Below, piece by piece: positions 1-64,000 of a stretch of DNA of 64,000 bases. Below the pieces are notes generated by a model, which had not been told where the DNA came from, ran no database searches, and saw only the letters and a program-made list of their open reading frames with translations. The DNA is from Thraustochytrium sp. TN22 (taxonomy: Eukaryota; Sar; Bigyra; Thraustochytrida; Thraustochytriidae): positions 59,656 through 123,655 of the forward strand of contig JABLUY010000094.1 of assembly GCA_013306675.1 (NCBI GenBank), in the 5' to 3' direction. Each line of letters begins with the position of its first letter. Within the stretch, counting starts at the first letter, position 1. The position numbers and the translations under genes are program-made.

Positions 1-1688
1 AGCCACGCGATGGCGCTCATGACGTCGATGGGAAGTACGCCGAGGTTGGCGAGGTGGTCCCAGTGCTTTTCCGGTAAGAGCGCTCGCACGGCGCCGTAGG
101 TGAGGCCGTCAAAGTCGGCAAAGGGAAAGGCGCCGTTGATATTGACTGGAACGCACTTCTTGCGCTCGCGCTGCGCCAAGACGAGCTGCGCGAGGCAGTG
201 CTTGGACCGCAGGTAGGCCGGCGTGAGCAGCGGGCAGAGCACCTTGGCCAGGCGCACAGTGGCCAGGCCTTCGTCGAGGTCCTGCAGGGCATCCTCGTCC
301 TGGAAGGAGAGCGCAAAGTCACGGCCCAAGCCATCGTTGAGCCCCTGCACAAACCAGGCGGCGAGGTCGCCGTCGTCCTGGTAAGAGACGAAGATGGTGT
401 GGCGCACGCCGCGCGCACGGCAGGCGGCGAAACAGGCGGCGCGAGAGAGGCCGGAGCTCGCGGCGAGGTCACGGTCGCGCTCGGCCTCGACGCTGGTCTG
501 CGGAACCGCGCGCGAGGCGCCGCCCGGGCCAAGCCCACAGCCGCAGAACGAAGCGACAAACTCGCGCGCGCGATCGCCGAGCGAGTCTGCCGATTCAAAG
601 TGAAAGACGCCAACCTCAGCCTCGTTGTAAGGACGAATGCGGCGCAAGATGCCAAAGGCGAAGCGCAGCTTGGCAACGGCCTTGCTGCCCTTGAAGAGCA
701 CGGCATTGCCGTGCGGCAGGCCCTCCTCGAACTCCGCGAAAAGCAGCGGCCGCGCGGCCTCCGACGCGATGACGAGGCCCTGCCCGTGCAGCTTGCCGTC
801 CATAAAGGTGCCCAGGTAGACCAGCGTCTCTACCTTGCTCTGCAGGCGCGGCAGGACTGCCATGTCGAACCAGAGCGATTCCGCGAAGACGCCCGACGGG
901 ACGTCCCAGAGCTCCGGCCGCAGGTACTCGGGTGAGAAGAACCGGCTCAGCCCGTGCTCGCGGACGATCTGCGCGAAGAGTTCGCGCTGACGGTTCGGGT
1001 CTGCGGCGCGCGGCAAAAAGTACTCGGTGGCGAAGCGGCCGATGCGACGCCCGGCAACCAGGCCGGCGCCCGCGGCCGACACCCCGGGCGCCAGTGCCGG
1101 CGCAAGCCTCGCCGTGGCCGCCGCACGCACCGCGCTGGCCCTTCCACGAATTGCCGCTGCGGCGGGGCTACCTGCGCTCGATGGAGCCTCCGTCTTGGCG
1201 CTCGGCGTGACGAGGTCAGCGGCGGTGGCCGCGACCGCCGCGCCGACCGGGTCCTCATCCCCGGAGTACGGCGCGGCGAGCGGCACGGTGCCAGAGCTCA
1301 AAATGTGCAGCGTCGCGGCGCTGGCGCCCAGGTCGTCGCCCGAGACGGCCGCGGCCAGCCCCTCGGGCAGCACGCTGGCCAGCAGGCTGCTCAGCACGGC
1401 GCGCAGCGGCACGGCGAGCGGGACGGCGGCCGCCGGCGCGAGCGCCGCTGCGGCCCACAAGCCGCCAAAGAAGCCTGCGGCGACCATGGCCGCGCCGCCC
1501 AGCACGCTGCTCTGCACCAGCCTGGCGTCGCGGCCCTCGCGCTCCGCCTTGCGCAGCGGCAGCGGGTCGTCGTCCGCATCGCCCGCGCGCCACCCCGGCC
1601 TGAACGCGAACCGCAGCAGCGTCGCCTGCTCGTCGCTGTCCAGGAACTGCGCGTGCGTCACGCGCCCCAGCGTCTCGCGGTGCGCCAT
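1..1688 (-). CDS. TIR-domain protein with MORN-like motifs (3' end beyond window)
   Basis: The minus frame is open from an in-frame stop at 1740-1742 to the left edge, so the C-terminus is missing; the first ATG is at 1686-1688, giving about 562 visible codons. In order I see a charged N-terminus, a hydrophobic Ala/Leu/Val/Gly stretch at about residues 58-100 (possible membrane segment), an Ala-rich linker, two degenerate MORN-like motifs (GTFMDGKLHGQG near 293-304 and FEEGLPHGN near 319-327), and a TIR-like domain from about 429. The TIR part has box 1 (HTIFVSYQDD), the FQDEDALQDLDEGLATV helix region, a PAYLRSKHCLAQL segment and a closing VPVNI strand. In NADase-type TIR domains the SxxCxxE position carries the catalytic Glu; here it reads Gln (about residue 501), so an adaptor-like or inactive TIR is possible. 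It lies downstream of giant gene A1 on the same strand. TIR assignment is by eye, fairly sure; MORN is weaker. Confidence 0.72.
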   Translation of the reverse strand, partial: MAHRETLGRVTHAQFLDSDEQATLLRFAFRPGWRAGDADDDPLPLRKAEREGRDARLVQSSVLGGAAMVAAGFFGGLWAAAALAPAAAVPLAVPLRAVLSSLLASVLPEGLAAAVSGDDLGASAATLHILSSGTVPLAAPYSGDEDPVGAAVAATAADLVTPSAKTEAPSSAGSPAAAAIRGRASAVRAAATARLAPALAPGVSAAGAGLVAGRRIGRFATEYFLPRAADPNRQRELFAQIVREHGLSRFFSPEYLRPELWDVPSGVFAESLWFDMAVLPRLQSKVETLVYLGTFMDGKLHGQGLVIASEAARPLLFAEFEEGLPHGNAVLFKGSKAVAKLRFAFGILRRIRPYNEAEVGVFHFESADSLGDRAREFVASFCGCGLGPGGASRAVPQTSVEAERDRDLAASSGLSRAACFAACRARGVRHTIFVSYQDDGDLAAWFVQGLNDGLGRDFALSFQDEDALQDLDEGLATVRLAKVLCPLLTPAYLRSKHCLAQLVLAQRERKKCVPVNINGAFPFADFDGLTYGAVRALLPEKHWDHLANLGVLPIDVMSAIAW

Positions 1689-2494
1689 CCCGCGCCGCCG
1701 CCGCCCCTGCCCGCCGCGCGCCGCCCCCCTGCGGCCGCGTTAGGTATTGCTGCCCGTGCCGGACAGTAGGCGCCACGAGCACGTGGTGCACGTGCGGCGC
1801 GTGCGCACCTGATGGGCGGGCGGTGACGCTGGTGACGCAGACAGACCGCGGAGGGCTGGCTGCGACGGGCTGCGGCGGCCGGCCCCGGGCAGTGCCGCCG
1901 GCCGGCCTCCGAGCCCCCGAGGCCCTCGGTGGCCGCTCTGTGCAAGACGCGGCGCAGCGCGCGAGGCAGGCGTGACGCATGGGGTTCTGCATGGCGAAGC
2001 AGAGCACACAGCACGCAAGTTCGCCTTTTGGGCTCGAGTCTTCTTCTTCTCGCGACCAGACGTCTGGCACGAACTTGAACTCACAGTCAGGCGCGTCGCA
2101 GCGGCATTGGCCTCTGCAACGAGGCGTCGGACAACAAAGGGAGCATGAGGAGCTCCACTGGCATTGGTTGCGGCGGTGCTGGCGCCGGCACGCGGCGCCC
2201 GGCGCCGGCGGCGCGCGCTCATGACTTTCGAAGCGCCTCGGCGCTCCTCAAGTCACGTGTACAAGGCGCGCTTCAAGTGTGCTGTAAGCACCACCGGTAG
2301 CGCAGGGTGCCGGGTGCCGCGGCGCCACCGCAGAATGCACGTCCGAGTCAAGCTTTCAAATGGCGACAGCGGCCTTGACTCAGTGGCCCGGGCCTCGACT
2401 GTACTGTGCAAAATGTATCTTGTCTTCTTTCTTATTTCTTCGTGTCTCGCAACAGGCTCGCCGCCTTGCTTCAGCTCGAAACCTGATCTCGTCC
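1689..2494. other. Intergenic region between A1 3' end and TIR gene 5' end
   Basis: About 800 bp without a recognisable gene. It should hold the 3' UTR of A1 (high coordinates) and the promoter and 5' UTR of the TIR gene (low coordinates). GC content falls between about 2400 and 2450. On the minus strand, an AAGAAATAAG stretch at 2431-2440 lies about 55-65 bases beyond the A1 stop and could serve as a weak polyadenylation signal. Short open frames here show no family resemblance. Confidence 0.5.
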
Positions 2495-5400
2495 TCACTC
2501 TGCGCGAATGGCCTCTTCAACAGCGTCGCAGAGCTCCTTGGGCTCAATGCAGATGGTGACGTCGTGGCCGGTCCCAGCGCGACGTTGCTCACGGAACGAG
2601 TCCACTGCTTCGGCGAACTTGCGGAGGGCAAGTTCGGGCAGGGAGATTTGATTGTGAGCGGCTCGCACCTCATCCAGGTTCACCCTCGTGCCGGGTGTGA
2701 CCAAGAGGTAGCGCTGGTCGTCCCGCAAAAGGTCAAAGGTGGAGCGCAGCAGGCCGGTTGCATAGGTCTCCCGAATCGGCGACGACGCGATGCCAGCCGT
2801 GTAGAAGGCGGCAGAGGCGTCCTTCTTGATGGCCGCCACGTCGGCCGTCTGGGCGCGACCCTGGGCGAGGAGCCAGAGTCGACGCTGCAGAGGGTGCCAA
2901 GCAGCCTGGACATCGACCTCGTGCAGCGCAACAGCCTCGGCGACATCCGGAAACTTGACCGGGTCGAGCAGCGGCGCGAAGAAACCGCGCCACAGCAGCG
3001 GAACGCGCGAAGCGGCATCGCGGCTCATGTGCCACTCGGAGAGTCCAACGAGCAGGGTGGTGAGGAAGTGCTCGCGGCGGCCGCGGTCCTTGGCGCGCGT
3101 CGCACGCAGCGACGCAACGTTGTCAGGCGCCCACGCCAGCGCCTTGGCGAGCTCCTCGCGGGGCACGAAGCGCTCCACCAAGTGCCGCGTGTTGATCGGA
3201 TCCTCCTCGCACATGAGGAGCGTCCAGACGGCGGCTCGGTACGGGCTGCAGTGGCCATGCTGGTCGGCGTCCTCCTCGAATGCACCACTCCGGAGGACGT
3301 ACTTGGCGAGCTTGAGCGCATCGTCGGAGAGAGAGCCCTGCAGGAGATCCACGAGATTCTGCCGCTCCAGGGCGCGCAGGACCATCGCCGGAGAGCGGCA
3401 TGCCGAAAGGAGAACCACAAAGTCACTCAGGGCCACCACGTCGCGCTCCCGCCACTCCTTTTCGTACACGTCGCGGAAGTTGATGCTGTGGCCGCGACGC
3501 AGGGCATCCGACATGGCCTCCAGCGACTCGTAGCTGCCGCCCCAGCTGAAAGTCTTGCATCTCGTCTCCGTGACGCTCGCTCGATCGCTCAGCTGGTGTG
3601 GAAAGCCCACCTGGTCGATGAATGTGGTCGAAAAGATCACCTCGGGCGAGATAAGCTTGGACCGCGACACCTTGCGGTCTGTGACCGCAGTGTGCATCAT
3701 GCAGCACCACGCTGCGATCTTGGTGGCCGGAGACACCCCATTCGCGCCGCGCAAGTCGCGCTCCACGAAGTCGGGGAAGTCACGGCCCGCGTCCGTTGGC
3801 CAAGCCAGCAGCGCCGCCTGGACCATGGCGCCCACGGGACTCTTCTTGGTTCCCACGCGTAGAAACACCTCCTTGGCGATGGGGGCGCGCGCGTCGGGGT
3901 CCCCCGTCGGCACCGCATCGCCCTCGAGCGCCTCCATGGCCACAAGGAAGGCGCTCACAAAGTCATGCGCGGTCAGCTCCGACAGCCGCGGCATCTTCTT
4001 GCATAGCTGCTCCTGCAGCTGTGAAGAAGAGTTCTGAGCTAGCGCGACATTCAGCGCTTCAATCATGCGGAGCGAAATGGACTCGCCGCCAAAGAGGGCG
4101 CGGCTCAGGTGGAACCATAGCGTGATAGCCCAGGGCTTTTGAATGTTCGTCCGCTTTGTCAGCACCTCGTGGATGAGCGTAGCTGGTAGCCGAGCATTGA
4201 ACACCGACGCGCCAAGCGGTTCCAAAAGGGCGTCGTCACTGGCGCCCTTGCGGTTGGCGATCAGCAGCACGCGCAGTCGGGCTTGCTGGGTAGCAAGCCA
4301 CGTGAAAAGCTCCCGCTTGTGGGCGCTCGACAGCATGTGGTACTCGTCCACCACCAAGTACATGCGGCCGCCCTCCAGCGGGACCTTGCGTGCCAGCACG
4401 GTGGCCAGAGCCGTATCCACAAGCTCATCGTCCGACCCGTCAACGTAGGCGTCGCCTAATCCGCCATCGTTCATGAGCTTCTTGAGCTCGTCCGAGAAGT
4501 GGCTCTTACCGGCGCCTGGTGGCGAGACCAGCAGAACAATGCCGGACTCCTCCTTGAGAAGCACCTCCTTGACGGCCTCGCGGTAGTCGACCTTGTTTCC
4601 GAGCTCACTGCCCCCGCCGCCCGAGCCGTCCTCTTGCGGCAGCCACCGCGGCGACGCTGACTCGGCCGTTTGTGCCCCGCGAATTGGTGGCACCGAGGGG
4701 GGTGCACCAGGAGAAGCAGCGGCAGTCGGAGACGGAGAAGCACTTGCGTCCGCACTTGCGAGAAACTTGATGTCCTCGTTCATGTCGCTTGTTGGCGATG
4801 AGATGCCTTCCCCGCTCGTCTGACCACTCGGCACGAGGGCGGCGCTGAGCGCCTCGTTTAGCTTGCTCCAGTCGTTGTTCGCCTGCAGAATCGTCTCCGC
4901 GAGCGATTTGTCCACTTCGAACTCGTGCACCGGACGTTGCGCCAAGATTGCCGGGCGTTGCAGGTCCTTGCAGCTCGTTAGCAGCCGCGACAGGCTCTGA
5001 GGCGCCCGCGTCAGCACACAACGGTCGCGATTCTCCCCGAAGTTCCAAGAGGTGTCGCACTCCTCCAGGTAAACGAAGCGCCAAGGGTGGTGCTTCGAGT
5101 ACTCGGCGATCCACTTGAGCAGCTGATCGCTGATGGTCGGCAGACCGCGCACCCAGACCAGCCAGGTAAACTCCGAAAAGCTTCCGATGATGCGTAGGTA
5201 CATGCTCGCGTCGTCGCGCGCGTTGATGAGACTGTCGTGGCCTAGGTCGCACTCCACCGGCACGATGCCATGCCGCTGCAGCACCTCGCGCTCCTGTCGC
5301 CGAACGACATGGACGCCATACATGCTGTTCTTGCGCGCGATCAGCTTGCGAACGCCTGGCGTGATGGCGTACACGCGCGTGAGCTGCTCGCGCACCGACT

Positions 5401-8400
5401 CCTCCGGAGGCATGGCCGCCGCCACGCAGTTGGCAATCACCAAGAGGTTGACGTCCTCGCCGCTCTCCTCCTCCTCCTCCAGAAACGACTCGCTAGGGCC
5501 CACTCCATGCCGTGTCAGTGCTGGCGGCGTGCAGGACGGCGACCCAAAGCGCAGCGAGTCCATCATGAAGTGCTTGACGCTCAGTGGCAGCGGGCTGCGA
5601 GCGAGCTTGGCGAGCCACTCCAGCAGGCGGTCGCGATGATCTGCAACGCGCGACTTGTCGCACGCTTTCAGCGCGCGCTCCAGGAGCCGCGCGTGGAAGA
5701 TGTACGCAATTGGCAGGCCATGAGCGTCCGAGTACTGCACCTTGAGCTGCCGGGTGTCTAGCGGGACGAAGTACACCTCGTGATCGCGTTCCCGTCCGTG
5801 CAGCGCCCACACCAGCTGGTTTGAGCCTCGCGGCGTTCCATACCCCCCGATTTTGTACTCAAAGAGACCGGACTGCTGCGCCTGCGGCTGCCTTTGCTCG
5901 AGGGCAACACCTGCGTTCGGGGTGTCATCGGATGCGTCGTCGGCGTCCTCAGTCTCGTGGCCGCGGTCGCCACCTCGCATGATCGGCCGCTCCGCGTTCC
6001 GAACGCGGTCGCGCACGGCTTGGCTCACCTCGTCCTGCGCCTTCATCATCTTGCGTTCTGGCTTGCGCTCGGGCGTGTCCTCGATTTCTTCATCGCTGTC
6101 GTAGAACTCCTGCGTGTAGACCCGCTCCCCAGATGGCTCGTGCTCCTTATCGAGCAAGGTCAGCAGCCGAAGGCCCGTCTTGCGGAAATCTTCCTTGGCG
6201 ATCTGCGCATGCAAGGCTACCAGCTTGTTCCGCAGGGTCGGGTCGGCTCGTTGTGTGTTGCCCAGAGAGAGCTCCAGATTGTGCTTCACCAGCTCGAGCA
6301 CGAAGATGAGCTGCGACCGCGCCTCCTCGTTCGTTGTCGTCATAATCACGCCGAGAGCGCGCTGAAGAGCGTTCTTGATGTCTGCGTCGCCGCCGATACG
6401 CTCGGCCACCTCCGGAACAATGGTATGCTTCCCGGCGTTGCGCCGGATCTCCTCAAGGCGGTCCAGGAGCCAGTTCACGCGGTTCCATTCGGCGTCTTTG
6501 TAAGTGCCATACGGACCCAGCGGTTCGTGCTCTTCCTTGTCGTCGTCGTCGAGTTCGTCCTCGTCTTCGTCAAACGGCTCCCTAATGTCCGTGTTCTCAT
6601 CTTCTGCGTGGTCCTTGCCGCCACCATTCTGGCCATCGCCGTCACCTCCATCTACGAGGTCTTCCGCGGCTTCGGGATTCGCACGGGCGCCTTGCCGAGC
6701 GCCCGTACCCCACCCGCCCTTGCGTTCGTCCTCTCGAAATTGCGCGATGCGCTGGAGCGCATCTCGAACGGTGGGGACCCGGTCGTCGCCTGGCGCCGCA
6801 ATGGTGCAGGCCGCTTGCACCAGGCACTCCAGAATGAGAACGACCTCCTCGTGGAAGTTGAAAGCCGCCAGCCGGTGGCTCTCGACGATCGTGTGCAGGA
6901 AGAGCTCGGGCTGCTCGACATCCGCCTCATTCATGGTGGCCATGAGCATCACCCAGGTGCCATGTTGCGTCTTGCGCAGGTAAAAGCCGCGGCCCAGGAT
7001 GGTGGAGTTGTTCGGCAGACTCTGGAAGAGCTCCCACGTCTCGCCGTTGTTTGCGAACACGTGCGCAATGTCCGCGCCCTCGCCCAGGTCGCCGTCAAAG
7101 GAGAACGGGCTATGACGCACGTACCGCACAGGCTCCTCATCATCCTGTGACATGGGCCGGCGCAGCACGGGATGAAGTCCTGGCGCCACTTCGAGAACGC
7201 CATACGATGGCTCTGTCTTGACCCGAAGAAGGCTGCGCGCCGAAACCAAGCTCGCCGCACGACTCGATGGCGAGTCGCTTGCCCTTTGCATCGCAAGGAC
7301 GAGGTCCAGCGTGGCCTGATCGTCCATCCCGCCGTAAGACCGCTCGTGCACGGCGCCAGGAGCGTGAAGCACTTGGTGCAGGTCGTTGCCAGACTGCTGC
7401 ATGTCGCTCGCAGAGTCAGTCTGCGGGTGCTGCGGAGCTCCACCTTGTTCGGCCTCGCCCTGCTCCGTAGCCGTCGCGCCGGCCCCGGTGCGGAAGGGCA
7501 AGAGCCGCCCCACGAGACAGTTCCTGTAAAGATTGAACGCGGCGTCGCTCATCGGGGCGTGCCCAGCGATCGTCGCGCTAGGCCGGCTTTGCTGGCGAAT
7601 GAGGCCACGCAGGTTTTGAGCAAACTGATCGCCATCCAGAAGCTGCCCGACCGTTCCCTCAGCGCCCTGGTTGCGGTCCACCCCGATCACGGTCCATTTC
7701 TCGTCACGGATCCTTTTGAAGATGCCTTGCACGTTGAGCGCGAGAGCCTGGCCGTCCTTGAAGACATTTTGACTCATGTACTCGATCTCCGCTAGGCACG
7801 TATTTGAAAGAACTGCGGTCTGTGGCCAGCGCTTGTGGAAGGTCTCCAGCATCGTGACGACCGTCTTGCCCTCCGTGAGCGGGGTCAGACCTAGAATGAC
7901 AAAGAGTCTGTCGGAGACCGTGGCGACGAGCTTCTCGCGTACCTCCTCTTCGCTTGTGGAGAGGCCTGCAGACAGCGCCTCGAAGGCTGTTGTCACGAGT
8001 GTTTCCTTCTTGCGCAGGCCCAGGAGAAAGCTGCCCGCCATGCGCAGCGTCGCCCATTCGGCCTCGCCTGCTGTGGCGAGCGCCGCTCCAACCAGCTGGA
8101 AAAGGTCGCGCACGATTGACACGTACTCCTCCGTGGCCGCGGCACGCAGCGCGCGCTCCGCAAGCTCTTGGGCGTCGCCTTGATCTTGAGCGACTGCTTG
8201 CGCCAGCAAGAGCACCTGCTGCGAGGTGATGGCGATGGAGTTTGGCGAGAAGAGCGCGTCCATGGCCCCACCGAATTCGTCCACGTAGCGAGCGTCGATG
8301 ACCACAGGCAGCGGGCAGAAGACAAACTCGTCGGCAGCGATTCCAGTGCCGTTCGCGATGGTGGTCACCGCTGTCGTGGCCATCTTCCGCGACGCATCGT

Positions 8401-11400
8401 CGGCGAGCGCGACGAAAGTGGCCAGGTCCTCCGGGCGGAGGCCCGCCTGGCGGAACCAGGCGAGTAGCGTCAGGCCGGTATGCACAACGGTAGGGACGTG
8501 CAAGTTGCTCATGTTCTGGCTGTACAGAGCCTTCATCGCCGTCTCGAGATGAATGAGCAGACGCAGGTTGTGCTTGAGCGTACTCGCGGAAAAGCCCTCT
8601 TGCACGCGTGGGAAAGCGAGGTCAGCGCTCCACGTTTTCGGCGCGTGCAGTCCTGCCGGGCCGCTCTCCTTGAGAATCTCGTACGCGTACTGGATGCACT
8701 CACGCGGGAGCTCGCGCGCAGGCTCGACACGCAACACATAGGGCGGATAACGGGAGGAATTCCGCTGCGCGAGGATCAAGGCCTCGCTGGCGTGGGCTTG
8801 CTCATGTGTGCCCATGAAGCGCGTCTTGAGGCTCGCGAGCGCTTCCCCTGGAAGCGTGTGAGGCATGACCGAGAAGATCGCCAGCAACGAGAGCGGGTCC
8901 GTGCTTGCTTTGCAGGCTTTGGGCAGCACATCGCCTTGGACCGTTTGCCTGAATTCATTCCACTGCGTCAAATCTTCCGGCAAAAGGGCGATGGGAAGAT
9001 TGTAGGCCGGATTCGCCGCCCACGCGAACCACGCGAGCACACGCGTGCCAAGCGACAAGGGCGTTTGCGAGACCTTCCAGATCCGAACAGTCGCCTTTAG
9101 AAGCTCTTCACGCGCCCTGGAGCCCTCGAAGAACCGACGATGGTAGCGCAGCATGCCGCTGATGTCGACGTCGCTTGGCCGGGCGAAGTGCTCCACATAA
9201 AGGTCCACGAGCACGGGCGAGGACACCAAATCAAGGTTTGCCTCGCAGGCGCTCAGCTCGTCAAGCATGAGCATTCCACGCGCCGCGGAGAGGATTGCCA
9301 AGCTGGCCACCGATTCGGCCGCCTCACCGTAGATATCCACGAGCACATCTCCGACCGCGGTGATATCTTCCTCGTCCTCGTCGTGGTCGCCGTGGTCGTC
9401 ATCGTCAGCGTCTTCCAAGCCTCCTTCTTCAGCCTCGCCTCGTGGTGCCGTGACTGCTGTTGACCTGAGTTGCTGCTCCCGCAGAAGCCAGCACACTTGC
9501 AGGCACACGTTGAAGCGAGCCCAGTCCACGACGCCATCGGCGAAGTCAGGCGCAATTGCATCGAGCATGGACTTGAGGAAGTCTGCTTGCGCGCGGGCGT
9601 CCCTGTTCCCTTGAATGGCGGGAAGCACGTGTTCCACGACGAGGCGCGCGAAGGGCTCGCCGCCGGGTTGGCCACTTCTGAGCAGCAGTGCATTGGGATG
9701 CTTGCGTGCACCATGTGCGAGCACCTCCGCCAGGGCTGCGGCAGAGATATGCGTGTGCCAGCCTGGCGTGGAGCGCATGCGGCGCAGCTGTTGCCACATG
9801 CTGTCGTCGTCTGCACCGCTAGCCCATGCCACGAGGCCGCCAACGCGGCCTTGAATCGCCTGCGCGCTTTGAGGCAGCCGCTCACGCCAGCTCGAATGGA
9901 GAGAGAGGGCAAGCAGGGCCGCACCCAGCTTCAAATTCGGCGCGTGGCGGAAGATGTCTTCCACCAGCTGCCGGTCCTCGTCCCGCGGCGACAAGACCAG
10001 CTCGGCCACCTTGGGCTGCGCCAGCAGCGCCGAGGGCGGATCGTCGAGCTGTACGAGCGCCTGCACGAGTCGCTTCTCGAGGACGCGATCCCCTGTGCCT
10101 TCAGCACCGTTCCCTGAAGCCTTGAAGTCAAACTGCAAGTCAGAGTGCAGAAAGTCACGCACGAGGCGCGCGAAGGAGGCCTCATCGGCGGCGCCCTCTT
10201 CACTGCCCTGGTTCCGCAGGATGGACCAGGCCAGGGCCGCAACTCTGTGCCGCAACTCGTCGTGCACCACTGCGCCGCGGCCGCCCTCGTCACCGCCGCC
10301 GCTGCTGATGCCATCTGCCGCTTCGTCGTCAGCGGCCAGCGCAGACCGAATGGAATCTAGATCATCGCTCAGGCGGGTCACAACGATCTTGGAGAGCGGG
10401 AGGGACGCCATGCGGTTTTTGCTCAGTGAGAGGCTCAGGAGAAGTCGCAGCGGCGACTCTTGCAGCAGGTGCTGCAGGACCGGTGTCGGAATCTCCGGCG
10501 TGCGCGACCACGTGTGGTCCACGACGTTCCAGTCCAGGTCGGCGCCGCGGATTGCTGTTTGCTCAATAATGTCGCTCAGCGGCGTCATGGAGTCGCCGCG
10601 ACCCGGGTCCACAAAGAAGCAGTCCTTGGCAGCCTTGTTTGCTCTCCGAAAAGCGGCTTCGTCAACCAAGGGGAGGTCGCGCACCTCGACTGGGCTGCAG
10701 AGGATCTCGCCTGGGTTGTCGATGCGGTTGATGTTGTACTGGGGGTCGATCTCAGACCACGGCGTGAAGGCCTCTGGGGCGCGCAGGCACGCGATGTAGG
10801 CCCAGACACGCATCGCCTGCGGCGCGAGGAGCATGGCTGGGTCCGTGGCCACGTCGCTAAAGTGGACCAGGCTCGCGGCATCCTTCGCGTGATACCACAG
10901 TACGCGCGCGAGCAAGTCGCCGAGAAGGGGCCCCGCCGCCGCGCCGCGCGCGCCTGCCAAAGAGGGGGTAAAGTCCAGCGATGGTGGTTCCTTCGCGCGG
11001 AGTGTGAGGAGCATGCGCTGCAGCAGACCGGGCTTGGGCGCGAGCCGCAGAGCGAACTCGCTCAGAAAGCCCGGCACATCGATGGGGTCCTTCTCCTCGA
11101 GAAAATTGCGGAGTGCCGCGCGGTCGCCCGGCGTGAGGACAAGGTGCGGGCCGAGCAACGCGCGGAGGCCGAGCACCAGTCTGTCCTCACGCTGGTCTTC
11201 GGGCACGTGCGCTCTCGCATAGACAATCTTAATCTGCTCGGATGCCGTCCTACCATCCGCGCCCGTGTGCTGAAAGGTCGTGAGGTCGCGGGTCGCGGCG
11301 TTCACCACGAGAAGCAGAGGCAGGCCTCGCGCGGCACAGTGCGAGATGATAACCTGCAGGCGATCGCGCACTAGAAGCTGCGCGTGCAGAAGCACGACGA

Positions 11401-14400
11401 CCGAGGCCGCGTTCTGCTCCCCGTCAGGGCTCTCGCGAGCCGACGGAGACTTCGAGGTTGCTTCGAGCGCGAGAAGCGCACGCAGTTTCTCGATGCATCG
11501 TGGGTCGCGGGCGTTGAGGAAATCTGTTTTGAGCCCGTCTTTGAGCGAGGCAACCAGCGCCTCGGCATCCTCTGTGACAAGCACGCGCGTGTTGTGCTCT
11601 AGGGTCCTCTCGGTGGCTGCACCGAGGCATCTGGCCTCCTCGCTTGCCCCCTGTGCCCACGCTTGGAGAGTGCGGAGCCAGCTGTTGGCGGCCCCGGCGC
11701 GCTGCAGGACGCGGTCAACGATGCGCTTGGCAAAGGCCGGATTGCGGACCAGCTCGCGCGACACGCCGCGAAGCAGCGTGCCATAGACCGTGTTGGGCTC
11801 GACTCGAACAACCGGACTGATGTCCTTGGCGCTCTCCGACACGAGGTCGTGCAAGAAAACGCGCGACCGGATGTCGGCCGAGAGGCGATTGTAAAGCGCC
11901 ATGAGCCCCTTGGTGAAGTAGAAGATGAGCTTGGCGCACCGAGTCTCGCTGGCCACGCCGAGGAGCTTCTCGAGCATGCCGGCGTTCACGCGCCCGGTGA
12001 GCCGCACGAAGAAGAAGGTGGGCACCGACATCTCGACGCGGCGTCCCAGACGGTCCGCGATGCTCCAAAAGTTGCTCGGCTCCACGTCCAGATCTTCGCA
12101 GTTGAACTTGGTGCACTTGTTCAGGAGCTCGTGCATGTGGATCCACATGTCGTCAGTGGCCAGCGCGGCCGTCGCCGGAGCGCCCACGTTGCGACCCGTC
12201 ACGAGCGCCAGAATGGCCTCCGCGGCAGCGTGTTCGTCCGAGCTCATGTTCTCGTTGGTGGCCAGGAGCGCCTTCCACACGCGATGCACGGGTCCGCGGA
12301 AGCGGCTGGGGGAAACCGCTACCAGAGAGGTGACCGACATGCAGTTGAGGATGAGCTGGTTCGCGCGCAATTTTTCGTACACCATCTCGTCCTGCACACT
12401 GGCCCCGCGCAGCTGCACGAGGATTGAAAGGACCTGGGCCAAGGTTTCGGCAGTCTCGACAAAGCCCATCTGGGCGTGTTGTGCCAGGAGGCCGGCTAGC
12501 TCGTTGTTGGACTGGCTGGCGCTATCGAAGCCCAGGTGCGTGGCCGGCAGCAGCAGCAGGTACCGGCGAAAGCTGAGGTTCTCCTGCTTGGGTGCCACGC
12601 TGCTGCGCGGAAGGACGGCGACAGATGGGAGCCGCATGCCCTCCACGTCTACCTTGCCGGGCTGGGTGAGTGAGACCAGGTATCGCCGCTCGCAGCTCTC
12701 CTCGAGTTGCCGGTAAGCGTTCGGCTCCTCTGCGCGCGGGTCGTCCTCGCCGTCGCGCGGAACGGAGTCCATCTCGAGGAGGATGTGCGTGAAGAAGCGG
12801 AGGTGTTGGCCCATGTCGTCCTTGCGCGCGGCATCCCCATTACGCTGGGCCGCCGTCGCAGCGCTGGACCCGCCACTCGCGCCCCGCGTCCGGCTCGCAG
12901 GCGAGCCGGGCGGGGCGGTCTTGGGAGCCTTGGGCACGCCTTGGGCCGCCCCGTCCGCGCCGTCGAGCTCGGCGCCTGGCGCATCCTGGCCGCCATCGAG
13001 AGCCAGCAGGGGTGCCTCTGCGAGGACACGCTCCAGAGGGGCCGAGTCTGCGGCGTGCACGCCAGTGGGGACGAACTCGTAGAACACGAGCGCATCGCGC
13101 TCCTCGCTCACTGGGAGCACCGAATTGAAGATCTTGTCGCGCGCCGCCTCGCACAAGGCATCTGGGATGCGTGTATAGAGGCCGTCGAGACGAGCGCCCA
13201 CCTCGGTGATGAGGTCGCCGGACTCGTCCGACACGCTCAAGCAGCGTGCAGTGAAGGGCGAGCTTCGCCCAGACGCCAGAATCGCGCCACCCTGATCGGC
13301 ACGGTAGCCGATGACCAGGATGACGCGGCGTTCCGATTCGCCGTCCGCCTGCTCGCGGGCGTCTGCGCGCGGGTCCTGTGCGGCGGCGAGACAGGCGCCC
13401 AGCGTCGCGGCGTCCCGCAGCTCCATCAGGCGCTGCTTCTTGGAGCTGTATTGCCGCATCTTGTGCGTGTAGGTGTCCTTGGCCGTGCCTTCGTCAAGCG
13501 TCAGGCGAGTGGCCTCCTTGACAAGATTGAAGAGGTCCGGCTCGTCATCGCTGCCAATGGCCACGCCAACAGCCTTCTTCACACGCGGTACCATGGTCCT
13601 GAACCACTCCGCCTCCCTCTCGACCAGGTATCGCCGGTCGGCCAGCGTCAGACCACCGGCTTCGCTGCCCCGATCGGCCGGGTTCTCCCGGTGCCACTTG
13701 TCCAGCGGCGTCAGTTTCGCATCCAGGCGCGGATCGACAATCACCACCTCGTTGCGATTTTCCTGTGCCACGCTGCGCCGGAGCGAGTCCACGAAGATTC
13801 GCTTGTTGCGCTGATACTTGTCCACGGCCACGTCGAGGAGGCCAATCATGCTTTCCATCTGCTGCGGGGACAACACAGCCTGGTCCGCCTTCGTCTTGAG
13901 CTGCCGCAGCCGCTTGCGAACCTGCTCCGGGTGCCTCTTCTTAAGCTGCTCCTCGCAAAGCCGCTTCGTGATGGTGCACAGCTCCTTGGGCGCATAGAAC
14001 CGAAGTCGCACAAACGGAATCAGGAAGCCAAACTCCTTCTCGTCCTCCAGGCGCCGCAGCAGTTCCTCCGGCTTGCACCCGCGCAGGTCCTCCAGCAGAT
14101 TCTCCAGTCTTTGCGTGGATTTGTTCTGGAGCATGCGCAGCAGCTCGACGAGATCGCCGTTCGGGGTGCCGGACTTCTCGGCCAGCGCCCGCTCGGCCAG
14201 CTCCACAAGGTTCTCCGCCGTCACCGTGCACACCCACCGGTCGCCTTGCTTCTCCCGCGCGACCAGCTTGCCGCCCAGCCAGCGCAGGCACTCATACCCA
14301 ACCCGGCCGCGCGCGTCCACCACGAGCCACGCGCCGCGCCGAATCTCGCTAAGCGCAGACTTGGGCTCGAACACGAGCACGTCGTACTCCACGTCCCGCA

Positions 14401-14977
14401 GCTCCTCGCTCCACAGGTCGAGCCGCTTCTCCCACCGAATGCTGTTCTGCTCCAGCAGCCGCCCGCGCACCTTCTCGTTCAGCTCCTTGATCATCCCAAT
14501 GTCCACGCGCCGCGCAGGCGCCCTGTCCTCCCACCCTTGCTCCTCCGACGAGACCTCGGACTCCTTCTCCGACTCCTCCGACGAGACCTCGACCTCCTTC
14601 TCCGACTCCTCGTCCGTATCCTCATCACTTCCCCCCCTGGCCCGCGCCGCATCCTGCAGCGCGGACAGCTCGCTTCCCTTTCGCTCCCTGGCCAGCTCCT
14701 GCCCGCTGGCCTCGCTCCCGCCGCCCATCAGCTCGTCCTCGTCGGCCGACGCGAAGTTCTCCGCGTCCTCCTCGTCCTCCGCAGCCGCGCCGCCCTCGCC
14801 GCCGTGCGCCTCCTCGTCCTCCGCGTCCTCGTTCTCCAGCTCCTCGTCGCCGCCCGCGCCCTCGCCCTCCGGGTTCGCGTTCACGTTCCCGCTCGCGCTC
14901 GCGTCCGAGCCGGACTCCGAGCCCCCCTCGTCCATCTCCGCCAGCAGCGCGCGGCGCGAGACCGCGCGCCCCGCCAT
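2495..14977 (-). CDS. Giant P-loop NTPase protein A1 (4160 aa), unrecognised family
   Basis: One uninterrupted 4160-codon frame, ATG at 14975-14977, stop TGA at 2495-2497. Residues 15-155 are strongly acidic (Glu/Asp/Ser) and probably disordered. The rest is mostly helical sequence I cannot assign. A single P-loop module is clear: Walker A SPPGAGKS near residue 3487, Walker B YLVVDEYHML near 3540, and a sensor-like LLIANRKG about 30 residues later. Blocks nearly identical in the paralogue A2 include HVFANNGETWELFQSL (about 2635), FVPLDTRQLKVQYSDA (about 3066), a long block at 3250-3325 (ISDQLLKWIAEYSKHHPWRF) and FSWGGSYESLEAMSDALRRG (about 3810). There is another acidic stretch near 2800. It is divergent from the RNF213-like B1, sharing a 419-bp intergenic region. 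The paired layout suggests it works with B1; it might be a separately encoded partner of the RNF213-like machine or an unrelated STAND/AAA-type giant. Function unknown. The frame itself is certain. Confidence 0.9.
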   Translation of the reverse strand: MAGRAVSRRALLAEMDEGGSESGSDASASGNVNANPEGEGAGGDEELENEDAEDEEAHGGEGGAAAEDEEDAENFASADEDELMGGGSEASGQELARERKGSELSALQDAARARGGSDEDTDEESEKEVEVSSEESEKESEVSSEEQGWEDRAPARRVDIGMIKELNEKVRGRLLEQNSIRWEKRLDLWSEELRDVEYDVLVFEPKSALSEIRRGAWLVVDARGRVGYECLRWLGGKLVAREKQGDRWVCTVTAENLVELAERALAEKSGTPNGDLVELLRMLQNKSTQRLENLLEDLRGCKPEELLRRLEDEKEFGFLIPFVRLRFYAPKELCTITKRLCEEQLKKRHPEQVRKRLRQLKTKADQAVLSPQQMESMIGLLDVAVDKYQRNKRIFVDSLRRSVAQENRNEVVIVDPRLDAKLTPLDKWHRENPADRGSEAGGLTLADRRYLVEREAEWFRTMVPRVKKAVGVAIGSDDEPDLFNLVKEATRLTLDEGTAKDTYTHKMRQYSSKKQRLMELRDAATLGACLAAAQDPRADAREQADGESERRVILVIGYRADQGGAILASGRSSPFTARCLSVSDESGDLITEVGARLDGLYTRIPDALCEAARDKIFNSVLPVSEERDALVFYEFVPTGVHAADSAPLERVLAEAPLLALDGGQDAPGAELDGADGAAQGVPKAPKTAPPGSPASRTRGASGGSSAATAAQRNGDAARKDDMGQHLRFFTHILLEMDSVPRDGEDDPRAEEPNAYRQLEESCERRYLVSLTQPGKVDVEGMRLPSVAVLPRSSVAPKQENLSFRRYLLLLPATHLGFDSASQSNNELAGLLAQHAQMGFVETAETLAQVLSILVQLRGASVQDEMVYEKLRANQLILNCMSVTSLVAVSPSRFRGPVHRVWKALLATNENMSSDEHAAAEAILALVTGRNVGAPATAALATDDMWIHMHELLNKCTKFNCEDLDVEPSNFWSIADRLGRRVEMSVPTFFFVRLTGRVNAGMLEKLLGVASETRCAKLIFYFTKGLMALYNRLSADIRSRVFLHDLVSESAKDISPVVRVEPNTVYGTLLRGVSRELVRNPAFAKRIVDRVLQRAGAANSWLRTLQAWAQGASEEARCLGAATERTLEHNTRVLVTEDAEALVASLKDGLKTDFLNARDPRCIEKLRALLALEATSKSPSARESPDGEQNAASVVVLLHAQLLVRDRLQVIISHCAARGLPLLLVVNAATRDLTTFQHTGADGRTASEQIKIVYARAHVPEDQREDRLVLGLRALLGPHLVLTPGDRAALRNFLEEKDPIDVPGFLSEFALRLAPKPGLLQRMLLTLRAKEPPSLDFTPSLAGARGAAAGPLLGDLLARVLWYHAKDAASLVHFSDVATDPAMLLAPQAMRVWAYIACLRAPEAFTPWSEIDPQYNINRIDNPGEILCSPVEVRDLPLVDEAAFRRANKAAKDCFFVDPGRGDSMTPLSDIIEQTAIRGADLDWNVVDHTWSRTPEIPTPVLQHLLQESPLRLLLSLSLSKNRMASLPLSKIVVTRLSDDLDSIRSALAADDEAADGISSGGGDEGGRGAVVHDELRHRVAALAWSILRNQGSEEGAADEASFARLVRDFLHSDLQFDFKASGNGAEGTGDRVLEKRLVQALVQLDDPPSALLAQPKVAELVLSPRDEDRQLVEDIFRHAPNLKLGAALLALSLHSSWRERLPQSAQAIQGRVGGLVAWASGADDDSMWQQLRRMRSTPGWHTHISAAALAEVLAHGARKHPNALLLRSGQPGGEPFARLVVEHVLPAIQGNRDARAQADFLKSMLDAIAPDFADGVVDWARFNVCLQVCWLLREQQLRSTAVTAPRGEAEEGGLEDADDDDHGDHDEDEEDITAVGDVLVDIYGEAAESVASLAILSAARGMLMLDELSACEANLDLVSSPVLVDLYVEHFARPSDVDISGMLRYHRRFFEGSRAREELLKATVRIWKVSQTPLSLGTRVLAWFAWAANPAYNLPIALLPEDLTQWNEFRQTVQGDVLPKACKASTDPLSLLAIFSVMPHTLPGEALASLKTRFMGTHEQAHASEALILAQRNSSRYPPYVLRVEPARELPRECIQYAYEILKESGPAGLHAPKTWSADLAFPRVQEGFSASTLKHNLRLLIHLETAMKALYSQNMSNLHVPTVVHTGLTLLAWFRQAGLRPEDLATFVALADDASRKMATTAVTTIANGTGIAADEFVFCPLPVVIDARYVDEFGGAMDALFSPNSIAITSQQVLLLAQAVAQDQGDAQELAERALRAAATEEYVSIVRDLFQLVGAALATAGEAEWATLRMAGSFLLGLRKKETLVTTAFEALSAGLSTSEEEVREKLVATVSDRLFVILGLTPLTEGKTVVTMLETFHKRWPQTAVLSNTCLAEIEYMSQNVFKDGQALALNVQGIFKRIRDEKWTVIGVDRNQGAEGTVGQLLDGDQFAQNLRGLIRQQSRPSATIAGHAPMSDAAFNLYRNCLVGRLLPFRTGAGATATEQGEAEQGGAPQHPQTDSASDMQQSGNDLHQVLHAPGAVHERSYGGMDDQATLDLVLAMQRASDSPSSRAASLVSARSLLRVKTEPSYGVLEVAPGLHPVLRRPMSQDDEEPVRYVRHSPFSFDGDLGEGADIAHVFANNGETWELFQSLPNNSTILGRGFYLRKTQHGTWVMLMATMNEADVEQPELFLHTIVESHRLAAFNFHEEVVLILECLVQAACTIAAPGDDRVPTVRDALQRIAQFREDERKGGWGTGARQGARANPEAAEDLVDGGDGDGQNGGGKDHAEDENTDIREPFDEDEDELDDDDKEEHEPLGPYGTYKDAEWNRVNWLLDRLEEIRRNAGKHTIVPEVAERIGGDADIKNALQRALGVIMTTTNEEARSQLIFVLELVKHNLELSLGNTQRADPTLRNKLVALHAQIAKEDFRKTGLRLLTLLDKEHEPSGERVYTQEFYDSDEEIEDTPERKPERKMMKAQDEVSQAVRDRVRNAERPIMRGGDRGHETEDADDASDDTPNAGVALEQRQPQAQQSGLFEYKIGGYGTPRGSNQLVWALHGRERDHEVYFVPLDTRQLKVQYSDAHGLPIAYIFHARLLERALKACDKSRVADHRDRLLEWLAKLARSPLPLSVKHFMMDSLRFGSPSCTPPALTRHGVGPSESFLEEEEESGEDVNLLVIANCVAAAMPPEESVREQLTRVYAITPGVRKLIARKNSMYGVHVVRRQEREVLQRHGIVPVECDLGHDSLINARDDASMYLRIIGSFSEFTWLVWVRGLPTISDQLLKWIAEYSKHHPWRFVYLEECDTSWNFGENRDRCVLTRAPQSLSRLLTSCKDLQRPAILAQRPVHEFEVDKSLAETILQANNDWSKLNEALSAALVPSGQTSGEGISSPTSDMNEDIKFLASADASASPSPTAAASPGAPPSVPPIRGAQTAESASPRWLPQEDGSGGGGSELGNKVDYREAVKEVLLKEESGIVLLVSPPGAGKSHFSDELKKLMNDGGLGDAYVDGSDDELVDTALATVLARKVPLEGGRMYLVVDEYHMLSSAHKRELFTWLATQQARLRVLLIANRKGASDDALLEPLGASVFNARLPATLIHEVLTKRTNIQKPWAITLWFHLSRALFGGESISLRMIEALNVALAQNSSSQLQEQLCKKMPRLSELTAHDFVSAFLVAMEALEGDAVPTGDPDARAPIAKEVFLRVGTKKSPVGAMVQAALLAWPTDAGRDFPDFVERDLRGANGVSPATKIAAWCCMMHTAVTDRKVSRSKLISPEVIFSTTFIDQVGFPHQLSDRASVTETRCKTFSWGGSYESLEAMSDALRRGHSINFRDVYEKEWRERDVVALSDFVVLLSACRSPAMVLRALERQNLVDLLQGSLSDDALKLAKYVLRSGAFEEDADQHGHCSPYRAAVWTLLMCEEDPINTRHLVERFVPREELAKALAWAPDNVASLRATRAKDRGRREHFLTTLLVGLSEWHMSRDAASRVPLLWRGFFAPLLDPVKFPDVAEAVALHEVDVQAAWHPLQRRLWLLAQGRAQTADVAAIKKDASAAFYTAGIASSPIRETYATGLLRSTFDLLRDDQRYLLVTPGTRVNLDEVRAAHNQISLPELALRKFAEAVDSFREQRRAGTGHDVTICIEPKELCDAVEEAIRAE

Positions 14978-15396
14978 GCTCCCTCCCGCCGCCGCGCCGC
15001 CCCGGGGTTCGCGCTCTGCGCGCGCTGCCGCGGCGCCGCCGGCCGCGGGAGCGCCGCGGGAGCGGCCTCGCGCTCGCCCAGTTTTCCACAGGCTGCACTG
15101 CAGAGCCGAGCAGAGTAGAGCAGAGCCGAGGAGAATTCGAATTTCAAATCACCGCAGACCGGCGCGCGGCCGTCTACGCAGACGCGCGCGGTCTGCGCAG
15201 ACGCGCGCGGTCTGCGCAGACGCGCGCGGTCTGCGCAGACGCGCGCGGCGGCCCGCGCCCGCGAAGGCCTCCCGCGCGGCAGACCCTGCCGCGGCGCCGG
15301 CGCGCGGCATCGGGCGCGCGGCATCGCGCATCGCGCATTGGGCATCGCTAGGGGGCGGAGGACCGCGGCGGGAGCCACGCAGCGCGCCGCGCAGGC
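14978..15396. promoter_or_regulatory. Shared divergent promoter region of A1 and B1
   Basis: These 419 bp lie between the start codons of A1 (minus) and B1 (plus) and must hold both 5' UTRs and promoters. Three elements stand out: a run of GCAGAGCCGAG-like repeats at about 15100-15130, a short AT-rich island in otherwise very GC-rich DNA (15133-15149, GAATTCGAATTTCAAAT), and four tandem 19-bp units at 15172-15247. A similar AT-rich TTCAAATTCAAA island occurs in the other A/B intergenic region. Promoter function is inferred from position only. Confidence 0.6.
15172..15247. repeat. Four tandem 19-bp units with perfect palindromes
   Basis: The unit GTCTGCGCAGACGCGCGCG is repeated at 15172, 15191, 15210 and 15229; the first copy has one change (TCTACGCAGA). 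Each full unit holds the perfect 12-bp palindrome GTCTGCGCAGAC followed by alternating CG. Its place between two divergent starts makes it a candidate cluster of dimeric transcription-factor sites. Confidence 0.9.
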
Positions 15397-18300
15397 ATGG
15401 TCTGGGTGGTGCTCGACGCGAGCGCGCTTGGCGAGGAGGCCAGGGACCGGCCGGTCAAGGTCGAGGCCGGGACGGAGGACAAGGCGCTGCTCGAGTCCGG
15501 CGCGGTGCTGAGGGACGCGTGGCCTTTGGTCGCCGTTAAGGTCAGCTTGCTGACGGGATACAAAGAGATATTCAAGGGCCTTTACAATGGCCTGATGTCG
15601 GCTCTCGGTGGCTCGGCGGACACCAAAACGCTCGCGGCGAACGCGAGGATTGGAGAACTGGAGGTGAAGAAGGTTGAACTGAGCATGGAAGATCTGAGAA
15701 GCAAGAAGACATCCACAATCTTGCACTTCGCCGACGAACGGAGCGAAGTTAGAACCCAAGCCCTGCTCACGTGCCTTGCAGCTATTGCGAGTAAGGAAGG
15801 ATGCTCGCCGCTCGAGCTTCTTCTCAACAAGCAGACTCAGCGCCACCTGAGCGAGGGGGCGGGGGCGGAGGCGTGGGATGAGCTTCTTCCGTGGTCGCTC
15901 GCGGATGCCAAGGAACACGCGCGCGCGGCGCAAGTCCTCTGCGTCATGGGCTGGGCCAGAGCTGCGCAGCGTCACGTGGATGCTTTCCTGGCCGAGCTTC
16001 GGTGCATCCCTCGCATCGATGAAAGGAGCAGCCGGGACCTCCAAGCCACGCTCAAGCGCGGCTTTCCCTGGGATATGATCGCGAACCCTTTCGTCGCCAC
16101 ACTCCTTCAAGACGTCTTCTTGCTCGCCGGCCGGGAGTCTGCACACACGGAGGACGTCACGGCACTCGCCACGCACGGAACTGATCCGATGCAGCAAAAC
16201 AGCTGGGAGCACGAAGCTGTCTTAGTCGCGCTTGGAATCAAGTCCATCGCGCGCCACCTGGCCTGGGACCCGCGTGCTTGCGCGAGACGGGCTGAGCGGA
16301 CGCTAGTCTATGGCGTCTTGTGCTGCATCGCGGATCCAAGTGGTCCAAAGCGCGCCCGCAGCAAATATCCAGCCATTTCAATGGATGGGTTTCGCGTGCA
16401 AGAGGCTCTGCGGCTCGCCAGCATGCCAGGAATCGACGATATTTCGCATAACTCCTTCCTCGAGTGGATGCGCAAGAGCGTGGTGGCTTGCATGCGCCTC
16501 GACGAGGCTCTTGAGGAAGGCCTGAAGCTCTTTCCGAGTAAGGAGAGTCTCGTGGAGAGACGCGTCTCCTTCTCCCTGCAGATTGGTCGACAACATTTCC
16601 GTAACGAGGTCTGCGCGCTCGCGTCCGAGGTTCCCGCTGCAGAGCGCGAGCTGGTCGCAACGTGCATCTTCCGGACCAACATGCAGTGGCGCATGGAGGA
16701 GCTGATTCGCATCCTGCTCTCGACCATCCTTCGAGAAAACGACCTGACCCAGGATTTGCGCAGAGCGGTGGAAGTCCTGTCTCGTGCACCGGAGCCTCTG
16801 CTACTTAAGGCGTGCAAGTCCTTCTTCATCCTGGGTCCCGAGGAGGTGGTGTGGCGTTCATGGGCGGAGCACAGCGCGCCTCGCGTTGCTGCATTGCTTC
16901 TCATGAACCTGAGGGGTTATCCCACGTACCGCGAGAGCTCGGAGTACCGACACTTTGCAGCGCAAGCGCTTTCGCTCGGAGTTGTCTCTGTCGAAGACTT
17001 CGCTGCCCACGGCGAGACGTCTATTACTACCCGGCAGTCGCATAGTCAAGTCATTCTTGCGATGGAGCTTCGGCTTCTCATCGCCGTGCGCGACGCGCTC
17101 CTCGCACATCCCAGGTGCACAGATCCGGACAAGCTCGTCAGTAAGGTGAGCAAGGAGTTCAAGAGGCTCAAGGAGTCGCTCAACGTGAAGACGCTCTGGA
17201 CATGGTTGGAGGCCTGGGAAACGCCTCATGCGAGGCACGCCGCAGGCGCTGCTGCTGCTGCTGCCGCAGACGTGCTTCCTGACAGTCCCGAAGACTGCGA
17301 GGCGCTCCGCCGGCAGGTGCGGCTTTTTCGACAAGGACTCGCAACAATCGTGGAGTCCCGGACCCGCATGGACGCCTTTTGCGCATACGTGCACAAGGGA
17401 CTCCGCGCGCACCTGAGCAACGACCTCGTGGCCGATCTGAAGAAGCGGCTGGAGGATTTCGACTCGGTCCTCTCGGTTTTTCCAGGCCGCACCGCAGAGC
17501 TCCTGCACCAGCTTGGAGAGCTGGCGGCCTTTGAAAAGAAGGACGGCGTTGCAGCTGCGGACTCGATCTGGTTTCACCACGCCGTGCTGCAGCACCTCGG
17601 GAATCCCCAGACGGTGGAGGAAGTCTTTCGGCTCATGCGGACGGCCTTCGCCAGCGCGCGCGAGGAGGTCAAGAGCGCTCTGTCTGGGCGCCTCCAGTGT
17701 GCGCCACTGGGTGCCGCATGGGCGTCATCTGACGTTGCGCGCGAAGAAGCCGCGCTGTGCGCCCTCCTGAGCCGGCCACTTGCTGCGCGGGTCCATGACA
17801 CAGGGCGCGAGGAGCAGGACGCGAAACGTCAGCGGCTTGCGCGCCTCTGCGTTGTGGTAATTCCGGTCCTCGCTGACGTTCGCAAGACGCCGCAACGACT
17901 GGCAACCATCTCCCAGGCGCTCGTGGAAGGCCCGGTCTGGAACAAGGACGAATCGCTCTTGGCGCAGTGGCTCAGGCTCTACGCTGACGAGGATTGCCCG
18001 CTGCCGTGGTTTGGTGAGCAAAGCCTCGACAACCTCGTTAGTGTGGGCGAGAAGGCGCTCGGCCTGAACGTCAGTGAGTGGGCCAAGTTCAAGTACGTGG
18101 AGGCCGAACGGGACGGCATTCGTGCGCTAATCGACCAGCGTGCACGGGATGGTGCGGATCGTTTGGAGCAAAAGCTTGAGCAGCTCCGATCCGCTACGCT
18201 CATTCAGGACCGTGATCTCACCTTCGAGGCTCGTTTTGTGACGGAGCTCTACCAGCGCCTCGATGGTCTCCTGGCGCCTGCAGGAGCGGACTCGGCGATC

Positions 18301-21300
18301 CGCGCGCTTACCAACATGGCGCGGTTGCTCGCACAGCCCATGATCAGTCGCACGTCTGTGCTCACCGTAGTGCAGCTGCTTACTTACGACCACTCAGAGC
18401 CGGCATCTGTGCTCGAGGCCAACTTCAGCGCCCTGGGCAACGCCCGCCTCGTGTTGTTCGTGGCTGCTCCCGGCAGCAAGATCGCGAACAGCAGCAGCAG
18501 CAGCAGCAGCAGCAACAACATCAACAACAGCAACACCGAGAGGAACGGGAGCGACGGTGGGCTCTGTTGCGCACGTGACCACACGGAGGGAATCTGTGTC
18601 CAGCTCCACGGGAGCAACTTTCACGTGGTCGGCCATGGCCGCAGCCTGGACCAGCTTGACTGCGCAGCGGTCTCCAACTTTGTCTCGCAGATGCTCACGT
18701 TCGCGAACAGCGCGGCGGAGGCGAATGCCTCCAACGCCAGCGGTAACGCCGCCCTGGTCTTCCACTTCATGGCCCGACTCGAGCGGGCACGCAAGCTCGG
18801 ACTCGACCTGCGCAAGGCGTGGCGTCTCGGGCTACATTTTCGAGACATGAGGCAGCTGCCTTGGGGGCGCGTCATCGTCAAATCAAGTTGGCTCGAAGTC
18901 AATTGGAAACACGCCAACCCGAGGGTCACAGGGCCGGATATGGACCTCGACTGTGAGGAGGCGCGGCAAATGCTCATGCCAGACCAGGTCCTGGAAGCCA
19001 AGAAAGAGGCTTGCCTGGACCTGGAGAGGGCCGCGCCGTGGGCGCACCGCCTCTCCACCCCCAGACAGGACCAGAAGCAGGCCGCCACGTGGGACGAGCT
19101 CGTTGCGAAGGAAGCCGTGCTTGCAAGCCCGGAGGCCGCACAGAACGCAGCCGAAAAGCTCCAAGGTCAAAGGCTGCGCGGCGACGACGCTGCGCGGAGG
19201 GTCCTCAAAGTGCTCTTGAAGGTGCTTCGCGCGCCCTCCGCGATGGATCCTCCTATCAGGGAGGCGCCAGAGGCTCGCCGCCTCCTCCCACGTGTTCTGC
19301 TCATGGATCTGTCTCGCCTTCAAGGGAATGCGCCGTCGATGAGCCACTGGGTAGCCAAGGCGCTGAGCCTGATCGGCGCCACAGCCGAAACCTCCGTCTT
19401 CGCCCTGGAGGCGTCGACTTCCGAGCTTGCTGTGCAGGCGCTCCTGGTCGGCATCCGAGAGGCGGCGAGACGTCCCCGTGACGCTGCGTATTGCCTCGCA
19501 AACCGCCGCGGCCTCGTCATTGCCGGTGTCGATCATCTCCTGCCGAGCGACCGGGATCTACTCATCGCAGCATGCGCAGATTACTCCGGCGCGGTGCGTG
19601 CGCAGGAGAATGGCGACGTCGATCCGCCCGTACTCGTACTCGTCGCCAACGAGGGGCTCGTCCTGGATGAGCATGCCGAAAAGGCCATCTTTCGTGTAGA
19701 GCCAACCAACGTGGACGAAGTTTTCCAGCGTCTACAGGAGCAGCAGCCGCAACTCCCTCGCGAGAAGAGACAGGTGTGCGTGCACGTTGTGCAAGATCTG
19801 GCAGCGCGTGCCGCTGGGTTTGTCCCCCAAGGGCCCCGCGTCCTGCTGCGAAAGTCTATGACCATTGCGACCTTCGTGTCGGAGCTTCGTGAGGCGATCC
19901 AGCAAGGCCGCTCCGGTCTTCGCGAGCACCATGTTGTGGTCTTGGACTGTCTCGAGGATGGCCCAGAGGTCTTCGACTCGACGCTGGGCGTCGCGCTCAC
20001 CTCCCTTGTCACGGCCAGCGCCGTGGGCCACGAGACGTCCGCAGGCGCCTTTGTGCTTCTTCGGGACGCGGCGATTAACCTGACGCTCGAGGTGGCTGCT
20101 GGGACGCGCCTGCCCTTTCGGTTGGCGGAGTCGAACTTCAGAGCGCCACCTGCCCCGCCGCCGGCGCCTGAGTCCGAGCAAGCCGCGGCGCGGCTTGAAG
20201 AGCTCGCGGAATTAGGTGGGGACCGCGAGATCACCGAGGCGCAAGTTTGCGAAGCCCTGGGCGTGAGGACGTCTAAATCAATGCCGGTGGGCGCCGTTCT
20301 TCCATTCACATACACGCCAGGCGCCCTGCGGGTGATGGCGAGCGCGCTGCGGTGCATCCCGCCGAGCCCCGGGACCGAGGGGGCCCTGGCGCGTTCCGTT
20401 GTGCTGGCTGGCGACACGGGAACCGGCAAGACGTACCTGTGTCTGAAACTCCAGGAGCTGCTCGCCAGGTCTGACGTGTGGAAGGTGCGTAGCAAAGGTG
20501 CGCGGTTCTGGTCTTTCTCGGCTGCCTTTGGCCATGCCGAGATTCAGTACCTGGGCAAGACACTCGCTACAGACACAGACCGCTCTGCGCAATGGGCCTT
20601 TGCAATCCTCGATGAGGTGACAGCCAGCGCGGCACAGAGCTCCCTGGAGGCCCTAGCGCGCATGACGACCCTGTCAGACCCAACCAGGGTCGAGCACACC
20701 GCACGGCCCTTTCTTCTGCTCACCTGCAACCCGAATCCACAGCGGGACGACGTATTTGAGCTGGCCAGCACCCTCCAAGCGATTCGGGTGGACCTGGAGC
20801 GGGCGCCGCCAGAGTCACTCCGCGCCTTCGTGCAGGCGAGCTTTGCGCGCTTTGCGCCAGGATGCGATGCCGAGGTCGCGGCGTCCATGTATGTGGCTGT
20901 GGCGGACGCCTTCACCGCCCAGCCTACGCAGTACGGCGTGCTCAGCTCCCGCGATGCAACGCAGTGCGCCGCCATCGCAGGAAGCCTGCTCTCCAAATCG
21001 GGCTTTTTGTCACATCTGCAGCCCAGCAAGACGGGCAATTCACCAACCCCGCCCATCCACATCCAGGCCGTAGCGTTGGCGCTCTACCTGGTCATCGGCA
21101 CTCGCATGGTGCCCCGGACGTCCTTCTATGCAACCCTCGATCGGTGCAAACCAGTTCTCGGATCTGATGGCACGTGGGCTACGTACTTTGCGCGCGCAAG
21201 GGAAGAGATCATCCAAGCCTACGCCGTGCCCAAGGGCGTCGTGCCAACCCCAGCACTCGGCGAGAACCTGCTCGTGCTGACACTAGGCCTACTGACGCGC

Positions 21301-24300
21301 CAGCCCGTTCTCCTCTTGGGCAACGACGGTATGTCCAAGAGCCTGTCCATCAAGTTGGTCACTCGGCAGATGCGCGGCGACCTCTCTGGCCACGAGCTTC
21401 TGAAGAAGCATTTCCCTCGCTTGCAGTCCTTTGCGCTGCAATTCTCCCCGCGCACCTCGGCTGCTTTGGTGCGCCAACTCGGTGCAGCGCTCACAGGCCT
21501 TCAAGAAGACAGGCGCACAGCGTCCTTCTTCAAGACGGCCCTGCCGTGTGCTGTGCTCGAGGAGATGTCCATGGCGCGTCCCGGCCCAGAGGGCCCTCTG
21601 CGTGCACTCCATGGCCTTCTCGACGACCACCAGCTGCAGCCGCGCCACGAGCTGCAGAGCATGGCACAGGCCGGGTCAGGGTCGAACAGCTTCGGCTTCT
21701 GCGCGACGTCCAACTTCTTGCCCGGGCGCGAGAACGAGATCCCGATCGGCCGCGCCCTGGCGAATCGCATGCTTGTGCTCGTGCACGAGAAGCAGAGCCT
21801 CGAGGATCTCGCGCGCATGGCCGAGGCCGCGGCAAGCTCATGGGCCCCGCAGCCACTTCCGCCACCTCACGCAGACCTCATTCGCGGGGTCGCCGAACAC
21901 GTTGCGGTGCGCGACCTTCTGGTCTTCGCGCGCGCCTTGGCCGCCACCCCGTCGCGCCCGTGGGCCGCCGATAGCGCTACCGATGACATCCTGGCGTCCG
22001 TCTACGCCGCGTACTTGCAGCGAGCCGGCAAAGATGCCTCCAAGAGTGCCTGGGCGAGCCTGGAACGCGAGCTGGCGGGCTTGCCCAGCAGCGGCAGCAA
22101 CATCAGCCTGGCTGCATTCGACCCCATGCGAATGCTCAGCATCCTGCGGGACCCAGCGATGCCCCCTCGCGCGCTCCTCGTCATCTACGAAACCACTCGC
22201 GACCTCGAGGACTGGATGGTGGCTCTGGACAACAGCCTATGCCCGAGGCTGACCGCCTGCGACACAACCGTCTTGGATCTGCTTGAGCGTGGCCTCGACC
22301 CGGGGATCGTGCGAGCTCTGCAGGTGGAGTCCGTTGGCAAGCTCGCGAGCATGACCGAAGCTAGCATACGGACTCGGGCCGCCACGCTCAACGCAGGTCA
22401 TGTGCAGCAATTGCGTGAACTGCTGGAGTCGCACGCGCAGCTCTGCGACGACATCCGCCCGCTCAGCTCTCTGCAAGACGAGGAAGGCGACTGCGACGGT
22501 GGTGGCAGCTCGGTTCCGATCAAGGACTGGCTTGCATCCAGGCTACCGTCCGTGAAAAAGGCCCGGCGGAAGGAAATTTGCGCTGCGCTCTCCGCGCGCG
22601 GCGTCACGACGTCGGGCGAGCTCGCGAAGGTGCCGATTGCGGTCTTTCTCACGCCTTCGTGGCGCGAGACATTTGGACCCGTGACTCTAGAGGTGGCACG
22701 CGCCGCGCTGCTGGCGCGCGAGGAAGAGTCGCGTCGGGCTTCGGAAGATCGGTTGCGGCACAACACGCGGCAGCTCAAACGGGCGCTGGACCAGGAAGAC
22801 AGCACACCTGGTGCTTCTTGGAGTCCTGCTCCTCGCGAGGTCATCTGCGTGAGCGAGCGTGTCGCGCTCGCTGAAGAGGGGCATCGCGAGGCCCTCTTGC
22901 GATTGCGCGCCAGCGTGCAAGCCGGCGGCTGCACAACGCTCATCAATCCCGAGCCGGTGCTTGACTGCATTCACGCACTCATGAACGACTTCACAGACGG
23001 GCAGACGTCAACTTTGCAAATGGGCACCTCCTTCGAGACGGTGTCTATCGGCAAAGGTGCAAGGCTGATCCTGTGCGTGCATGCGAGCAAGGTGGCCCAG
23101 ATTCACCCGGCTGTGCTTTCGCGCGTGTCTGTGGTGAACTCAGGCTATCCGATGCCCCGACAGCTTCCTTGGGGCCGGCTCAGGCCGGTGTCGGTGTACT
23201 CACTGTTAGCGCAGCAATTGGCCGATGCGAACGCGGAGACCTGGCCCTCTGAGGAAGACCGGGACCTACTGCGGGTTATTGACGGCGCCGGCACGGCGAT
23301 CTTTGACAGTCGGCCTGGGAAGCCGGTATCCATCGTCGCCTGCGCTAGCTCCATCGCGTGCCCTCAGAACTTCATGCACCTGGAGGCGAGCAAATTCAAC
23401 ACTGTGGATGCCTTTGCCCAGGCAGTCCGCCTCACGCTTGAGCAGCAGCACGCGCGCACGGGCGTCCTGCTGGACCTCACGTCCTTCTCGCTCGTGGACA
23501 CCGTCAACGTTCTCGTGCTCCTCGGGTTTGCCGGCGCCTTTCTGCAGACGGAGTCCCTTGTGAGCCGGTCTCGCCTGGTCTTCGATCCCCTCGCCACGGT
23601 TTTCGAGGAGCAAGTTCTTCATCGCAAGCGTCGCGTCGTCATCCAGGTGCACCCGCTCGCGTTTTCGGCCTGCCTTCCGAGCGAGAAGCTGAGCAAGACG
23701 GTCGAGCTCCTCGAGGTGCGCGACACCCTACAGAATGTCCTGGCGGAGTGGCCCTCGCTGGTTGACATCGCAGATGACGCGCGCTGCGTCGCAGGCACGA
23801 GCCGCAGCTTGCTCTGTGCGTACCTGTGCATGAGTCAAGATGAGCAAAACGATGACCCTGCGGAGGCGGCGGCGGCGCTCGCGAGACTGGCCGTGGACCA
23901 GGTCCTCGTGCACCGCTGGGGCCCGTGTCTCAAGGGTTCGGCCCGCATGGACGCGTGGAAAGGCCTCTGCGCGGCGGCAGAGCGGAGTCCCGCTTCGCTC
24001 CGTACCTTGGTGCTCGGGGATCTCCGCGACGAGATCTTTCGCTGCGCGAACTTCGTTCTGGAGACCCTGGGCAACAGGGAGTGCCTCACAGGCCGCGTCG
24101 ACGAGCGCGATGCAGAGCGCTGGTGGTCCTCGGACGAGGACGTCGCGGCAGCACTGCTGGCTGCCAGGGCTTTTAGCTTCCAGCACTCTACGGTCCGTTC
24201 CGTTAGCGTGGCTCAGTCCTCTCTGCGGCTGGCGCAGACCATCGCGAGCGCGGCTGCGAGCGAGACGCTCTTCCCCGGTGCGAAGCATCTTCTGGAGGCG

Positions 24301-27300
24301 GTTCAGGACGGCGGCGCCACCGGCCTTGCGAGCGCATTCCCCAAGATCGCAGCTTCCAACAAGCTCCTACCGGCCGGGCTCGTGAAGCGCCTGGCCGACA
24401 GCTTGGTCAGGGAGCTGGCCTCCAAGTGGCGGCTCCCTCCGCTGTCGGGCTTTGAGTGCCCCGCCGGCTTCGTCCGCGCTTTCGTGACCGAGCCCCGCAC
24501 GCTGCGCGATGTGCTCCTCGCGTTCCACGAGCAACATCACGAGCTCATGCTGCTGGCGCTTGTGCAACCTGTGCGGCCGGACCACCGGGCTGTGGAGAAT
24601 GCCATCGATCAGGTCCTGATGTCGCTCCGCGCCGGGAGAGTGAAGCGCGGAGTGACCGCAGCCGTCTTCGTCAAGACGCTGCGGTATTCAAAGGCAGGGG
24701 GCGCCGCGGTGCTGGACGCTGTGGAGAGACTCGCGCATCTGTGGCTGGCCTTTGCTCGCGCGGGTGTGGGAAACCAGCAAGCGCTGACGGAGGGTGCCAA
24801 GTTGGAGGCTGGTGAAATGCTGGATGCGGCGAACAGCGCAAGCCCCGAAGTACTCCTGATTCGCCTCGAGGGCGTCAAGGCCCAGCTGAGTCCGGCCAGC
24901 ATTGCGCGTCTGCTGGTTTTTCTGCTCAATCGTGGAGCATCCCCGGACCTGCTCGCCCGCGCGCTACGACTCAATCCCGATGCCCCCCACGGCCAAGCGC
25001 AGCGTGTGGTGGACATCCTGGGCGCCCTTGGAGATGCCGTGCAAGCAAATCCGCAACAGAACCTCGGCCGCGCTCTTCGCCTCCTTGCGGCCAACCTCGT
25101 CACGCGCAACACATTGCAAACATGGGTGCGGTGCATGTCGCCACAGGCTGGGCGCGACCGCACCCGGGGCATGACCGAGCCAACCTGGCGTCTCTTTTGC
25201 GCCGCCTTCGGAGCCCAAGTTCTCGAGACGGGACTTCAGGACGGCAGCGACAAGGCCGCCCAGGAGGTGGGCGTGGTACTTCAAAAACAAAACGCGGCGT
25301 CGCGGCCCCTGCGTCACTACCTGATTCGCGCTCTCGTGCGCGATCGTGGCGAGTCGAACCTCAAGGAGGCACGTTCCTTTCTTGCAGAGAGCGTGCCTGA
25401 CGAGCCGGAATGGTTCGAGCCCTTTATGACGCCGCCACTGGAGGGGGTGGATGGGCTGCTCGCTGCCGTTCCCGGATTCGAGAGCGGCGGCGCGCACGGT
25501 TTATGGGCCGCATTGGGTCTGACTTCGCCGGTCCCAGTGCTCGCGGAAGGCTGCGAGGACTTTGCGGCGCCCGCGTTGCTGTGGATGGCGCTTACTGCGC
25601 CCGACGGCGTGCTGGGCCGCGCTGGCCAAGGCCTCTCGGCGCCGCGCTACGCACAGACACTGGCACAGGCGACGCTGCCAGGGATGGAGATGACGCCGCT
25701 GGAGATGGCTCGTGAGTTGAGCGGTGCAACAACAGTCAACAAGTGTCCAGGTTGCGGGTACATTTACAGCATCGGCGAGTGCGGGATGCCGATGGTAGCC
25801 AGGCCATGCCCAGGGTCAGGGTGCGGGAGTACCATCGGTGGCCAAAACCACACGTTCGCTGGCGGTAGATCGCACGGTGTGCCTGGCGAGGCCCGAGAGT
25901 CCATAGGAGGCATCCCATTGGAGCTCAATCTCGATGATGCCGCCGCTTACACAATGCGCGACCTTCGACCCCTCGAGTACCGCATTTTGTGGCTTTTGAT
26001 GCTGTTCCCGCTCGTGGTCGTGGGGAGCGGCGAGCCCGGGGCTCGCGTCGATCGCCGCGTGGAGCAGGCAGCCATCGCGTGGCGCGCCTTCAAGAAGGTG
26101 GTTGGCCTCTACAGCGATGCGGAGGCGTCGAGTGCCATGCTCGCCCTTTTGCTGGCAGCCCAAGCTCGGCAGGCTCACCAGAACCTGGCGTTGAGCGGGC
26201 ACTCGCTCACGATGGTCCAGGTTGGAAATGCAACGCAGTTCCGCAAGAGGCTTGAGAGCGAATTCCAAAACGCACTTCGAGCCCTTGTGCCCCCAGGGGA
26301 GCAGCTGGCGACGTGGCTCTCGCGCGAAGCCAAGGTCTTAATCGCACGCATGAGTGAAGAGCAAAAGCAACACCCGTTGGTCTTCCTTCGGGAGAGCAGC
26401 ATTCAAGAGGCTCTGGAGAAGGGCGACATGGAGGTGCATGAGGCCATCTTCCCCCAGGCATGCGAGCTCCGCGTGCAAGCTGAGTTGGGCTCTGACCTGG
26501 TACGGACGCGGCTCTGGGAGCTGCGCGACCAGGTCGAGAGATTTCCGCTCACAACGCTCGCTGCATACGTTTCGTCCACTACGAGCGATCACAACGGCAG
26601 CTGGGAGAGTGAACGTTTTCAGGAGTTGCTCGCTCACTTGCCCGCATGGGCCAGGGAGGTCCCGCGCGTGGCGCAACATCTCAAGGTGCTCGTGACCGGC
26701 GCGCTCAGGTTTCAGAAGGCCGCGCGCAGGACTGCCGACGCAGCCTCTGCGTGGGATGCCGCAAACGCGGTTCTTGGCGCGGCCGATGCAAGGGACTTCA
26801 AGCGCGCTTGGGACACGTGCCGCTTCGGTCATCAGTTTGAGTGTCAGGAGGTGGCAGACCTTGGCGCACTGGAGGAGCTGCCCGGGACCGACCTTCTTGC
26901 CGTGGCCGGCAGCATGGGCGTGACGCCACTCCAGACCATGGTGAAGAAGCTCGTCGACGCGCACAACAGCATGATTGACTGGACGACCGAGCAGTGCGGT
27001 GAGGACGTCGAGACGATTTCCATCTTCAAAGTGGACAGCCTTGAGGCGCACATGGCGTCTTGGCCAACACTGCACGTGCTCGTGGAACTTCATCCGGAGC
27101 GCGCGAAGGCTGGTGGGACCGGGCTTGAGCTGGAGCTCGCTCTTAGCATCCCGCCGGTGAGCTTCGACCTTAAGGGTGCTTGGCCTCAAGCGAGCGGGCT
27201 CGCACCCGGCCGGGACAGCGCGAGCGTGGTGAGCATTCCGGGCATCCCACTCGCTGACACCCTGCCCGCGTTGGTCCAGGCGCAGCTGGACGAGCTTCCT

Positions 27301-27774
27301 GCGGGCGAGGCGACCCAAGAAGTGCTGGAGCTTGCCCAGCTGCACGCTGCCAACCTCGCCCAGCAGGTCGGCATGCGCAAGCCTGTCTCGCCGGAGGCAT
27401 CCGTGACAGTCGGGACAACTCCCGCATCGCAAGAGCCGCTGAAGGTTCAAGTGCAGCACTTGGAGCTGCTCCAAATGCGGCTGTGCCGCAAGCTCAACCA
27501 GCGTCCCTACGACATTCTTCCGCCAGTCTTCCGCCGCCCTTTGCCGGAGCCTGCACCGGCCCTCATCCAACGACGTGAGACCTTGCGAGCCCTCGGCGAA
27601 CTGTGCCTGCACATTACTGCGTTCTCGAACGGGGGCACTCCTGTGAGCGACGTGGTCCCGTACGTGGATGGCTTTGACGAGCTGCCGGAGGAGGTGCGCA
27701 ACGCCATCAATGCTCTTGACGTGCCGTGCAAATACCTGCACGCGCTGCTCGAGGCGAGTGAGGCCGCTTTGTAG
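15397..27774 (+). CDS. RNF213-like: RNF213-like giant AAA protein with RZ finger, B1 (4125 aa)
   Basis: Uninterrupted frame from ATG 15397 to TAG 27772-27774. The first AAA unit has Walker A GDTGTGKT at residue 1672, Walker B FAILDEVT at about 1735 and a sensor TCNPNPQR, matching the RNF213 family's CNP motif. The second AAA unit has the family's odd Walker A ending in Ser-Lys-Ser (GNDGMSKS at 1975) and an LEEMSMA...LHGLLDDHQL Walker B region at about 2053. A further RNF213-like segment ending SRVSVVNSGYP lies near 2580. An RZ-type zinc finger spans about 3450-3488 (CPGCGYIYSIGECG... then CG, IGGQNH). About 640 residues follow it, in keeping with RNF213 layout. RNF213 proteins are giant ubiquitin ligases that assemble on lipid droplets and intracellular pathogens; the RZ finger carries ligase activity. 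I find no Cys/His cluster resembling a RING. Residues 1030-1046 are a Ser/Asn repeat. Family assignment rests on motifs read by eye. Confidence 0.88.
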   Translation: MVWVVLDASALGEEARDRPVKVEAGTEDKALLESGAVLRDAWPLVAVKVSLLTGYKEIFKGLYNGLMSALGGSADTKTLAANARIGELEVKKVELSMEDLRSKKTSTILHFADERSEVRTQALLTCLAAIASKEGCSPLELLLNKQTQRHLSEGAGAEAWDELLPWSLADAKEHARAAQVLCVMGWARAAQRHVDAFLAELRCIPRIDERSSRDLQATLKRGFPWDMIANPFVATLLQDVFLLAGRESAHTEDVTALATHGTDPMQQNSWEHEAVLVALGIKSIARHLAWDPRACARRAERTLVYGVLCCIADPSGPKRARSKYPAISMDGFRVQEALRLASMPGIDDISHNSFLEWMRKSVVACMRLDEALEEGLKLFPSKESLVERRVSFSLQIGRQHFRNEVCALASEVPAAERELVATCIFRTNMQWRMEELIRILLSTILRENDLTQDLRRAVEVLSRAPEPLLLKACKSFFILGPEEVVWRSWAEHSAPRVAALLLMNLRGYPTYRESSEYRHFAAQALSLGVVSVEDFAAHGETSITTRQSHSQVILAMELRLLIAVRDALLAHPRCTDPDKLVSKVSKEFKRLKESLNVKTLWTWLEAWETPHARHAAGAAAAAAADVLPDSPEDCEALRRQVRLFRQGLATIVESRTRMDAFCAYVHKGLRAHLSNDLVADLKKRLEDFDSVLSVFPGRTAELLHQLGELAAFEKKDGVAAADSIWFHHAVLQHLGNPQTVEEVFRLMRTAFASAREEVKSALSGRLQCAPLGAAWASSDVAREEAALCALLSRPLAARVHDTGREEQDAKRQRLARLCVVVIPVLADVRKTPQRLATISQALVEGPVWNKDESLLAQWLRLYADEDCPLPWFGEQSLDNLVSVGEKALGLNVSEWAKFKYVEAERDGIRALIDQRARDGADRLEQKLEQLRSATLIQDRDLTFEARFVTELYQRLDGLLAPAGADSAIRALTNMARLLAQPMISRTSVLTVVQLLTYDHSEPASVLEANFSALGNARLVLFVAAPGSKIANSSSSSSSSNNINNSNTERNGSDGGLCCARDHTEGICVQLHGSNFHVVGHGRSLDQLDCAAVSNFVSQMLTFANSAAEANASNASGNAALVFHFMARLERARKLGLDLRKAWRLGLHFRDMRQLPWGRVIVKSSWLEVNWKHANPRVTGPDMDLDCEEARQMLMPDQVLEAKKEACLDLERAAPWAHRLSTPRQDQKQAATWDELVAKEAVLASPEAAQNAAEKLQGQRLRGDDAARRVLKVLLKVLRAPSAMDPPIREAPEARRLLPRVLLMDLSRLQGNAPSMSHWVAKALSLIGATAETSVFALEASTSELAVQALLVGIREAARRPRDAAYCLANRRGLVIAGVDHLLPSDRDLLIAACADYSGAVRAQENGDVDPPVLVLVANEGLVLDEHAEKAIFRVEPTNVDEVFQRLQEQQPQLPREKRQVCVHVVQDLAARAAGFVPQGPRVLLRKSMTIATFVSELREAIQQGRSGLREHHVVVLDCLEDGPEVFDSTLGVALTSLVTASAVGHETSAGAFVLLRDAAINLTLEVAAGTRLPFRLAESNFRAPPAPPPAPESEQAAARLEELAELGGDREITEAQVCEALGVRTSKSMPVGAVLPFTYTPGALRVMASALRCIPPSPGTEGALARSVVLAGDTGTGKTYLCLKLQELLARSDVWKVRSKGARFWSFSAAFGHAEIQYLGKTLATDTDRSAQWAFAILDEVTASAAQSSLEALARMTTLSDPTRVEHTARPFLLLTCNPNPQRDDVFELASTLQAIRVDLERAPPESLRAFVQASFARFAPGCDAEVAASMYVAVADAFTAQPTQYGVLSSRDATQCAAIAGSLLSKSGFLSHLQPSKTGNSPTPPIHIQAVALALYLVIGTRMVPRTSFYATLDRCKPVLGSDGTWATYFARAREEIIQAYAVPKGVVPTPALGENLLVLTLGLLTRQPVLLLGNDGMSKSLSIKLVTRQMRGDLSGHELLKKHFPRLQSFALQFSPRTSAALVRQLGAALTGLQEDRRTASFFKTALPCAVLEEMSMARPGPEGPLRALHGLLDDHQLQPRHELQSMAQAGSGSNSFGFCATSNFLPGRENEIPIGRALANRMLVLVHEKQSLEDLARMAEAAASSWAPQPLPPPHADLIRGVAEHVAVRDLLVFARALAATPSRPWAADSATDDILASVYAAYLQRAGKDASKSAWASLERELAGLPSSGSNISLAAFDPMRMLSILRDPAMPPRALLVIYETTRDLEDWMVALDNSLCPRLTACDTTVLDLLERGLDPGIVRALQVESVGKLASMTEASIRTRAATLNAGHVQQLRELLESHAQLCDDIRPLSSLQDEEGDCDGGGSSVPIKDWLASRLPSVKKARRKEICAALSARGVTTSGELAKVPIAVFLTPSWRETFGPVTLEVARAALLAREEESRRASEDRLRHNTRQLKRALDQEDSTPGASWSPAPREVICVSERVALAEEGHREALLRLRASVQAGGCTTLINPEPVLDCIHALMNDFTDGQTSTLQMGTSFETVSIGKGARLILCVHASKVAQIHPAVLSRVSVVNSGYPMPRQLPWGRLRPVSVYSLLAQQLADANAETWPSEEDRDLLRVIDGAGTAIFDSRPGKPVSIVACASSIACPQNFMHLEASKFNTVDAFAQAVRLTLEQQHARTGVLLDLTSFSLVDTVNVLVLLGFAGAFLQTESLVSRSRLVFDPLATVFEEQVLHRKRRVVIQVHPLAFSACLPSEKLSKTVELLEVRDTLQNVLAEWPSLVDIADDARCVAGTSRSLLCAYLCMSQDEQNDDPAEAAAALARLAVDQVLVHRWGPCLKGSARMDAWKGLCAAAERSPASLRTLVLGDLRDEIFRCANFVLETLGNRECLTGRVDERDAERWWSSDEDVAAALLAARAFSFQHSTVRSVSVAQSSLRLAQTIASAAASETLFPGAKHLLEAVQDGGATGLASAFPKIAASNKLLPAGLVKRLADSLVRELASKWRLPPLSGFECPAGFVRAFVTEPRTLRDVLLAFHEQHHELMLLALVQPVRPDHRAVENAIDQVLMSLRAGRVKRGVTAAVFVKTLRYSKAGGAAVLDAVERLAHLWLAFARAGVGNQQALTEGAKLEAGEMLDAANSASPEVLLIRLEGVKAQLSPASIARLLVFLLNRGASPDLLARALRLNPDAPHGQAQRVVDILGALGDAVQANPQQNLGRALRLLAANLVTRNTLQTWVRCMSPQAGRDRTRGMTEPTWRLFCAAFGAQVLETGLQDGSDKAAQEVGVVLQKQNAASRPLRHYLIRALVRDRGESNLKEARSFLAESVPDEPEWFEPFMTPPLEGVDGLLAAVPGFESGGAHGLWAALGLTSPVPVLAEGCEDFAAPALLWMALTAPDGVLGRAGQGLSAPRYAQTLAQATLPGMEMTPLEMARELSGATTVNKCPGCGYIYSIGECGMPMVARPCPGSGCGSTIGGQNHTFAGGRSHGVPGEARESIGGIPLELNLDDAAAYTMRDLRPLEYRILWLLMLFPLVVVGSGEPGARVDRRVEQAAIAWRAFKKVVGLYSDAEASSAMLALLLAAQARQAHQNLALSGHSLTMVQVGNATQFRKRLESEFQNALRALVPPGEQLATWLSREAKVLIARMSEEQKQHPLVFLRESSIQEALEKGDMEVHEAIFPQACELRVQAELGSDLVRTRLWELRDQVERFPLTTLAAYVSSTTSDHNGSWESERFQELLAHLPAWAREVPRVAQHLKVLVTGALRFQKAARRTADAASAWDAANAVLGAADARDFKRAWDTCRFGHQFECQEVADLGALEELPGTDLLAVAGSMGVTPLQTMVKKLVDAHNSMIDWTTEQCGEDVETISIFKVDSLEAHMASWPTLHVLVELHPERAKAGGTGLELELALSIPPVSFDLKGAWPQASGLAPGRDSASVVSIPGIPLADTLPALVQAQLDELPAGEATQEVLELAQLHAANLAQQVGMRKPVSPEASVTVGTTPASQEPLKVQVQHLELLQMRLCRKLNQRPYDILPPVFRRPLPEPAPALIQRRETLRALGELCLHITAFSNGGTPVSDVVPYVDGFDELPEEVRNAINALDVPCKYLHALLEASEAAL
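18489..18536 (+). repeat. In-frame AGC/AAC trinucleotide repeat in B1
   Basis: A run of AGC codons followed by AAC codons encodes Ser then Asn residues (about residues 1032-1046 of B1). The B2 paralogue lacks it at this place, so it is a lineage-specific low-complexity insertion in a loop. Confidence 0.85.
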
Positions 27775-27855
27775 GACCGCAACAACAAGCCGACCCATCA
27801 ACGAAGAAAGAAGAAACAAAGAATGCGTTCAACGGTGAGATGTATTGCTTGTATC
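27775..27855. other. 81-bp gap between converging B1 and A2
   Basis: B1 (plus) stops at 27774 and A2 (minus) stops at 27856, so their 3' UTRs almost certainly overlap. The plus strand is A-rich (GAAGAAAGAAGAAAC). No AATAAA is visible on either strand. Confidence 0.8.
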
Positions 27856-30800
27856 TTAGTCTGCTTGGATGGCCTCTACGACAAGCTTGCGAAGCTCCTC
27901 GGGCTCGATGACAACCTCACAAGCCCTGCCGGCTTGTAGATTCATGCGGCAGGTGTCAATTGCCTCGCGAAGCTTGCGCTTGACAATATCGCGAAGGTGC
28001 AAGCCCTGGTGGGAAGCCTGGACCTCCGACAGGTTTACCCTGGTGCCCTTGGTGAGCAGGAGAGCGCATTGGTCTGCGAGCGGGATGTTGGCGGTGCCAC
28101 GCAAGAGGCCCGTCGCGTAGGTTTCGCGATAAGGAAGCACCGCATCGGGTGCCTCGTCGGCGCCCGAGCTCGTGTACAGGACGTGTGCTGCCTCCTCCTT
28201 GATGGCGGCGAGGTCGGCCGTCTGCGCGCGGCCCTGTGCGAGCAGCCAGAGTCGGCGCTGCAGGGGTCGCCACCCTGCCTGACGATCGATTTCATAGCGC
28301 GCCACGGCATCCGCGACGTCCGCGACGTCCGCGACGTTGGCGTCGGTCGCCGGGTTGAGAAGCGGCGCGAAGAAGCCGCGCCACAGCAGAGGAATGCGCT
28401 CCACAGTCCGAAGGTTGCGGTACCATGCCGAGAGGCCCACGAGGAGGAGGAAGAGCTCTTTCTCGCGGGCGCCGCGGTCCTTGGCTCGGGTCGCGTTGAG
28501 CGACGCCACGTTGCCGGGTGCCCACTCCAGCGCCTTGGCAAGCTCCTCGCGGGGCACGACGCGCTCGACGAGCTCTCGCACGTTGATGGCGCCCTCCTCG
28601 CACATGAGCAGCGTCCAGACGGCGGCGCGGTACGGACTGTAGTGGCCGTGGGCGTCGGCCTCATTCTCGAAGGCGCCGCACTGAAGGACGTACTTGGCGA
28701 GCTTCAGGGCATCGTCAGAGAGCGAGCCTTGCAGCAGCGCCACGAGGTTCTCACGTCGCAGGGCGAGCAGCACGGTAGCTGGGGACCTGCACGCCGAGAG
28801 CAAGACGACAAAGTCGCTCAGCGAGATGACCTCGTTGTGCTGCCACTCCTTCTCGTGCACGTCGCGGAAGTTGATGCTGTGTCCGCGGCGCAGGGCGTCC
28901 GACATGGCCTCCAGCGACTCGTAGCTGCCGCCCCAGCTGAAGGTGAGACACTTTTTGTCCGTGATGCTGGCCAGGTCCTGAAGCTGGTGCGGGAAGCCGA
29001 CCTGGTCAATGAACATCGTGGAGAAGATCACCTCAGAGGGGATCCAGTGGTTGTGTGGAGGCGGGCTCGCCGCGCCGAGGCCAGCATCGCCGGCAGCAGC
29101 GCGCATCATGCAGCACCACGCGGCGATTTTCACGGCGGGCGAGACCCCGTTGGCACCGCGCAGGTCACGCTCCACAAAGTCGGGAAAGTCGCGGCCCGTG
29201 TCGTGGCCCCACATCAAAAGCGCGGCCTGCACCATGGCACCCACAGCGCTCTTCGCCTTTTCGTTCACGCACACAATTAGCTTCTTTGCCGGCGCCACGT
29301 CTGGTGAAAGGGGCGCAGCTGCAGGCAGCTTCTCGCTGGCAGCGAGAAAGGCTGCCACAAAGTCGCGCGCGGTGAGCTCCGAGAGTCGCGGCATCTTCTT
29401 GCACAGCAGCTCCTCCAGCAGCTCGTCCTGTCGACTCGTTGCCTGCAGAGCGGCATCGACAGCGTCGACCATGCGGAGCGATACAGACTCGCCGCCAAAG
29501 AGCGCTCGGCTCAGATGAAACCACAGCTTGATGGCCGTCGGCTTGCGTACGTCGCGCTTTGCCAGGACCTCGTCCAGCAGCACGGTTGGCAGCCTTGCGT
29601 TCACAGCCTTGGCCTTGAGGGGTTCTAGCAGGCTATCATCGCTGGCATCTTTGCGGTTCGCAATGAGGAGCACATGGAGCCGGGCCTGCTGCCCGCTGAG
29701 CCACCCGAAAAGCTCCTTCTTGTGCGCGCTCGACAGCATGTGGTACTCGTCCACGACCAAGAACATACGCCCGCCCTCGGGCGGAACCTTGCGCGCGAGA
29801 ACGGCGGCCAGCGCGGTGTCCACCAGTTCGTCGTCTGAGCCATCAACGTAGGCAAAACCGCGCCCAAGGTCGGCCAGCGCCTTGCCGAGCTGGTCCGAGA
29901 AGAAGCTCTTGCCCGCGCCGGGAGGCGACACGAGCAGCACGATGGCAGGCTCCTCCCGAATCAGAAGCCCCTTGACCGTCACGCGGTAGTCCTCTGCCTC
30001 GCCTCCCACTGCTCCATCAGCTTGAAGCCAGCCACCTGCCGGCACTGCCGCCGCCGTTGCGTCCGGGACCGTCGCTGCCGTCGTTCCCGATGAAGAGGAA
30101 GACGAAGACGAAGACGACGAGGAGGAGGAGGAGGACATGGCTGTGGACGCCGTATTAGACCGCGTAATCGCAGGCCCAGCTAGAAATGCAATGTCTTCGT
30201 GTGTACGAAGAGGCTGCGCCGAGGAGGTCTCGGCGCCCGCCTGCAGACCCACCGGCATGAGGGCCGAGCGCAGTACGACGCTCAGCTTCTTCCAGTCCTT
30301 GCCCACGTTCTGAATTCTGTCCACGAGCGAGGCGTCCAGTTCAAATTCGTGAACCGGCCGGTGCTCGCGAATAGCGGGTCGTTGCAGGTCCCTCTTGCTC
30401 CTGAGGAGACGCGACAAGCTTAGCGGCGCCCGGGTCAGCACGCAGCGGTCGCGGTTCTCGCCAAAGTTCCACGAGGTGTCACAGTCTTCCAGGTACACGA
30501 AGCGCCACGGATGGTGCTTCGAGTACTCGGCGATCCACTTGAGCAGCTGATCGCTGATCGTCGGCAGCCCGCGCACCCAGACCATCCAGGTGAACTCGGA
30601 GAAGCACCCAATGATGCGGAGGTACATGGACGCGTCGTCGCGCGCGTTGATGAGACTGTCGTGACCCAGGTCGCACTTGACCGGCACGATGCCGAAGCGC
30701 TTCAGCTCCTCGTACTGTTCACGCCGCACTACGTGGACGCCATACATGTTATTCTTGCGCACGATCAGCTCACGTACGCCAGCTGGGATCTCGTACACGT

Positions 30801-32130
30801 TGACGAGTTGCTTGCGCGCACGTTCCTCAGGGGGCATAGCCGCTGCTACGCAGTTCGCGATGACTCGGAGATTTACGTCCTCATCCGCGACTTCTGCCTC
30901 GATGTGCTCTTGCCGGTTCCGGCGCCCGTCAGGCATCTCCTCCTCGGCCGCCGCCGCTGCGATGTGCTTCATGAGCACCGGCGCGGTGGGTGATGGCATG
31001 CCGTAGCGCAAAGTGTTCATCATGAACTGCTTCGCGCTCGCTGGCAGCGGGCTGCGGGCGAGCTTCGCGAGCCAATCCAGCAGGCGATCGCGGTGCTCCT
31101 CGACCGGCCGGCCCTTCTCTACCTGCTCATTCATGGCGCGATCCAGAAGTCGCGCGTGGAAAATGTAGGCGATCGGCAGGCCTTTTGCATCCGAGTATTG
31201 CACCTTGAGCTGACGCGTGTCGAGCGGCACGAAGTAGATCTCGCGCGCCGTGGTCTCGCGTCCATGCATGGTCCACACCACCAGGTTGGACTCCCGCGGC
31301 GCACCGTAGCCGCCTCCCGCGAAGTCGAAGAGGCTGACCTGTGCAGAACGTGTGGTGCTCGCGCCGTTGGTGCTCTCACTTGCGCCGTTGGTGCTCCCTC
31401 TTGCGCTGCTGGCGCCAGGCGTAGCCGCAGTTGCACCCTGATTTGCGCCGCTTCCTACGCCAGAGGCAGCGCCAAAACCTACGTCCACGTCTACACGTCG
31501 GCGTGCGGCGCGGCGCTGGGACGCGGATCCAGGGAGCTGACGCTCGGACTGCTGCACGGTGTCTCGCGTGTGCTTGCCTTGAGAAGTATGGGCTCCCATC
31601 ATGCGCACCTTCTTTCGTGGAGGTTGACGTCCTACCTCGTCCTCGTCATCGCTGTCGACAAAGTCATGTGTGAAGACACGTTTGCCCGAACAATCGGCTT
31701 CCTTCTCTAGGCCGTTCAGGATAGTCATACCCGCCACGCGAAACTTCTCCTTCGCGATGTGTGCGTGCTTTGCCACGAGCTTGTCTTCGAGGCCGTCCGC
31801 CAGCTTTCGAGACGGACTCAACCTGAGTTGCAGGTTGCGTTGTACAAGTTTGAGCATGTGGATGAGCTGGGAGCGCGCATCGGCGCCCGTGGTCGTCATA
31901 ATGCGCCCCAACGAGTCACGTAGCGTACCGTTGAGAGCCTTGTCGCTGCCGAGCCCGCGAACGGCGTCGGAAATGGCGGTGTGCTGGAGGGCATTGTCCT
32001 TGATCCTGTCGAGCTGTTTCAGCAACTTGCTCACGCAGTCCCATTCCGCCTTGAGGTACTTTGCGTACCCAGCTCTTTTGGGCTTCGCACGCGTTGCGGG
32101 TCGGTCGCCGTCTTCATCGTCTTTTTCATA

Positions 32131-32202
<72 letters not shown>

Positions 32203-35200
32203 TTCGTCGTCGTCGTCGTCGCCGCCGCCTCCTCCTTCGTCGATTCTCTCGTTCTCGTCCTCGTCCTCGAATTCGAATTCGAAAGCCTCGTGCTCCTCAT
32301 CTTCGTCCATGTCGTCCTCGGCAAATGCCCTTTCAATGGCAATGGACGCACTGGGAGCTCCATGGGCTGCGGCGTCATACCTGTCAGCTTTTGCACGCCT
32401 GCCGAAGGCGAGGCCTCCATGTGCTTCGTCGTAGGCCAGCTTCAGCTCGCGGATGCGGTCCAGCGCCTCGCGAACTGAGGCCGGCTTTGCTTGCTGCGGC
32501 GCCGCCCCCGCAAAGGAGAGTTGGATGATGCACTCGAGGACTCGTACAACGTCCTCGTCGAAGTTGAAGGCGGCAAGGCGATGGGCGTCAACCACTGTGT
32601 GGAGAAAGAGCTCGGGATGCTTCACCTCGGTTGAGCGAGTGGTCGCCATCAGCATCACCCAGGTGCCCTGGAGCGTCTTGCGGAGGTAAAAGCCGTTGCC
32701 CAGGATCGTGGAGTCGTTGGCCAGGCTCTGGAAGAGCTCCCAGGTCTCCCCGTTGTTGGCGAAGACATGGTCGATCTCTGCCCCTGCATCCAGGTCCCCG
32801 TCGAAGGAGCACGGGCTGTGCTGCACATAGTGCATCTGACGATCCGCATGCTCCTCGACTGGCCGTCGCAGAACGGGGTGCAGACCAGGCGCAACTTCTA
32901 GCACAGCGTAGGATGGCTCGACTGAGATGCGCAAGAGCTTGCGCGCCGAGACGACGCTCGGGAATCGCGCCACGCCCGCATCCGCAGACCTTTGTAGCGA
33001 CCGGGCGGCGCTGGACGCGGCCTGATCCTCCACTTCGAGATGAGCCAAGTGCTGCTGCTGTAGCTGACTGGGCGTCGAGAGCACCTCATGCCCAGTCTGG
33101 CCATCATCCTCCACGTGCCAGGGAATCGCGGCTTCCTCACCGGTCTCCTCCTCCTGCTGATCTTGCTGTCGTTGCTGACCTTGCTGCTGTTGCTGCTGCT
33201 GTGGCGGCAGCGCGGGCACCGTAGTTGCCGACGAAACAGCGCCAGCGTTGGCATCGGACGCGTCTCGACCCATGCGAATGGCGAGTAGTGGGCCCACAAG
33301 GCAATTGTGATAAAGCTGGTAGGCAGCATCACTCAAATTCTTGTTGTTCGCCGCGATGCCGCGTGGCTTGCCCGGTAATTTGATGCCTTCGAGCAGCGCA
33401 CGCACGAAGTTGCCGTGGCTGTTGCGCCCATCGCACTTGACGTAGTTGGCCACGGTGCGCGCAGCAGCCTGCTCCCGTGCGACGTTGCGAGTCTTCCAGA
33501 GCTTGATGATCTCGCGAATACGCTTCACAGTAGACGCTAGGGTGTCCGTGCCGGTGAAGACCGTTTGGCTCATGAAGTTGATCTCCGCCTTGCACTGCGC
33601 CGAGAGAAAGATGACGTTGCCCTGCACCGGGAACTGCTTCGCAAAGGCAATCATCATGGCCTCCACAGTGGCGCCGTCGGTGAGTGGCGTCAGACCCAGG
33701 ATAATGAAAAGCCCATCGCAAATCTCGGCGAGGTTCTCGCGGCCGCGGTCGGTCGTGTCCAGGCCCTTTGCAAGCGCCGCGAAGGCACTCTCAACGAGCG
33801 CCCGACTGCGGCGCAGTCCGATCAGGAAGGCTCCGGCAAGGCGAAGTGTGGGCCACCGAACAGCAGCAGCGTTGGCGAGACCCTTGCCGACCAGCTCGAA
33901 GAGCTCGCTAACAACGACGTCGTGCTCCTTGGCAGGGTCAATGGACTCGAATGCCAAGCGCGCCTTCTCTCCAAGCTGCTCCGCCCGAGCGCGGCCCTCG
34001 GGCCCATTCGCCGCAGCCTGCGCTAGCAAGAGGACCTGTTGTGTGGTGATGGATGCCGACTGGCTCGTGAAGAGTGCATCCATGGAGCCCCCGTACTCGT
34101 CCACGAAGCGCGCGTCCACAATGACCGGGAGGGGACAGTAGACAAGGGCGGTTGCGGCGGTGTTGAGCTTGGACTCGATTCGCGTCACCGAGGCCTGTGC
34201 CGCTCGGCGGCCCTCTTCGCCCGCAAGCATAATGAAAGACGCCAGGTCGGCCGGGCGAAGGCCAGCCTGACGGAACCACGCCAGCAGAGCCAGGCCAGTA
34301 TGCGCAATGATGGAACTCGAGTTGCCAAAGCGCGAGTACATCTTGTCCATGGCATTCTCCAGGTGTATGAGAAGCACCAGGTTGTGCCGAAGAGTCTCCG
34401 GCGACCAGCCCTCCTGGATGCGTGGGAAGGCGAGCCTCGCGTCCCACTTCGCCGGACAGCTCAGTGCCGCCGGCACAACTTGTCGGAGCTGCTCGTACGA
34501 GTGCCTGATGCACTCGTGCGGGAGGTCGCGCGCCGTCTCGATGCGGAGAGCGTAAATGGGATATGTCGTCGAGCCCTGTTGCGCCAGCACGAGAACCTCG
34601 CTGCGACTCGGCACGGCGTCGTCGGCGCCGCCCACGAAGCGCGCCTTGAGGCTGCTGAGTGCCTCGCCGGGCAGGGTGTGAGGCATGAGGACGAAGGTCG
34701 CCAGCAAAGAGAGCGGCTCGGTGCTCCGTTCGCAAGCCTCTCGGAGCGCCGGGTCCTGCGCCACTCGCTTGAAATTCTCCCACTGCGCTGAATTCTTGGG
34801 TAGGAGTGCGGTCGGAAGATTGTACAGCGGGTTGGCAGCCCACGTGTACCAGACAAGCACGCGCAAGCCGCGCGTCGGCGGAGGCGCGCCCGCCTGCGCC
34901 GCGTGCTCCTCATGGTACCTCGTGCACGCCTTGAGCATATCCTCGCGTGCTGGGGCGGACGAAAAGAAGCGCTTGTGGAAGGCGATCATGGCCGAGATGT
35001 CCTCGCTTTCTGCTTCTTCGCTCGAGTCCTGGGCAAATCGCGAAATGTAGAGCTTCATGAGGGCCGGGGACGCGACCAAGTCGAGCTTGCTGGCAACGGT
35101 GCTGAGCTCCGCGAGCATGAACCTGTCCCGGGCCACGGAGCGGAGCGCATGGATGAAGACGGTGGGCTCCCGATCTTCGTACAGGTCCTCGAGGACGGCT

Positions 35201-38200
35201 GCCACGAGGACCTCGCTCTGCGCCGGTCGCAGCTTCTGGTCGCGAAGCAGTGCGCACACCTGGAGGCACACGTTGAAGCTAGCCGAGTCCGCGACGCCTT
35301 CGCGGTCACACGGCACGATGGCGTGAAGTAAGGCTGCCAGGTACGCTTCGGGCCCAACTGCGGACGCTGGATCCTGCTGCCTGATCGCAGCAAGGACGTG
35401 CTCACAGACAAAGCGCGCAAAGGGCTCTTGTTGTGCGCCGTTCCCGGAAGACTCCATCGCGCTTGGGTGCTTGCCAGCGCCGTGCACAAGCACCTCACCC
35501 ATGGCAGCTGGGGACAGGTGCAAGTGCCACTCGGGAGCCTGGCGCACGCGTGCGAGGCCACTCCACACGGCCTCATCGTGCGCCCCATTCGCCCAGGCCG
35601 CAAGCGGATGCACGCGAGAGTTGATGATCTGGGCGCTCTGGGGCAGGTGCTCGCGCCAGGTTGAGTGGAGGCAGAGCCGAAGCAGCGCCGCACCGAGCGT
35701 GAGCCGTTCCGTGCCGCAGAGAACATCCTGTACTAGTGCACGGTTGCGCTCGTCCGCGGACAGCACGATCTCGGCCACCTTGGGTTGCGTGAGAAGTGCA
35801 TTCGAGGGCTCGTCGAGCTGGACGAGCGCCTGCACGAGGCTGCGTTCCAGCTCCCTGTCGGAGCCGGCCTCACTGGACGCCTTAAAGTCGAACTGCAGGT
35901 CTGACTGGAGGAAATCCGTGATGAGGCGCGCAAAATGCCCGCCGTTGCAGACCCTGCGTTGGTGCCGGAGAATCGACCATGCAAGCGCCGCGACGCGGTG
36001 CTGTAGCTCGACCAGAACTTTCCTAGCCGCCAGGCTGCCGGCACCGCTCGGCTCCCATGAGAGTGCACCGCGTAGCGCCTCGTAGTCACGGCTGAGTTGC
36101 TCCACGATGGTCTCTGACATCGGGAGGGAGAGCATGCGGTTCTTGCTCAGAGAGACGGCCAGCAAGAAGCGCAGCGGCGACTCCTGCAAAAGGTGGAGCA
36201 GAATCGGCGTGGAGATCTCCGGCGTCCGCGGCCAGCTGCGATGGACAGCGTTCCACTGGAGGTCGCCCCCGCGCACGGCCGTCTGTTCAAGGATGTCACT
36301 GAGCGGCGTCATGCTGTCACCGCGCCCGGGGTCTACGATGTAGCACTCACCAGCGGCTTCCTCCGCCAGCACGATGGCCGCAGCGGCCCGTGCCGCCGCT
36401 TCGTCTTGGCCCGACGCCTCGTGCCGGTGTTGCTCAAACGAGCTGCATAGGACCTCACCTGGGTTGTCTGTGCGGCTGATGTTGACCCGTGGCTCGATCT
36501 TGCCGAGCGGGGCAAAGGCATGTGGGTGCCGCATTGCCGCAAGGAAGATCCAGATGCGCATAGACTGCGGCGCCAGCAGCATCGCCGGGTCCGTGGCGAC
36601 GTCGGTAAAGTGAAGCAGGCGCGTAGCGCCCGCTTCGTCTCGCACGGAGTCCACATGATGCCACAGCACGCGTGCGACGAGATCGCCAACCAGGAATTTC
36701 GCCGCGCCACCCGCTGCCCCGGTAGGCGACGGCGGCGCCGTCCCTGCCAGAGCCGCTTGCTCGCCGTTGCGGGTGTTCTCGAAGCTTGCGACGTCGAGGG
36801 AGGGCGCTTCGCCCGACGCGAGCGTGCGCAGCATCCTTTGCAGGAGCGCCGGCTGCGAGGCGAGGCGCAAGGCGAACTCACTCAGGAACCCAGGCACGTG
36901 CTCGTGGGCCCTGTCCTCGAGAAAGTTCTGCAGCGCGCTGCGATCATCCGCGGTCAGAATAAGATGAGGCCCCAGAAGCGCGCGCAGCCCCAGCACCAGT
37001 CGATCGTTGGCTTGGTCCGCCGGGACGAGGGCGCGTGCGTGCGTGATGCCGATGCGCTCAAAGGCAACCCTCCCGTCCGCAACGGAGGATTGAAACGTCG
37101 TCAGGTCGCGTGTCGCGGCGTTCACCACGAGCAATAGGGGCATGCGGCGCGCAGCGCAGTGGGAAATAATCACCTGCAGGCGGTCGCGAACGAGCAGCTG
37201 CGCGTGCAGCAACGCAACCACGGAACGCGGCTCGTCCAACTCGTCCGTGTCATAGCTGCGGGGCGCCTCGGCAGATAGAAGCGCGCGCAGGTGCTCGATG
37301 CACCGCGGGTCGCGCGCGTTGAGTACTTCGGTCCGGGCCTCGAAGGCACCCTGCAGCGCACCCTCGAGCGCCTCGGCGGCCTCGGTCACCACCACCCGCG
37401 TGTTGCGAGAGAGGGAGGGCGGGCCGGCGTCATCCCCGGACGCGGCCGCCCAGCGCGTGAGGTCTCGCATCCAGGTCGACGCGCTCAATACTCGCGCGTG
37501 AATGCGTTCCACGGTACGCTCCGTGAAGGCAGGGTCCGCCAAAAGCGCGTGAGCGACGCTGCGCACGAGGGTGCCGTACACAGTGGCTGGCTCGACGCTG
37601 ATGACCGGGCTGATCTCCCGCGCGCAACTGGTGACCACCTCGTGCAAGAAGACGCGAGCTCGGATATCGGCCGGCAGGCGGTTGTAAAGAGCCATGAGGC
37701 CCTTGGTGAAGAAGAGAACGAGCTTGACACAGCGGGTCTGGCTCGCGACGCCGAGCAGCGTCTCGAGCATTCCTGCCGTCATGCGGCCAGTGAGGCGAAC
37801 AAAGTAAAATGTGGGCACGGACATCTCCACGCGGCGCCCAAGGCGGTCCTTGATGCTCCAAAAGTTGCTCGGCTCCACGTCCAGTGGCTCGCAGGTAAAC
37901 TTGGTGCGTTCACGCAACAAGTCCAGCACGTGGGTCCACATCTCGTCCGTGGCCATCGCCGCCGTGGCGGGCTCCTTCACATTCTCGTGACCCGCCACGA
38001 GCGCCAGGGTGGCTTCTGCGGCAGCTTGCTCCTCGGGGCTTGCCCCTGCCCTGGAAGCGAGCAGGTCGGACCAGACCTCATGGATGGAGCCCTTGAAGAG
38101 CTTCTCGGATGCAGCAATGAGCGAGGTCACCGGCATGCAGTTCAAAATGAGCTGGTTGGTTCGCAGCATCTCGAAGGCGGCCCTGGGCTGGCCGCTGACG

Positions 38201-40387
38201 CCGCGCAAGTGCACAAAGATGGAGAGGACCTGCGCCAGCGTCTCGGCCGTCTCCACGAAACCGGTCTTTGCATACGGTGGAAGAAGCCCAGCCAGCTCGT
38301 GCGTCGGATGCACCGTGCTGTCAAAGCCCAAGTAGGTCGCGGGAAGTAGCAGGAGGTAGCGGCGGAAGCTGAGGTTGTCCTGCTCCGGCGCCACACTGCT
38401 CCGTGGCAGCACAGCGAGCGACGGGAGCCGCATACCTTCCACCTCGAGCTTGCCGGGCTGCGTCAGGGAGACGAGAAAGCGGCGCTCGCAGCTCTCCTGC
38501 AGCGCCTTGTAGGCTTCGCGCTCCTTGGCGCGGGGGTCGTCTTGCTCACCCGCTGGCACGGAGTCCATCTCCAGTAAAACGTGCGTGAAGAGGCGCTCCG
38601 TTTTCTGCGCCGAAGCCTGCGCAATGGACGATGACGATGAGGAGGAGGCGTTGCCTGTGGCCGACCGCTCCGCCGTAGTGGTCGCTTGATTCAGTCTTGC
38701 GGCCTGTGGCGTGAGTGCCGGTGCCTCGGCATTGCCGCCGATCGTCGGCGTGGACCCGTTCACGGGCGTCTCCTCCATGCCGCCGCCGCCGCCGCCAACG
38801 TTACCGCCGCCATTCACCTGGCGCGGGCCGTGCGCGGCGGCGGTCTGTGCTGGATCCTGCAAGATGCGCTCCAACGGGGCCGAGTTGGCAGCATGCTCGC
38901 CGGTGGGCACGAACTCGTAGAACACGAGAACGTCCTTGCCCTCACGGACTGGAAGCACCGAGTTGTTGAAAATGTTGTCCCGCGCGTCCCCGCAGAGGCT
39001 GTCAGGGATGCGCGTGTATGTGCCGTCGAGGCGGGCGCCCACCTCGGTGATGGCATCGCCGGACTCGTCCGACACGCTCAGACGCCGCGCAATAAAGGGC
39101 GAGCTGCGGTCCGCAGCGAGGACAGCGCCCGCCGGGTCGGCGCGATAGCCGATGACTAAAATGACGCGCCCTGCCTCGCCGTCCGCCTGGTCGCGGGCGT
39201 CCGCATTCGGGTCTTGAACCGCGGCCAGGCAAGACCCGAGCGACGACGCATCGCGCAAGTCCGCAAGGCGCTGCTTCCTGGAGCAATACTGTCGGATCTT
39301 GGTCATGTACGCCTTGCTTTCGGGCTTGCTGCCAGTAAGCATTTTAAAAATCTCAGGCATGGAGTCGCCCTCGAAGTCCGGCGGCGCGTCGCGGAAGGCT
39401 TCCGCGCCACCCAGAAACTTGTACACGAGCCTTGAGGTTTTGAGGAACCACTTCTGCTCCTTCGCCACGAGCGCACGGACCCGCGCCAGGGAGAGCAAGT
39501 CGCCCTGTGCGCCGGCATGAATGCTATTGCGGTACCACTTGTCCAGACGAGTTGACTCCGCGCCCAGGTGCGGATCCACGATGACCACCTCCTTGACCTG
39601 TGACACGTTTCGCTTCAGCGCGTCGACGAAAATGCGCGTGTTGCGCTGGTACAGGTCCACGGCGGCGTCCAGGCGGTTGATCATGGCGGTCGTGTGCGTG
39701 GACGTTACCCCGTTGCGCGCTTCTTCGCCGAGCTCTCGCAGCTGCGTCTTGACCTGCTCTGAGTAGCTCAGCTTGAGCTGCTTCGTACACAGCTTCTCCG
39801 TGATGGCGAAAATCTCTTCCGCCGTGTAGTACCTCATCCGCACAAAAGGGATCACGAAGCCGAACTCCTTCTCGTCGTGCAGTCGCCTCAGCAGCTCCTC
39901 CGGCTTGCACCCGCGCACATTCTCCAGGAGGTTGTCCAGCTCCTTTGCGTCCATCTCCTGAAACAGACCCAACACCTGCTTGGAGGCTTCCTTGGATGCC
40001 TCAGCAGCCTTGAGCGCCTTCCGCATCTGCTTCTCAAAATTATCCCCCCTCACAGTAAAGACATAGTCGCCTTTGTTTTGCTTCTTGCTCTTGTGGAGTG
40101 ACACGAGCCTGCCGCCCAGCCAGCGCAGGCACTCGTAGCCTTCACGACTGCAGCCAGGGCAGTCCACGCGAAGCCACGAGCGTCGCCTGATCTCGCTTAG
40201 CGTTGCCATGGGTCCCAGCAGGGTGTCGTATTCAACCTTGCGCAAGCGCTTGCTCCACCCGTCCAGCAGCTTCTCGAAGCGGAAGTCCTCCTCCTTGTTC
40301 TCCAAGAGCTTGCGCCGGTTTTCTTCGTCCATTTCCTGGATTGCATCCCGCCCCACTTCAACGATATCCTCGTCGCCGCTGCTGCCA

Positions 40388-40418
<31 letters not shown>

Positions 40419-41043
40419 CGACGCTGCTATCGCTGCTGTTGACGTCGTCATCTTCGTCATCGTCTTCATCGTCGGCGTCGTCCTCGACCTTGTCGTGGTC
40501 TGCATCCTTCGTGATGGTCGTCCACTTGTGCTTGCGCCCGGTCAGAGACGCCTTTTCGGCCTGGACGCATTCCTCGTCGCTGCTGTTGACTGCATCCTCC
40601 TCGTCCGAGGCGTCTATATCGTCAATCTTGCGCAGGGCCTTGCTCGCCTTGTGGCGCTTTGCGCTCGCCTTGGGGCGCTTTGCGCTGGCCTTGTCCGCAC
40701 CGCGGCCCGCCTTGGCGCCTGCGTCACTCTGCCGCCTGGCGCCCGCATCTGCATCGCGGTTCACGCTTTCGCGCGCCCTCTTTTCCCCGCGTGCCTCGCT
40801 GAGATCCTCCTCCATGTCCGAGTCCTCCAAGTCCTGTCCGCCGCTATTCTTCCTGGCGCCACGTTCGCTGTCGCGAGCGGCTCTTGCCCCGCCCTCTTGC
40901 TTGTCCAAGCTCTTCCTCCAGCTCTCGCTCTCGGAGCCCACGCTCGAGCTCGAGCTCGGGCTCAAGCTTGAGTCGGCGTCCAGCTGCTCCATCTCCGCGC
41001 GCAGCCGCGCGAGCCCGCCCTTGCGCTTCTTCTTCTTGTCCAT
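27856..41043 (-). CDS. Giant P-loop NTPase protein A2 (4395 aa), paralogue of A1
   Basis: The open frame runs further upstream to about 41478 without another ATG, so I start at ATG 41041-41043, which gives MDKKKKRKGG; stop TAA 27856-27858. The first 290 residues are a charged Lys/Arg/Ser/Asp tail that could act as a nuclear-localisation signal. Homology to A1 begins after it (blocks LSEIRR and YECLRWLGG). The P-loop module is conserved: SPPGAGKS near residue 3706 and FLVVDEYHML near 3764. Other shared blocks are HVFANNGETWELFQSL, FVPLDTRQLKVQYSDA, the segment around ISDQLLKWIAEYSKHHPWRF and FSWGGSYESLEAMSDALRRG. Insertions absent from A1 include a 30-residue Asp run (about 2942-2971), Gln-rich and Ser-rich runs, and a poly-Ser just before the P-loop. 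It is divergent from B2 and converges with B1. Function unknown; inferred partner of the RNF213-like protein. Confidence 0.88.
30093..30138 (-). repeat. Poly-Ser-coding repeat in A2
   Basis: Repeated GAA/GAC/GAG triplets on the plus strand read as about 15 consecutive Ser codons on the minus strand, in the linker ahead of the A2 P-loop. A1 has a shorter, Pro/Ser/Ala-rich linker there. Confidence 0.85.
32131..32220 (-). repeat. (GTC)n microsatellite coding for a 30-residue acidic run in A2
   Basis: Thirty triplets, all GTC except one TTC, encode 29 Asp and one Glu. The near-perfect repeat is absent at the matching place in A1, where a shorter mixed Asp/Glu stretch lies. It should vary in length between strains. 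Confidence 0.95.
40374..40440 (-). repeat. Ser/Gly repeat (GCTGCTGTT type) near A2 N-terminus
   Basis: GCTGCT/GCTGTT repeats on the plus strand encode a Ser-rich run with Asn and Gly on the minus strand (about residues 202-222 of A2), within the disordered acidic N-terminal tail. Confidence 0.8.
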
Positions 41044-41065
41044 GGCGCCGTCGCCGCCGCCACCG

Positions 41066-41102
<37 letters not shown>

Positions 41103-41827
41103 GACTCGCCTCGCCTCGCCTCGCCTCGCCTCGCCTCGCCGCGCCGCGCCTCGCCGCGCCTCCGGTCCGCTCCGAGTTTGCCGCCGCCGCCGCCGCTGCC
41201 CGAGCAGTTTTAGGAGTTTGTTCCGGCGCCGCAGGGAGCGCCGCGGGAGCGCCGCAGGAGCTCGGCGAGCGAGCGCCGCGCCGCGCCGGGCCCCGGTGCG
41301 GAGGGGCGGCGTCGAGCCTGATTTTGATGGTCAGAGCGCTGCCGGCCGAGGCCGCCGCACTGCGCCGCGCCCCCGGGCCGACCTGGCTGGCTGATGGAAT
41401 GCTTGATTGATGGATTGATTCTGTTTGCGATTGCGCGGCGCCGGGGCGGGAGCCTGCTGACAGTGAGTTCAAATTCAAAATTCAAACGCGCTAGCTAGGC
41501 ACAGGCAGCCACGGTGAAACTGGCTGGGCCGTCGCGCTCGACGCAACGCAACGCAGCGCAGCGCAGCTCGACCCGCCTCGGCTCGCCTCGGCTCGCCTCG
41601 GCTTGGTTTGGCCCGGCGCACGCTCTCACCGCGCGCACCAGCGCGTTTTGGCGCGTCCTGACGCCGGCGCTCTCGCAAGCCGTCCTCAATCAAGCTGGAA
41701 CCCAGACCTCTAGCTAGCTCTCGCTAGAGCCAAACGCCGCCAGACCACGACAGCGCCGGCGCGCACGGGCGGCGCGCGCGCGCGCGCGGAGTGCGTGGGA
41801 GAGGCCGCCGCGGCCGCCGCGAAGCCG
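41044..41827. promoter_or_regulatory. Shared divergent promoter region of A2 and B2
   Basis: These 784 bp separate the chosen ATGs of A2 and B2. It contains a CCG microsatellite (41052-41102) and a CTCGC pentamer array (41105-41140) next to the A2 start, an AT-rich island (41466-41488, GTTCAAATTCAAAATTCAAAC), CGCAACGCAG repeats (41539-41568), GCCTCGGCTC repeats (41575-41605) and a CG dinucleotide run (41771-41788). The minus-strand frame stays open through part of it, but the encoded Arg/Gly/Ala sequence looks like translated repeat rather than protein. No start codon other than TTG supports an extension of A2. Confidence 0.6.
41105..41140. repeat. CTCGC pentamer array 5' of A2
   Basis: Seven tandem CTCGC units, then degenerate GCGCC copies to about 41160. 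The array sits 60-100 bp upstream of the A2 start. The same pentamer array lies directly upstream of the aspartokinase gene. Confidence 0.95.
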
Positions 41828-44800
41828 ATGATCTGGGTCGTGTTCAACGGTGAGGTGGCAGGGGCAAAGCAGAGTGAGGCGGCGGACCTGCTCGTCAAGG
41901 TGGCGGTCGCCGGCGCTGACGCGCAGGACCTGGACGCGGGGGAGGATGGCAACGCCAGGGAGCTGGAGACCATGGTGCACACTACCTGGCCGATTGTCGC
42001 GGTCAAGGTGTCGGCGCCTGGCGAGCAGGGGCTCTGGACGTCCATGCTCAGGGTGGTCAAGAAGGTCAAGCGCGGCCTCTCCGGGGGCGGCAGCGCCGTA
42101 GCGGTTGAGGTCACGCTCAAAGACGCCAGGGTGGCCAAGCTCCTTGTCTCCAAGGAGCAGTTGGAGGACAACGTCGAGCGCTCTAGCGTGCTGCACTTTC
42201 TGGGAGAAGGTCTGAGCGCGGCGCCCAAGGCTCTTCTGAATTGCCTGGCCCAGATCGCCGAGTCGGCGAAGATCTCGCCATTGGACGTGATGGAGGAGGT
42301 CGAGGGCGTCATGGGAGACAACAGAGCGCTCATGGTGGAGCTCATGTACCGCAGAAAACATGAAAAGGAGACCTGGAAGGAGGAGCTCCCGTGGGACCTG
42401 ACGACCGCAGAGGAGCACGCCCGCGCTGCACGCCTCTTGCTCACGGCGCGCTGGGCGACCGCAGCGCGCAGGCACGTTGAGCTCTTCCAGGCCGCGCTGC
42501 AGTCTGGAGAGAAACTGACGCGCAAGGAAGCAGAGTCGCTGCGAGCAGAAGTCAAGCGCAGATTCCCGTGGAGGCTTTTCAAGCATGCGTGTGTGGCAGC
42601 CCTGATCCAAGACACCTTCGTTGGACGCGGTACTGCAAGTCAGCTCCATGGCAATGACGACGACGACGACGACAGCGACGACGACGGCGACGACAGCGAC
42701 GACGACAACGACGACAACGACGACGACGACAACGAAGATGTGGACATGAGCGAAAAGCAGAGCAAACAACTCGCCGTTACCTACGATGGACCCGTCCAAG
42801 CCGTGCGTCTCGCGACCGCGCTTCGTGATGTGCGGAACCTGCTCCCCTCCGACCTACCTCAGTGCAAGGCGCTGGCATCCAAGAGACCCGTGTACGGTGC
42901 CCTCTGCTGCATCGCAAACCCGCGCAGCGGCCCGAAACTTTCTCTCGTCGAGATGGACGAGGAAAAGGCAGAAGAGGCGCGTGCACTTGCTGAGGCCCTG
43001 AGTAACACCCTTGGCGAGCAGGCCGCATTTCTTGCGTGGATCCGCGTTTGCGTCGCGAGGAGTTTCAGGCTGAGCGACGCCCTGCAGTTTTGCGCGCCCC
43101 TCTTTGCCCAGGACACGGAGGAGATCGTACGCCAGTGCGTTGCGGCCAGACTCGTGCATCGCGTCAAGCAGGAGCCAAGGGAATTTCTTCCAACCCTGAT
43201 TTGCGAATTCGCGGCGGAGACGGGAAGCTCTCGCAACGTCAGAGGCCAGGTGGCGGCTCGCATCTTCGAGGAGCTGCCCTCGTACTCGGATGCCCTCGTA
43301 GCCTGTCTGCTCCACCCCCTGCTCGCCCGTTGCGACCCGAGCGCCAGGCCTGTCGCCGCCGAAGAGCTGCTGTCCCTGGCGCCGCAAAATGTCTTGTTCC
43401 AGGCGGGACAGGCGTTCGCCGTGGCTGGTGCGGACGCGATACGCTGGGACGCGCTCGCGACCCATAGCTCGCCGCGACTCGCGAGCGCCATCCTGTTAAC
43501 GTTAAAGGCGCCCGCCTCGGCGTACTTCGACAGCCTGGCCTTTCGTCGCTTCGTGGCTGCCGCGATCCGTCGCGGGCTCCTGCCTGCGTCCGTCTTTGAG
43601 GAGGTGGACCGCGTGACCGCCCCGGACATGGACTTTACGAGGCTGCACGCCAGCCTCCTCCTCATTGGCAATGCATACGCGTCGCTGGTTGCGCCTAGCG
43701 GGCTCACATCGAGTGAGGCAACAGTACGTCGCGTCGCCAAGGCGTTTGACGCGCTGGACGCCTCGCGCCCGCTCAAGGAGGTCACGGCGTGGGCGCAAAC
43801 CTGGGCCGCGGCACGCGACAGCACCGAAGCTGACGGCCGCGGCGGGGACGCGCGCTGCGTCATTCCTGAGGACGAGCGCAGTCGCGCTGCCCTCCGGCAG
43901 CACGGGGAGTGTTTTTTGCGCGGTCTGCTGGAGCTGCAGCACTCCACCTCTCGCATGACCCGATTTCGCAGGTACGTGCGCAGGAGCCTCCGCGGCCACT
44001 TGCGCGACGACCTCTTCCAGGAGTTGGAGCCGCGGCTGGACGAATGGAGCGCGATTTTGGCAAGCTTTCCGGTACGCGTTGCCAGGGTTCAACGGCAGGT
44101 CGACGGCCTCGTCGTCTTTGAGCGAAGCGAAGACGCGAAGGTGGCGGCTGCAGACTCCGTCTGGTTTCATCAGGCGGTCTTGGAACAGACGGCAGAGGCA
44201 CGCTCGATCGACGATGTTCTGGACATGATGCACTCAGCGCACGTCATGGCCCGCGACCACGTCGGCAGTGCCTTAGACGGAAGGGCTGATGTAGGCGCTC
44301 TGGACGCCGCCTTCACCTCGGACGTGCCCCGGGAGCACGCGGCGATGCGCGCCCTTCTAAGCACGCCCGTCGATCAGGAGCGGCTCTACCGGCTTGCAGA
44401 GCTCTGTGTGACGGTCAACCCGATCCTCCCTGAGGTACGTCGGACGGCACGTCGGTTGCGCACGATCCTCCAAGGTCTCGTCGAGGGCCTCGTCGAAGAG
44501 GCGGCCAAACAAGCCGAGCCGGATGCCATCAGCGAATGGTTGACCATGTACGCGGAGGACACCACCGCCCTGCCATGGTTCGGGCTGCGCAGCCTCGATC
44601 GCCTCGTGCTGGACGGAGTGGAGGCGCTCTCGCTACCCGTGGGCGAGTGGGCAAAGCTCAGCCACGTTGAAGCCGAGATTGCCGGTATCCGCGCCCTGCT
44701 TAACCTCCGCGCCGCAGACGGTAAGGCGCGCCTGGAGCAGAAGCTGGAACAGCTGCGCTCGACGACGCTTGTGCAGGATCGAGACCTGACCTTTGAAGCG

Positions 44801-47800
44801 CGCTTCGTTTCCGAGCTCTGTCAGCGCCTCGACGGCCTCTCCAGCAAGGCGACACTCGCCTCGGCGACGTGTGCCGTCGTGCGGCTTGCGCACCTGCTTG
44901 CGAGACCCATGGCGAGCGGCACCTCGGTCCTTGGCGTCTTTCAACTGCTCAATCGCGACCACCCCAAGCCGTCCTTCGTGCTAGAGAGCAACTTTGACGC
45001 GCTCAACGACGCGAGTCTGAAGCTCGTCGTGGCTCCGCCCGGCAAAGCACATGGCAGCGACGGCACTGACGGCTTATGCAACTCCAGAAATCATGCGAAC
45101 GGCGTCTGTGTGCAGCTCCACGCACGCGGCAAGGCCTTCAACGTGGCGAGCCACGGCCGCGGACTCCGCCAGCTCGACTGCAGTGCGCTATCCGAGTTCA
45201 CCACGCAGATGCTCTCGTACGCGAGCGCCGCCGCGGCGGAGGCGCAGACGGCCTCGAGCGAGGCCACCAAGGTCCTGCGCTTCATTGCGCGCACGGAGCA
45301 CGCGCGACGTCTCGGTGTCGACCTTCGCGACGCCTGGCGCGTGGACTTCGTCTTCAACGGGACCAAGCAGCCTTGGGGCGAGGTCACAATCGGTCCAAAC
45401 GCGCTTGAGATCCTTTGGAAACACGCCAATCCGCGCGCCGCGAGCCCGGAGACCGACCTCGACTGCAAGGCGGCGCGCGGCATACTAATCCCTGACGCCA
45501 CGCTTCAAGAGGTGCGCACTGTTCGTCGCCAGGTGGAACAGGCGGCGCCATGGGCGCTCCGACTTTGCACATCTCGGCAAGACCAGCGCCAGGCTGACGC
45601 CTGGGACCGCATTGTTGTGGATGAGGCCGCTCGGGCCGGGCCTGAAGCAATGAAGACGGCTGTCGCGCGGCTCGCCGGGCCGGCGCTCGACAGCGACGAT
45701 GCGGCTCGGCGCGTTCGTCGCGCAGTGCAGCTGCTGGAGGCTGGCGAAGACCCTGTCGAGGCACCGCCTCGGCCCCCAAGCCTGCCTCCGTTTGTAGCGA
45801 TCGAGACGTCGCGCCTGCAGGCGGCCGCCTGGTCCATGAGCCAATGGTCGTGGCGCGCCCTGAGCCTTCTTGGCGGCGTGGCGGCCGAGACCTCCATCTT
45901 CGCGATTGATGACTCCATCTCGGAACGGGCAATCGAGGTCCTGCTCGTAGCCATCCGCGAGGCCGCGCGGCAGCCCGCGGACGCTGCGTTTTGTCTCGCC
46001 AGCGGGCGAGGTCTTGTAATTGCTGGGGCGGGGGCTCTCGCACCTGGCACGCGGGCCCAGCTCTGTACGGCCTGCGTGGACTACGCCACGGCAGTGCGCT
46101 CTGCGGACCTGGCGTCGAGGTCGCCGGTCCTCGTTCTCATCGACAAAGGAGCGATCGGGCTGGATGACCGTGCTCTCAAGGCAGCTCACGTCGTCAAGGC
46201 AACCCATGCGGATGAAGTCTTCCGCCAGCTCTGCGCGCAGGAGCCCAGGCCAGCGCGGCGCCCAAGGCTGGTTCGCGTACACTCCGTGGAGGACCTCACC
46301 GCACGAGCCGCTGGCATCGTGCCCCCTGGGCCTCGCATTCTCGTGCGCAAGACGATGAGCATCGCAAGTCTGGTTTCGGAGCTTCGCGAGGTGGCGCAGC
46401 AGGGCCCCTCCGACCCACGCAAGGCGAATGTCATCGTCTTGGACTGCCTCGAGGATGCCTCCGAGGTGCTCGACTCACCTCTTGGCGTCGCACTCATGTC
46501 TCTCGTCACAACGTGCGCCATCGGCCAGGAGACGTGCAGCGGCCCGTTCTTGCTTGCACCTGGAGCGGGCGTCAGGGTGACGCTCGAGGTGGCCGCCGGC
46601 ACGCATTTGCCCTTTCAGCAAGCGCCCGCTCGTTTCAAGCCGCCGTCGAGCCTGCCCGCGACGTCCGATATCGTGGAGGCAGCCGCGGTCAAGCTGGAGG
46701 CCCTTGCGGTGGATGCCGAGCAACGCGAGGTAAACGAGGGCGAGGTCTGCGCAGCTTTGGCCATTCACCGCGCCTCACTCAGCGGCAGGCCCCAGTCGGA
46801 CGAACTTGCGTTCACCTACACGCCGGAGGCGCTCCGCGTCATGGCCCTCGCCCTGCGCTGCATCCCTCCGAGCCCCGCCGCTGGTGACTGCGCGCTGGTG
46901 CGGCCCGTGGTCCTTGCCGGAGACACTGGCACGGGCAAGACCTACCTTTGCATCAAGCTGCAAGAGCTGCTGTCGCGGTCGACTCTCTGGAAGGTGCAAG
47001 CATCGGCTCGGCTCTGGTCTTTCTCCGCTGCCTTTGGTCACGCCGAGGTTGCCTATCTCAACAAGAAGGTGGCCGAGACGCCCGCCACGGAGGACGAATG
47101 GAGCTTTGTCATTCTTGACGAGGTCACGGCCAGTGCCGCGCAGAGCTCCATCGAAGCCCTGGTGCGAACGAACGTTGCGGCTGCAAGTGCGCTCAAGGAC
47201 GAGGGTTTCCACCGCGTCCGCCCCTTCTTCCTCCTCACATGCAACCCGGACCCACGGCGCGACGAGGTCTTTGCGTTGGCGCGGACGCTTGCGGCGGTCC
47301 TGCTCGACCTTGTTCCGCCCGCCGCCGACTCCATGAGGGCCTTCGTGCGCTCGAGCTTCGAGCGGTTTGCGTGGCACGCGGATTCCACCGTCAGCAAGGT
47401 GAATCCCGTCACGGCTACAGACTTGTACATGGCGGCGGCAGCGGCCTTTGGCGCCCAAGCCACACAATATGGCGTGCTCAGCTCGAGAGACGCCACGCAA
47501 TGTGCGGCGATCGCCAGCGAGCTGTGCCTGAAGCCGGGATTTCTTCAAGATCTGCTCGGTGGCAGCGCGGACGGGACGGACGCAGTAGCCCTGGCACTTT
47601 ACCTGGTGATTGGCGTTCGCATGGTGCCTCGCGGGGCCTTTTATGAGGCGCTCGGGTCCGTTCTGGTCCGCGACTGGGAGCGCTGGTTTCAAGAGGCGAG
47701 GGCGAGCGTCGTCAGCGCGTACAACGTGGCCAAGGGCGTGGTCGCCACGCGAGCGCTTGAGGAGAACCTGCTGGTGCTCACGCTTGGCCTGTTGGCGCGG

Positions 47801-50800
47801 CAGCCTGTGCTCCTCTTGGGTGATGACGGCACGTCCAAGAGTCTGTCCATCAAGATGGTCTCCCGACAGATGCGCGGCGACCTCTCGGCTCGAGAGCTTC
47901 TCAAGACGCACTTCCCGCGCCTGCAAACCTTCGCTCTTCAATTCTCTCCGCGAACGTCCGCCGCGCTCGTGCGGCAGCTCGGGATGGCCCTCACGGGCCT
48001 CACGGGGGACGAGCGCGCCTCCCTGTTCAAGAGCGCGCTGCCGTGTGCCGTTTTGGAGGAGATGTCCATGGCGCGGGCAGGGCCGGAGGGCCCGCTTCGG
48101 GCGTTGCACGGCCTGCTGGACGACCACCAGTTACGGCCTCGCACCAGCGTGCGCGGCGGCGTTCAGGCGGGCTCCGGCGCGAATGCCTTTGGCTTCATCG
48201 GCACGTCAAACTTTTTGCCGTCCATGGGCACCCAAATTCCCGTTGGGCGCGCCCTGGCGAACCGCATGCTGGTGCTTGTGCACGAGAAGCAGCAGCGCGA
48301 GGACCTCGTGCACATGGCCATGGCAGCAGCCTTGTCCGGAACCGAAGGACGCCTCGCAGGCATGGGGCTCGAGTACCTGAGGAGCGCCGCCGGCCACGTT
48401 GCCGTGCGCGACCTGCTCGCCTTCGCGCGCGCGCTGGTTGTGAGTTCCTCACGGCCGTGGGCGGCGAGAGAGGCCGACGTGGTCCCGCTCGTGTGCGCCG
48501 CCTACCTGCAAAAGGTCACCAAGGATGGCTCGAAAGAGGTGTGGTCCAGGCTGCCCTTGCAGGCGGATGGCGTTGCTGCCCAGGTGGACCACGGGAGATT
48601 GATGCGGGTCCTCCAGGACCCGGCGATGCCGCCTCGCGCGCTGCTCGTCGTCTACGAGACGACGCGCGATTTGGAGGACTGGCTGGCGGCCCTGGACGGC
48701 CGGCTCTGCCCGCAGCTCGCCAGCTGCGAGGCGTCCGTCTTGGATCTCCTGGAGCTTGGTCTGGACCCGGCCGTGGCGCGGCACACACAGGCTGAGACCG
48801 TCGGCGAGCTCGCAGACATGCCCACGACAGCGTTTGGCAAGTGCTTCGAGCTCGTCGAACCGGCGAAGCGGGTACTGGAGGCGTACGCGTGGTCATGCGG
48901 CGACACGGCTCCGCTTCTCCCAACAGCTCCGGGCGACGCCGCGCGGCCGGTAGAGGAGTGGGTCGAGTCACGCCTGCCCTTTGTCACCGGCGACGCGCGC
49001 CAAAAGGTCGTCAAGAGCCTCGCAAAGCGTGGCGTGAAGACTTGTGCTGACCTTGCAGCGATGCCTGTGGCAAGCTTTCTCGCGCCGGAGTGGCGCAAGA
49101 AGGTTGGGCTCGTGGTCACACTCGAAGTGATGCGCGCTGCGCTCGCTTCGGGAGAGCACGCGGCCAAGGACTGCTACAAGCGCAACAAACGGCTCATCAG
49201 GGCGGCGAGCGCGCCGCTGTCGGAAGGAAGTCGCGACAGCGGCGGCGATGAGGATGAGGTCGAGACGCCTCTCGTCAGGGTGCACCGGGACGTGCTCTGT
49301 ATCAGCGACTGGGTCGCGCCAATGGAAGAGGGCCGGCGCGAGACGCTGCTGCGTCTTCGCACGAGTTTGCACAGCGGCGGCTGCACGACGCTGGTGAACC
49401 CGGAGCCTGTGCTGGACCGCATCCACGCACTAATGAACGATTTCACGAGCAACCAGACGTCCACCCTGCAGACCGGGGCCTCTTTTGAGACGGTCTCCAT
49501 CGCGCCTGGGGCCAGGCTGATTCTGTGCATGCATGTCAGCCAGGTTTCGCAGCTGCACCCGGCGGTCTTGTCGCGTGTTTCTGTGGTGAACTCGGGTTAC
49601 CCGGTCCCGCGCCAGGTGCCCGGTGCTCGGGCGCGGCCTGAGTCGGTCTATGCCCAGCTCGCGCAGAAGGCGCAGTCAGTCTGTGCCGGGGACGACTGGC
49701 CGGGCCCGGCGGACTACAGCCTGCTGGACGCCGTGGACGTCGGTCAGACAAGCACCGCCTTCGGGTCCCGCGCCGGTAAACATGTGTCGATCGTGTCGAG
49801 CGCCGACCGTCTCGAGTGCCCGCGGGCGTTCACCTGCGTCGCAGCACGCGGATTTGCGACGCTGGACGACCTCGAACGCGGCCTCCGCCAGGCACTGGAA
49901 GGCTCACGACGGAGCATCTTTTGCGACCTCGCCTCGCTCGCTCTAGCAGACACGGTCAACGTACTAGTCGCTCTGGGGTTCGCGGGGCCCACGCTGCAGA
50001 CAGGCTCCTTCACGAACCGGCTCCTCGCGGGCCATCGGACCTTGGCCGAGGTCTTCGAAAAGGAAGTCCTGCGCCGAGGCCGGCGAGTTGTACTCCAGGT
50101 GCATCCGCACGCCTTCGGGGCGTGCCACCCGAGCGTACGGCTGCGGTGCGTGGTGGAGCTTCTCGAGGTACGCGACTCGGCGTGCAACCCGCATGAGGCA
50201 TGGCCTCGGCTCGTGGACATTGCACGGGACGCGCGCTGCATCGCCGGTCCGTCGCGCGACTTGCTGTGCGCCTACCTCTGCGCGGGCCAGAGCGACCAGG
50301 CGGAGCAGAACGAGGCGGCCGCTGCGTTGGCGCGACTTGTCGTGGACAAGGTCCTGCTTCGGCGTTGGGGGCCGTGTCTTTTGGGCGCCGAGCGCGTCGA
50401 AACATGGCGACGACTGTGTCTCTCCGTTCGGCAAAGCACGTTGTCGCTCAGGACGCTGGTGCTGGAGGATCTCCGCGAGATGATCTTCCAGTGCGCGGAC
50501 TTTGTGCTCGACGTGCTTGGAAGCAAGGCGTGCATCACGGGCCAAGCGGAAGTGATCGAGGTCGGCGTGAACGCGTGGACCTCGGACGAGGAGGTCGCTG
50601 CGGCGCTTCTCGAGGCCAGGGCCTTCAACTTCCAGCGGCGCACAGCGAGCAGCGGTGTCGCGAGCAGCTCGTTGCGGTTGGCTCAGAGGATGGCGCGGTC
50701 CGCTCAAAGCAGCGTGCAGTTCCCCGGCGCGAGCCACTTGCTCGCGACCATTAGAAACGACGGCGCAGCGGGCCTCGCAAGCGCCTTCCCCCTGCTGGCC

Positions 50801-53698
50801 GCTCCGGAGCGGTTGCTCCCTGCAGACCTCGTGCGGCGCCTGCTGCAGAGCCTCGTGCAGGAGCTCGCCACGGAGTGGCGCCTTGCCAAGCCCGTGGCCT
50901 GCGCGCCAAGCTTCGCGCGCGCGCAGATGGCTCAGCCTCGAGCGTTGCGAGATGTGCTTCTAACATTCTGGGCCCGGCGCCATGAAGTCATGCTCCTCTC
51001 GTTGGTGCGCCGTGGGCGCCGCGACGCATTGGATGCCAGCGACGACGATGGCCTCGGCGGGGGCTTCGCCGATGTGCTTCACGCCCTCCGCAAGGGAAGA
51101 CTTCAGGCGGAGGTGGACGCGGCAACCTTCACGACGGCGCTTCGTCATTGCAAGGCTGGCAGGCAGCTCGACGACGATTGCGACGGTGCCTTGGACGAGA
51201 TCGAGACCCTGGTGGCCCTGTGGCTCGCTTTCGTCCGTGCGAGCCCTGCGGAGCCTGAAGCAGAGCGCAAAGCGCTGGACGCAGCAAGGAAAGTGGAGAT
51301 GGGCAACGGGAGCGTGGGACTGGCAACGAGCGTCGAGGACTGCGAGGCGCTCATGGTCCGGCTCGAGGGCATTCGAGCGCGGCTCAAGCCTCGAAGCGTT
51401 GCGTGCCTGGTGTCGCTGCTCCTCGAGAATGCTGCGTCCGCCGATACTGTGGCGCGAGCGCTGCGGCTGGAAAATGGGACGAAGCGCTCGCAAGCGCAAC
51501 GCATGGTGGACGTGATGGCGGCGCTGGAACGTGCCGATGTGTCGCCCCCAGAGCGCGTTCTGTGCCGCGCTCTTCGGCTGACGGCGATCTGCCTTGTGAC
51601 GTGGGACTCGCTTGACCCCTGGGTTGCGTGCATGTCAACTCGTGCCCCGGGCAACCGTGGCATGGGCAAGGTGGCATGGAGGCTCTTCTGCGCAGTCTTC
51701 GGTGCCCAAGTCGTGGAGTGTGCACTGCGGCAAGGTGGACCGGCTGGGGCTGCGAAGCTGCGTGCGATTCTGCACGAGGGCAACCCTGCCCGCGAGCCGC
51801 TCCGCAACTTTATCATTCGCGTGCTCGTTCGCGACTCGGGTGAGTCTCATCTCAAGGTGGCAAGGTCGTTGCTGGCTCAGACCACGCCAGCCGAGGACCC
51901 GGACGCCGGATGGTACGAGCCTTTTTTGGCGCCCTTGGAGCACGGTGTAAATGAGGTGCTCCTCAATGTGCCTGGTTTCGAGGGCGATGGCGCGAGCGGG
52001 CTATGGACCTCTATGGGCTTGCGCTCGGCCGTGCCGACGCTCACTGCTGGATGCGAGGACTTTGCGGCGCCGGCGCTGCTGTGGAATGCCTTGGTGGCGC
52101 CGTTCGGCGTCCTGCACGGTGCCGGTGATGGCTTCGCGGCGCCCAAGTACGCGCGCACGCTGGCGACCGCAACGCTGCCGGGGATGGAGATGACACCACT
52201 TGAGATGGCCCGTGCCATCGGCGACGGGACGTCGGTGAACAGGTGCCCGCGCTGCGGTTACATCTATAGCATCGGCAACTGCGGGAAGCCCATGGAGACC
52301 GCGCCGTGCCCTGGCTGTCGGGGCGTACTCGGCGGCCAGGCCCATAACTACGCTGGTGGCGGGTCGCATGTCGTGACGAATGCAGCATCGGGGTCTATCC
52401 TGGGCATTCCCTTGAACCTCAAGCTGGAGACCGCCGCAAGCCACAAGGAGGGCTCGTTGCAGCCCCTGGAGTATCGCATCTTGTGGTTGCTGATGCTTTT
52501 CCCATTGGTGGTGGCAACGAGCGGCGGGATGGACACCGCCGATGGGATGCGCGCCGCGCGCCGCGCCGAGCAGGCCGCCATTGCGTGGCAGGCGTACAAG
52601 GCGGCCCTAGGCCTCTACAGTGATGAGGAAGCCTCGTATGCCTTGGTGGCGTTGATGGTGGCCAGTATGAAGAAGCCGGGACCGCCGAACCTAGCTCTGA
52701 GCCACCTATCCCTGGTCAAGCCGTCCACAAGCAGATCGGCAGACTTCCGCACCAGCCGAGAGACCATCTTTCAGGCCGCCATGAAGGCCACCTTGCCGGA
52801 CGGGGCGCAGCTCAAAGATTGGCTCGTGCAGCAAGCCAAGCTCGCGGCAGAGCGGGTCCAGCATTTGCGGGAGCAGCACCCGCTGGTGGGCCTCCGCGAG
52901 ACGAGTCTGGCCAAGATGAACGTGGACGAGGTCCACGCAAGGGTGTTCCCCGAGGCGTGCGAGCTTGAGGTGGCGGCCGCTGCCGATGCGGACGCGGTCC
53001 AGGCGCAGCTGTGGGAGGCCCGCGCTACCGTGCAAGATGTTCCGCTGACGGCGCTCGCCGCGTACGTGGAGCCTTCGGGCAGGTGGACCAGCCAGGTGTT
53101 CCAGGAGCTTCTCGCGCACCTTCCGGCGTGGGCGCGGGAGGTGCCTCGCGTGGCAGAGCACCTGGGCAGCCTCGCCATTGGAGCCCGCAAGCTGCATGCA
53201 GCAGCTTCGACCGTGACCAAGGCCGCAACGGCCAGAGCAGCGGTGATGGCCGTCCTGAACGAGTCCGAGGCAAGTGCGTTTCAGGAGGCATGGGACGCGT
53301 GCCGGGGCGGGCATCAGTTCGAATGTCAGCGGGTGGACGACCTGGGCTCTTTGGACGCGCTGCCGGCTGCGGACCTTCTCATCCTCGAAGAGCGGCCGAC
53401 GCCGCTGCAGACGATGCTGGGAAACCTAGTCCGGGCGCACAACGAAATGGTGCAGTACGTGAGTACGCTGGTGTTCGGCGACGAGATCGGCGCAGGCTCG
53501 ACGAGCGAACAGGTCTCGCTCTATGAAGTGAAGAACGTTGATGCTCACATGGCACGCTGGGCGACGTTGCGTGTGCTGGTGGACCTGCACGCGGCCCGAG
53601 CTGCTCAAGGGCTGGAGCTGGAGCTGGCACTAAGCATTCCTGCGACAGCCTTGGCCTTTGACAATGACTGGCCTCATGCCGTGAGCTCTGCGGGTGGT

Positions 53699-53747
<49 letters not shown>

Positions 53748-54316
53748 GCGAGGAGGTCGGCGTGGTGCGCATCCCCGGTCTGCCCGCAGCGGAGATACTT
53801 CCCGCTTCGCTCGAGCTGGAGGTCGACCGCTTGGTACCGGGCGACGCAAGTCATCGTGTACTGGAGCAGGTGCAGCTTCGTGCCGCGCACGTGGCTGCCC
53901 GCATGCGGAGAAGCGGGCTGGTCTCAGCTGATGCGGAGGAAGACGTGTGGTTTGGGCCGCACGGCGATGTCCGTATTGCTGTGCAAGTGCGTTTCCTGGA
54001 ACTCCTGCAGGACCGTCTCTGCCGCAAGCTAGGGCGTAAGATCTTCGACTGCTTGGGCACGGCGTTTCGCGAGCCGTTCCCAGAGGCGCCGCCTGCGCTT
54101 GTGCGGGACGCGGCGGTGCTGCAGGCACTCATGCAGGCATGCCCACACATTTGCGGATTTCAGAATGGCAACACGCACGTGAGTGAGGTCGTCCCGTTTG
54201 CAGAAGGTTTCGACGAACTACCGGACCACGTTCGGGAGGCCATTGAGTCGCTCAACGTCCCCTGCAAGTACCTGCATGCCCTTTTGGAGGCGAGTGCGAG
54301 CCTCATGAAGATGTAA
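41828..54316 (+). CDS. RNF213-like: RNF213-like giant AAA protein with RZ finger, B2 (4162 aa)
   Basis: I start at ATG 41828 because the protein then begins MIWVVF, aligning with MVWVVL of B1; an upstream GTG at 41795 only adds an Ala-rich stretch. Stop TAA 54314-54316. Domain order equals B1: first AAA Walker A GDTGTGKT at residue 1698, Walker B FVILDEVT at about 1760, sensor TCNPDPRR; second AAA Walker A GDDGTSKS at 1998, with LEEMSMA and LHGLLDDHQL following; SRVSVVNSGYP near 2590; RZ finger at about 3473-3511 (CPRCGYIYSIGNCG ... CPGC ... LGGQAH). No RING-like cluster is visible. B2 has its own insertions: an Asp/Asn run at about 277-304 and a poly-Gly of about 20 residues near 3955. RNF213 relatives combine ATP-driven dynein-like motion with RZ-dependent ubiquitin transfer. 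Divergent from A2; tandem duplicate of B1. Confidence 0.88.
42655..42738 (+). repeat. GAC/AAC repeat coding for Asp/Asn run in B2
   Basis: Imperfect GAC triplets with AAC, AGC and GGC interruptions encode an acidic stretch at about residues 277-304. B1 has no such insertion. Confidence 0.9.
53692..53750 (+). repeat. GGT/GGC repeat coding for poly-Gly in B2
   Basis: About twenty consecutive Gly codons (GGT then GGC) near residue 3955, between the RZ finger and the C-terminus. At the matching place B1 has a short ordinary linker. Confidence 0.92.
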
Positions 54317-54989
54317 TCCAAGGTGCAAAAACTGTTCGCAAAAGCGTAAACGCCGAAGCGAGGCTGGCAGGTGGCTGTCCAGCCTTGAGGTGGCCGTATG
54401 TGTACAGGCTTGCCTTCCGCCACGGACGTGCGTGCCTGCCTGCTCGTGAGTGGTGAGTGTGGAGGAATCGCTTACCCGCGAGGTCCTTGAATTGCTGCCA
54501 GTAGCTCGGCCGGTCTTGCCAACCGAGCCAGTGGTCGAGCTCTGCGAGGCGTCTGGGATGAGTATCTTGCTGCCGTCCTCCGCCTCGCACAGAGCACAGA
54601 GTGCTAATCCGCGCCGAACCCGAAGATGGCCGCAATTTTGATTCCGCGACGGGGAAAGCTTTTAGAGCTCGCCATGCACATGCACTTCAACGTCCTCAAG
54701 AAGCGAATGGCAGAATTGCATGTCCCTGCCCTGACGCGATCGCTGTTTTGCGTGGATCGAAAGCCCCTCTCTCAGAATTCGTCAACATCAGCAAAAAAAG
54801 CACCGTCGTCATGGTCTTCATCAGCGCCGTCGCCATCACGGGCAGCGGCGCGAGCTACTACTAGCTACGCGTGGGTTAAAGAGGGGGGGGGAAGGCCCTG
54901 ACCGACTGACCGACGGACAGACATCCTGTCTACCTCTAATAACAGTAGGCCTTGCTCTCTGTCTGCGAATCGGGGCTCAATCAGCATGA
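54317..54989. other. Intergenic region between converging B2 and aspartokinase
   Basis: 673 bp holding the 3' ends of B2 (plus) and the aspartokinase gene (minus). Base composition is more mixed than in the flanking genes. Open frames of 60-90 codons occur on the plus strand (for example 54601-54864), but they overlap one another and resemble nothing I know. I see no gene here. Confidence 0.6.
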
Positions 54990-57572
54990 TCAGAAGCGCA
55001 CGAACTCGGGGAGCGGGAGGCGCGTCTCGGTGTCGAAGGGGGTAGAGGGCACGCCAACGAGGGCGAGGCGGCCGGGGAGGTTGAGCAGAGCGGCCGGGGC
55101 CGACTCGTTGAGGACAAGAAGCGTGTCCGGGACGTCCTGGTCAACCTGGAGCGCCTGGATGCGCTTGACGTCCGGGTTAAGCGCGGAGACAATGTGCAGG
55201 CGCTGGTCCGGGACGCGCGTGCTGAACCAGACGTTGATGGTGGCGGTGGGCGCGGTCTGGTCAAGCAGCGAGGCGACGACGACGCGAGCGCCGCCGAGCG
55301 CGGTCTGCGCCTTGAGCACGGCCTCCTCGGAGGGCGGCTGCGCGGCGAGCGAGACGCCCGCCGGGAGGTCGTCGTCCGAGGGCGCGGCGCGGCCGACGGC
55401 GAGGTGAACGCGGATATCGGTGCCAACAACGGAGCAGAGGGTGATGACCTGCTGCATGCTGCGGCACAAGAAGACGACAGCCGGGTTCTCAGCGTAGACG
55501 CTGCGCAGCACGGCAGGCTGCTCGCTCCATGAGAGCGGGTAGACGGCGAGCGCGCCGGCGACGCGGCGCACCGAGGCGAGGTCGATGATGCAAAAGGGTT
55601 GGCGCTGGTCCGCGTGCTTGGCGACCTCCTTCTCGAGCCAGGCGCCCGGGTCCTTGAGGCTGAGCTCGTTAAAGCGCGTGCTCATGACGGCCTGCGCGGG
55701 GAGCTGAAGGAAGGAGGCGGAGGAGAGCGAGGCAGCACGCGTGCGCGCGGCGCGCTGCGGCGACGTCTCCACAGCGTCGGCGGAAGAATCGGCGTCGGCG
55801 GTCGCGTCGGCGCCAGCGCCGAGCTCGAGCGACTCGAGAGTGCGGCCGCCGCCGGGCAGCTCAGAGGCCTGCACGGCGCGCGGGCCGCGCGGCGAGAGGT
55901 TCTTGTCGGGGCGCTCGAGCAGCACGTAGTGCAGCTTGAGCACGAGGCGGTCCATGGCCTCCTTGGTGTCCGGGCCGAGCACAAAGGACATGTTGAGGTC
56001 CTCGGTGGACTCACTGAGCAGCAGCAGCTTGTACTGCTCGAGCTCCTTGAAGGCGTCAGCCATGCCGTGCAGCAGCGTGCGGAGCTTGCGGCCGACGATG
56101 GAGACGACGGTGCAGTTCTCCTGGACCTCGACGTGGCCCTGGCGCTCGAGCGAGCGCAGCAGCATCGAGAAAGCATGGCCGTTCGTGCCGCCGGGAATGT
56201 CCTCAAGGGTCATGCTGACCGCGTACTGCGAGGTGGCGATGAGGTCGACAGAGATGCCGAGGTGCTGGAAGGGCGCGAAGACGCGGCTCAGGAAGCCGGC
56301 CTCGCCCCACATGTCGACGGTGCTGATGGTGAGCAGCACCTGGCCGGTGCGCTTGGTGATGGCCATGACGGCGCTCTCCTGGCTGTGCGGGATGAGCGCC
56401 GGCGCCAGGATGCAGGTGTGGTGCTCCGAGTCCGGCTGGAAGGTGTTGCGGATTTCGACCGGGATCTTGCCCCAGTTGGCCGGCCCGAGGCAGCGCGGGT
56501 GCAGCACCTTGGCGCCCATGGCGGCCAGCTCCTGCGCCTCGCGGTACGTGAGCTCCTCGATGAGGCGCGCGTTGGGCACCTGGCGCGGGTCCGAGGAGAA
56601 CATGCCGTCTACGTCGGTCCAGATCTCCAGCTTCTCCGCCGCGAGCGCCGCCGCAAAGAGCGCGCCGGAGGTGTCGCTGCCGCCGCGGCCCAGCACGCAC
56701 GCCTGACCCTCGGGCGTGCAGGCGATGAAGCCCTGGGTAACCACCACGGTCTTCTCCGCGAAGAGCAGCGCGCGGCGCGTCATGCCGGCCGAGGCGTACG
56801 AGCCGTGGCCGTCGCGGTCCGCGTCGGCCTCACCGCCAGCTGCCGCGTCCAGGTTGAGGCAGAAGGGCGTCACGTCAGCGTTGAGGAACTTGTTCTCGTT
56901 CTCGTCGCCGCCGCCGTTGCTGTCGCTGCTGCCGCCGCGCGCCGTGGTGACCAGCACCTCGCGCGCGTCGATGATGTCCACGGCGTCGGCGGCCTCGCCC
57001 AGGGCCACCATGCGCCGGCGCAGCAACTGCACGCCGATGATGGTGCTCATGAGCTCACCGTAGCCCAGGATGCGGCCGCGCAGGCGCGCCGAGGTGGCCT
57101 CGCCAGTGAGCCGGATGCCCGCCACCAGGCGCTCCAGCTCGTCCAGGTACGGCTTGACCACGCCAAAGTCCACCTCCAGCTCCTCGCAGTGCTTCTCGTG
57201 CCGCTCGCGCAGCCACGCCAGCTCGGCGTCCACCGCGCTCGTGGGCGCGCTGCCGGCCGTCGCCTCGGCCATGCTCGCCACGGCCGCGCTCGACGCCACG
57301 GCGCGCAGCTTCATGCCCAGCCCCTTGCTGACATTCCCGCCGGGGCTCAGCGTGCCGCCGGCCACGGCCTCCGCCTCCAGGCCCTCCGCGAGCCGCACCA
57401 GGTGGTTGGTCGTCTGCGACACAGCCGAGAGCACCAGGCACACGCGCTTGCCCTCGCTGCGCAGCTCCTGCGTCCTGCGCACGATCACATCCCAGGTCCC
57501 TGCGCTGCTCACCGACGTGCCTCCAAACTTGCACACCACCCACGCGCCGGCCGCGCCGCCTTCGCCGGCCAT
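54990..57572 (-). CDS. Aspartokinase with ACT domains and C-terminal extension (860 aa)
   Basis: Catalyses ATP-dependent phosphorylation of aspartate, the first step towards lysine, threonine and methionine. The open frame extends upstream through Arg/Ala repeat sequence, but the ATG at 57570-57572 directly precedes the domain (KFGGTSVSS at residue 15). Kinase motifs follow: GRGGSDTSG (about 293), a TDVDGMFSSDPR block, and LAAMGAKVLHPRC. ACT domain 1 lies at about 408-455 and ACT 2 at about 478-530, implying feedback control by an amino acid. A linker leads to a C-terminal part from about 630 to 860 that opens FCIIDLASVRRVAGAL. That resembles the start of the PLP barrel of diaminopimelate decarboxylase, known fused to aspartokinase in some bacteria, but I see no PLP lysine and it is too short for the full enzyme. 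It may be a decayed or reshaped decarboxylase domain. Kinase assignment is secure; the C-terminus is not. Confidence 0.92.
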   Translation of the reverse strand: MAGEGGAAGAWVVCKFGGTSVSSAGTWDVIVRRTQELRSEGKRVCLVLSAVSQTTNHLVRLAEGLEAEAVAGGTLSPGGNVSKGLGMKLRAVASSAAVASMAEATAGSAPTSAVDAELAWLRERHEKHCEELEVDFGVVKPYLDELERLVAGIRLTGEATSARLRGRILGYGELMSTIIGVQLLRRRMVALGEAADAVDIIDAREVLVTTARGGSSDSNGGGDENENKFLNADVTPFCLNLDAAAGGEADADRDGHGSYASAGMTRRALLFAEKTVVVTQGFIACTPEGQACVLGRGGSDTSGALFAAALAAEKLEIWTDVDGMFSSDPRQVPNARLIEELTYREAQELAAMGAKVLHPRCLGPANWGKIPVEIRNTFQPDSEHHTCILAPALIPHSQESAVMAITKRTGQVLLTISTVDMWGEAGFLSRVFAPFQHLGISVDLIATSQYAVSMTLEDIPGGTNGHAFSMLLRSLERQGHVEVQENCTVVSIVGRKLRTLLHGMADAFKELEQYKLLLLSESTEDLNMSFVLGPDTKEAMDRLVLKLHYVLLERPDKNLSPRGPRAVQASELPGGGRTLESLELGAGADATADADSSADAVETSPQRAARTRAASLSSASFLQLPAQAVMSTRFNELSLKDPGAWLEKEVAKHADQRQPFCIIDLASVRRVAGALAVYPLSWSEQPAVLRSVYAENPAVVFLCRSMQQVITLCSVVGTDIRVHLAVGRAAPSDDDLPAGVSLAAQPPSEEAVLKAQTALGGARVVVASLLDQTAPTATINVWFSTRVPDQRLHIVSALNPDVKRIQALQVDQDVPDTLLVLNESAPAALLNLPGRLALVGVPSTPFDTETRLPLPEFVRF

Positions 57573-57580
57573 CCTGCCCT

Positions 57581-57627
57581 GCCTCGCCTCGCCTCGCCTC
57601 GCCTCGCCTCGCCTCGCCTCGCCTCGC
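57581..57627. repeat. GCCTC pentamer array at aspartokinase 5' end
   Basis: Nine tandem GCCTC units starting 9 bp upstream of the aspartokinase start codon, with further degenerate copies to about 57670. This is the same pentamer as the array upstream of A2. Confidence 0.95.
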
Positions 57628-58410
57628 CGCGCGAGCTCGCGCCGCGCGCCGCCTGCCTCGCCTCGCCTCGCCTTGCCTGCCGCCGATGCCGATGCCGATG
57701 CCGATGCCGAGCGCCCGAGGCCGATCGCTCCAGGCCCGGGCCGCCCGGGCTCGCCGCGGGGTCCGCCGCGCCGCGCGGGCCGCTGCCGCGCCGCCGGCTG
57801 CCGCGCGAGCCGCCGAGCGCCGCCGCCAGATGCCGGTCTGCGCGCGCGCCGCCGCCGCCACCCGCGCCGGCCTCCCTTTCCCCGCACTTGCGCGCCGCTT
57901 GCGCCACTTGCGCGCGGCTTTGCGCCACTGGCCGCAAGGCGCCGCAAAGCGCCGCAAAGCGCCGGAGCCGCTGTTCTGCCCTTGCGCTCGGGCGCCGGCA
58001 CTGCAGGCAGGCCGGGTCGACCACGGCGGCCACGGCGGCGCGGGGCGCGGCGCGGCGCGGCGCGGCGGAGACGCGGCGACGGGCTCGAGCTCAGAGGCCG
58101 CAGCGACGAACGCGACTCGAGGCGAAGAAGTCGAAGTCGAAAGCTGGCGTAACGAGGCCTTGCGGGCGGGCTGCGAGGCACGAGGCTCGCTCGGCTGGCC
58201 GGGTCCGAGTCCTAGTTAGGTTAGGAAATGTGGGGCTCGAAGGTGACGGGGCTGCGCGCGGTCGAGGCGCCAGCGATGATGACGAGAGCGGCGGAGACTG
58301 CGGAAGACGTCGGGCTCGAAGACGGCAAGACTGTGGTCCTGGCGCGATCGGGGACGGGTCGCGTGTGCCGCAACGTGGTCTGCCATCAAAGCGCGCCTGG
58401 CCGGCAGCGT

Positions 58411-58447
58411 CGCAGAGCGTCGCAGAGCGTCGCAGAGCGTCGCAGAG
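58411..58447. repeat. CGCAGAGCGT decamer array
   Basis: Three exact CGCAGAGCGT units plus a partial fourth, preceded by a partial copy (GCAGCGT). It ends about 20 bp from the stop codon of the DUF1295-family gene, so it lies in that gene's 3' flank. Confidence 0.92.
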
Positions 58448-58466
58448 TCGCTTCTACTTTGATTAG

Positions 58467-59294
58467 CTAGCTGGACTTGCTGCCGTCGAGAGGCTTGAGC
58501 GTCGGGTTGGGCAGCAGCAGAGGGGTGCGGGCGTGGTAGCGCTGCCAGAGGGGATCCTTGCCCCAGTGCTTGCGGGCGTGGGCTTGGAGGAGCGGGACAC
58601 CGCTGACAAAGCGGAGGAGGAAAAAGTTGAAGAGAGGGCAGAGCACGGTTGCGTACTCGGCGCCGCGCATCTGGGCGGAGCTGGAGAGCCAGAGGCCGGC
58701 CCACATGGCGATCTCGCCGCAGTAGTTGGGGTGCTGCGCCCAGGCCCAGACGCCCGTGGTGATGAACCGGTCGTGGTTGGCCGGGTCGGCGCGGAAGGCG
58801 CGCTTCTGCGCGTCGGCCGTGACCTGCAGCGCAAAGCCCGCCACCCACAGGCTCCAGCCGGCCACATCCTGCCAGGTGACCTGGTCAGCGCCGGCAGGGT
58901 CATCCTCGGGTCGCTTGCTGTTGATGAGGTACACGGGCAGGCCGGTCACCACGGTCCACAGGCCCTGCATAATCCAGTAGATCAAGAACGCGCCTGGCTT
59001 CGTACGCACGCCGTCGAAGCGGCGATCCTTGCCGTCCTTGAGGATGCGGCTCACGAGAAAGCTGCCGAGCCGGCCGGACCAGAGCAGCACGAGCGCACTA
59101 TTGACCCAGTTGCGCAGCAGCTTGTGCTTGCGCGTGCCTAGCGAGGACGCCGTCAGCCACCAGTACGTGGCCGCGCCCGTCGCGTCGTAGAAGCGCTCCG
59201 TCTGCAGTGCTGCGGCCACGGCCCAGGCGGCCACCTGGATGCCGAAGCCGTCCCGCGCCACCGTCGCCAGCGGCGAGCTCAGCATGCTGCCCAT
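58467..59294 (-). CDS. DUF1295 / steroid 5-alpha-reductase-like membrane protein (275 aa)
   Basis: The protein has several hydrophobic helices and the C-terminal signature of the DUF1295 family (related to steroid 5-alpha-reductase and isoprenylcysteine methyltransferase folds). ITTGVWAWAQHPNYCGE at about residues 180-197 has the His-Pro-Asn-Tyr and Glu typical of the cofactor-binding region. The family-like tail HWGKDPLWQRYHARTPLLLP follows near 247-266. I use ATG 59292-59294; the frame opens a few codons earlier only at a GTG. About 6-7 membrane segments are expected, in ER or another internal membrane, with probable NAD(P)H-dependent reduction of a lipid or sterol double bond; substrate unknown. 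It is divergent from the bZIP gene, with 311 bp between starts. Confidence 0.85.
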   Translation of the reverse strand: MGSMLSSPLATVARDGFGIQVAAWAVAAALQTERFYDATGAATYWWLTASSLGTRKHKLLRNWVNSALVLLWSGRLGSFLVSRILKDGKDRRFDGVRTKPGAFLIYWIMQGLWTVVTGLPVYLINSKRPEDDPAGADQVTWQDVAGWSLWVAGFALQVTADAQKRAFRADPANHDRFITTGVWAWAQHPNYCGEIAMWAGLWLSSSAQMRGAEYATVLCPLFNFFLLRFVSGVPLLQAHARKHWGKDPLWQRYHARTPLLLPNPTLKPLDGSKSS

Positions 59295-59605
59295 GGCGCT
59301 GCACGTGCGCACCGTGCCGTGCGTCCCCGCTGCGGTCTCGCCGCGCGCCGCCCTGGCTGCGCCGCGAGAGCTGCCGGGAGCTGCCGAGAGCTTCGTCTAT
59401 CCAAGGTTTCGGGTCTGGCCCGGTCCTTGCTCCAAGTCCAGGACGACGAACTAGTAACTCGGACCCAGCTTCGTTCGTTGGAGAAGGGAGAATGATACCC
59501 CCACGACCATGCCGCTGCACAAACCCGAAACCAACTCGGACTCGCGCCAGCGCAGCGCAGCGCAGCGCAGCGCAGCGCGGCGCAACGCGGCGCAGCGCAG
59601 GCAGC
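59295..59605. promoter_or_regulatory. Divergent promoter region of DUF1295 gene and bZIP gene
   Basis: 311 bp between two divergent start codons. Near the bZIP ATG it carries a CGCAG pentamer array (59551-59600). A less GC-rich stretch (59440-59540) in the middle probably contains the core promoters. No known motif recognised with certainty. Confidence 0.55.
59551..59600. repeat. CGCAG pentamer array 5' of bZIP gene
   Basis: About five exact CGCAG units followed by degenerate CGCGG and CGCAA copies, ending 5 bp before the bZIP start codon. A similar run (CGCAACGCAGCGCAG) occurs at 41539-41568 upstream of B2. Confidence 0.92.
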
Positions 59606-61216
59606 ATGGAGGCCGAGTGGGCGGCACTGGAGCGTGAGATCGACGCCCTGCCGGACGAGCTGCTGCTCGCCACGGAGGACGGCGACGGCGCCTGGGCCGA
59701 CGGCCTGGAGTTCGATTTGGGCGGCGCCGCGGAGGGCGAAGGACAGGCCGATGCATTTGGCAGCAGCCTTCGGCCGCAGCAGGAGCAGGGCCAGCTGCAG
59801 GACGCGACGGAGGAACCGCAGCTGCCGCCCTGCACGCCGCAGCCCTGCACGCCGCAGCCGCCGCCCTCCACGCCGCAGGAGAGGGAGAGCAGCAGCAGGA
59901 GCAGCGAGAGCCTGGACGAAGGCGGCAGCGGCTGCAAGAACGGAGCGAGCAGCGCTGTGGCCGAGCAGCGCAAGCGCAACGCGGCGGCGAGCCGACGGCT
60001 GCGCGAAAAGCGCAAGGCAGAGCGCGACGCGCTCGACGAGCACATCAAGGACATGCAGCGCGAGAACAATCTCCTGCTGCACAAGATCGCCGTACTGCAG
60101 AACGAAGTGCAGACGCTGCGGTTCACAGACGGCCCTGGGCTGGCGCGCGAGAACGCACTGTTGCGCGCCGAGATCAAGCGGCACAAGGCCTTTATGAACA
60201 ACATCATCCACGCCGTGCACGAGCACGAGGACAACCAGGACGAGGCTATGCAGCGCATGTACTTTGCTGGCCTGCGCAGCGCGCTTGCGCGCGTCGTTGG
60301 CATGGCGCACACCAGCGCCTACGACCCGAGCTGGAAGCCGCAGGAGCCGCTGCCGCTGCCATGGGAGGGCGCACCACCGCTCAGCGACTTCCGCGCGCAA
60401 ACGCTTCCGGTGGGCGCCCCGCCCGAGCAGGTGGCCGCCGTCAACGTGCGCCTTGACCTGGAGTGCGTGCCGCTCTCCCAGGAGCGTCTGCAAGAGCGCG
60501 CCGAGCGCGCCTTTCGGGACGTCTTTACAACCAGTGCCATCTTCGCCTACTTTCGCAACCTGGACCAGCGCGACCGCACGCTGGAGCGCTTCTCTTCGCC
60601 CGGTCTCGATAAGGTGCAGCGTGCCCTTGACAAGCAGAACGAGCGCCTGCTCATCTACTCCTACGCGGACGATTGCTTCGACCTGCTCACGTCCATGTCC
60701 AAAACGACCACCAAGCTGAACCTCAGCGCCGTCTGCAGGGACGCGGACGAGGCCGAGAAAGACCGATACGCCAAGCCGCCCTGCATCGTCGACGCCACCG
60801 TTGTTCTCATGTCCACGCTCTCACACCAGCTCACGGCGGCCGTGGCGCCAGAAACCTCTGCGGCCGCCGCCGCGCTGCCCGTCTCACCTGAGTGCGAGGA
60901 CACCGCGTCAATCATGGAGGGCGTCATCATCTACTCGCGGCCGGACACGCCCGCGGACCACTCTAGCCTCATCTTCGTCAGCTCCATCTCGGTCAACTCG
61001 CACCTCCGTCTCACGGGCGCCGCGGACGTGACGGCGCCTAATAGCCTGGTCCCTGCGCGACTGCGGGAGGAGATTGCCACCTTTAGCACCTTTATGCACA
61101 TTCTCTGCATGCTGCCCGACGCCGACACCGATGCCTGGGCGGCCACGCTCGCCAAGATGGCCGATCCGGCCATGAAGTCTCCGGGGCCCTCCTCTTCGCC
61201 AGCGAATGCGCAATGA
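59606..61216 (+). CDS. bZIP transcription factor (536 aa)
   Basis: I start at ATG 59606 (MEAEWAALEREIDALPDELL); the frame is open upstream but only through promoter repeats. The N-terminus (1-60) is acidic, fitting an activation region; a Gln/Pro/Ser-rich linker follows. The basic region RKRNAAASRRLREKRKAE at about 121-138 keeps the invariant N-x7-R spacing, and a leucine zipper continues to about 172. A second short coiled stretch (ENALLRAEIKRH) follows. Residues about 300-520 form a conserved-looking folded region (FAYFRNLDQRDRTLERF, IMEGVIIYSRPD, LIFVSSISVNSHL) that could be a START/Bet v1-like ligand-binding domain, a guess from its alternating strands. Nuclear DNA-binding regulator; target genes unknown. 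Confidence 0.88.
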   Translation: MEAEWAALEREIDALPDELLLATEDGDGAWADGLEFDLGGAAEGEGQADAFGSSLRPQQEQGQLQDATEEPQLPPCTPQPCTPQPPPSTPQERESSSRSSESLDEGGSGCKNGASSAVAEQRKRNAAASRRLREKRKAERDALDEHIKDMQRENNLLLHKIAVLQNEVQTLRFTDGPGLARENALLRAEIKRHKAFMNNIIHAVHEHEDNQDEAMQRMYFAGLRSALARVVGMAHTSAYDPSWKPQEPLPLPWEGAPPLSDFRAQTLPVGAPPEQVAAVNVRLDLECVPLSQERLQERAERAFRDVFTTSAIFAYFRNLDQRDRTLERFSSPGLDKVQRALDKQNERLLIYSYADDCFDLLTSMSKTTTKLNLSAVCRDADEAEKDRYAKPPCIVDATVVLMSTLSHQLTAAVAPETSAAAAALPVSPECEDTASIMEGVIIYSRPDTPADHSSLIFVSSISVNSHLRLTGAADVTAPNSLVPARLREEIATFSTFMHILCMLPDADTDAWAATLAKMADPAMKSPGPSSSPANAQ

Positions 61217-61410
61217 TCGGTCGTCGTACAAGCAAGCAACCCACCCCCACCGCGGGAGGGGAGGGCGCGACGAAAGGACCGCGCTGCGCTCGCGCCCACT
61301 CACCCCCCTGAAAACGTCAGGTTGTTCTACTGACTCACTCTCTGTCTCTCTCTCGCTTCTTCACTTTCTTTTCTTTAGGCTACTTGGTGCCAGGGGGCGC
61401 TCGCTCAAAC
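61217..61410. other. Intergenic region between converging bZIP gene and MAD1
   Basis: 194 bp between the two stop codons. It contains a pyrimidine-rich plus-strand tract (about 61335-61376, CTCTGTCTCTCTCTCGC then CTTTCTTTTCTTTAGG), which on the MAD1 strand is a purine-rich 3' UTR. No gene. Confidence 0.7.
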
Positions 61411-63966
61411 TCATGCCATGACGGTCTGGCGCGAGAAAAGGTCCGACTGCAGCTGCGCGAAAAAGGCCGGCACGGACTTGAAGTTGGAGAGGTACGCGAA
61501 GACGTCGCGGTCGATGCGCTGCGCAAAATCCGTGTCGAGCATCTCGAGCGCGTCCGTCTCCGTGTTCCAGCGAAACCGGACTTCGTCGTCGCCGCGCTCG
61601 GCGAACATGCTCTTGGCGCGCAGCACCTTGGTGGCCGCGCCGTCCTGCGTGTCGGACGACTCCATCATGTCGATCTTGAGCCCGGTCAGCAGGTAGACGG
61701 CCTCCTTGAAGTTGCGCGTCCACTCCTTGAACTTGTTCTTGAGGCGCTCGTGGCGCTTCTGTGGGTCGACACCGGCGCCCGCGCCGCCGCCGCCGCCGCC
61801 GCCTGCCTCGGCAGCCTTGAGCTCCGCCTTGAGCTGCGCAATCTCGCTGCGTAGCGCCTCCAGGTCGGCGTCGTTGGAGCCAGAGGAGCCAGAGGATGAC
61901 GACGCGCCCAAGGCGCGCCTCTCCGGGTTCAGACTCAAGTGCAGAACCTTCGTCTTGGCCGGATTCACCGAGACGCCGGCGGCGTCGTCGTGCTCGAGCT
62001 CCGCGACGCGGTCGAGCGCCTCGTCAAGGCGGCGCTCCAGACGGCGCTTCTCCTTGTCGAGCGCCTCGACGCGCTCCTCGAGCGCCGCGACCTGCTTGGA
62101 CCGCTGGCGCGCGACCGCGGGCGAGGTGCCCTGCAGGCGGCCCACCTGCGCGGCCTCCTCGAGATCCTGAATGCGCTCGTGCGCCGCAGCCAGATTCTCA
62201 CGCAGCGCCGCGACGTCGGCGCGGTGCTCTTCGCGCTGCTGCTTGACCGCGGCGTCGCGCTGCTTGTCCTTGCTCAGGGTCGCATATGGCTCATCGCCCA
62301 CCGTGTCGATGACGCGCAGCAGCGAGTCGCGCTCGCGCTCCAAAAAGAGCGCCTTGCGCTCCGCCGCCTTGGCCGCCTCCTTGGCCTCGGCCAGCTTCAC
62401 GCGCAGAGTGCCCACCTGCTGCTGCGCCTCCTGCTGCGCCTGCGCCGCATTGTCTCGCGCCACGGAGACCTCAGTGACACGCTCCTGCGCGGCGCTCAGC
62501 TGGCGCGCCAGCTTGCGCTGGTCCGCCTGCATCTGCTGGACGGCCTCCAGCACGTCCATGGGCGCCGTATCAGTGAGACCCAGCACCTCGCTAAAGAGCT
62601 CGGCCCACTCGCGGCGCTCCGCCTTGAGCGCGTTCGCCTCGGCCTCCAGCTGCACAAGCTCGTCGCGCTGCGTCTCCAGCTTACGCACCTGCGCGCGCAG
62701 CGTCTCCACGGATCCGCTCGCGTCGCCGCGCACCTCCAGCTGCCGCTCCAGCTCGCGCACGCGAAGGCGCAGGCTCGCCTCGCGCTCCTCGGCGCGCTGT
62801 AGCGCCTTGCCCAGCTCCGCGGCGCGCCCGCCCACGGCCAGGCCGTTTTGGAGCGCCTCCAGCTCCACTGCCTGGTCCGCCGCGTGTCGCTGCGCCTCCA
62901 CCAGCGACGTGCGCACGCTCTCCAACTCGTGCTCCAGCCGCCGCACCTGGCGCTGAGCCTGCGCCACGGCGCCGGCATCCTCCTCCTGCTGCGGCTTGCC
63001 CGCCGCGCCATGCCGCTTGCCGCCACGCCGCCTGCCGAGGATATCATCCAGGTCGTCCAGATCGTCGTCGTCGTCGTCGTCGTCGTCATCGTCCTCCTCC
63101 TCGTCCTCTTCCTCGTTTATGTTCTGGTCTGCCTGCTTGCGCTCAGCACGCTCATCCTGCTGCAGTTCGAGTGCCTCGCGCAGCGTGCGCACAACCTCCT
63201 GCATCTCGTGGCTTTCCTCCTTGAGCGCGTCGATCTCCGCGTTCTTGGCGTGCTCCAGGTCGCGCAGCTGGCGGCGATGGCGCTCCAGCGCCGCGTCGTG
63301 CGTCTGACGCGCGCGCACCGAGTCCAGCTCGTTGCGCTGCTTCTCGCGCCGCAGCCGCGCAATTTCCTCCTCCAGGTCGCGGCTGCGCCGCGCCTCCTGC
63401 TCGTTGCGCGAGCGCTCCTTGCGCAGCTCGCGCTCCACGCGCAGCTGCTCCTGCTTGAAGCGCAGCTGCTCAGTCTCCACCTGCCGCCTCGCACTCGCCA
63501 GCTGGCTGCGCAGTTTGGCCACGTCCGCGGCGCTCGTGCCGCTGCCGCCGCCGCCGCCGCCGCCGCCGCTGCCACCGCGTCCCACCGTCAGCTGTGAGTC
63601 CTCGGCCGCGGCGTCCTCCAGCGTCGTGCGCGGCCGCTTCTTGCCGGTGGACTCCGGCACGCTAAAGAGCGGCGCACCTGCGTCCACGGACTCGTTGAGC
63701 AGGCCCTTGTCGCCGCGCAGCCCAAAGTAGTCGCCGCCCTCCAGGAACGCGCTGCGCTCGCCCACGATGGGCGTCACGCCGCCCGTGAACGGCGCTGCCG
63801 CGCCCGCGCCGCTCGCCCACCGCGACCCGGGCGCCGGCGTCGCGGGCGCCAGCTCCTCCAGCAGCGCGCCGCCGCTCTCCGCGCGCGCGCGCCGCCCGCC
63901 ATCGCCGCCGCCCGACGTGAACGAGAACCCGCCGCCGCCGCCGCGCCGCCCGGCCGCCGCCGACAT
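61411..63966 (-). CDS. MAD1: Spindle-assembly-checkpoint protein Mad1 (851 aa)
   Basis: Mad1 sits at unattached kinetochores and nuclear pores and presents Mad2 for conversion to its inhibitory form. The start ATG is at 63964-63966, and the whole gene lies within the window. A Gly/Ser-rich N-terminus (1-130) is followed by long coiled coil (about 135-735) rich in Glu/Gln/Arg/Leu, broken by a poly-Asp/Glu stretch near 280-310. The Mad2-interaction motif is clear: TKVLHLSLNP near residue 670. The RLK motif used for Bub1 binding appears as ERLKNKFKEW near 739, and the C-terminal globular domain follows (FKEAVYLLTGLKID, LRAKSMFAE, VPAFFAQLQSDLF). Length is slightly above that of animal and yeast Mad1. 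It converges with the bZIP gene. Confidence 0.95.
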   Translation of the reverse strand: MSAAAGRRGGGGGFSFTSGGGDGGRRARAESGGALLEELAPATPAPGSRWASGAGAAAPFTGGVTPIVGERSAFLEGGDYFGLRGDKGLLNESVDAGAPLFSVPESTGKKRPRTTLEDAAAEDSQLTVGRGGSGGGGGGGGSGTSAADVAKLRSQLASARRQVETEQLRFKQEQLRVERELRKERSRNEQEARRSRDLEEEIARLRREKQRNELDSVRARQTHDAALERHRRQLRDLEHAKNAEIDALKEESHEMQEVVRTLREALELQQDERAERKQADQNINEEEDEEEDDDDDDDDDDDLDDLDDILGRRRGGKRHGAAGKPQQEEDAGAVAQAQRQVRRLEHELESVRTSLVEAQRHAADQAVELEALQNGLAVGGRAAELGKALQRAEEREASLRLRVRELERQLEVRGDASGSVETLRAQVRKLETQRDELVQLEAEANALKAERREWAELFSEVLGLTDTAPMDVLEAVQQMQADQRKLARQLSAAQERVTEVSVARDNAAQAQQEAQQQVGTLRVKLAEAKEAAKAAERKALFLERERDSLLRVIDTVGDEPYATLSKDKQRDAAVKQQREEHRADVAALRENLAAAHERIQDLEEAAQVGRLQGTSPAVARQRSKQVAALEERVEALDKEKRRLERRLDEALDRVAELEHDDAAGVSVNPAKTKVLHLSLNPERRALGASSSSGSSGSNDADLEALRSEIAQLKAELKAAEAGGGGGGGAGAGVDPQKRHERLKNKFKEWTRNFKEAVYLLTGLKIDMMESSDTQDGAATKVLRAKSMFAERGDDEVRFRWNTETDALEMLDTDFAQRIDRDVFAYLSNFKSVPAFFAQLQSDLFSRQTVMA

Positions 63967-64000
63967 CCCGCCGCCGCCGCCGCCGCCGCTGCCGCCGCCG
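63967..64000. repeat. CCG repeat at MAD1 5' end (window edge)
   Basis: The last 34 bases are almost pure CCG triplets (CGG on the MAD1 strand), directly upstream of the MAD1 start codon, and run to the window edge. Confidence 0.8.

Follow-up and report, generated by a model that had tools for sequence, protein, structure and literature searches.

The 64,000-nt stretch analysed here (the window) carries four uninterrupted giant open reading frames (ORFs), arranged as two tandem divergent pairs in the order A1 (reverse), B1 (forward), A2 (reverse) and B2 (forward). A1 (2495–14977, − strand) encodes 4160 amino acids and is separated by a 419-bp spacer (14978–15396) from the divergent start of B1 (15397–27774, + strand), which encodes 4125. 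B1 and A2 meet tail to tail, with 81 bp (27775–27855) from stop to stop, and a 784-bp spacer (41044–41827) separates the first ATG of A2 (27856–41043, − strand; 4395 amino acids) from that of the divergently oriented B2 (41828–54316, + strand; 4162 amino acids), both lengths being counted from these ATGs. The order, strands and positions of the four ORFs agreed with the initial annotation, and zero internal stops were found. The extents given there also held for A1 and B1, but not the starts of A2 and B2, whose first ATGs (at 41043 and 41828, respectively) are internal to the open frames (27856–41478 on the − strand and 41795–54316 on the + strand). A run of 4125 open codons has a log10 chance probability of approximately −44 under a simple model using the base composition of the window. 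The host is a single-celled eukaryote and probably a marine thraustochytrid, as suggested by a tandem array of ACPs taken with the architecture of PUFA synthases. Speaking against this, the GC content of the window, measured in 4-kb steps, is 62–71%, above the 43.3–47.5% listed for four labyrinthulomycete genomes in PMC10101102.

Both pairs have diverged considerably. A1 and A2 are identical at 2326 of 4059 aligned residues (57%), and B1 and B2 at 2038 of 3996 (51%). By codon position (first, second and third), nucleotide identity is 0.69, 0.74 and 0.46 for A1 versus A2 and 0.64, 0.69 and 0.41 for B1 versus B2. Four-fold sites are identical at 334 of 789 positions in the A pair and at 282 of 793 in the B pair, with ∼0.30–0.33 expected from base composition. 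Since these synonymous sites are near random while the amino acids are conserved, the duplication is old, and both pairs have stayed under selection. We read the locus as a divergent gene pair that was duplicated in tandem long ago.

RNF213 (mysterin) is a vertebrate giant AAA+ E3 ligase, and the human enzyme tags invading microbes with ubiquitin. The B proteins had been assigned to the RNF213 family by their AAA and RZ motifs, and this was borne out by Pfam and PDB searches. Using phmmer against the PDB, B1 and B2 each matched RNF213 chains independently (whole-protein E 1.8e-9). A profile of the B1/B2 pair matched RNF213 at E 7.3e-10 in two collinear stretches, AAA4 (alone E 0.00013) and RZ (alone E 0.0088); taken singly, the matching stretches score modestly (E 0.0001 to 0.01). 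B2 also matched scFv-like chains in the PDB (E down to 4.9e-5) through a glycine-rich stretch near residue 3950, which we discarded as low complexity, and matches of this kind recurred in the pair-profile search. Against NCBIfam, B1 returned one sub-threshold ATPase model (E 0.058).

Of the six AAA units expected in a single RNF213-type chain, two are recognisable by sequence in B. The AAA3-equivalent, assigned from motifs and without alignment to RNF213, lies at 20380–20715 (+ strand) in B1, with Walker A GDTGTGKT (residues 1672–1679), Walker B FAILDE (1735–1740) and a sensor-1-like N1778, all labelled by eye; Pfam AAA_16 matched it at E 1.6e-6, under the cut-off. The same Walker A is found at residues 1698–1705 of B2 (46919–46942, + strand; Pfam search and motif positions). 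The AAA4-equivalent was aligned to RNF213 over residues 1881–2080 of B1 (21037–21636, + strand), with Walker A GNDGMSKS (1975–1982) and Walker B AVLEE (2052–2056), and over residues 1967–2102 of B2 (47726–48133, + strand; phmmer against the PDB, stretch alone E 0.00028). As far as motifs labelled by eye can tell, the Walker A Lys, the Walker B Glu and the sensor-1-like Asn are present in AAA3 and AAA4 of both B1 and B2. The Walker B of AAA4 reads EE in B, compared with DE in RNF213, and ∼750 fewer residues precede AAA3 in B1 than in the human protein (K1678 versus K2426). The distance from the Walker A Lys to the Walker B Glu of AAA3 is 62 residues in B1 (K1678/E1740) and 61 in B2 (K1704/E1765), in line with the 62 of human RNF213 (K2426/E2488) (PMC11549300).

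Downstream of AAA4, in the same order as in RNF213, both proteins carry an RZ finger that scores over the PF20173 cut-off: residues 3437–3491 of B1 (25705–25869, + strand; E 6e-10, with an alignment to RNF213) and 3471–3512 of B2 (52238–52363, + strand; E 3.5e-9). In B1 the chain continues for 663 residues past the RZ cysteine, similar to the ∼691 of human RNF213. Genome-wide, PF20173 gave four matches, and the two over the cut-off are B1 and B2. The remaining two look false: L004, read by eye, contains a Snf2/RING-type helicase, and at L003 there is only a 47-residue frame.

The RNF213 catalytic dyad (C4462/H4483 of the mouse RZ; PMC12075652) has kept equivalents in C3462/H3485 of B1 and C3485/H3506 of B2. 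The likely zinc ligands are C3450, C3453, C3471 and C3476 in B1 and C3473, C3476, C3494 and C3497 in B2. Compared with the C, H, C, C ligands of mouse RNF213 (C4451, H4455, C4471 and C4474; PMC12075652), both copies keep three Cys and carry Tyr in place of the His; two residues ahead of this Tyr, a new Cys (C3453 in B1, C3476 in B2) forms a CxxC. Mutation of any of the four ligands, including His4455, ablated RNF213 autoubiquitination (PMC12075652). The changed ligand and the EE of AAA4 thus mean that activity of B is not guaranteed, and B could be a degenerate, inactive RNF213 relative retained as a scaffold only. We nevertheless consider this improbable, since the new CxxC arises at the same place in B1 and B2, as expected for a replaced ligand, and both the nucleophilic Cys and the base His have been kept despite 49% of the aligned residues differing between the copies.

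A RING pattern is absent from B1 and B2, and no RING family was found in Pfam at E up to 1; indeed, the single CxxC of B1 is the one inside its RZ. This absence, which had gone unmentioned in the initial annotation, is why we call the B proteins RNF213-like rather than RNF213. The RING of RNF213 itself has been reported to be dispensable (PMC7311170, PMC12075652). RNF213 also has an N-terminal carbohydrate-binding domain (PMC11549300), and no CBM family was found in B1 or B2 using Pfam at E up to 1, a search that a diverged domain could escape. The RNA helicase ZNFX1 shares an RZ finger with B, but the AAA units of B are of the RNF213 type with no helicase, and NFX1-type zinc fingers were not found in it (Pfam at E up to 1). 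Taken together, the comparisons support B1 and B2 as RING-less relatives of RNF213 that combine AAA+ units and a C-terminal RZ finger in a single chain. Their genes further differ from RNF213 in being present in duplicate, each adjoining a giant AAA-bearing gene.

The products of those adjoining genes had been annotated as an unrecognised family carrying a single P-loop module, and this was upheld by motifs and sub-threshold Pfam matches at corresponding positions of A1 and A2. In A1, which begins with an acidic, low-complexity N-terminus, the AAA-like module lies near the C-terminus (residues ∼3467–3573; 4259–4579, − strand) and contains Walker A SPPGAGKS (3485–3492), Walker B LVVDE (3541–3545) and a sensor-1-like LLIAN (3571–3575), labelled by eye. 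The motifs of the A2 module (residues ∼3698–3806; 29626–29952, − strand) are identical (3706–3713, 3762–3766 and 3792–3796). A thus shares Walker A, a Walker B DE, a sensor-1-like N and one module on the C-terminal side with AAA+ ATPases, but every score to the AAA_22, AAA_30 and AAA models was under the cut-off (A1: AAA_30 E 0.0085, AAA_22 E 0.055; A2: AAA_22 E 0.015, AAA E 0.045). The ∼3400 residues ahead of the A1 module gave one sub-threshold Pfam match (JMY, E 0.033, residues 256–374), and the corresponding part of A2 gave zero at E up to 1. The top PDB match of an A1/A2 C-terminal profile was 6c2u, a P-loop protein (E 0.036). We judged the weak PDB matches of A (best E per search 0.18, 0.036, 4 and 0.042) to reflect acidic stretches or a generic P-loop. 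NCBIfam and PADLOC, queried with A1 and B1 (two of the four proteins), returned no match for A1. These results support placing A1 and A2 in an unrecognised family of giant proteins that carry one weak, putative AAA-type P-loop module.

The giant size of A and B and the AAA modules in both raise the question of whether A is an ancient paralogue of B, namely a highly diverged AAA+ ring protein of RNF213/dynein type, stripped of the E3 module and of most Walker motifs, that forms a double ring with B. By eye, a possible degenerate AAA unit precedes the intact one in A1 and A2 (WLVWVRGLP...VYLEE, A1 residues ∼3272–3306). However, blastp of A against B found no similarity beyond one match (A2 versus B1, E 0.049), and hhalign with reversed controls reached a best probability of 0.9% over 2 columns, a weak negative because the AAA units within B likewise miss each other when such two-sequence profiles are used. 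On balance, we regard common ancestry of A and B as unlikely.

We then asked whether A works with B. Parts of A1 and of B1 used as queries found no further A or B in the 37.9-Mb genome, so that each family was seen there solely as a neighbour of the other (two of two each). Viral contigs (full alignments and conserved sub-alignments) and prokaryotic genome contigs likewise yielded no relatives of A or B in scans that each rest on two short peptide patterns, which distant relatives may escape. Both pairs most simply derive from one tandem duplication, so the A–B pairing counts as a single independent case, and the adjacency can be explained by physical linkage, given one duplication event in one genome. 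The spacers of the two divergent pairs have no significant similarity (10 of 200 resampled spacers reached the observed alignment score). Their sequences hence give no sign of a shared promoter, and we rejected this candidate.

It is quite possible, if short of an even chance, that A is an unrelated neighbour of the RNF213-like B, in which case a 26-kb segment was duplicated once and the copies were kept separately, with no A–B complex. Tandem duplication of two genes yields exactly this layout without co-function, genes are tightly spaced here (as in the short gap between B1 and A2), the spacers of the divergent pairs are not conserved, and blastp and hhalign found no sequence relation between A and B. 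Furthermore, A2 has lysine-rich stretches that by eye resemble nuclear signals, which the A1 N-terminus lacks. On the other hand, four genes of 12–13 kb have stayed intact to near synonymous saturation, a persistence more readily explained if neither member of a pair is dispensable, and neither family was found elsewhere in the genome. We give about an even chance to the reading that we prefer, namely an old duplicated pair in which B is a RING-less RNF213 relative and A is its giant AAA-bearing partner; a connection of A to the B-type ligase as such is only a guess.

ATP binding to the AAA core of B would, by analogy with RNF213 biochemistry, switch the ligase on. Ubiquitin would then pass from a cysteine-reactive E2 to the cysteine of the RZ finger, which is C3462 of B1 or C3485 of B2, and the histidine of the finger would aid its onward transfer to the substrate. 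More tentatively, A may be a dedicated partner of B, serving as a scaffold, in substrate recruitment or in regulation, and each A may pair with its neighbouring B, the two pairs having diverged toward different targets.

The flanking genes bear on the possible setting. Three TIR genes adjoin A1. Two of them encode C-type-lectin/TIR proteins, a combination that the genome search turned up nowhere else (of 18 lectin domains, these 2 alone lie <600 bp from a TIR). Downstream of A1 and on the same strand, G0 (1–1688, − strand; 598 amino acids, continuing beyond the window to C447:59547) encodes a weak MORN repeat and a TIR domain. Its 562-residue in-window piece scored 24.4 bits for TIR_2 (cut-off 28) and E 0.0052 for MORN, compared with 28 bits in the genome search, and G0 may belong to this immune-like neighbourhood. 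The genome has many TIR genes (126 matches, of which 114 exceed the cut-off), and the chance of a TIR ≤2.1 kb from one end of such a block is ∼2.6% for a neighbourhood that was noticed post hoc. The genes on the B2 side have no immune-related look. The C-type-lectin/TIR neighbours of A1 suggest cell-autonomous defence as a setting, and an immune role for the locus is reasonable, if unproven.

A linked innate-immune locus in a protist that is probably a stramenopile, combining C-type-lectin/transmembrane/TIR receptors with a duplicated RZ-only B and a dedicated giant A from a new family of AAA partners, is a broader proposal that we consider unlikely. To our knowledge, work on RNF213 has centred on vertebrates, and our literature search returned no paper combining 'RNF213' with 'stramenopile'. 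If the proposal were true, a protist would have an RNF213-type pathogen-tagging ligase with RZ as the sole ligase, and this class of ligase would have a dedicated partner. A natural RNF213-like protein with AAA and RZ and without RING is an independent evolutionary argument that ligase activity resides in the RZ finger rather than the RING, and the replacement of the His by a CxxC in B is a natural test of which zinc ligands are essential. Family A presents ∼4000 residues that can be aligned between the copies, and the collections searched yielded no homologue that could be recognised; were A a partner, it would provide a handle on substrate recognition by RNF213-type ligases. Finally, with the lectin–TIR genes alongside, an immune role could be tested directly, the host being a type of microbe that can probably be cultured.

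The open reading frames (ORFs) of the window bore out the order A1, B1, A2, B2 that the initial annotation had claimed for the four giant genes: A1 (2495–14977, − strand, 4160 aa), B1 (15397–27774, + strand, 4125 aa), A2 (27856–41043, − strand, 4395 aa) and B2 (41828–54316, + strand, 4162 aa), the latter two counted from the first ATG. Given the base composition of the window, a stretch of 4125 codons would stay free of stops by chance with a log10 probability of about −44. The A1–B1 and A2–B2 spacers measure 419 bp (14978–15396) and 784 bp, respectively. By eye, the former contains a short tandem repeat based on CGCAGACGCGCGCGGTCTG, and long Asp-rich triplet runs are present in A2 (32120–32220) and B2 (42650–42745), far exceeding in length the acidic stretches at the equivalent places of A1 and B1. 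The window spans positions 59656–123655 of the 123655-nt contig C447, from a genome of 37.9 Mb in 453 contigs, and its GC content, computed in steps along its length, is 62–71%. This differs from the 43.3–47.5% given for labyrinthulomycete strains in PMC10101102, where genome sizes are 36 and 43 Mb for two strains, near the size found here, and 62 and 66 Mb for two others.

The RNF213-family AAA and RZ motifs attributed to B at the outset were confirmed by several searches. Pfam detected the RZ finger above cut-off in both proteins (B1, E = 6e-10; B2, E = 3.5e-9), and each protein searched alone matched RNF213 chains in the PDB (whole-protein E = 1.8e-9). A profile of the B1/B2 pair matched RNF213 with E = 7.3e-10. 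The match covers two collinear regions: AAA4, with E = 0.00013 on its own, and RZ, with E = 0.0088 on its own. The Walker A/B residues are K1678/E1740 and K1981/E2056 in B1 and K1704/E1765 and K2004/E2078 in B2, as compared with K2426/E2488 and K2775/E2845 reported for human RNF213 (PMC11549300). The resulting spacing for AAA3, a unit assigned from its motif and weak Pfam AAA matches rather than from an alignment to RNF213, is 62 in B1, 61 in B2 and 62 in human RNF213; for AAA4 it is 75, 74 and 70, respectively.

The comparison also refined the identity of B as an RNF213-like protein that is RING-less and keeps the RZ active-site residues. In mouse RNF213, C4462 is described as the ubiquitin-accepting nucleophile and H4483 as the base, with C4451, H4455, C4471 and C4474 as zinc ligands (PMC12075652). 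RNF213 alignments place the equivalents of this dyad at C3462/H3485 in B1 and C3485/H3506 in B2; all three ligand cysteines are retained, the ligand histidine is replaced by tyrosine in both proteins, and a new cysteine gives CPxC. RNF213 has a RING, whereas a pattern search of both B proteins found none, the sole CxxC of B1 lying in the RZ finger, and we therefore class B as RNF213-like and not as RNF213. RNF213 with the RING deleted is reported to show autoubiquitination resembling wild type (PMC7311170). With the RZ dyad kept and the RING reportedly dispensable in RNF213, B would, by analogy, most likely work like the RZ route of that protein.

The earlier description of A as an unrecognised family with one P-loop module held: no Pfam family matched A1 or A2 above cut-off, and both gave weak AAA matches at equivalent positions. 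There, the two proteins have identical Walker A (SPPGAGKS), Walker B (LVVDE) and sensor-1-like (LLIAN) motifs. A further sub-threshold match of A1 to JMY (E = 0.033) was not shared by A2. Searches of A1 alone against NCBIfam and PADLOC gave no match, and PDB searches with A1 and A2 none that was convincing. Neither blastp (best E = 0.049) nor hhalign with shallow profiles revealed a relation between A and B; the latter likewise failed to relate B's own AAA units to each other, so that A and B may still be distantly related.

The duplication is ancient, and each of the four giant genes has been under purifying selection. Identity by blastp is 2326/4059 aligned positions for A1/A2 and 2038/3996 for B1/B2, and the duplication is also visible in a DNA repeat search, with copies ∼25.4–26.5 kb apart. 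At codon positions 1, 2 and 3, identity is 0.694, 0.738 and 0.463 for A and 0.640, 0.692 and 0.413 for B. At four-fold sites where the amino acid is conserved, A1 and A2 share the base in 334/789 cases (42%) and B1 and B2 in 282/793 (36%), with ∼0.30–0.33 expected from base composition; synonymous sites are thus near saturation while amino acids are conserved, the basis for both conclusions. The two spacers showed no significant resemblance, the observed score being reached by 10 of 200 resampled spacers.

Genome-wide, A1 residues 1180–4160 matched only A1 and A2, and B1 residues 1001–3998 only B1 and B2. The RZ model PF20173 gave four matches, with B1 and B2 the two above cut-off; the two weaker ones look false on closer inspection. 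No A or B relatives were found in viral and prokaryotic collections. A lies beside B in both pairs of this genome, which count as one case because they stem from a single ancestral duplication. That all four of these giant genes have been kept for so long favours co-function of A and B. The two-component machine is a hypothesis.

Beyond B2 lie an aspartate-kinase-like gene (AA_kinase, weak ACT; 54990–57572, −), a DUF1295 gene (58467–59294, −), a bZIP gene (59207–61216, +) and a MAD1-like gene (61411–63966, −), which do not look immune-related. Elsewhere, on contig C124 (29160–32300), ten tandem ACP domain matches, nine of them equal-scoring, repeat every 327 bp in one 3044-aa frame, an array like that of thraustochytrid PUFA synthase. 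A thraustochytrid origin of the genome is thus probable.

Downstream of A1, on its strand, are three TIR genes. Directly adjacent is G0 (1–1688, −, continuing into the adjoining stretch L010; 598 aa). Its MORN repeat is weak, and its TIR scored 24.4 bits when the part inside the window was searched and 28 bits in the genome-wide search, for a cut-off of 28. Just outside the window, at ∼56–59 kb of C447, follow two tandem C-type lectin + TIR ORFs (L010:8182–9528 and 6217–7686, both −), whose predicted starts are non-ATG, so that their true N-termini may differ. The first has a 19-residue hydrophobic segment between lectin and TIR scoring 1.91, against a non-specific threshold of 1.8 that G0, A1, B1 and B2 also exceed with one stretch each; the second has a similar interdomain stretch by eye, below the threshold. 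From their sequences, both ORFs appear receptor-like. A heme oxygenase gene (L010:4924–6075, +; PF01126, E = 4.1e-59) lies nearby. Among 18 Lectin_C matches in the genome, only these two have a TIR within 600 bp, the next nearest being 23 kb away. TIR domains number at least 126 TIR_2 matches at E up to 0.01 (at least 114 over cut-off) on at least 84 contigs, a large count for a genome of such size; the chance that a block like this one has a TIR no more than 2.1 kb from one of its ends, computed after the fact, is ∼2.6%. At the start of contig C160, four equal-scoring TIR matches occur at a spacing of ∼1.04 kb, and every one of them contains a single in-frame TGA. The lectin–TIR neighbours make an immune setting of the A/B locus worth testing.
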